Under the pieces are notes generated by a model. The model was not told where the DNA came from. It did not search any database and saw only the letters and a list, made by a program, of their open reading frames with translations. A stretch of DNA of 25,688 bases from a virus. Positions 1 through 25,688 of this stretch are shown here, in pieces (position 1 is the first letter of the stretch; every line of letters starts with the position of its first letter). A program made the position numbers and the translations under genes. Location of the stretch: IMG/VR virus record IMGVR_UViG_3300025423_000080, positions 1 to 25,688 of that record, one strand, 5' to 3'.

Positions 1-3000
1 CGAATAAGTAGTGCCAATGTTTAGTGTTTGTGTGCCAGTTAGTAAACCACCTGCACCACCGCCACCACCAAGATAACTTGGGTTGCCACCATCACTACCA
101 CCACCACCACCACCAGCTACAAGCAAATAACTTGCAGTATATGTTGGACTATAAGTTTCACTGAACAATTTCCACAAGTTATCATTGCCATCATACCATT
201 CTGGATTAGCTCTATCGCTGTTGAAACGAATTGTGCCTGATTTTGGAGTTGATGGACGAGCAGCATTGCCACCGAATGGTAATTGCAAACCACCAGTGTT
301 TGTGCTCATATCAACAAGATTACTTGCTGCTACGATGTTAGCGTTACCACTAACTGTTGCAATATTGCCACCAAATGTTACAGTGCTTGTTGGCAAATAG
401 CTTGCAACGTTTGAATTGCTGTATGTGCTACCGCCACCAGTTGCTGCTGTTGTTTGGAATGTGCCATCATTGAACTTGATACCAGCAGTGCCAGCAAGAA
501 CAACGTTACCTGCTGATTGAATTGTTGTGTTTGGATCTTCGTTTAACACTGCATAACGATTTGTTACACTTGCACCTGCACCAGACCAACCATTGGCTGT
601 GTGAATACCAACAGCGTTAGCAATGATTACGTTGGCCTGCGTAGAGATTGCAATGTTACCCGAAATTAAACGAGCATATTGAATACTACTTGCTGTTGTG
701 CCAGACGCCACTGTGGTCCAACCCATACTTGCATACAAACCGTTTTGATACTGAATGTTGGCGTTATTTCCGCCACCACCAGTAACAATTTGACTTGCAG
801 TAGTCATACCACTGATACTGGATACGTTACCATTACCAATAAACACCGACTGTGCACCAATAGCACTTAATGGAGTCGATGCCTGACTTGCGCTAGACAT
901 TGTGCCCCAAGTTTTGCCACTTGGGAAAATATCAAGATGTATCTGATTGCTGCGAACACGATCACTGTTGGTCATAGTGTTAGCAGTTGTTGGATATATG
1001 CTTAGATAGTTTTCTGTTCCATATGTATTTCTGTTACCACTAGACGCATACGAACTTTGCAAGTTGATGTTTGCGCTCATGGCCATAATAACTGTCTGAG
1101 CAGTTGCAGGAGCTTGCAATACACCAGTTGTATATGTTGGTTGAACATATACAGCACTGACCTGATTTGATTGTGAAGTTGTTGGCAATGAACTTGCTGG
1201 ACTTGCATTGACTAAAATGCGTTCGTTCACAGTATCAACTAATGTGTATCCTGCCAAGTTACCAGTAAATGTTGTGCCACTGCCAGTAGAATAAGCTGTG
1301 CCATTCGACCAGAAGAAACCGTTGGTAGAACTAATGTTGCCTGTAACCAAAGCTGTAGTTACAAACTGACCAGAAGTATTCAAAACGGCCTGAGATCCAA
1401 CAGTAGTGCCATCAGAACTGATTGCAGCATTTAAGTAAATGTTATTTTTACTACCTATGGTTGTTTGGTTAGCGCTAGCATCTACCCAAGCATTGTAACC
1501 AATAATAGTAGTTGCTTCAGCTCCACCAAGATTAGATAATAATGGTTGAGGAGTTGTTGTCAATGTTCCACCAAGAGTTCCAGTGTAGGTTGGCAAGTAA
1601 GCCGCAACGTTTGCGTTACTATACGTTGTTGGGGTAACTGGCAAGTTAATAAGTTTACTACCATCACCGATAAAATAAGCACCTGCTGCTGCGTTAGCAG
1701 TGATATTGCCTTGTGCAGTAATTGTTCCGTCAGTGCCCAATGCAACTTGAACTGTGCCACCACCAGATGGTTCAACATAAATTGGGTTTCCGTAAGAAGT
1801 TGTTGAACTTGATCCAACTGACAATCCATTGGTCAATGGACTAAGACTTACACCAATTCTTGTAGCACCTGTGCTATCATTGATGCTGTTTACGTTATAC
1901 AAGTTAGCAATATAACCATTTGAATATGATTTACTTGTTGAACCAATATTCAATAAGCCATTAATATATGGAGTGATGTTGCCAGTTTGAATGTTACCCG
2001 TATTAGTAACCAAGTAAGCTGCTACGTTGGCGTTGCTATAACTTGTGCCAGATGTAATAAAATTAGCATTGGCATAAGTTTCAAAAGAACTTAAATTAGC
2101 ATTTGTAGAAGCAATGGCTGCATTGGCTGCTGCAATGTTGCCTTGTAATGAAATGATGCTTGAGCTATTGTTTAAACTGCCGCTGTAAGTTGGCAAGTAA
2201 CTTGCAACGTTGCTGTTGCTGTAAGTTCCAGACTGCACTGGTAAGTTAATTAATTTACTACCATCACCAATAAAATAAGCACCTGCTGTTGCATTAGCAG
2301 TGATATTGCCTTGAGCAATTACTTGTCCTCCAGCAAAAACATTTGTGCCAGCCTGAATGCTTGCTGTGGCTGTTACTTGACCTGTTTGTGATAATGTTAC
2401 GGCATTAACAAGACCCACTGTTTCAACAACAAAATCACGCTGAAAAGAAGTAATACCAGTTGTCTCAACATAGAGACCTGGTTGACTACCACTGCTGTCA
2501 ACACGAACAACGGAACCACTTGCACCTGCAATATTGCCAACGTTGATAGTATCAAATGGAGCTGCCGGAGTTCCAATGTTATGTGTGCCAGATGTTGTAG
2601 TAATGTTACCAACCTGAACTGTGCCAGTGTATGTTGGAAGATATGCAGCAACGTTGGCGTTGCCATAACTACCAGTGCTGAATGTAGCATTTGCGTATGT
2701 TTCAAATGCAGTCAAGTTACCTTGAACACTGACAATAGCAGCATTAGCAGCAGTTAATCCACTGGTTAATGCATTGATTTGATTGCTTTGAATTGTGTTT
2801 GCTGCAATTTGTGCAGCATTAGCACCAGCTACATTTGCATTGATAGCAATGATTGTTGAATTTGTTGGCAAATAGGCAGCAACGTTACTGTTGCCATAAC
2901 TACCACTACCACCAAAGTTAATTGGAACGTTGTTGGCCCACAAATAGTTGTTGGTTGCAATGATACTTGGAGCCAATGTTCCACCATATGTTGGCAAATA

Positions 3001-3612
3001 TGTTGGCATGTAAGCCGCAACGTTGGCGTTGCCATAACTGCTTGATCCAGTTGGAATGTTGGTTAACTTACTACCGTCACCAACAAAGTAACCAGTTGCA
3101 ACCACGTTGCCAGCATTAACGTTGCCTGTGACGTTGGCAGTTTGTGAAGTCAACAACTGAGCAATGTTAACATAGGCTGCTGTAATATTGCCATTGTATA
3201 CTGGCAAATAGCTTGCAACGTTTGCGTTGCTATAACTTGCCGCTGCGGTTGTGATTGTTGTAATATTGGCCACACGACCATCAGTGCCCACAGTGATAAC
3301 TGGGATAGTAGTCGCATTACCGTATGTGCCACTTGTTACCCCTGTTGGAGTTAATACTGTAAAAATTGGAGTTCCCAATGGACCTGTGGCTTGAACCGAA
3401 CCATACAAGGCCAAGTTGCCACCCGATCCACCACCAGCATTGCCAGTGAAGTAACTGTAAACAGTTGTGTTACCTGTCGCTGGGTCAAGTGCAAAGTTTA
3501 CGTTACCATTGTTGTCAAGCAATGTCAACAATTGTTGTGCGCTGTTCAAGACCGGAGTCTTGCTTGTTGTTCCATACAAACCTGTTGTGTTTGTTACTGC
3601 TACGTTAGCCAT
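1..3612 (-). CDS. Giant repetitive tail fibre protein, C-terminus off the left edge
   Basis: An open frame of 1204 codons runs from ATG at 3612 to base 1 without a stop, so the 3' end lies outside the window. The start has an AAGGA Shine-Dalgarno overlapping the stop of the connector gene. The protein is rich in Gly, Ala, Thr, Ser and Asn. It carries at least eight copies of a motif like Y-x-N-(A/S)-N-V-A-x-Y-L-P, three GDGSKL(I/T)N(L/I)P motifs typical of phage tail-fibre shafts, and paired FETYANA(N/T)F motifs. Near the left edge come GTIRFNSDRANPEWYDG and W-K-L-F, a common tail-fibre module, then a glycine-rich stretch after LLVA. By family knowledge this is a trimeric beta-structured host-binding fibre acting outside the cell; the adhesive tip and any chaperone gene would lie further left. 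Role is inferred from composition and position, with no catalytic motif seen. Confidence 0.85.
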   Translation of the reverse strand, partial: MANVAVTNTTGLYGTTSKTPVLNSAQQLLTLLDNNGNVNFALDPATGNTTVYSYFTGNAGGGSGGNLALYGSVQATGPLGTPIFTVLTPTGVTSGTYGNATTIPVITVGTDGRVANITTITTAAASYSNANVASYLPVYNGNITAAYVNIAQLLTSQTANVTGNVNAGNVVATGYFVGDGSKLTNIPTGSSSYGNANVAAYMPTYLPTYGGTLAPSIIATNNYLWANNVPINFGGSGSYGNSNVAAYLPTNSTIIAINANVAGANAAQIAANTIQSNQINALTSGLTAANAAIVSVQGNLTAFETYANATFSTGSYGNANVAAYLPTYTGTVQVGNITTTSGTHNIGTPAAPFDTINVGNIAGASGSVVRVDSSGSQPGLYVETTGITSFQRDFVVETVGLVNAVTLSQTGQVTATASIQAGTNVFAGGQVIAQGNITANATAGAYFIGDGSKLINLPVQSGTYSNSNVASYLPTYSGSLNNSSSIISLQGNIAAANAAIASTNANLSSFETYANANFITSGTSYSNANVAAYLVTNTGNIQTGNITPYINGLLNIGSTSKSYSNGYIANLYNVNSINDSTGATRIGVSLSPLTNGLSVGSSSTTSYGNPIYVEPSGGGTVQVALGTDGTITAQGNITANAAAGAYFIGDGSKLINLPVTPTTYSNANVAAYLPTYTGTLGGTLTTTPQPLLSNLGGAEATTIIGYNAWVDASANQTTIGSKNNIYLNAAISSDGTTVGSQAVLNTSGQFVTTALVTGNISSTNGFFWSNGTAYSTGSGTTFTGNLAGYTLVDTVNERILVNASPASSLPTTSQSNQVSAVYVQPTYTTGVLQAPATAQTVIMAMSANINLQSSYASSGNRNTYGTENYLSIYPTTANTMTNSDRVRSNQIHLDIFPSGKTWGTMSSASQASTPLSAIGAQSVFIGNGNVSSISGMTTASQIVTGGGGNNANIQYQNGLYASMGWTTVASGTTASSIQYARLISGNIAISTQANVIIANAVGIHTANGWSGAGASVTNRYAVLNEDPNTTIQSAGNVVLAGTAGIKFNDGTFQTTAATGGGSTYSNSNVASYLPTSTVTFGGNIATVSGNANIVAASNLVDMSTNTGGLQLPFGGNAARPSTPKSGTIRFNSDRANPEWYDGNDNLWKLFSETYSPTYTASYLLVAGGGGGGSDGGNPSYLGGGGGAGGLLTGTQTLNIGTTYS
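391..3240 (-). repeat. Intragenic repeats of the tail fibre (YxNxNVAxYLP motif)
   Basis: The codons for the Y-x-N-x-N-V-A-x-Y-L-P motif recur near 391-426, 1585-1625, 2009-2042, 2188-2224, 2635-2671, 2863-2900, 2993-3041 and 3198-3236. Spacing is irregular. These are protein-level repeats of a fibre shaft, not a DNA array. Confidence 0.8.
1591..2313 (-). repeat. Near-identical 123-base blocks 600 bases apart
   Basis: Bases 1591-1713 and 2191-2313 align without gaps at an offset of exactly 600. The 1637-1713 part differs at about six positions by eye. Both encode a YLPTY motif followed by AGAYFIGDGSKLINLPV. A diverged third copy of the GDGSKL part lies near 3041-3120. This looks like a module duplication inside the fibre gene and a site where intragenic recombination could change fibre length. 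Confidence 0.7.
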
Positions 3613-3624
3613 TATTAGTCCTTA

Positions 3625-4353
3625 TTATCTTGCTGAGAAGCGTTGATCTCTACGTGGTTGGAAAATACTTGTCAATCGAGTATGTCCACCACTCCACTTG
3701 CCTTTGTTGTTTTGATCTTCGACGGTGTTCCACGCTTCTTGAAATTTGCCTGCCCATACAGCAGCGTCATCTGGCATCTTGCGTTTCAAATAGTATTCAC
3801 GCAATGTGCCATAGACATAACCTTCGCTCCAAGTTTGAAGCACAACATTGTTTAACACTGTATTGCCGCTGTTGTCTGTTGAGAACAACAATGGCCAAGT
3901 TGTATAGTAATACATATTGATCTGAGCGCCCTCGCCCAACTTTGGCAAGAACTCATAGTTTTGACCAACTTCACCAAACTTACCACGATAGACTTGTGGA
4001 ATGTTTACTGGTGTCAAGTATAAGTTTTGAATCAATTCTTGTGTGATAATGTCACGATCACCAATACGATCATAAACGATCCATGGGCCTGCCAAGTTAC
4101 CTGAGTTGCCAGGTTGTCCTTGGTTAAAGAATATGATTGGTTTGTTCATATCAGGAGGAATTGGAATAGCACCATACTGGTCAGCAACACCAATAGTTGT
4201 ATATGGGTTTGTGCGCAATGCTGGTAACTCAATGTTACGCATTGATAATTCTGCCAAGTAGATACATTGCTGTATTTCTGTTTGATTTGTTGAACCTGTA
4301 AAGTTCATTACATAAGATACTAATGCATTGGCATCAGAGATTTGTGTGCTCAT
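3625..4353 (-). CDS. Head-tail connector/adaptor protein (putative)
   Basis: A 242-residue protein between the capsid block and the tail fibre. The N-terminal part is helical (ISDANALVSYVMNFTG, then QQCIYLAELSMRNIELPALR). It is followed by the Y-x-x-I-P-I-P-P-D-M segment and a C-terminal L-Q-T-W-S-E-G-Y-V-Y-G-T-L-R-E-Y-Y helix. That order, an early helix, a beta 'IPPD(M/Y)' segment and a late Y-G-x-L-x-E helix near 180-195, is what I associate with SU10/P22 gp4-type adaptor proteins that join the portal ring to the tail. The start overlaps the upstream stop by one base (TAATG), and its own stop lies inside the leader of the fibre gene, so the three genes form one transcript. Assignment rests on pattern and position, without a database match. 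Confidence 0.55.
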   Translation of the reverse strand: MSTQISDANALVSYVMNFTGSTNQTEIQQCIYLAELSMRNIELPALRTNPYTTIGVADQYGAIPIPPDMNKPIIFFNQGQPGNSGNLAGPWIVYDRIGDRDIITQELIQNLYLTPVNIPQVYRGKFGEVGQNYEFLPKLGEGAQINMYYYTTWPLLFSTDNSGNTVLNNVVLQTWSEGYVYGTLREYYLKRKMPDDAAVWAGKFQEAWNTVEDQNNKGKWSGGHTRLTSIFQPRRDQRFSAR

Positions 4354-4970
4354 TATTGTTGTCCTGGAAAATTAGCGCCTTCAAAAAAGGCTTTCTGACC
4401 AACTGCTGCGGGATAAGGCACTTCAATTGGTATTGGTAGTTTGCCACCTGGGTAACAGACAAATGCTGGATATTCTTGCTGAACAACACGATAGAATTGT
4501 GCTTTTAGCGTTCTATCTCGTTTGATTGTGTGCCAACTTAATCCACCAAAGTATTTGTTACCGATATCTTGTGCTAGAATTTCTGGTAGCTCAATCCATT
4601 TATAGCCCAATGTGCCATCTGGCATCAAAGGAGCAAGTGGATCAATCCAACCTTCTTCTGCTTTCTTTCTATATGCTTGACATTGCTCGCGGATATACTC
4701 CACATTTAATTGCTCTCGCTTGATATAGAACTTGCCATCTTCACGACCTGTTGTGGTCAAGATGTTTTTGCTCTTGTTGTAATCACTTCGCTGCCAATCA
4801 CCTTTTAGAGTGTTGTATAGCTTGTCATTTTGCAGCAAACGATCTGCAATTCCATTGTCAGTGGTGACTAGACCACCCTTGTCCATTCTAAAGGCATCAG
4901 GATTGTGTTCTGGATCGGCATCATCCAAATAACTTTTCTTGTTGCCTGCGTAATCAAATTCTTCGTTCAT
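4353..4970 (-). CDS. Unknown phage protein, 205 aa, upstream of connector
   Basis: I do not recognise this protein. It is hydrophilic in its first 110 residues (many D, N, K, with GREDGKFYIKREQLN around 75-90) and ends in a Pro-rich tail (PGGKLPIPIEVPYPAAVG). It has no signal peptide or membrane segment. It lies between the capsid/HNH terminator and the connector gene and overlaps the connector start as TAATG, so a role in head completion or tail attachment is a guess from position. The start has no Shine-Dalgarno; instead an ACTAAATA box ends exactly five bases before the ATG, which fits a leaderless transcript starting at or next to the A of the ATG. Confidence 0.7.
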   Translation of the reverse strand: MNEEFDYAGNKKSYLDDADPEHNPDAFRMDKGGLVTTDNGIADRLLQNDKLYNTLKGDWQRSDYNKSKNILTTTGREDGKFYIKREQLNVEYIREQCQAYRKKAEEGWIDPLAPLMPDGTLGYKWIELPEILAQDIGNKYFGGLSWHTIKRDRTLKAQFYRVVQQEYPAFVCYPGGKLPIPIEVPYPAAVGQKAFFEGANFPGQQ

Positions 4971-4975
4971 AGATG

Positions 4976-4983
4976 TATTTAGT
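4976..4983 (-). promoter_or_regulatory. ACTAAATA box, putative phage promoter
   Basis: On the minus strand ACTAAATA stands five bases before the ATG at 4970. The same octamer class (RCTAAATA) precedes five other block-starting genes. Placed as a T4-type late box (-13 to -6), transcription would begin at the start codon itself. Confidence 0.5.
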
Positions 4984-4990
4984 ATTACTA

Positions 4991-5013
4991 GAAAAGAGCC
5001 CCTAAGGGCTCTT
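4991..5013 (-). terminator. Factor-independent terminator after the HNH-like gene
   Basis: AAGAGCCC (4994-5001) and GGGCTCTT (5006-5013) form a perfect 8-bp stem with a 4-base loop. On the minus strand it is followed by TTTTC. It begins one base after the stop of the HNH-like ORF, so that ORF is closed off from the connector block. Confidence 0.8.
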
Positions 5014-5014
5014 G

Positions 5015-5515
5015 TTATCTACTTTTTCTATTTGCCGTATAGTTGTCGGCATATTGTGCTACTCTAGTATCTGTTGCCTTTGTAAGACCTTTATTCCAGG
5101 CACCATTATGGGCTGCTCGTCTTGCCTCACTCCAGGGTTTTTTATTAGCTAAAGATTTTTTCTTTCGTGTTTCTTCTGATTGCGGAGCTCTTTTTAATGC
5201 AGCCTCACGCATTGCCGTTTTTGCCTCTTCTGACATTTTCTTACCTAACCATGGGCCCGGCTTACCTTTATTGCCATCAGTGCTATTTTGTGTTGCTAAC
5301 ATTATCTCAACATTGTCTGGACTATATGGTCCAATATCGTTAAATCTTGCCATACAATATTGTCCGTGTTTATTTCCACGAAGTTCCCATTTACCACTTT
5401 CTTCCCACATTTTCCACCAAGTTTCAAATGTGAATAACCATTCAATGCCTCTTTTATCTGCGGCACATTTTTGTTGACAGTATCTTGCTCGTGGTGTAGG
5501 TTTTTTCTTCTCCAT
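5015..5515 (-). CDS. HNH-type homing endonuclease-like protein (copy 1)
   Basis: A 166-residue, Lys- and Arg-rich protein. Around residues 46-70 it has R-G-N-K-H-G-Q-Y-C-M-A-R-F-N-D-I-G-P-Y-S-P-D-N-V, followed by N77. The second copy at 11434-11865 shares the pattern RG-x-K-x-GQ-xx-MAR-xx-D-x-GPY-x-P-x-NV. Phage proteins with this block are commonly annotated as HNH endonucleases, but the classic His-Asn-His triad is not obvious to me. The C-terminal half (GKKMSEEAKTAMREAAL, then SEETRKKKS) looks like NUMOD3-type DNA-binding repeats, which accompany homing nucleases. GGAG lies six bases before the ATG. The gene sits between the terminator of the major capsid gene and its own terminator, as a free-standing insertion would. 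Confidence 0.65.
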   Translation of the reverse strand: MEKKKPTPRARYCQQKCAADKRGIEWLFTFETWWKMWEESGKWELRGNKHGQYCMARFNDIGPYSPDNVEIMLATQNSTDGNKGKPGPWLGKKMSEEAKTAMREAALKRAPQSEETRKKKSLANKKPWSEARRAAHNGAWNKGLTKATDTRVAQYADNYTANRKSR

Positions 5516-5525
5516 AATATCTCCA

Positions 5526-5553
5526 ATAAAAAAGGACTCCGAAGAGTCCTTTT
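5526..5553 (-). terminator. Strong terminator behind the major capsid gene
   Basis: On the minus strand AAAGGACTC-TTCG-GAGTCCTTT makes a 9-bp stem closed by a stable UUCG tetraloop and followed by TTTATT. It starts 27 bases after the capsid stop and would cap the most abundant message. Confidence 0.85.
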
Positions 5554-5579
5554 ATTTATAGTTAGAAAGAGATTAACTC

Positions 5580-6908
5580 TTAAAAACTTGTATTGTCCCA
5601 GGCGTTGAGGCGTTGGACGTATACAGATGGACGTAATTGACCTTCTGCGCCGTAGTTGTTTGTAGAACCACCGCTTACACCAACATAAGAACCGCTTGCG
5701 CTGATATCGTGCAATACTGCAACACCAGCTGGGTTACGAACGATAAGACAACCTTCAAGAATGAACTGATCCAAACTTGCGTCAGCGTTCGAGAACACTT
5801 CGTTGTTTGGTCCCAAGTCACGCAAGCTACCCCATTGTAGAACTTCTTCGTTCAAGAAATAGATTTGGTTGGAAGCACCAACTTGGTCCATAATCCAAGA
5901 ATCGAAAATTTCGTATGTGTAGTTGAAGTCACCTTCGTATGTAGCGATAGTGTCACCACGCTCGCTGTTAACGCGGTTAATGCCACGTGATGTTGGCATT
6001 GTGTCGCTCAAGTGAGTGCGCAAACTTGTTGGGCAAACGATTGTGCGAATTTTTGCGTTGAAACGCTTTTCAGCAGTTGTAACCAATTGCTTATACAAAC
6101 TTGGAGCGAATTGTTGCAAGTTAGAAGTATACTCATAGAATGAGCTACCAAGACCTTCACCATTGTTAGTGAAAGTTGTAGAACCAGCAGCAGCGGCTGT
6201 AGCACCGATTTCAAAAGCAGCGCCATTGAAGCCAGACTCGTTACCTGCGAATACAGCAGTTCCCAATGTATCGCTTGATTCAAAGTTGAACAAGTTAGTG
6301 ATACGGTTAGAAGTGATTTGCAAGTTACCTGTGCCATCACCAACGCTGAATGAGTGTGTGCCAGCGAACGAGTTCAAACTACCCATACGACGACCTGTTT
6401 GTGTTGCACCAGAAACTTGAACATTACCAGAGCTTGCTGTGCCGATGTAAGCTGCACCAGATTGGCCAGCATATTTTGTTCCGACTTGGTCGTTACGAAC
6501 GATTTGTGCTTCCACATCAAACATCAATTCGATCAATTGCTTGACTTCTTGATATGCTTGAGGATCGCCACCAGATTGTTCAACAGCACGAGCTGTTCCA
6601 GTTGCACCAACAACTGTTTGGAAAATCTGAGTGTAGTTACCCAAGTTAGCACGGCTGTTGCTTTCTGGAGTAGCACTTGTAACTGCCATACCTTCTTGCG
6701 CAGCTTGAACTGCTGGAGCACGATACACATCGTTTGTCCACAAAGGCAAAGTAGAAACTACTTTACGCTTTTTCGCCATGCACATATTTAAGACTGGGGT
6801 ATCGTCTTTAACGCGGTTGGACACATCTAAGTCCAAATCTTTTACTACGATGTCGGTCTGGTAAGCTGTTGTTCCGTTACCAATTGCCGAGGTTGTGATT
6901 GTTGCCAT
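5580..6908 (-). CDS. Major capsid protein (DUF5309/SU10-like)
   Basis: A 442-residue protein directly after the scaffold gene, with a good AGGAG site before the ATG. Near the N-terminus it has V-K-D-D-T-P-V-L-N-M (around 33-42) and T-L-P-L-W-T-N-D-V-Y (around 53-62). NYTQIF and V-G-A-T-G-T-A-R-A-V follow around residues 90-110, then a long helix ending in F-D-V-E-A. This order (D-x-T-P-x-L, W-x-T-D, sGTARAV, E-helix) is that of the DUF5309/SU10 capsid group with an HK97 fold. The C-terminal part holds the R-D-L-G-P-N-N-E and R-N-P-A-G-V-A-V segments usual for capsid shell strands. By family it builds the icosahedral shell. A GTTAAATA box 28 bases upstream and a strong terminator downstream suggest it can be transcribed as its own unit. 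Confidence 0.85.
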   Translation of the reverse strand: MATITTSAIGNGTTAYQTDIVVKDLDLDVSNRVKDDTPVLNMCMAKKRKVVSTLPLWTNDVYRAPAVQAAQEGMAVTSATPESNSRANLGNYTQIFQTVVGATGTARAVEQSGGDPQAYQEVKQLIELMFDVEAQIVRNDQVGTKYAGQSGAAYIGTASSGNVQVSGATQTGRRMGSLNSFAGTHSFSVGDGTGNLQITSNRITNLFNFESSDTLGTAVFAGNESGFNGAAFEIGATAAAAGSTTFTNNGEGLGSSFYEYTSNLQQFAPSLYKQLVTTAEKRFNAKIRTIVCPTSLRTHLSDTMPTSRGINRVNSERGDTIATYEGDFNYTYEIFDSWIMDQVGASNQIYFLNEEVLQWGSLRDLGPNNEVFSNADASLDQFILEGCLIVRNPAGVAVLHDISASGSYVGVSGGSTNNYGAEGQLRPSVYVQRLNAWDNTSF

Positions 6909-6936
6909 TATTATCTCCTAAATTAAGGCTTCATTT

Positions 6937-6944
6937 TATTTAAC
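6937..6944 (-). promoter_or_regulatory. GTTAAATA box before the capsid gene (weak candidate)
   Basis: The minus strand reads GTTAAATA 28 bases before the capsid ATG, overlapping the scaffold stop codon. It differs from RCTAAATA at one position. An extra promoter for the capsid gene would make sense, but an AT-rich chance match is possible. Confidence 0.3.
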
Positions 6945-8106
6945 GACTTCTTGATGCTCTTATCTGTCTGAGTTGAGCCATCAATAAGTTGTCTGCGGCT
7001 TTTTTATCGCCGCCCCTGGCTTGTGAGCGAAGACTTTGAATCTCATCCTTTTCACCGCTGGGAATTGCTGTTCCGGCTTTGCGATTAGTCAGTGCAGCAA
7101 TACTGCCACCTGCTGACTTGGCTTTTGGGCGATCACGATACTTCAGACCATCTCTAATCAATGACAAAATATGTTCATCACTGCTAATCAAGTCAATATT
7201 ATCTACGCCTGGAACTAATTGTGACTTAGCTCCTGACCAATCTTTAGCCACTTTCTCACGAATCTCATTATAGACATAACTATTCTTCAACTCCTTATCC
7301 TTGAAATTCTTTCTATTGTTCTCAAGAATCTCATTTACTTGATTCTTGCGAATAGCATAGAACTGCTCAACATTTGGCTTCAACTGACTCACCACTGCAC
7401 TTTGCTGACGAATATAATTTTCGTTTTGCTGCATTGATGCTTGAATTCTGGCAATTTGTGCCGGATCTCTTGCTTGTGCCAACTGTTGCTGGAAGGTGTT
7501 TTGATATCCCTGTGTCTTTATGATTTCATCGTAAGCCTTTTGTAGCTGCGGACGAACCGTAAATTCCATTGCCAACAATAAGCCCTCAGTTTCCTGACGC
7601 TTTTGTGTAAGGTATTCATCAAACTCTGCCTTTTCAACTTTTAGTTGTCGGGCATCTTCGCTAATTGCTGCTCCTTGGCCTAAAATGCTTGCTGCCTTCT
7701 TGGCGTCAATAACAATCTCTTTACCATTGCGCATAAACTTGAACTTGGCGTTCGGATTTTGTTCTGCGAAGTCTAAGAAATCTATTAACTCTTCGGCTGA
7801 TGTATTTGCTGTGCTTACCTCTTCAGGGGCGACTGCATCATCAGTGGCATCTGCATCTTCTGCTGTTGTAGCATCAACTTCTGGCTCGGTGTTTTCGTCA
7901 TCATTGACTTCAACTCCTTCTGGCGCCACAGGGGTCTCAGTCGCTGCCGCAGCTGGAACACCTGTTTCGACCGGATTGGTAGCAACTACTTGGTTACGCA
8001 TTGCGGCCATTTTCGCAGCTATTGACTCCAAACCTGAATCAATTTTTTGGACGGGGACCGTCTCCGCTACAGGGAGATTAGGTGCATCCTGAACTATATT
8101 GTCCAT
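6940..8106 (-). CDS. Capsid scaffolding protein
   Basis: A 388-residue protein immediately upstream of the major capsid gene. Residues about 40-105 are acidic and Pro/Ala/Glu/Asp-rich, followed by a short ordered segment (F-K-F-M-R-N-G-K-E-I-V-I-D, about 122-135). Then comes a long Gln/Glu/Ala-rich helical region (about 155-290) likely to form coiled coil. The C-terminus is basic (R-Q-I-R-A-S-R-S-R), as expected for a tail that contacts the capsid protein. Composition, length and position match scaffolds of P22- and SU10-type phages, which guide shell assembly and leave before DNA packaging. No protease motif is visible. AAAGGA lies before the ATG. Confidence 0.8.
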   Translation of the reverse strand: MDNIVQDAPNLPVAETVPVQKIDSGLESIAAKMAAMRNQVVATNPVETGVPAAAATETPVAPEGVEVNDDENTEPEVDATTAEDADATDDAVAPEEVSTANTSAEELIDFLDFAEQNPNAKFKFMRNGKEIVIDAKKAASILGQGAAISEDARQLKVEKAEFDEYLTQKRQETEGLLLAMEFTVRPQLQKAYDEIIKTQGYQNTFQQQLAQARDPAQIARIQASMQQNENYIRQQSAVVSQLKPNVEQFYAIRKNQVNEILENNRKNFKDKELKNSYVYNEIREKVAKDWSGAKSQLVPGVDNIDLISSDEHILSLIRDGLKYRDRPKAKSAGGSIAALTNRKAGTAIPSGEKDEIQSLRSQARGGDKKAADNLLMAQLRQIRASRSR

Positions 8107-8117
8107 TTACATTTCCT

Positions 8118-8471
8118 TTATGTGTTGGGCTCTACATTTGCTCGTTGCTCTTGTATCGTTACCACACGATTTTTTAACACTACTTGTCTTTTCAACAAGT
8201 TAATAAAACTATCTATAGCATTGAAGTGATTTGACAATGCTATTCGCTTGGCGTTATCCTCTTGTGTATAACCAGTGGTCTCATTTAAAGCATCCATCGT
8301 TTCCAGTTGGAACTGACGAACGAATAAAACGAAGTCACGGTTCTTTAACAGATTCTCGGCAGCGCTACCAAGATGTTTAACTTTGTCTGCTTGTGCAGTT
8401 GTAAGTTTGCTCAACTCAGTAACATTGACCAGGCGGTTATTAAACGCTTCAAATACATTATCTTCAATCAT
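8118..8471 (-). CDS. Small helical protein between portal and scaffold
   Basis: A 117-residue, mostly helical protein I cannot name. The core is NRDFVLFVRQFQLETMDALN, then T-Q-E-D-N-A-K-R-I-A-L-S-N-H-F-N-A-I-D-S-F. The sequence is soluble, with no membrane segment and no cysteines. Phages of this build often have a short helical protein at this place, so a role in prohead assembly is possible by position only. A TATAAATA sequence lies 19 bases before the ATG and GGA is the only ribosome-binding hint. Confidence 0.7.
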   Translation of the reverse strand: MIEDNVFEAFNNRLVNVTELSKLTTAQADKVKHLGSAAENLLKNRDFVLFVRQFQLETMDALNETTGYTQEDNAKRIALSNHFNAIDSFINLLKRQVVLKNRVVTIQEQRANVEPNT

Positions 8472-8490
8472 TTCAATTCCAATCTAAAGT

Positions 8491-8498
8491 TATTTATA
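8491..8498 (-). promoter_or_regulatory. TATAAATA, T4-late-like box (weak candidate)
   Basis: The minus strand reads TATAAATA, the exact T4 late promoter consensus, 19 bases before the ATG at 8471 and just after the portal stop. No gp55 or gp33 homologue is visible in this window, so the match may be chance. Confidence 0.3.
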
Positions 8499-8501
8499 CT
8501 T

Positions 8502-10823
8502 TTAGGGTCCGTAGGCTCTGGCCTTGTGTTCACCTATAAGTGCTACACCTTCTAGCTGTTTGCTTGCACTTGTGCCTTCAACATCAGCTTTGATTTGTTG
8601 TGCTTTCATTAAATCTAATTGTGCACCTGCTGTGTCTGCTTGTGCTCGTGCTTTGTCAGCAGCAGCTTTGGCCATTGCAAGTTGTTCTTGTGGGCTTGGG
8701 CCCATTTGTTGTTTGACTGCTTGAGCTTGTTTAATCATATCAACAACTTCATCTTTGGTTGGTAGATATGCGTCAGCATCTTTACAGCCCAATGCATACA
8801 AACTGTCTGCATATGGTTTACGGATCTTCTCAAACATAGTTGGGGTTAATGTGCCCTGAGCAACTGTGGCCTGAACTGTTTGATACAATTGTGTTTGTGT
8901 TTGTGCAATTACTTGTTGGCGTTGTAAAGCATTTTCATCGCTGCGCATACCCAATGCCAAGTCGATGTGAATTGTTTTGCGATCATTGAAACTCATATTC
9001 TCAGCAAAGTTTTCATAATCCATAAACACAGCTTTGCCTTCTGGGTGGAACTCTTGTGCAAGTTTCTTGACACCATAGTCATCGCCATATTGGATCAAGG
9101 TGCGCCAAATCAACCAAATAGCATCTTTAAGACCTTCTGCACAGTTTTTGACTGTGTTATCTTGAATAATTTGATTTGGTGTAAGAGCCAACTGCAACTT
9201 GATACCGCTGTTGCCCGGTGCCATAACTTCAGGATTAAATGTATCCTGTGGAGTTGTCATACCAATCATAGCCATTGTGTCTTGTTGCAATCTGTTCATT
9301 GCAGTGTCAATGAACTGTAGATTACCGTTTGGCAATGGTAATGGGTAAATGTCTTTGGTTGGGTCAAACTTGCTGTCCAAAATAAAGATAGCAGCTTCGC
9401 CATCTTGAATCATCTCAAAGTCTAATTTGTCTGGTTTAACACCAATACGGGGAGTTGCTTGTAGCAAGCCCATTTGTAGTTCTGCTCTGTGACCACTTGT
9501 TGCATATTCTTGCATTGGAACTACAGATTCAGCAATACTCATACCATAGAAGTTTTGTGCAAGTGGTTTTGGAACCATATTTGCAATTGGTATGAATTCT
9601 ACTTCACGGGCACTGATAACATATTGACCACTATAAATCAATTCTACCAGTTCAAGTTCGCCATCTCCGTCAATGTCGTATTTGTTATAGACGGTTAGCA
9701 CAGTGACTTGGCGTGCTTCTGGTTCTTGGGCAGCATAGCCCTGGGCTGGAAGTCCATTGATTGGCACCGAGTCTCTGGCGTGCAGTGCTAAGTTGTTTAA
9801 CAACGATCCAGCCTGATACGCTCCTACATTACTGTATTCGGCATAGATTTTGAATTCTTCTAAATCAATGTCAGGATACAGTTCTGTGGCTTCTTGAATG
9901 CTCATTGGCTTGTAATAGCCACAGAATGGTTGTTCTTCAATACTGATAACAGTTGGGTCACACATCCAATAGTGTTGTGCGATTGGTCTGAATTTAATGT
10001 TTAGATTATATCCAGTTAGTTTGTATTTGGCTTCGTAAACAGTGTTGCGACGAATTGCTGCATTGATTTCGCTTTGCGTATCTTCTGTTTCAAGATTGGG
10101 CGCATCTTCTGTCATTGCATCAAAGTCACCATCAGCAGCTCTGAAGCTGATATCAATGTGATGTTGAATTGTTGCTGCTCTTTGATCCTCTGGCAAGTGT
10201 TGAACATATTGTTGAATCTCTGCCATGGCTTTTTGATAATCAACCTTTTGCTTACGACGACTTTGACGCAATGCTTTTAAGCCAGCTTCTTCTGCTTGTT
10301 GTTCAAAAGCTGCAAGTTGGTCTTCTGTGCCCTGTGTTGTAACATAGCGTGTAAAACTTTCACGCATTGGGCTAACCATCATCTCACCGTTTTTGTGCAA
10401 GCAAGCATCCATTACCCAATGTTGCAAAATAAAATGTGGGTCATTGTTGCTGTTGATGATTTTGTTTACCATATTTGTTGCTTGACGGGCTGCGTCAGCA
10501 TCTGCTTCATCATCTGCAACAAACTCAAATTGAATTTCACCGTTCTGTGCTAGACCTTTGGTGATGACTGCTGTAGCGTAATCTACTGTGGGCTTGACAA
10601 CTGGATGGATGTAATCTAGACCATTGACTGGTTCTGTTGATTGTGTAACTGCCAGAACCAAATAGTGATAGTCCGAGCTTCTGTTGATATTGTTCTTGGT
10701 GGCCAACAAACGCAGGTTTGCTGCACATTTTGCGTCAAGCAGCGACTTCATTTTTACAAAGCGGGCCATCATACCCTTGTGATTGTTTAAGTTACTGATG
10801 ACTACGTTTTTCAAATCTAACAT
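8502..10823 (-). CDS. Portal protein, P22-like
   Basis: A 773-residue protein between the terminase and scaffold genes, within the 700-780 range of P22-type portals. An N-terminal helical part (1-60) leads into NGLDYIHPVVKPTVDYAT (68-84) and a crown/wing region. The conserved stem and clip stretch F-I-P-I-A-N-M-V-P-K-P-L-A-Q-N-F-Y-G-M-S-I-A-E (410-432) follows. Residues 383-394, D-I-D-G-D-G-E-L-E-L-V-E, match the 12-residue EF-hand calcium loop. The C-terminus (about 695-765) is an Ala/Gln/Lys-rich helix like the barrel of P22-like portals. By family it forms the dodecameric DNA entry ring at one capsid vertex, where the terminase docks. AAAGGAT precedes the ATG by five bases. Confidence 0.85.
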   Translation of the reverse strand: MLDLKNVVISNLNNHKGMMARFVKMKSLLDAKCAANLRLLATKNNINRSSDYHYLVLAVTQSTEPVNGLDYIHPVVKPTVDYATAVITKGLAQNGEIQFEFVADDEADADAARQATNMVNKIINSNNDPHFILQHWVMDACLHKNGEMMVSPMRESFTRYVTTQGTEDQLAAFEQQAEEAGLKALRQSRRKQKVDYQKAMAEIQQYVQHLPEDQRAATIQHHIDISFRAADGDFDAMTEDAPNLETEDTQSEINAAIRRNTVYEAKYKLTGYNLNIKFRPIAQHYWMCDPTVISIEEQPFCGYYKPMSIQEATELYPDIDLEEFKIYAEYSNVGAYQAGSLLNNLALHARDSVPINGLPAQGYAAQEPEARQVTVLTVYNKYDIDGDGELELVELIYSGQYVISAREVEFIPIANMVPKPLAQNFYGMSIAESVVPMQEYATSGHRAELQMGLLQATPRIGVKPDKLDFEMIQDGEAAIFILDSKFDPTKDIYPLPLPNGNLQFIDTAMNRLQQDTMAMIGMTTPQDTFNPEVMAPGNSGIKLQLALTPNQIIQDNTVKNCAEGLKDAIWLIWRTLIQYGDDYGVKKLAQEFHPEGKAVFMDYENFAENMSFNDRKTIHIDLALGMRSDENALQRQQVIAQTQTQLYQTVQATVAQGTLTPTMFEKIRKPYADSLYALGCKDADAYLPTKDEVVDMIKQAQAVKQQMGPSPQEQLAMAKAAADKARAQADTAGAQLDLMKAQQIKADVEGTSASKQLEGVALIGEHKARAYGP

Positions 10824-10851
10824 TTTTTATCCTTTGTTAATGTCTGCACAA

Positions 10852-11415
10852 TTAATCTTTAATAATCCAGGCAGCGTGTGGTAAATTCACATCTGTGTGC
10901 AATTTAATACCTTTGGCAACAACAAATTCATCCACTGCCTTACGTGCTCCCAAACAACTTGGAGCCTGATAGTCATCAAACGCCACGATTCCACCAGAGA
11001 CCATTTTTGGCCAAGCAAAATCCAGAGTAGCCAAATAACCTTCATACAAATCCAAATCAAGATGCAAGAATGCAATTTTGCAATCATCTTTACCTGCAAA
11101 TGTGTCAGGGATCCAACCTTTATTGATTTCTACTGAGGGCTTGTCTTTGAAATATTCAACAACAGTGTCATAGTTTGCATCATTGAAGTCACCAGCTTTG
11201 TGCATATTATCGTGTTCTGATTGTTGTGGTAAACCTTCAAAACTGTCAAACAAACGTAGTTGTCTTTGTTTGGGCATACGATCATAAATCATTGATGCTG
11301 ATCCACCATTGTATACTCCGCATTCCCAAAATTCACCATCAGCAAGAGTAACTGCGTTATCTAACAAAATATTCAATGCAGTTATGTTTTCTCTTGACAA
11401 AATTGTTGGTAGCAT
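10852..11415 (-). CDS. TylF/MycF-like SAM-dependent O-methyltransferase
   Basis: A 187-residue protein with a class I methyltransferase layout. The SAM-binding strand and loop are E-F-W-E-C-G-V-Y-N-G-G-S-A (28-40). The acidic second strand is R-L-F-D-S-F-E-G-L-P (54-63). H-K-A-G-D-F is at 72-77, F-L-H-L-D-L-D-L-Y-E at 116-125, and G-I-V-A-F-D-D-Y at 142-149. The D120/D122 and D147/D148 pairs sit where TylF and MycF sugar O-methyltransferases hold their metal. The family methylates hydroxyls on sugars; the substrate here is unknown and could be a glycan of the host or virion. The gene is wedged between portal and an HNH-like ORF in the packaging module, has an AGGA site, and may have its own AATAAATA promoter box at 11442-11449. 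It is shorter than bacterial TylF (about 250 residues) but looks intact. Confidence 0.75.
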   Translation of the reverse strand: MLPTILSRENITALNILLDNAVTLADGEFWECGVYNGGSASMIYDRMPKQRQLRLFDSFEGLPQQSEHDNMHKAGDFNDANYDTVVEYFKDKPSVEINKGWIPDTFAGKDDCKIAFLHLDLDLYEGYLATLDFAWPKMVSGGIVAFDDYQAPSCLGARKAVDEFVVAKGIKLHTDVNLPHAAWIIKD

Positions 11416-11433
11416 TCTTTATTATCCTATCGA

Positions 11434-11865
11434 TTATCTATTATTTATTGTTTGCTCAGCCGACGGGATTGAACGGTTGCGTTTAGCTTCCCAAGTGGCT
11501 TGTATTTTTGCTCTACGCTCAGTAGACCAGGCAGCATTCTTGCGTCCAGGGGGTTTAGGACGTTTGTTTAGTTCTGCAAGTTTAGCAAGAGTTTCAGGTG
11601 AATGACGATGACCTTTTTGCCAACCCAATCCATTGGCACAAGATTCACTATGATTTTCATTGCTTGTTACTTTGCGCACATTATTTGGATGGTATGGGCC
11701 CGTGTCACCGTTGCGTGCCATTACAAGCTGTCCTGATTTTGTGCCACGATTTACTATGTCATCGCCCCACCATTCTAACCAGGATTCATAAGTAAATTCC
11801 CAGTCAATGTTGCGTATTTTAGCAAAGTGTTTTTGATTATTGTATTTTTTACGATATGAGTTCAT
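11434..11865 (-). CDS. HNH-type homing endonuclease-like protein (copy 2)
   Basis: A 143-residue basic protein of the same family as the ORF at 5015-5515. It has W-E-F-T-Y-E-S-W (22-29) and RG-TKSGQ-LVMAR-NGDTGPYHPNNV (40-63), followed by N69/N71 and a Lys/Arg-rich tail (G-H-R-H-S-P-E-T-L-A-K-L-A-E-L, then R-R-A-K-I-Q-A) like NUMOD3 DNA-binding repeats. No Shine-Dalgarno is evident before the ATG, 13 bases below the terminase stop. Placement next to a conserved packaging gene is typical of free-standing homing nucleases. The metal-binding triad is not certain, so 'nuclease' is by family resemblance. Confidence 0.6.
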   Translation of the reverse strand: MNSYRKKYNNQKHFAKIRNIDWEFTYESWLEWWGDDIVNRGTKSGQLVMARNGDTGPYHPNNVRKVTSNENHSESCANGLGWQKGHRHSPETLAKLAELNKRPKPPGRKNAAWSTERRAKIQATWEAKRNRSIPSAEQTINNR

Positions 11866-11878
11866 ACACTATTTTAAC

Positions 11879-13504
11879 TTATCTGCCTGATGGATCCCAA
11901 GCCCGTTTCCATTCTGGCAAATCATTTTGTTTTTGCCATTGTGTTGACTGATACTGATGACGATAATCACGCATACGCTGTTGAGGGCTGCGTCCGTCCC
12001 AGGGTTCAGCAAGACCATTTAAGCATCCAAGTAATGCGTATCTGGCACTATCAATACAGTCATCTGGATCACTGAATCGGCCTTTTTCATCTACGAAATA
12101 GTTTTGTGCTTCACGCAAGAACTCAACGCAGTTTTCATTGATGTGCAGTGTGCCCATCTCTAGCATCTGACGCATCACATTTATACCAAACGATTTGTGG
12201 TTAGTTCTGCGACCTTGATCGTCTGGAGGATTCATAATAGCCTCAGGCAACACATTGAGTTCATACTGCTCAAAGAATTCTCTGATACTCTGTGAACTCA
12301 TTGTATATCTGCCCTGTGTTGATGCGTCAGCTGGCAACACAATCGGAGTGCCAAACACTTCTGGTCGCATTAGATGATTTACATAGTTCATTGGGTTGGC
12401 TTCTTCGATGCCTTTGACCACAATCTGTGTATGCAGCCACGCTTCCTTTTCAGTAGGATGCCAATACATCAAGCTCACAACTGTTTTATCGTTGACAAGA
12501 CCCAAGTCAAGTGCAATGATTCGGTGCAAGCCCTGAATGTTGCGTAAATCATAATCGCCAGTTTTATAAGTGGGCCAGTTGCGTATCTGAAACACGGCAC
12601 CTTTACCCATAACAGGCTTACCAGCAATACGTGCTTCACGCTCGTGTGGTAAGTAATCTCGCTCAAGCTGTCTGCGTGTCTCCATTAACAAGAATGGTTC
12701 GCCCCAAGGATCATACTCTGGCACATCATCCCAACTTACACGAATATGCTTATAGCCATCTTCCCAGTTCCAGAACTTGCTTACAAGTCCGTTGAGTCCT
12801 TTAAGTGGCGTAAATGAACAGAGAACTTGGCCCTGCGTTGTGGCAGTTCGTGTGACAATCTCGCTAAAGAAATCGTCAGGGGGTTGTTCATCAAATACGG
12901 CAAGGTTAAGTTTGAAACCCTGCATTTGCCTGACTTCTTGCGTGTAGTTAGCAAATAGTAGATAACTGTTTGCACCGCTGCTATGACGGACTTCAACACC
13001 CATACAGTTAGCCCCATCAGCACGCATAGTGTCAAACACAATAGCATCACGAGGTATAGCACCAGTGCCAACATCGTCTCGAATCTTGATATCATTTGTT
13101 CCCAATAACTCTTTTTGCAATACTAGGGCAACCTGTGTCCAACCCTCACCAGCTACCATTGCGTTAACTGGATGCGTAAAGCGTTTGCCTTCCCACCAAT
13201 CGGGATATTCACCAGTCAGATGCATTGCTGTTTCAAAACAAGTTGACACAGTTTTACCAATACGGTTAGCGGCCAGTATGCCTCTACGGTTACTTGCACC
13301 TGTGCCAAAGAATTTACGTTGATGTTCAAATGGTCTAAAGTATTTGAGTTGATTATACTTCATATCATCCTGCACAACTGACACAAGTTCCATAAACTTA
13401 TATCTTGTATCGGTGGGCAATTTGTCTACAAACTCAATGCCAAGACCGTGTCGTTCGCAACAGAAGCGAATGGCTCTGCGCATCAATAATGACTCATCAA
13501 TCAT
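11879..13504 (-). CDS. terL: Terminase large subunit (packaging ATPase/nuclease)
   Basis: A 541-residue protein with all expected motifs: adenine/Walker A G-I-L-A-A-N-R-I-G-K-T (75-85), Walker B L-N-L-A-V-F-D-E (199-206, catalytic E206), coupling motif C-S-F-T-P-L-K (229-235), and the RNase H-like nuclease with A-L-D-L-G (D333), P-A-D-A-S-T (D393) and D-P-D-D-C-I-D-S-A-R-Y (acidic residues at 479, 481, 482 and 485). By family it cuts concatemeric DNA and pumps it through the portal. The ANRIGKT Walker A is the form common in P22- and SU10-like terminases. It overlaps the 94-residue gene as ATGA, so the two are probably co-translated. An HNH-like ORF and a methyltransferase separate it from the portal gene. 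Confidence 0.95.
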   Translation of the reverse strand: MIDESLLMRRAIRFCCERHGLGIEFVDKLPTDTRYKFMELVSVVQDDMKYNQLKYFRPFEHQRKFFGTGASNRRGILAANRIGKTVSTCFETAMHLTGEYPDWWEGKRFTHPVNAMVAGEGWTQVALVLQKELLGTNDIKIRDDVGTGAIPRDAIVFDTMRADGANCMGVEVRHSSGANSYLLFANYTQEVRQMQGFKLNLAVFDEQPPDDFFSEIVTRTATTQGQVLCSFTPLKGLNGLVSKFWNWEDGYKHIRVSWDDVPEYDPWGEPFLLMETRRQLERDYLPHEREARIAGKPVMGKGAVFQIRNWPTYKTGDYDLRNIQGLHRIIALDLGLVNDKTVVSLMYWHPTEKEAWLHTQIVVKGIEEANPMNYVNHLMRPEVFGTPIVLPADASTQGRYTMSSQSIREFFEQYELNVLPEAIMNPPDDQGRRTNHKSFGINVMRQMLEMGTLHINENCVEFLREAQNYFVDEKGRFSDPDDCIDSARYALLGCLNGLAEPWDGRSPQQRMRDYRHQYQSTQWQKQNDLPEWKRAWDPSGR

Positions 13505-13785
13505 TTTAATGTATTACGGATTTCGTTTAGTTTGTGGGCAGCTTCGGCCAAGTCTCGGATTTCTTGTGGCATCAAGATCCAAGTGTCTGGCCGGGCTAAA
13601 TCAACACTGCCTCGTTTGTCAAGACCAGCTTGCAAGCGTTCCATAGTCAGTCGTAGACAATGCTCAATCTGACCCGGATACTTGTCGGCAAATGCCTCAC
13701 GGTGTGCAGCATTTACCTTTTGCAATATCTTAACATCAGCAACTTGTTGCGCTGCTAAGTTTGTGTTGGTCACATTGACCCCCAC
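13501..13785 (-). CDS. Small helical protein coupled to TerL, 94 aa
   Basis: A 94-residue helical protein that overlaps the terminase start by four bases (ATGA) and the upstream 277-residue gene by 16 bases. The first half (L-A-A-Q-Q-V-A-D-V-K-I-L-Q-K-V-N) and the end (E-I-R-D-L-A-E-A-A-H-K-L-N-E-I-R-N) look like amphipathic helices. Position next to TerL makes it an alternative candidate for the small terminase subunit, but no helix-turn-helix is obvious and the gene at 17455-17808 has a more typical N-terminus. Function left open. Confidence 0.7.
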   Translation of the reverse strand: MGVNVTNTNLAAQQVADVKILQKVNAAHREAFADKYPGQIEHCLRLTMERLQAGLDKRGSVDLARPDTWILMPQEIRDLAEAAHKLNEIRNTLK

Positions 13786-14603
13786 GGATTATCGTCCAAC
13801 AACTCACCTTGTGCAACGAAATCACGGTCGATCCAAGTGTCCCATTGATTTGACTTGTTAACCTTTTGCTTCATCATAAAGTTGCGTAATCGTGAACCAA
13901 CTGGAGTATAAGTGCCATTAGCACGACGAACAATCTGCTCACCAGTGCGTGGATCAATCCAAGTTAGTTTTTCTGGCACCTTCTGACCAAACTTGTTAAT
14001 CTTTTGACCAACTGGCACTTTGGCAATTGGACCCAAGATTTCATAAGTGATTACATTGTTGTCGTATTTGCGAAACACAACCTGTGCTTTAACATCTTGT
14101 GCTTTCCATTCTGGATGTGGATGTGGAAAGCTGTTGGTGCCAAATCTGGTGACCAAGTTAAGACCTTCAAGCTCTGCTGGTCGTGGAGGCACATCTTTGA
14201 GTGCATCTTCGGGGATCAAATCGACCTTATCCAAATATGGATTCTCGGTGCCGGTAAATGCTGCATCAGGCTCTGCACCATTCAACACATCCATTGCGAT
14301 TTGATATTTGAGTTTGTTGCTACGGCCTTTGAGATTCAACACAATGCCAGTTTGATCATAGACAAAGCGTTGTAGTTCAGTGGCTGTGGGGAAGTCAGTC
14401 ATTAGACCTTCCATATCAAAGCCATGGTCGATTAACACTGCTTGCTTTTTGCCTGGCTTAACAGGCTTGTTGGGATTTGCTGTCCACTCTACATCAGCTT
14501 CAGGTTTAACTTCTGATTTTGCGTCTGCGGGAGTTTCTGCTTCGATGGGATCCAAGTCCCAAGAGATTTCTGGCGTTTTTGCGCCTTTGACGGGTTTGTT
14601 CAT
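13770..14603 (-). CDS. Unknown protein, 277 aa, upstream of terminase
   Basis: I do not recognise this protein. Residues 1-55 are low-complexity and charged (Pro/Lys/Glu/Asp, with PVKGAKTPE and NKPVKPGKK), probably disordered. A middle domain follows (H-G-F-D-M-E-G-L-M-T-D-F-P-T-A-T-E-L-Q-R-F-V at about 60-81). The second half is beta-rich with a repeated K-x-N-K-F-G-Q-K-V-P style (about 195-235) and ends in W-D-T-W-I-D-R-D-F-V-A-Q-G. No catalytic motif, signal or membrane segment is visible. Lying between a terminator and the TerL pair, it heads the terminase transcript. Confidence 0.7.
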   Translation of the reverse strand: MNKPVKGAKTPEISWDLDPIEAETPADAKSEVKPEADVEWTANPNKPVKPGKKQAVLIDHGFDMEGLMTDFPTATELQRFVYDQTGIVLNLKGRSNKLKYQIAMDVLNGAEPDAAFTGTENPYLDKVDLIPEDALKDVPPRPAELEGLNLVTRFGTNSFPHPHPEWKAQDVKAQVVFRKYDNNVITYEILGPIAKVPVGQKINKFGQKVPEKLTWIDPRTGEQIVRRANGTYTPVGSRLRNFMMKQKVNKSNQWDTWIDRDFVAQGELLDDNPWGSM

Positions 14604-14615
14604 TTCTGTTCCTTA

Positions 14616-14649
14616 AAATAAAAATATGGCCAGATTACACTCTGGCCAT
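14616..14649 (-). terminator. Terminator between small-protein cluster and terminase block
   Basis: On the minus strand ATGGCCAGA-GTGTAA-TCTGGCCAT forms a perfect 9-bp stem (14626-14634 with 14641-14649), followed by ATTTTTATTTT. It begins seven bases after the stop of the 114-residue gene. Confidence 0.85.
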
Positions 14650-14656
14650 CCAGTGT

Positions 14657-15001
14657 TTATGCGCTGCGAGATTTCTTAGTGCTACGGCCAACTTTAACAC
14701 CTTCTCGTTGAGTTTTCTCATAAGTGTTGTCGTGAATGCTGCCACCGTTTGTATATTCAAACTCGGCATATTCGTGTGCTCGTTTAGCATAAGCATCATT
14801 GATAATAGTTGCCAATGGCTCACGGTCTTGTTTGGCTTTCTGGAAGCTGGCTCGTTTGCCTTCTGCTCCATTAACACCAACTCTGGGACCTTGTGCCACA
14901 TTAACATTATCTACAGCGTAGATGTTGCGGCAAGTCCAGCTTGATTCTGTTTCTTTACTGATTTTTACTGGACCTTTTTTTGCTTTGTCGTTGTTCATCA
15001 T
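14657..15001 (-). CDS. Unknown hydrophilic protein, 114 aa
   Basis: A basic, hydrophilic protein without predicted membrane segments; function unknown. It holds W-T-C-R-N-I-Y-A-V-D-N-V near residue 22 and Q-G-P-R-V-G-V-N-G near 37. The GPRVG motif also appears in the 127-residue protein at 16184-16567. The C-terminus is Lys/Arg/Ser-rich. It starts ATGATG with the first ATG overlapping the TGA of the 54-residue ORF. It is the last gene of the small-protein cluster and ends at a strong terminator. Confidence 0.65.
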   Translation of the reverse strand: MMNNDKAKKGPVKISKETESSWTCRNIYAVDNVNVAQGPRVGVNGAEGKRASFQKAKQDREPLATIINDAYAKRAHEYAEFEYTNGGSIHDNTYEKTQREGVKVGRSTKKSRSA

Positions 15002-15162
15002 TTTTTAGTTCCTTTTGGTTTTCGTGCTGTTTTAGCCGCAGCACGAAATGCTGCCGCTGTGGGTGCGCCCTTTGTGCCAGGCTTGCGCATACGTTCACCA
15101 CTGCCAGCAGCTATTCTCTCACGCTTGGCTTGTATGTTTGCGTATAAACCCTGCTTGGCCAT
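14998..15162 (-). CDS. Small basic phage protein, 54 aa
   Basis: A 54-residue ORF with 15 Lys or Arg, beginning MAKQGLYANIQAKRERIAAG and continuing with M-R-K-P-G-T-K-G-A-P-T-A-A-A-F. I have met this pattern (G-L-Y-A-N-I, A-G-S-G-E-x-M-R-K-P-G-x-K-G-A-P-T) as a recurrent uncharacterised protein of marine and freshwater phages. Its ATG overlaps the upstream stop as TAATG and its TGA overlaps the next ATG, so coupling on both sides argues it is real. Nucleic-acid or capsid-interior binding is plausible from charge alone. Confidence 0.7.
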   Translation of the reverse strand: MAKQGLYANIQAKRERIAAGSGERMRKPGTKGAPTAAAFRAAAKTARKPKGTKK

Positions 15163-15647
15163 TATTCTGTCCAGCCACTCACAGACTGAACTGCTGCTGT
15201 TGCATTAGTTAACTGTGCTGGATAATCCCAAGTTAAACCACTTGTTGGACTACCGATTGCTGCTGTCAACACAATTGTAGTGTTTGCTGCTGGAGTATAA
15301 TAAGTGATGTTGGTTGAACTGATTGCATCAAACTTTGCTGGCTGACCTACTGCGCCACCCAATGTTTTGTCTACCCAAGCAAGTGCGGCTTGGTCAGGTT
15401 GTGAGTTTAACAATCTGGCACTTGCAGTCAATTGATATGTGATGTTGCCAAGTAAACTGAAAACACCAGTTGAGCTGTTGTAGCTTACTGCGGTGCCTGT
15501 GTTGACATCAGTAGTATCCATAACTACTGTTGAAGCACGACCAGCAGACAAGAACACTGTCTTGCCAAGTTGGTCAGTTGTTGTGGTATAAAGTTGATTT
15601 GGCGTAGAGTTGTGAACACTAACTACGCTTACATTTGCTGTTGTCAT
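15162..15647 (-). CDS. Beta-rich virion protein, possible C1q-like jelly roll
   Basis: A 161-residue Thr/Ser/Ala-rich protein with one cluster of aromatic and hydrophobic beta strands. The stretch S-T-G-V-F-S-L-L-G-N-I-T-Y-Q-L-T-A-S-A (about 59-77), then A-A-L-A-W-V-D, Y-Y-T-P-A-A-N-T-T-I-V-L and Y-P-A-Q-L-T, follows the strand order of C1q/TNF-like trimeric jelly rolls (G-x-F-x-x-x-x-G-x-Y-x-L). Such domains occur in head fibres and tail spikes. Position among small genes before TerL suggests a capsid decoration or head-fibre protein. The fold is a guess from pattern; that it is structural is more secure. Confidence 0.5.
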   Translation of the reverse strand: MTTANVSVVSVHNSTPNQLYTTTTDQLGKTVFLSAGRASTVVMDTTDVNTGTAVSYNSSTGVFSLLGNITYQLTASARLLNSQPDQAALAWVDKTLGGAVGQPAKFDAISSTNITYYTPAANTTIVLTAAIGSPTSGLTWDYPAQLTNATAAVQSVSGWTE

Positions 15648-15835
15648 TATTTGAATCCTCGTAATGTCTCAGCCAATCTTGCTCGTCGGCCCAACTTGCC
15701 ACCTGCTTTGGCTGCTTTGGCAAGTTTCTTTGCTGGGATCTTTTCGCCCATTGGCACACCCATTTCTTTGTGCAATGCTCCTGGATGTGTAATAGCACCC
15801 TGAATCCATTTGCCATCGTGACCTTGTTTTGCCAT
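15647..15835 (-). CDS. Small basic phage protein, 62 aa
   Basis: A Lys/Arg-rich 62-residue protein: W-I-Q-G-A-I-T-H-P-G-A-L-H-K-E-M-G-V-P-x-G-E-K-I-P near 10-34, then a K-K-L-A-K-A-A-K-A helix. The 'GALHKxLGVPxGEKIPxKKL' pattern is a recurrent unnamed family in tailed phages of aquatic bacteria. Both ends are coupled or nearly so: TAATG with the next gene and four bases after the previous stop. It begins MAKQG like the 54-residue protein, but the rest differs. Confidence 0.7.
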   Translation of the reverse strand: MAKQGHDGKWIQGAITHPGALHKEMGVPMGEKIPAKKLAKAAKAGGKLGRRARLAETLRGFK

Positions 15836-15839
15836 AATA

Positions 15840-16181
15840 TTAATCTCTCACTGGTGTTACATACACAGTTGTTGACGAACTGGCAACTGCTGCGATGTAG
15901 ATTGTATTTGTATTTTGTGCACCAAAGTTGCCCGAAACAACTTGGCTTGACGATGGAGGAATAGCAACAACGCCTGGATAACTGTTACCTGTTGTTGGCA
16001 CTACCAAGTTTGCAGCCACTGTTGCACTATTGTAAATGCCAACAAAAACTGGAATAGTTGTGCTGCCATTAACAATATTAAATGTATTTGTTATTGATGG
16101 AGCATAAGCAACATTACTAGCAGTTGATATTGCTGTTAATGCTGTAGATGTTCCAATTGCAATAAAACCTTGAGATGACAT
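15840..16181 (-). CDS. Small beta-rich protein, possible decoration protein
   Basis: A 113-residue protein made almost wholly of Ser/Thr/Ala/Val-rich strands (F-V-G-I-Y-N-S-A-T-V-A-A-N-L-V-V-P near 46-62, V-A-I-P-P-S-S-S-Q-V-V-S-G near 71-83, T-I-Y-I-A-A-V near 93-99). It lacks cysteine and has few charges. This composition fits a small extracellular beta sandwich such as a capsid decoration protein. AGGAAA stands before the ATG. Function is inferred from composition and place only. Confidence 0.55.
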   Translation of the reverse strand: MSSQGFIAIGTSTALTAISTASNVAYAPSITNTFNIVNGSTTIPVFVGIYNSATVAANLVVPTTGNSYPGVVAIPPSSSQVVSGNFGAQNTNTIYIAAVASSSTTVYVTPVRD

Positions 16182-16183
16182 AA

Positions 16184-16567
16184 TTATTTGTTTCCTACAT
16201 TGATTTTATCTGTGTTACCATAGTGCAACATTGTAAAGCCAGGTTCAATGTTGTTCTTGGCTTGTGCTGCTGTGCTGATGGTTAGACGGCGTTTGTCAAA
16301 TGTTGCGGCAGGACCAACATCCATTGGACTATCGCTCTTGTTGCCAACGCGGGGACCCATACCATAGTTCTCACCCATTGTTTTGCTGAATTGATTGTGG
16401 CTGTAACGGTCAGTTGAGCTGTCACGGTTAACACCTTTGCCCAACATACCTGAACTGGCAAGACCCATATCGTTGCCAGTTACATCTGCTTTGTTGCGAG
16501 GACCGGTCTCGCCAACATTCTTTTTCATTGTGTTGCTAGTCTTGCGACCTAATGTTGTATTTTTCAT
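16184..16567 (-). CDS. Unknown Gly/Asn/Lys-rich protein, 127 aa
   Basis: A hydrophilic protein without recognisable domain, probably largely disordered. It has E-T-G-P-R-N-K near residue 20 and M-G-P-R-V-G-N-K near 70; a G-P-R-V-G motif also occurs in the 114-residue protein of the cluster. The last 45 residues are more ordered (R-R-L-T-I-S-T-A-A-Q-A, F-T-M-L-H-Y-G). It lies one base after the 90-residue gene with AAAAGGAT before the start. Confidence 0.6.
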   Translation of the reverse strand: MKNTTLGRKTSNTMKKNVGETGPRNKADVTGNDMGLASSGMLGKGVNRDSSTDRYSHNQFSKTMGENYGMGPRVGNKSDSPMDVGPAATFDKRRLTISTAAQAKNNIEPGFTMLHYGNTDKINVGNK

Positions 16568-16568
16568 T

Positions 16569-16841
16569 TTAATATCCTTTTAGTTTTTTAACAGCGTGAT
16601 GATGGTCTTCGTGCATTCTGCCATCACTGTGTTTGTGTTCTGCTGGGTTGCTCTGACGAGTTTTCATCATTGGATGTTCCATACTATGAACATCCTCTTC
16701 CAACTCGCTACGCTGTTCTGTATAACGACCTGCTTTAGGCATATGTTTGGCTTCACCGGCTAATGCGCTACGCCATTTTTCACTGCCTTGTTTCATAACA
16801 GCATCTGTAGGATTAAGTGTGTAAACACCTTTATTACTCAT
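16569..16841 (-). CDS. Unknown His-rich protein, 90 aa
   Basis: Unrecognised 90-residue protein. The first half has T-L-N-P-T-D-A-V-M-K-Q-G and W-R-S-A-L-A-G-E-A. The C-terminal third is rich in His, Met and acidic residues (H-S-M-E-H-P-M-M-K, H-K-H-S-D-G-R-M-H-E-D-H-H-H-A-V), so metal binding is possible but not shown. AAAGGAAC precedes the ATG. It sits tightly between two other small hydrophilic genes. Confidence 0.6.
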   Translation of the reverse strand: MSNKGVYTLNPTDAVMKQGSEKWRSALAGEAKHMPKAGRYTEQRSELEEDVHSMEHPMMKTRQSNPAEHKHSDGRMHEDHHHAVKKLKGY

Positions 16842-16852
16842 TGTAGTTCCTT

Positions 16853-17167
16853 TTATAGTTTGCCGTCACTGAAACGGTCTTCTTCTGGATTGATTAACTG
16901 CCCTTGAGCACGAGTCATCATATTGCGATCTCTGACAACTTTCTGTGCTTCAACATCTCGTGCCACTTTTTCGTGATAATGACGACTGCGTTTTGCGCTG
17001 TGTTCGCTGTGATGCGCTGTAGAACGCTCTTTGCGATCACGCTTTTTAGCTTCACCAGCTTCACTGTAGGCAATTGCTACAGCTTGTTTCTGTGGCTTGC
17101 CAGCAGCCATTTCAGCCTTGATGTTATGCTGAAATGCTTTGTTGCTTTTACCTTTTTCTAATGGCAT
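16853..17167 (-). CDS. Small basic phage protein, 104 aa
   Basis: The N-terminus (MPLEKGKSNKAFQHNIKAEM, then A-A-G-K-P-Q-K-Q-A-V-A-I-A-Y-S) is a pattern seen again and again in short phage proteins of unknown role ('K-G-x-S-x-x-A-x-x-x-N-I-K-x-E-M-x-A-G-K-P-x-K-Q-A-x-A-I-A'). The remainder is His/Arg/Lys-rich (S-A-K-R-S-R-H-Y-H-E-K-V-A) and ends in N-P-E-E-D-R-F-S-D-G. AGGAC precedes the start, and an AATAAATA box lies 21 bases upstream. Possibly nucleic-acid binding by charge. Confidence 0.65.
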   Translation of the reverse strand: MPLEKGKSNKAFQHNIKAEMAAGKPQKQAVAIAYSEAGEAKKRDRKERSTAHHSEHSAKRSRHYHEKVARDVEAQKVVRDRNMMTRAQGQLINPEEDRFSDGKL

Positions 17168-17188
17168 TTTATGTCCTGTTGTATCTTT

Positions 17189-17196
17189 TATTTATT
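17189..17196 (-). promoter_or_regulatory. AATAAATA box before the 104-aa gene (weak candidate)
   Basis: The minus strand reads AATAAATA 21 bases before the ATG at 17167, overlapping the stop of the 20-residue ORF. It fits the T4-late-like N-A-T-A-A-A-T-A form but the stretch is AT-rich. Confidence 0.25.
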
Positions 17197-17254
17197 GTTT
17201 GTTTGGGGGTCGGTGTCGATGACCACAGATGGGGCATTCATCATTCATATACAT
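17192..17254 (-). CDS. Possible 20-aa mini zinc-knuckle protein
   Basis: A 20-codon ORF, MYMNDECPICGHRHRPPNKQ, starts directly after the TAA of the upstream 67-residue gene (TAA-ATG) with a GGTGG stretch five bases before the ATG. It carries C-P-I-C-G-H-R-H, two cysteines and two histidines spaced as in a small zinc knuckle. Without it an 87-base gap would remain in a cluster where genes otherwise touch. It may be translated by reinitiation. It is very short, and chance cannot be excluded. Confidence 0.4.
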   Translation of the reverse strand: MYMNDECPICGHRHRPPNKQ

Positions 17255-17458
17255 TTAACCACCCAATCCAGTTTGTGGGAACGATCTGGCATTAACTCTG
17301 GCATCACTGGGGTTCAACTTATCAATAGTTTTCTCGTGATAGTTCTTGCTGATGTTAGCCTGAAATGCACTGTGCGGCAATGTGAATGTTGGCTCTGTTT
17401 TAGTTTGGCCCCGAGTTGAGTGACCAGTTATGCCCAGTCTGCCTGTTGTCATTGTCAT
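17255..17458 (-). CDS. Unknown small protein, 67 aa
   Basis: A 67-residue hydrophilic protein, unrecognised. It has G-R-L-G-I-T-G-H-S-T-R-G near the start and a central Y-H-E-K-T-I-D-K-L-N-P-S-D-A-R-V-N-A-R segment. Its ATG overlaps the TGA of the upstream gene (ATGA), and a second ATG lies two codons on. The coupling is the main support for it being real. Confidence 0.6.
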   Translation of the reverse strand: MTMTTGRLGITGHSTRGQTKTEPTFTLPHSAFQANISKNYHEKTIDKLNPSDARVNARSFPQTGLGG

Positions 17459-17808
17459 TTTTTAGTTCCTGGTGCAGCAGCCAATGCAGCAAGTGCGTCA
17501 GCAAATGCCTGTGCTTTGTCTGCGATTGCGTCTTCTGATTCTACAACTTCAACCGATTGTAAATCAGGCATCAACTTACCTGCCAAAAGTGTGTGATATT
17601 TTAAGGTCAAAGCATCATTTGACTGACGGGCTTTTAAAAAGTCCTCAATTAATATTTCTTCATAAACTTGACCACTTTTGTCATACAACATGTCAATTAC
17701 CGTTTGGACCGTTGCCTTATCTATTTTGTTTTTACTTCCAGGTTTTCTTCCGGCACCTTCTCTGTGGCCACCGCGATTTGATTTTTTAATGATATCTTTA
17801 TCAGACAT
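17455..17808 (-). CDS. Candidate terminase small subunit
   Basis: A 117-residue protein whose N-terminus reads N-R-G-G-H-R-E-G-A-G-R-K-P-G-S-K-N-K (11-28), the basic Gly-Arg-Pro-Gly-Ser-Lys start found on many phage small terminases and related DNA-binding proteins. A helical core follows (T-V-Q-T-V-I-D-M-L-Y-D-K, F-L-K-A-R-Q-S-N-D-A-L-T-L-K-Y-H). The end is acidic then Ala-rich (A-D-A-L-A-A-L-A-A-A). By family it would recognise viral DNA and load TerL. TGGAG lies nine bases before the ATG, and the start overlaps the GIY-YIG stop by eight bases. If correct, it lies about 4 kb from terL, which is unusual. The 94-residue gene beside terL is the rival candidate. Confidence 0.45.
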   Translation of the reverse strand: MSDKDIIKKSNRGGHREGAGRKPGSKNKIDKATVQTVIDMLYDKSGQVYEEILIEDFLKARQSNDALTLKYHTLLAGKLMPDLQSVEVVESEDAIADKAQAFADALAALAAAPGTKK

Positions 17809-18319
17809 AATGTAACTCCAATTCTATTCCAAATAATGCACTAATACCAGGTATCATATGTTTAATCTCTGCTGCATTCTTTTCTTTAATAACAGAAAAG
17901 AAGTTTGTTAGATAATGATACTCAAACGAATGACCTGAGATTTTCTTTAATTCTTTATTAAATTCTGGCCAAATGACAGCGACTTTATTTCTTGTGCCAG
18001 TAACTTTAATTTGTATTTCTGGTCGTCTTGCTATAGCACGCGCCACATCATATGGGGGATAACCATTGCTTCTGTTGAAACTATTTGGATTATCTCTGGC
18101 ATTTAACTTCTTGAGCATTTTAATCTCAAGTGCCATCATTTGTTTTTTGGTGCCATATCTTAATATTTTGCGTGTCCATCTTTCAGGATATTGTTCTATA
18201 TCAGGTTTGGCATAGATACTGCTACAGATATATCCATCGTCGGGAGTTCCTTTATGATAGCCAACATACCATCTGCCATCATCTCGTCTCCAACGGTAAA
18301 CAAACGCTTCATTACTCAT
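17801..18319 (-). CDS. GIY-YIG homing endonuclease
   Basis: A 172-residue protein with an N-terminal GIY-YIG domain: F-V-Y-R-W (6-10) as the GIY strand, R-W-Y-V-G-Y-H (16-22) as the YIG strand, then G-T-P-D-D-G-Y-I-C-S-S (24-34), W-T-R-K-I-L (48-53), and M-M-A-L-E-I-K-M-L (61-69) with E65 as the likely catalytic glutamate. N-x-x-S-x-N-R-S-N-G at 76-86 completes the SegF-like pattern. The C-terminal half is presumably DNA-binding but shows no named motif. The gene lies just before the candidate small terminase and overlaps it by eight bases, as mobile endonuclease genes often do. No Shine-Dalgarno is present; an ACTAAATA box ends five bases before the ATG. Confidence 0.8.
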   Translation of the reverse strand: MSNEAFVYRWRRDDGRWYVGYHKGTPDDGYICSSIYAKPDIEQYPERWTRKILRYGTKKQMMALEIKMLKKLNARDNPNSFNRSNGYPPYDVARAIARRPEIQIKVTGTRNKVAVIWPEFNKELKKISGHSFEYHYLTNFFSVIKEKNAAEIKHMIPGISALFGIELELHYV

Positions 18320-18324
18320 ACAAA

Positions 18325-18332
18325 TATTTAGT
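18325..18332 (-). promoter_or_regulatory. ACTAAATA box, putative promoter of the small-protein/terminase operon
   Basis: The minus strand reads ACTAAATA five bases before the ATG at 18319, the same spacing as at 4976. A terminator lies just upstream, so a fresh promoter is needed for the block that follows. Confidence 0.55.
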
Positions 18333-18359
18333 CAGTTAAAATATCTGCGGGAGGGCAGT

Positions 18360-18381
18360 AAAAAAGCCCCATTTAAGGGGC
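18360..18381 (-). terminator. Terminator overlapping the end of the 67-aa gene
   Basis: On the minus strand GCCCC-TTAAAT-GGGGC followed by TTTTTT (stem 18366-18370 with 18377-18381). The stop codon of the upstream gene lies in the loop, so translation reaches into the hairpin. Confidence 0.75.
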
Positions 18382-18576
18382 CTTAACCAAACTGCGTCTA
18401 GTGCGGGGCTTTTTCACAATGGGTTCTGCTGCGGGAGCATTGAGCCAAGTAATCTGACTTGGTGTGTAGCCGGGATGGGCAAGTGTGGCTTTGCGCTGTG
18501 CCATTATGGCATTCTCTGCTGCCACTTCTACTGTAATCTCAAAATGCTTGATGAGTTTTATCTTGTATTGGTTCAT
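18373..18576 (-). CDS. Unknown small basic protein, 67 aa
   Basis: A 67-residue protein, unrecognised. It begins with a likely beta hairpin (Y-K-I-K-L-I-K-H-F-E-I-T-V-E-V), followed by an Ala-rich helix (A-A-E-N-A-I-M-A-Q-R-K-A) and a basic tail (V-K-K-P-R-T-R-R-S-L-V-K). The ATG overlaps the upstream TGA (ATGA), and its end lies in a terminator. Confidence 0.65.
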   Translation of the reverse strand: MNQYKIKLIKHFEITVEVAAENAIMAQRKATLAHPGYTPSQITWLNAPAAEPIVKKPRTRRSLVKAP

Positions 18577-18911
18577 TCTGTTATGGTAATGCTGTGTGTT
18601 TGGTTTGAGATATACTCTTGTAGTTCATAGTGGGGTTTATTCCAGTTCAAACTGCCTCTGTTTGGAGTTAAGGGTCTGTCTGTTAAATGTCCATCACAGA
18701 GATGTGCGCCCCATATGCCCTTAGTGTATTTTAACTCTTTTCCGCATCCAGGACAAAGGGGTTTGACCACAGCTCTGCGTTTATGACCTCTGGCATCTGT
18801 TTTTTCTATTTCTTTTATGGGTTCGTCAAAATCCCACTTGTAGTATTCATTGACTTTTTTGAGTCCGGGATATAATATCTTATAGACTGTGATTAGTGTT
18901 TTCTTGCTCAT
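18573..18911 (-). CDS. Small zinc-ribbon-like protein, 112 aa
   Basis: The ATG at 18911 (MSKKTLITVY) is preferred over an in-frame TTG at 18938, because neither has a Shine-Dalgarno and a GTAAATA sequence ends four bases before the ATG, much like the two ACTAAATA-ATG genes. The protein has a basic K-R-R-A-V-V-K-P-L-C-P-G-C-G-K-E-L segment near 45-60 and a later H-L-C-D-G-H, so C-x-x-C with a distal C/H could form a zinc ribbon. No known enzyme motif is seen. It is divergent to the plus-strand gene at 18972. Confidence 0.6.
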   Translation of the reverse strand: MSKKTLITVYKILYPGLKKVNEYYKWDFDEPIKEIEKTDARGHKRRAVVKPLCPGCGKELKYTKGIWGAHLCDGHLTDRPLTPNRGSLNWNKPHYELQEYISNQTHSITITE

Positions 18912-18915
18912 TGTG

Positions 18916-18922
18916 TATTTAC
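18916..18922 (-). promoter_or_regulatory. GTAAATA box four bases before an ATG (weak candidate)
   Basis: The minus strand reads GTAAATA-CACA-ATG. It resembles the CTAAATA-N5-ATG arrangement at 4976 and 18325 with one mismatch and one base less of spacing. Confidence 0.3.
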
Positions 18923-18943
18923 GGAAACCGGTTTTCAATTGGA

Positions 18944-18960
18944 TTAAATAAATCTATAAT
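18944..18960 (+). promoter_or_regulatory. TTAAATA plus TATAAT, putative promoter of the lone plus-strand gene
   Basis: TTAAATA (18944-18950) lies 21 bases and TATAAT (18955-18960) 11 bases before the ATG at 18972. TATAAT used as a -10 box would place the start within a few bases of the ATG and exclude the AAGGA site at 18961-18965. TTAAATA used as the box leaves that site in the leader, which I prefer. Confidence 0.4.
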
Positions 18961-18971
18961 AAGGAAATGAT

Positions 18972-19280
18972 ATGAACCGTAAAGTAAAATATGATAAGAA
19001 CGAAAACAAGTTTTTTGGTGCTAATAAAGTATCAGTGATGCAGGCATTTGAAACTGCTGTGTTGTTAATGGAACAGGCTGGCTGCACCGAAGAAGACATT
19101 ATGAAGTATGTGCATATGGTGCATATGGGTTGGATCCGTGATGGAGCATTAGCACCCGAGTATGTTGAGTTGTGCGCTCAAGTTCAGCGTGAGCAGGCAG
19201 AGGAGGAAGTTATGCAGGCCAGAATCAATGCACTGCGTGAATCAGCGCAAACTTCTATTGTCAGCGATTACCGAGCATAA
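18972..19280 (+). CDS. Unknown helical protein, 102 aa
   Basis: A 102-residue, mostly helical protein with no recognised domain: A-F-E-T-A-V-L-L-M-E-Q-A-G-C-T-E-E-D-I-M (25-44), M-V-H-M-G-W-I-R-D-G near 50, and a charged C-terminal helix (Q-R-E-Q-A-E-E-E-V-M-Q-A-R-I-N-A-L-R-E). AAGGA lies six bases before the ATG. It is the only plus-strand gene in the 18-21 kb stretch and is followed by a long inverted repeat and a bidirectional terminator. Confidence 0.7.
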   Translation: MNRKVKYDKNENKFFGANKVSVMQAFETAVLLMEQAGCTEEDIMKYVHMVHMGWIRDGALAPEYVELCAQVQREQAEEEVMQARINALRESAQTSIVSDYRA

Positions 19281-19288
19281 ATATTTTT

Positions 19289-19344
19289 GTGAGTCACGGA
19301 GCTTTTAACTGTCAGTTATTTTCCTTTTCCCTTCTGTGACTCAC
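19289..19344. repeat. 12-bp inverted repeat with pyrimidine-rich 32-base loop
   Basis: GTGAGTCACGGA (19289-19300) pairs with TCTGTGACTCAC (19333-19344): 12 pairs with one G-U. The loop holds AACT-GTC-AGTT (19307-19317), a short inner hairpin, and then a C/T tract. It is separate from the terminator that follows and is not inside a gene. It could be a structured 3' end, a small RNA or a protein-binding dyad. Confidence 0.6.
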
Positions 19345-19364
19345 ACTCCATAGTAGATAAAACA

Positions 19365-19395
19365 AAGCCCCAGTAGCAATATTGGGGCTTTTGTT
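19365..19395. terminator. Bidirectional terminator between convergent genes
   Basis: AAAGCCCCA (19365-19373) pairs with TGGGGCTTT (19383-19391). The plus strand continues TGTTTTA and the minus strand TGTTTTATC, so it can stop transcription from the plus gene ending at 19280 and from the minus gene ending at 19396. Confidence 0.75.
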
Positions 19396-19611
19396 TTATA
19401 GATATTCAATGAACTTGTATGGTCCTCTGTCATCGTCATACCAATGATGATCGTTAAGTTTGAGCAAGATGAATGTGATGTTGGGGTGCTCTATTGGCAC
19501 CATAAGCAGCATACCAACTTGCTTTAAGTCGCTGTAGTCATCTTCGAATATCAAGTCACTGAGACCTTCAACTCGATTTAACAGATTTGCGGGGATTTGT
19601 AAGTATTTCAA
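19396..19611 (-). CDS. Unknown small protein, 71 aa
   Basis: An acidic 71-residue protein, unrecognised: Q-I-P-A-N-L-L-N-R-V-E-G-L-S-D-L-I-F-E-D-D-Y near the start, a hydrophobic strand G-M-L-L-M-V-P-I, then H-H-W-Y-D-D-D-R-G-P-Y. The listed ATG lies 44 bases inside the upstream gene in another frame, a large overlap for this phage, so a later start or a frameshifted fusion is possible. Its stop is next to the bidirectional terminator. Confidence 0.5.
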   Translation of the reverse strand: MKYLQIPANLLNRVEGLSDLIFEDDYSDLKQVGMLLMVPIEHPNITFILLKLNDHHWYDDDRGPYKFIEYL

Positions 19612-19936
19612 TTTGTCTATATTGTAATATGTCTATGATATCAGATTCTGATAAGGGTGTAATCATTTGCGGGTAACTGTCTGCACTGATAACTGGGGTA
19701 TTTTGCTGTGTTCTGCGCTCTGTTCTGATTAGACCAGTGTAAGCTCCATATGGGATACTACCAGTGCATATCAGTTCCCAATTACAGCGAGTCCAGTTTC
19801 GCATTGTTGGATCTATGACACTAACATAATAGGTCAAGTCTTCTAGGTCTACAAATCCAACTTCGTATATGTAATCACCTGTGCCTCTTTTTGATAGCTT
19901 TGCATTGATATCAACTAATAGGTATTCTCGTGCCAT
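19568..19936 (-). CDS. Unknown protein, 122 aa
   Basis: A 122-residue protein, unrecognised. The N-terminal half is beta-rich (E-Y-L-L-V-D-I-N-A-K-L, Y-I-Y-E-V-G-F-V-D-L-E-D-L-T-Y-Y-V-S-V-I-D). Next comes N-W-T-R-C-N-W-E-L-I-C-T-G. The end is a helix with S-E-S-D-I-I-D-I-L-Q-Y. GGGAG precedes the ATG, and a GCTAAATA box lies 19 bases upstream, so it heads its own transcript. Confidence 0.65.
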   Translation of the reverse strand: MAREYLLVDINAKLSKRGTGDYIYEVGFVDLEDLTYYVSVIDPTMRNWTRCNWELICTGSIPYGAYTGLIRTERRTQQNTPVISADSYPQMITPLSESDIIDILQYRQIEILTNPRKSVKSS

Positions 19937-19955
19937 TTCGTTCTCCCATATATCT

Positions 19956-19963
19956 TATTTAGC
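19956..19963 (-). promoter_or_regulatory. GCTAAATA box, putative promoter
   Basis: The minus strand reads ATATCTGCTAAATAAGATATAT just before the GGGAG site of the gene at 19936; the box is 19 bases from the ATG. The flanking ATAT on both sides is shared with the box at 21371. Confidence 0.5.
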
Positions 19964-19990
19964 AGATATTTGGGAAAATCGGTGAACCTG

Positions 19991-20635
19991 CTACTTGACT
20001 TGTTTACCCCATTGTCGTTGACATTCAATGGCCTCTGTAATGTTCAGTGTTGATTTTAAATTAGTGCGCAGATCCAAACTCACAATGTTTTGTCCATTGC
20101 TTTTCCAGCTGTTATCAACTGGTATAAAGATTTGATCGGCAATGGCAATCCAAGTAAAACAATATGTGTTTGCACCTATGCGTGTTGTGATTATTTGTAT
20201 ATCACCTTGGTTCTCAGCACCACTATAACGTCTGATACCTCCCAAACTATAAGAATTTAACAATGACAAGTCACAGTCAACTTCTTCACGCAATCTATTC
20301 ATATTGGGTCTGAGTTTATCAAAACCCTTTTCTTGAATGTTAAATTTAAAATCTTCACTGCGTTTGTGAGTTTTGGTATTTTCAAATCTAGCAATGCTGC
20401 CACCAATACCTTCGTTGTATATCAAATCCCAACTTTTAACCAAAATGCTATTATACTGATCCCAATTTTCTAGCACTGTTTCCAAATAAGAACTCATAGA
20501 AGGTGTTTTGATATACTCTGTGGGCTTTTTCAAATCTTCAATCTCTTTGATCCATTCTTGGTCACGTGAGTTGCCTGTGCCTTTAATTTCATATGCTGGT
20601 GTGTGATATCCAGTGCCATCCCAATGTTCTTTCAT
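19991..20635 (-). CDS. Unknown protein, 214 aa
   Basis: I chose ATG at 20635 (MKEHWDGTGY) over an in-frame TTG at 20662, because GGGAGGT stands six bases before it and the ATG overlaps the upstream TGA (ATGA). The protein has a helical N-terminal half (I-K-E-I-E-D-L-K-K-P-T-E-Y, L-E-T-V-L-E-N-W-D-Q-Y-N-S-I-L-V-K-S-W-D) and a beta-rich second half (D-I-Q-I-I-T-T-R-I-G-A-N-T-Y-C-F-T-W-I-A-I-A-D-Q-I-F). No enzyme motif, signal or membrane segment is recognised. Confidence 0.65.
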   Translation of the reverse strand: MKEHWDGTGYHTPAYEIKGTGNSRDQEWIKEIEDLKKPTEYIKTPSMSSYLETVLENWDQYNSILVKSWDLIYNEGIGGSIARFENTKTHKRSEDFKFNIQEKGFDKLRPNMNRLREEVDCDLSLLNSYSLGGIRRYSGAENQGDIQIITTRIGANTYCFTWIAIADQIFIPVDNSWKSNGQNIVSLDLRTNLKSTLNITEAIECQRQWGKQVK

Positions 20636-21339
20636 TTTGCACCTCCCACTCGTGATTGACAATCTAGAAAACTACGATTTGTTCTGCTGGGTAATGACAA
20701 TGGCTTGCCCCAAACACCTGCGCTTTGAAAATACTTTTGTTGTGCTGTCAGTGCTTTGTTGTTTATGGGTATTTCAATAATACCACTATAGTCACTAAAC
20801 CACAATGTCAATGTGTCAGCTTTGGGGTCTAGTGTTACTACCACATCAGGGAATACACTTTTGGTAGTTCGTTCAGTCAAATGACCAATCAACCAATGTT
20901 TGTTTTCTACGCTGAGTTCATATACAGCTTCGTCAAATTCATTTAAACGTTTGAAATCTCTGCCACGTTCCCTTGTAACCAAATATGCTGTGTAGTTCAT
21001 TGCTTCACAGTCTATGACCTGATCGTGTGTTTGCAAAGTAATATAAACTTGTTGTCTTGTGCCGTTTGGTTGTTTGATTTGGATTTCCGCGCCGCTGATT
21101 AAATCTCTGAGGCCTACGGCCCTGTCTTTGGGGTCCTCTCCGAGGGAGGGGCCAACAGGCGTCGGAGACGAGGTATCTCCTGCCACATCACGCAGTTCTC
21201 CGCGGGATGGGTTGTTTAGTTTTAAGTTTTTAGTTATTAAGTTATTAAATTCATTTCGCATTGCGATATCTGATTTCGCGGGTGCGATATCTGTTTTCGC
21301 GCCTAAGATTGAATTAATGATAGAAGATGTTGTTTGCAT
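20632..21339 (-). CDS. Unknown protein with odd GC-rich insert, 235 aa
   Basis: A 235-residue protein of unknown function. Residues 14-27 are two copies of A-K-x-D-I-A-(P/M), encoded by near-identical 19-base direct repeats. Residues 44-76 (P-S-R-G-E-L-R-D-V-A-G-D-T-S-S-P and following) come from a stretch that is 66% G+C by hand count, far above its surroundings, and can fold into hairpins. From about residue 83 a normal folded domain seems to begin (E-I-Q-I-K-Q-P-N-G-T-R-Q-Q-V-Y-I-T-L-Q). AAGGAAAAGGAAA precedes the ATG, with a GCTAAATA box further up. It ends in ATGA with the next gene. Confidence 0.6.
   Translation of the reverse strand: MQTTSSIINSILGAKTDIAPAKSDIAMRNEFNNLITKNLKLNNPSRGELRDVAGDTSSPTPVGPSLGEDPKDRAVGLRDLISGAEIQIKQPNGTRQQVYITLQTHDQVIDCEAMNYTAYLVTRERGRDFKRLNEFDEAVYELSVENKHWLIGHLTERTTKSVFPDVVVTLDPKADTLTLWFSDYSGIIEIPINNKALTAQQKYFQSAGVWGKPLSLPSRTNRSFLDCQSRVGGAK
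21111..21210. other. GC-rich palindromic island inside a coding region
   Basis: Hand count gives 66 G+C in 100 bases, while the next 100 bases are strongly AT-rich. CCTCTCC (21135-21141) pairs with GGAGGGG (21145-21151) around a GAG loop and extends by GG/CC across a one-base bulge. CCTGT (21121-21125) and ACAGG (21155-21159) pair outside it, and GGAGA (21164-21168) pairs with TCTCC (21176-21180). The frame stays open. Confidence 0.55.
21262..21301. repeat. Tandem 19-base direct repeat
   Basis: TGCGATATCTGATTTCGCG (21262-21280) and TGCGATATCTGTTTTCGCG (21283-21301) differ at one base and are 21 bases apart. They encode the repeated A-K-x-D-I-A-(P/M) of the 235-residue protein. Confidence 0.75.
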
Positions 21340-21370
21340 ATTTTCCTTTTCCTTGTTTAGTATATATGTT

Positions 21371-21378
21371 TATTTAGC
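21371..21378 (-). promoter_or_regulatory. GCTAAATA box, putative promoter
   Basis: On the minus strand GCTAAATA lies 31 bases before the ATG at 21339, with a Shine-Dalgarno in between and a perfect 13-bp inverted repeat ending two bases upstream of the box. Confidence 0.5.
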
Positions 21379-21380
21379 GC

Positions 21381-21412
21381 ATATCAACAAAAACTCCATT
21401 TTTTGTTGATAT
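21381..21412. repeat. Perfect 13-bp inverted repeat (hairpin A)
   Basis: ATATCAACAAAAA (21381-21393) and TTTTTGTTGATAT (21400-21412) are exact complements around the loop CTCCAT. The stem is AT-rich and lacks a clean U-run, so it is a poor terminator; an operator or RNA switch arm is as likely. Confidence 0.75.
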
Positions 21413-21449
21413 CTGGTTAAATAAGATTGTCTGGGATCAACCAGATATC
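21408..21449. repeat. Perfect 11-bp inverted repeat (hairpin B), overlapping hairpin A
   Basis: GATATCTGGTT (21408-21418) and AACCAGATATC (21439-21449) are exact complements with a 20-base loop. The arm shares GATAT (21408-21412) with hairpin A, so the two hairpins cannot form together. From 21450 to 21497 no further structure or ORF is seen. Confidence 0.7.
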
Positions 21450-21497
21450 TGAGGATAGCGTGGAGTATGTTTTTCTGGTTTCCACCACAAGCTCGAA

Positions 21498-22046
21498 TCA
21501 GCCCAGCCACTTGTAGCCATTGTTAAATCTGTGCTTCAAATAACTTGCAGCACGACGAGTAATACCATATTTCTCAGCACTCTCCTCTGTGCTGTGGTCA
21601 CGAATGTAACGCATCTGTTCTTCTGTATACTTGTAATTACGATTTTGTTTACGCACAGCATTACCTCGTTTTACGCCAGTGGGCTTTCTGCCTTTGGCAT
21701 ACTGCACTCTGTTTCTGTCAAAGCTAGTGCCCACAATCATATGCTCTGTGTTGCAGCAAAGTTGATTGTCGCAGAACTCGTGTATGACAAACTCATCTCT
21801 GGTTAGTTCTCTGCCAAGCTCTAGCATCATTGCAATTCTGTGCGTGACCTGCATCTGTCTTTTGCCCAATGCTGTGTTATAGACATTGAACATCCCATAG
21901 CCCTGTCTGTGCTTGCCTCCAACCCAAAGTTCGCAGCCATTGTCTTGTTGTATAATGCGGCTAAAGAATTTGGATTCGTTGATGGCAATGTTGCCAATAT
22001 AAATGTATTCGTGTGGGTTATGTAGGCCTTTTGGTCTTCCTGACAT
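21498..22046 (-). CDS. HNH homing endonuclease (HNH_3 type) with C-terminal HTH
   Basis: A 182-residue protein. C-E-L-W near 38-41, G-Y-G at 49-51, T-H-R (68-70) with H69, V-I-H-E-F-C-D-N-Q-L-C-C-N-T-E-H (87-102) and V-G-T-S-F-D-R-N (105-112) form the classic HNH_3 arrangement of H69, then H89-x-x-C-D-N, C-x-x-x-H and G-T-x-x-x-N. A C-terminal region (Y-T-E-E-Q-M-R-Y-I-R-D, S-A-E-K-Y-G-I-T-R-R-A-A-S-Y-L, 140-170) reads as a helix-turn-helix that would bind its target. By family it is a free-standing homing endonuclease that spreads by cutting unoccupied relatives. AAGGAG precedes the ATG; an ACTAAATA box lies 23 bases upstream in a divergent promoter region. Confidence 0.85.
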   Translation of the reverse strand: MSGRPKGLHNPHEYIYIGNIAINESKFFSRIIQQDNGCELWVGGKHRQGYGMFNVYNTALGKRQMQVTHRIAMMLELGRELTRDEFVIHEFCDNQLCCNTEHMIVGTSFDRNRVQYAKGRKPTGVKRGNAVRKQNRNYKYTEEQMRYIRDHSTEESAEKYGITRRAASYLKHRFNNGYKWLG

Positions 22047-22061
22047 ATTTTTCTCCTTGTG

Positions 22062-22109
22062 CTATAATATATTTAGTGTTTAGAATAACTATGCTAAATA
22101 ATATTATAG
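22062..22109. promoter_or_regulatory. Divergent promoter pair arranged as an inverted repeat
   Basis: ACTAAATATATTATAG on the minus strand (22062-22077) faces GCTAAATAATATTATAG on the plus strand (22093-22109), one for the HNH gene at 22046 and one for the GNAT gene at 22122. In addition CTGACA (22040-22045) and TATAAT (22063-22068), 17 bases apart, make a sigma70-type plus-strand promoter; its -35 overlaps the HNH start codon. Confidence 0.55.
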
Positions 22110-22121
22110 TAGGAGAATGAT

Positions 22122-22673
22122 TTGAGAACTACAGACAAATACTTGCCCAGTGACCATGATCATTGGCATTGGTCATTGGCCAGAACCGAAGATGACATCA
22201 ATGACATTGTTGCGATGGCTAAGGGATTTTACGAAACAGAAGTTTCAGACATTTTTACTACGGATCCTGCGATCCTAAGGCAACACATAGACTTGGCTGT
22301 AACCGCACAAAAATACACTCTAAACCAGCAACAAATCATCATTTGCCGTGATAAAACCAGCGGAAAACTGCTGGGTTGGGCGTGGTTGGATCGGGGACAC
22401 TATACGCCCTATGCAGCAGAGGAAATGGCAGATGCCAGATTTGCACACATAGATTTGAGTTTGCCCAACAGAACACGCATTACACTGTGTGCTCAAATCA
22501 TTCAGCAATGGATCTTATGGTGCAGCATTCATCAAATTCCAGTTTTAATCAGCAGTTCAATCAGAAGTGAACAAGAAGCATTTTTAAAATTGCACCAACG
22601 ATTTGGATTTAAACGACACGGCAGTGTTTGTTATTTTAAAGTGGAGAACTATTTTGGGAATAGCAATGAGTAA
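22122..22673 (+). CDS. GNAT-like N-acetyltransferase
   Basis: A 183-residue protein with a TTG start, chosen because AGGAG stands six bases before it while the ATG at 22117 runs into a stop at once. The layout is that of a GNAT fold: an N-terminal strand and helix (W-H-W-S-L-A-R-T-E-D-D-I-N-D-I-V), a central strand K-L-L-G-W-A-W-L-D-R-G, a helix before P-V-L-I-S-S-S-I-R (about 142-150), and the C-terminal F-L-K-L-H-Q-R-F-G-F-K-R-H-G (about 156-169) typical of GNATs. The acetyl-CoA loop (Q/R-x-x-G-x-G) is not clearly present; N-R-T-R-I-T at 117-122 is the nearest. Substrate unknown. It leads a four-gene plus-strand operon with GroES and is coupled to the next gene by an eight-base overlap. Confidence 0.55.
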   Translation: MRTTDKYLPSDHDHWHWSLARTEDDINDIVAMAKGFYETEVSDIFTTDPAILRQHIDLAVTAQKYTLNQQQIIICRDKTSGKLLGWAWLDRGHYTPYAAEEMADARFAHIDLSLPNRTRITLCAQIIQQWILWCSIHQIPVLISSSIRSEQEAFLKLHQRFGFKRHGSVCYFKVENYFGNSNE

Positions 22674-22935
22674 GTCGGGCATACAAGCAATATCTATACC
22701 AGCATTGACCCCACAGCAAGTGGCACAAATGTATAATGGTTATAACAGTCAGTCGGCACAGCAACAGGCCGCCAACCAATATGGGCAAATGATAGCAAAC
22801 TTGGGTCGTAGTCAGTCCATCACAGCACGATGGATGTTTGATGGTCAACTGATGGACTTGGTAGATTTTGCCAATGCTGTGTTTGGAAAAGACACGCCAG
22901 AGGCAACACATTTTGTATTAAAACATAGTAAATGA
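22666..22935 (+). CDS. Unknown small protein, 89 aa
   Basis: The ATG at 22666 (MSKSGIQAIS) is chosen over a farther in-frame ATG at 22603 that would lie deep inside the GNAT gene; GGGA stands before it. The protein has P-A-L-T-P-Q-Q-V-A-Q-M-Y-N-G-Y-N-S near 13-29, a Gln-rich helix, and a C-terminal M-D-L-V-D-F-A-N-A-V-F-G-K-D-T-P-E-A-T-H-F part. No family is recognised. Its TGA overlaps the ATG at 22932 that could extend the GroES gene. Confidence 0.6.
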   Translation: MSKSGIQAISIPALTPQQVAQMYNGYNSQSAQQQAANQYGQMIANLGRSQSITARWMFDGQLMDLVDFANAVFGKDTPEATHFVLKHSK

Positions 22936-22946
22936 AAGGAAATACA

Positions 22947-23213
22947 ATGACAGTAGAAGCAGTTAAAACCCGTGTGATTTTTACACGCAAAGAAGTTCAA
23001 CAAAAGACCGATAGCGGTATTATTTTTAGCAATCCAAATCAAGAACATAATCCATTGGGCTATGTGCATAGCATTGGCACAGAAGTCAAGATTGATGGAT
23101 TGGCGGTAGGAGATGCAATCAGCGTCAACTGGCAATCAGTGGGTATGCTAGAACACGAAGGAGTAAAATACTACATCGTGGATCAAAATAACATTAACGC
23201 GGTAATAAAATAA
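22947..23213 (+). CDS. GroES-like co-chaperonin (cpn10)
   Basis: An 88-residue protein with the cpn10 layout: V-K-T-R-V-I-F-T-R-K-E-V (6-17) matches the R-V-x-V-x-x-x-E start, S-G-I-I-F-S (23-28) the strand before the mobile loop, L-G-Y-V-H-S-I-G (37-44) the G-x-V-x-x-V-G block, and G-L-A-V-G-D-A-I (53-60) the V-K-V-G-D block. It ends in Y-Y-I-V-D-Q-N-N-I-N-A-V-I. It is slightly shorter than bacterial GroES (95-97). By analogy with T4 gp31 it would cap the host GroEL and help fold phage proteins such as the capsid protein. AAAGGA lies six bases before the chosen ATG; an upstream ATG at 22932 is possible. No groEL is seen. Confidence 0.8.
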   Translation: MTVEAVKTRVIFTRKEVQQKTDSGIIFSNPNQEHNPLGYVHSIGTEVKIDGLAVGDAISVNWQSVGMLEHEGVKYYIVDQNNINAVIK

Positions 23214-23416
23214 TGGCCAAGATTAAAGTAGATGACCATACTATCAAGGGTGATAGAATAGATTTTGAACGCATTGAGATTGTTGTTGATGACAGCAAGC
23301 CAGACAAGATTGAAATCTATATTCTAGACGAGAACGGCGAAAGAGCAGAAGGTGGAAGTTTTGACCGAGATGCTTTTATGCAGTCTGTTCGTGATTTTTA
23401 TAATCAAAATTTTTAA
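23213..23416 (+). CDS. Unknown acidic protein, 67 aa
   Basis: A 67-residue acidic protein (V-D-D-H-T-I-K-G-D-R-I-D-F-E-R-I-E-I-V-V-D-D, then K-I-E-I-Y-I-L-D-E-N-G-E), probably a small beta fold plus a C-terminal helix. Unrecognised. The start overlaps the GroES stop as TAATG, so it is the last gene of that operon. Its end overlaps a convergent minus-strand ORF by 41 bases, with no terminator between. Confidence 0.6.
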   Translation: MAKIKVDDHTIKGDRIDFERIEIVVDDSKPDKIEIYILDENGERAEGGSFDRDAFMQSVRDFYNQNF

Positions 23417-23540
23417 TACTTCGTTTGATATCAATTAAGATATCTTCAATAACATCCATACGGTTCTCAAGACGGTCTAGTTTATCTACAACATCTTGGA
23501 ACCGTTGTTCACATTCTTTTAAGTGGTCATCAAGCGTCAT
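23376..23540 (-). CDS. Short coiled-coil protein, 54 aa
   Basis: A 54-residue ORF starting 11 bases before the end of the Dps-like gene: MTLDDHLKECEQRFQDVVDK, then L-D-R-L-E-N-R-M-D-V-I-E-D-I-L-I-D-I-K-R-S-I. Hydrophobic residues every three or four positions make a clear coiled coil. Overlap with the upstream gene supports translation by coupling, but the Shine-Dalgarno is weak and the last 41 bases lie opposite the plus-strand gene ending at 23416. Short coiled-coil proteins of this style are common in phages; no membrane segment, so not a holin. Confidence 0.5.
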   Translation of the reverse strand: MTLDDHLKECEQRFQDVVDKLDRLENRMDVIEDILIDIKRSIKNFDYKNHEQTA

Positions 23541-23979
23541 TTGACAGAGTTGCCTCTAGTTGCCATTTGAACTTGGCCAATTTGCCAATAGCATCATCGC
23601 TCATATTTGAAATATCAGTGTAATCAACATCGTCTGCTGCTTTGCGTAGCTCGTGATAGATATCAATCAAAGTATAGATATCAGTCAATATGATATTCAA
23701 CATATCATCACTAGTGCCTTCAACACCAAAATCAGTTGCTCTGCTAGTTGAGCATACTTGCATTAGCATATCTGGCATCAATGCTCCGCAAGTGCGTAAT
23801 TTCTCACCAAGTGTGTCTATGTTGTCTTGCAAGAACTCATAAATCTTCTTTAATAGTTTGTGGTCTTGGTAGAAATTTCTGCCTTTGATGTTGACATGGG
23901 CTGCGTGTGTTTTGTAATAAACAACAAAGTTTGTTGCAAATGTTTCTTCTAATACTTTGGTTAATTCTGTTAAATCCAT
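23530..23979 (-). CDS. Dps/ferritin-like protein
   Basis: A 149-residue four-helix protein aligning by eye with Dps (DNA-protecting miniferritin). K-T-H-A-A-H-V-N-I-K-G-R-N-F at 23-36 corresponds to the H-W-N-V-x-G-x-x-F signature, followed by Y-Q-D-H (37-40) and D-N-I-D-T-L-G-E-K-L-R-T-C-G-A (52-66). The residues H28, H40, D55 and E59 keep the spacing of the Dps inter-subunit iron ligands H51, H63, D78 and E82 of E. coli; the position of D67 is a lysine here. It lacks a long basic N-terminal tail. Known Dps proteins oxidise and store iron and bind DNA; what the phage uses it for is unknown. GAGGAA precedes the ATG. It follows the two ejection-protein genes and may be co-transcribed with them. 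Confidence 0.75.
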   Translation of the reverse strand: MDLTELTKVLEETFATNFVVYYKTHAAHVNIKGRNFYQDHKLLKKIYEFLQDNIDTLGEKLRTCGALMPDMLMQVCSTSRATDFGVEGTSDDMLNIILTDIYTLIDIYHELRKAADDVDYTDISNMSDDAIGKLAKFKWQLEATLSNDA

Positions 23980-23991
23980 TTCAGTTCCTCA

Positions 23992-24891
23992 TTATCTTTC
24001 GTTTAGTGGCTTCCAGCCCTGTGCTCTGCGTTGGGCTTCTGCTTGTTTTAATATTGCGATTTCTTCTGGACTTGTATATAACAACTCTTTGGCCATCATT
24101 GCTGCTGGAATGTATTTGCCAGCCAAACTTGATATTCTGGTCATAAAATTACTAGTAGTTGGATTAGCAAATGCTTCTGCCGCTCCAGCTTCTGTTGCTA
24201 GTGTGTCTGGTAGTTTAACACCATTTGTTTTGGCCCATTGAAGTTTTTGGTCATAGTTCATACCACCCAAATCACTTGCTGTTTTTAATGGATTTGGTGT
24301 TTTCGTAGTATGTTCGGTAAGAGCATTATTAAGAGCATTTTCTTTTGCTGCTTGCGCTGCTTGTTCAGCACTGATTTGATTTGCTGTTGTATTTGTTTGT
24401 GTGGGAGCAAACTGTCCAGTTTTATTAATATAATTTTTGGCTTGTTGATATGTTTGTTGAATGCCACTATACAATGGAGCTGCTTTAGCAGCGGCTGTTG
24501 GAGGAGGCAAACCTAAATGACTTGCTGCCAAATCTGCTGCTGCTGTGCCTGGATTTCTTGCATAAGTTTTAATCAAATCACCAGCAGATTGTGCTGCCCC
24601 ACTGAATGTGGGACCAACAATACTTTTACCAGTTTGGGCCATTTGACCAGCATTGTTTATAGCATTTGCTGTGCCTTGCATTATATTGGGTGCGTTTAGT
24701 CCCACTGCACCTGCACCAGCAGCCGCTGCCATATTAGCCATATCATTGGAGTTATCTGGAGCAACTGGTGCTTGAGGTTGTGCTTGAGATTGCGTAGTCA
24801 AAAATTGTTGAATCTGCTCATCACTAGTGCCATCTGGAACATCTAGTGTAAAGCGTTCTCCATTTTGCTCAACTGTTACTCTTTCGGTCAT
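23992..24891 (-). CDS. Internal virion (ejection) protein, putative
   Basis: A 299-residue protein rich in Ala, Gln, Asn and Thr. It begins V-T-V-E-Q-N-G-E-R-F-T-L-D-V-P-D-G-T-S-D (5-24), a short N-terminal module common at the start of large internal virion and other structural proteins of podoviruses. The middle (50-130) is small-residue rich and amphipathic (N-M-A-A-A-A-G-A-G-A-V-G-L-N), as in proteins that may pass through membranes on DNA ejection. The end is a charged helix (A-I-L-K-Q-A-E-A-Q-R-R-A). Its ATG overlaps the upstream TGA (ATGA). No lysozyme or protease motif is visible. Position and composition support a virion interior role; this is inference. Confidence 0.5.
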   Translation of the reverse strand: MTERVTVEQNGERFTLDVPDGTSDEQIQQFLTTQSQAQPQAPVAPDNSNDMANMAAAAGAGAVGLNAPNIMQGTANAINNAGQMAQTGKSIVGPTFSGAAQSAGDLIKTYARNPGTAAADLAASHLGLPPPTAAAKAAPLYSGIQQTYQQAKNYINKTGQFAPTQTNTTANQISAEQAAQAAKENALNNALTEHTTKTPNPLKTASDLGGMNYDQKLQWAKTNGVKLPDTLATEAGAAEAFANPTTSNFMTRISSLAGKYIPAAMMAKELLYTSPEEIAILKQAEAQRRAQGWKPLNER

Positions 24892-25679
24892 TGTATTCTC
24901 TCTCTACTAATGATTCTAATTCCAGTGTTGCTACTTGTAACTGGGTTAGCAGCAGCTCCACCTGTTCGTGCTTGTGATTCAGCAGCAGATTGCGCCTTAC
25001 GAATTATTTCAATAGATTTTTGTAACCATTGTTTTGTATATTGTGGATCAGATTTTTCAGTTGGTTTGTTTTCAGTCAAGAATTGTAGTTCTTGATTGGT
25101 CAAGTGACCTTTGATAGTGCCCTGACTTGCTGCGCCACCAATAGCTCTGACTGTATCCATAATAGAACGAGTATTGCGAGCATCTTCTGTTTCAAGTTGT
25201 GTGCCAATTGCCTGTGCAATAGGACCACGACCACTTATGACACTCAACTCAGGACCAATGTTGTGTTTACCAGTATCAAGCAAATCAATTGCGTGTTGAG
25301 CCTGATCGATTGTGTTGGCTGCATTACCAGCGTTGGCCACAACTTCAGCATTGCGTTTAGCAATTTCTTTGTTTGCTTCGTTAAAGTTTTTAGTTCTATC
25401 TTTGAACTGTTGTGGTGTTTCTGTTTCATAACCAGATTCACGAAATTTTGGTTGTGCGATTGCTGCAACAGGAGCTTGTTGTGGACCATTCGGAGCATTG
25501 GCTGCTCGAACCAAATTCGCACTCGCTGGAGCTGCTGTTTGAACTAAATTACCAGCTGCTGGAGCTGCTGATTGAGTTGTTGCAGCCGGAGCTGGCTGAG
25601 CTGGCTGAACTCTTTGATTTACAACTGGATTAAAGTTACCACTTTGATCCGCTTGAACTGGCAAGCCGCCATTGTTCAT
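24888..25679 (-). CDS. Internal virion protein, putative; start may lie beyond the window
   Basis: At least 263 residues from the ATG at 25679. No stop precedes the ATG in frame before the window edge and no Shine-Dalgarno is seen, so the gene may begin further right. Residues 20-75 are Pro/Ala/Gln-rich and disordered. A helical domain follows (Q-F-K-D-R-T-K-N-F-N-E-A-N-K-E-I-A-K-R, A-N-T-I-D-Q-A-Q-H-A-I-D-L-L-D-T-G). Next comes G-P-E-L-S-V-I-S-G-R-G-P-I-A-Q near 140-156, and the end is basic. Similar helix-rich proteins with N-terminal low complexity occur among podovirus ejection proteins. The four-base overlap with the next gene suggests the pair works together. Confidence 0.5.
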   Translation of the reverse strand: MNNGGLPVQADQSGNFNPVVNQRVQPAQPAPAATTQSAAPAAGNLVQTAAPASANLVRAANAPNGPQQAPVAAIAQPKFRESGYETETPQQFKDRTKNFNEANKEIAKRNAEVVANAGNAANTIDQAQHAIDLLDTGKHNIGPELSVISGRGPIAQAIGTQLETEDARNTRSIMDTVRAIGGAASQGTIKGHLTNQELQFLTENKPTEKSDPQYTKQWLQKSIEIIRKAQSAAESQARTGGAAANPVTSSNTGIRIISRERIQ

Positions 25680-25688
25680 ATCAACAAG

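Follow-up and report, generated by a model that had tools for sequence, protein, structure and literature searches.

The boxes described here, of the consensus [A/C]TAAATA, closely resemble late promoters of the T4 type, and they apparently serve as the main promoter signal of an unrelated clade of small phages in which no gp55 is recognisable. The window, a stretch of 25,688 nucleotides, is part of the circular 35,026-bp genome (A) of a freshwater phage of about 35 kb, which carries its own encapsidation genes (TerL, portal and capsid) and in which non-coding DNA makes up a few per cent. Twelve of the 13 [A/C]TAAATA sites of this genome are located on the correct strand 5-37 nt upstream of start codons, and the boxes very probably initiate transcription. 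That they are read by a gp55-class sigma factor supplied in trans, for which a T4-like phage infecting the same cell may be the source, is the explanation we prefer and to which we give an even chance.

An earlier note on this DNA had proposed the octamer RCTAAATA as a phage-specific promoter. All six exact copies that it listed are present (4976, 18325, 19956, 21371 and 22070 on the minus strand, 22093 on the plus strand), and each is intergenic, in the sense of the gene and 5-31 nt before its start codon, with none in coding DNA, as the note had observed by eye. Dinucleotide shuffles of the window gave 2.15 ± 1.58 copies, and 2 of 100 reached six, so that the number alone is modestly surprising and it is the position that carries weight; by counts in coding DNA and by shuffles, the octamer is not as frequent inside genes as upstream of them. 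Although RCTAAATA is real, it was drawn too narrowly, since the true motif is [A/C]TAAATA and one relative of 37 kb (F) mostly uses TATAAATA. An unbiased 6-mer test over the upstream regions of genome A and its relative B ranked TAAATA at the top (29 of 85 regions versus 1.4 expected). The sense motif [A/C]TAAATA was found in 12 of the 44 upstream regions of the complete genome A, compared with 1.95 ± 1.32 after shuffling (maximum 8 in 1000 shuffles), and in 12 of 41 in B (1.09 ± 1.00, maximum 5), while upstream regions accounted for 15 of all 17 occurrences of CTAAATA in the two genomes. The base preceding TAAATA in the upstream regions of A was A six times, C six times, G once and T twice. 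Upstream of genes, contigs bearing gp55 likewise preferred A (0.41) and C (0.25) at this position to G (0.12) and T (0.09). No -35 element was detected in the sites aligned at the box.

The TATAAATA and AATAAATA sites reported before the genes at 8471, 11415 and 17167 were recovered, and a further TATAAATA at 5553 had been overlooked. Two of the reported one-mismatch relatives of RCTAAATA, GTTAAATA and ATTAAATA, are present, but the site before 18911 is CGTAAATA, with two mismatches. One-mismatch octamers as a class were not enriched (46, including the six exact ones, versus 51 expected) and were dropped; therefore only variants preserving TAAATA were retained (Table 1).

Table 1. Boxes, weak variants and neighbouring signals in the window (B, orthologous site in relative B).
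Feature	Position	Strand	Context
ACTAAATA box	4976..4983	-	205-aa virion-module gene 4353-4970, ATG after 5 nt; leaderless start predicted
Terminator hairpin, AAGAGCCC/GGGCTCTT	4994..5013		T-run towards minus strand; ends ~10 nt before 4976 box
TATAAATA box	5553..5560	-	37 nt before NUMOD3 endonuclease gene 5015-5515; hairpin in leader
GTTAAATA weak variant	6937..6944	-	28 nt before major capsid gene 5580-6908; outside statistics
TATAAATA box	8491..8498	-	19 nt before gene 8118-8471; B: ACTAAATA, equal spacing
AATAAATA box	11442..11449	-	26 nt before methyltransferase gene 10852-11415; within 3' end of adjoining ORF
AATAAATA box	17189..17196	-	21 nt before gene 16853-17167; B: ACTAAATA at 19 nt
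ACTAAATA box	18325..18332	-	Seg-like endonuclease gene 17801-18319, ATG after 5 nt; leaderless start predicted
Terminator hairpin	18360..18383		Upstream of 18325 box
CGTAAATA weak variant	18916..18923	-	4 nt before ATG of gene 18573-18911; B: CCTAAATA at 5 nt; outside statistics
ATTAAATA weak variant	18943..18950	+	21 nt before gene 18972-19280; B: AATAAATA at 18 nt; outside statistics
GCTAAATA box	19956..19963	-	19 nt before gene 19568-19936; Shine-Dalgarno present
GCTAAATA box	21371..21378	-	31 nt before gene 20632-21339; Shine-Dalgarno present
Sigma70-like promoter CTGACA-17-TATAAT, extended -10	22040..22068	+	Best match in region (11/12); plus-strand operon
ACTAAATA box	22070..22077	-	23 nt before HNH gene 21498-22046
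GCTAAATA box	22093..22100	+	21 nt before GNAT-like gene 22122-22673

The sigma70-like promoter is a signal distinct from the boxes. It precedes a plus-strand operon that starts with the GNAT-like gene and includes GroES (22932-23213). Neither Rfam families nor tRNAs were found within the window.

The placement of the boxes is conserved in relatives sharing roughly 70-80% nucleotide identity. Of the relatives compared (B, C, D, E, E2, F, G010-G013 and H), E (54 kb) was handled as a chimeric assembly because its head module is present twice, about 35 kb apart. Orthologous box sites, such as those of the 205-aa gene and the portal gene, are kept in C, D, E, F, G010-G013 and H, and C, D and E also have boxes between the two genes of the divergent pair corresponding to the 22070/22093 region. 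At one gene, the succession of terminator, box, 4-5 nt and ATG recurs in five lineages (A, B, C, D and E2), with hairpins equivalent to that at 4994..5013 in the four relatives and differing stem sequences, which argues for initiation at the box, since a second promoter could hardly be fitted in. The distance from box to ATG is bimodal in A-F and H (16 boxes at 3-6 nt, 5 at 7-14 nt and 47 at 15-44 nt), the values for the relatives being approximate because their genes were called mechanically. Spacing of the leaderless type is thus seen in 16 of 68 cases, compared with 19 of 255 in gp55-bearing contigs, although orthologues are not independent observations. Genes with larger spacing would have longer leaders carrying Shine-Dalgarno sites, and both spacing and terminators agree with a predicted start about 6 nt past the box. 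The description of the box as a promoter-like mark of transcription-unit starts, close to the T4 late promoter, is supported, and its phage-specific character is a well-founded computational prediction.

Reading by a phage-encoded sigma factor, of which the note had seen no sign in this DNA, found no such support. Profile searches covered six clade records (A-F), four of them circular. The gp55 profile (phrog_234) detected the T4 control at 2.5e-70 but gave no match at E ≤ 10 in A-E or at E ≤ 0.01 in F, and Sigma70_r2 (PF04542) matched nothing in the six records while the T4 control was detected, a profile that a divergent sigma could escape. DnaB helicase and family-B polymerase (PolB) likewise remained without a match in A-F, with a positive T4 control for each, as did PolA in the clade records, for which only cellular controls responded. 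The gp33 co-activator and the gp45 clamp were not matched in a general PHROGs scan of the proteins. Scans of every larger protein of A and of the majority of uncharacterised proteins in B-E gave no sigma. The conserved 102-aa protein encoded at 18972-19280 was considered as a sigma and rejected, having no significant PDB match for a model of moderate confidence (pLDDT 76). Given that no recognisable sigma, polymerase or helicase is encoded, the boxes are most probably read by a factor supplied in trans. However, DnaB, PolA and PolB were not matched in the nearest annotated relative (MW202484) either, despite its own Erf, SSB and RusA, so that the missing polymerase genes may point to reliance on the host and not on a helper phage.

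T4-type late promoters are known together with gp55 in T4-like phages (the gp55/gp33/gp45 system). By analogy, each box would be a late promoter made of a single -10-like element without a -35. Bacterial core RNA polymerase would recognise it through a late sigma of the gp55 class, and transcription would start about 6 nt downstream. Provided that the start position is T4-like, a box 4-5 nt from the ATG is predicted to yield a leaderless mRNA beginning at the start codon or within one base of it, and a box farther away a leader with a Shine-Dalgarno site. The sigma70-type promoter at 22040-22068 may serve early expression. The sigma would be supplied in trans, with a co-infecting T4-like phage as the likeliest source; we hold this identity and origin to be an evenly balanced proposition. 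Most relatives of the two endonucleases encoded at 5015-5515 and 17801-18319 belong to T4-type phages of 150-200 kb, although the endonuclease at 5015 is also common to clade members. A search for their exchange partners returned more clade members and no T4-like contigs, and no T4-like helper contig from the same sample was seen among the best 80 matches in each of two gp55 scans.

It is possible, if doubtful, that the boxes are late promoters for an unrecognised sigma in the phage's own genome, in the fashion of phiEco32. The portal matches the SU10 portal family, phiEco32-like phages carry divergent sigmas, and several conserved small proteins as well as most clade-specific ones are without known function, but the profile searches, the scan of the larger proteins and the structural comparison of the 102-aa protein speak against it, and the phiEco32/7-11 motifs (tAATGTAtA and GTAAtg-16-aCTA) occur at chance level in the window. 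Direct recognition by a sigma factor of the host appears distinctly unlikely. The lack of a recognisable sigma together with the sigma70-like promoter does suggest that host polymerase is used for some phage genes; however, the boxes have no accompanying -35, no bacterial sigma is known to us that recognises [A/C]TAAATA by itself, and MW202484 is almost devoid of boxes upstream of its genes.

Because the DNA between genes is AT-rich, stop codons overlap with TAAATA and many boxes are close to Shine-Dalgarno sequences, they might be translation or RNA-processing signals, or simply AT-rich sequence with no promoter role. This is very improbable in view of the far lower number of boxes in shuffled versions of the same upstream regions, the selected first base and the position straight after terminators at a conserved site. 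Import together with homing-type endonuclease genes of T4-like phages, in which case the boxes would not serve the programme of the phage itself, would account for the boxes before the genes at 5015, 17801 and 21498, two of which have T4-like phage relatives, but it is extremely improbable, as most boxes precede virion or uncharacterised genes and keep orthologous positions.

Boxes without an encoded factor in complete genomes point either to an unknown sigma family or to control by another virus. The gp55-in-trans explanation can be extended to the view that this clade of phages of 35-37 kb, with virions of their own, consists of satellites in which the late machinery of a T4-like helper drives the late genes and possibly also replication. 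We consider this extension unlikely; if true, it would be a bacterial counterpart of virophages sharing the late promoter of a giant virus.

Among known systems, satellite phages such as MiniFlayer and MulchRoom (PMC10690885) also have capsid and packaging genes of their own, lack key replication genes and carry HNH or GIY-YIG genes, but they measure 15-17 kb and have isolated helpers, whereas the helper of this clade is putative. Caudoviricetes sp. ctfne034 (MW202484.1) shares TerL (51% identity), portal (46%), capsid (56%) and GNAT (38%) and differs in size (41.8 kb), in its Erf, SSB, RusA and Cro-like genes and in boxes that are not enriched upstream of genes. The phiEco32-like phages (phiEco32, SU10 and 7-11) encode divergent sigmas and use short promoter elements (PMC8948821; PMC4281155). 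The clade resembles them in its SU10-family portal, its short late promoter elements and the proposed use of host core polymerase with an alternative sigma, but their ECF-like sigma is encoded by the phage itself, with none found here, and the SU10 genome is about 77 kb. T4-type phages differ from the clade, with its 35-37 kb genomes, SU10-type portal, undetected gp55 and commoner leaderless-type spacing. In the promoter itself the likeness is close: the T4 late promoter has TATAAATA at -13 to -6, and the T4-like Aeromonas phage Aeh1 the core CTAAATA at -12 (PMC1524935). As in these phages, the clade has a single -10-like box ending in TAAATA, in sense orientation upstream of genes and without a -35, and the Aeh1 core is identical to the CTAAATA form of the clade box.

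The freshwater phage genome A carries 13 copies of the [A/C]TAAATA box on its two strands, and 12 of them lie in sense orientation 5-37 nt before a start codon. The six RCTAAATA octamers that an earlier note had placed just upstream of genes, in gene orientation, were all found at its coordinates, each intergenic and on the same strand as a start codon that follows 5-31 nt downstream; their number by itself is only modestly unusual for the window (6 versus 2.15 expected; at least 6 in 2 of 100 shuffles). Most of the variants listed there were confirmed as well, the site at 18911 being a two-mismatch rather than a one-mismatch relative. Motif discovery on upstream regions, the check which that note proposed, ranked TAAATA first among 6-mers in A and its clade relative B (29 of 85 upstream regions, 1.4 expected, in an unbiased k-mer test), and 15 upstream regions contain CTAAATA, which occurs 17 times overall in the two genomes. 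When every upstream region was shuffled separately with dinucleotides kept, the box was found in 1.95 +/- 1.32 regions for A and 1.09 +/- 1.00 for B, versus 12 real regions in each. Upstream in A, TAAATA is preceded by A (6), C (6), G (1) or T (2); first bases other than A or C are depleted. No -35 element was detected in 27 sites of A and B aligned on the box.

The window, a virus record of 25,688 bp, is 100% identical in shared parts to a record of 35,153 bp (G003). Because the ends of the latter overlap by 127 bp, and this junction is spanned by both the window and a third record (G004), we treated A as a circle of 35,026 bp whose bases 1-25,688 are the window. The same end-overlap criterion makes B (104 bp), D (99 bp) and F (127 bp) circles of 36,657, 35,195 and 37,249 bp, respectively; the ends of C (36,104 bp) do not overlap. 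Relative E (54,495 bp) looks like a chimeric assembly from two strains, since its head module is duplicated about 35 kb apart.

Features in the window and in relatives B and E
Location	Feature	Remarks
Window 4353-4970	205-aa virion-module gene	adjoins capsid gene
Window 5015-5515	phrog_16521 endonuclease gene	NUMOD3; paralogue of 11434-11865
Window 5553	TATAAATA	overlooked in the earlier note
Window 11434-11865	phrog_16521 gene	paralogue of 5015-5515
Window 17801-18319	Seg-like endonuclease gene	
Window 22040-22110	divergent intergenic region	inverted repeat CTATAATATATTTAG / CTAAATAATATTATAG; sigma70-like promoter; one box per strand
Window 22122 (plus)	start of GNAT-like gene and operon	sigma70-like promoter upstream, distinct from boxes (11/12 matches, extended -10)
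Window 22932-23213	GroES/Cpn10-like gene (PF00166)	same operon, behind GNAT-like gene; relatives in B, D, E, F
Window 23530-23979	Dps-like DNA-binding protein gene (phrog_3636)	relatives in B, C, D, E, F, G013
B (L089:1275-1784)	ORF resembling iron/manganese superoxide dismutase by eye	beside terminase region; no significant match in PHROG scan
E (G025) 39046-39552	ORF homologous to the dismutase-like ORF of B	
E 4300-13500, 39558-48082	head and packaging module, two copies	~82% identical

The placement is conserved at the 205-aa gene, where a terminator hairpin with T-run, the box, 4-5 nt and the ATG follow each other in A, B, C, D and one E copy, with terminator and box within ~10 nt and stem sequences differing between these genomes. 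Box and spacing are kept in the second E copy and in relative H, where the terminator is not clear; sequence L312 has terminator and box with a longer leader, and both the terminator and the close spacing are absent from F. Relatives of the endonuclease gene at 5015-5515 lie between the capsid and 205-aa genes in L314, and adjoin one or both in L312 and L313. Across A-F and H, the box-ATG distance is 3-6 nt at 16 sites, 7-14 nt at 5 and 15-44 nt at 47; short spacing is rarer in gp55-carrying contigs (19/255; Fisher p = 0.0006, with orthologous sites not independent). We infer that the boxes initiate transcription. If it starts 6 nt past the box, as in T4, mRNAs of close-spaced genes would begin at, or at most one base from, the start codon, and their translation would presumably be leaderless.

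Our best guess for the reader of the boxes is a gp55-class sigma acting in trans. Indirect support comes from the endonucleases at 5015-5515 and 17801-18319, whose relatives lie mainly in T4-type phages (~150-200 kb); against it, no same-sample contig was among the matches listed in two gp55 scans. The gp55 profile had no match in A-E or MW202484 at E <= 10 (T4 control 2.5e-70), nor in F at E <= 0.01. Likewise, A-F gave no match to Sigma70_r2 (T4 control positive, weakly), DnaB_C or DNA_pol_B (T4 control positive for both) or DNA_pol_A (positive controls cellular). PHROGs and Pfam scans of A's larger proteins and most unassigned B-E proteins returned virion, tail-fibre, methyltransferase, GroES, Dps-like and endonuclease matches and no replication or transcription factor. 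A divergent sigma may also be encoded among the clade's own unassigned proteins. Reliance on the host is a simpler reading of the missing polymerase and helicase, because MW202484 gave no match to either, which also speaks against a gp55-class sigma in trans.

MW202484 (Caudoviricetes sp. ctfne034; 41.8 kb, TerL 51% identity) is the nearest annotated relative and, unlike A, has 9 box sites with hardly any preceding genes. The SU10-type portal is shared with phiEco32-like phages, which use their own sigmas and other promoter motifs (PMC8948821, PMC4281155); in the window these motifs occur no more often than expected by chance. There is a published precedent for satellite phages that have their own capsids and lack key replication genes (PMC10690885). 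The late promoter of T4 is TATAAATA at -13 to -6, and that of the T4-like Aeromonas phage Aeh1 is CTAAATA with its first base at -12 (PMC1524935). In the gp55-fetched contigs, as in this clade, the base preceding TAAATA at sites upstream of genes is preferentially A or C.
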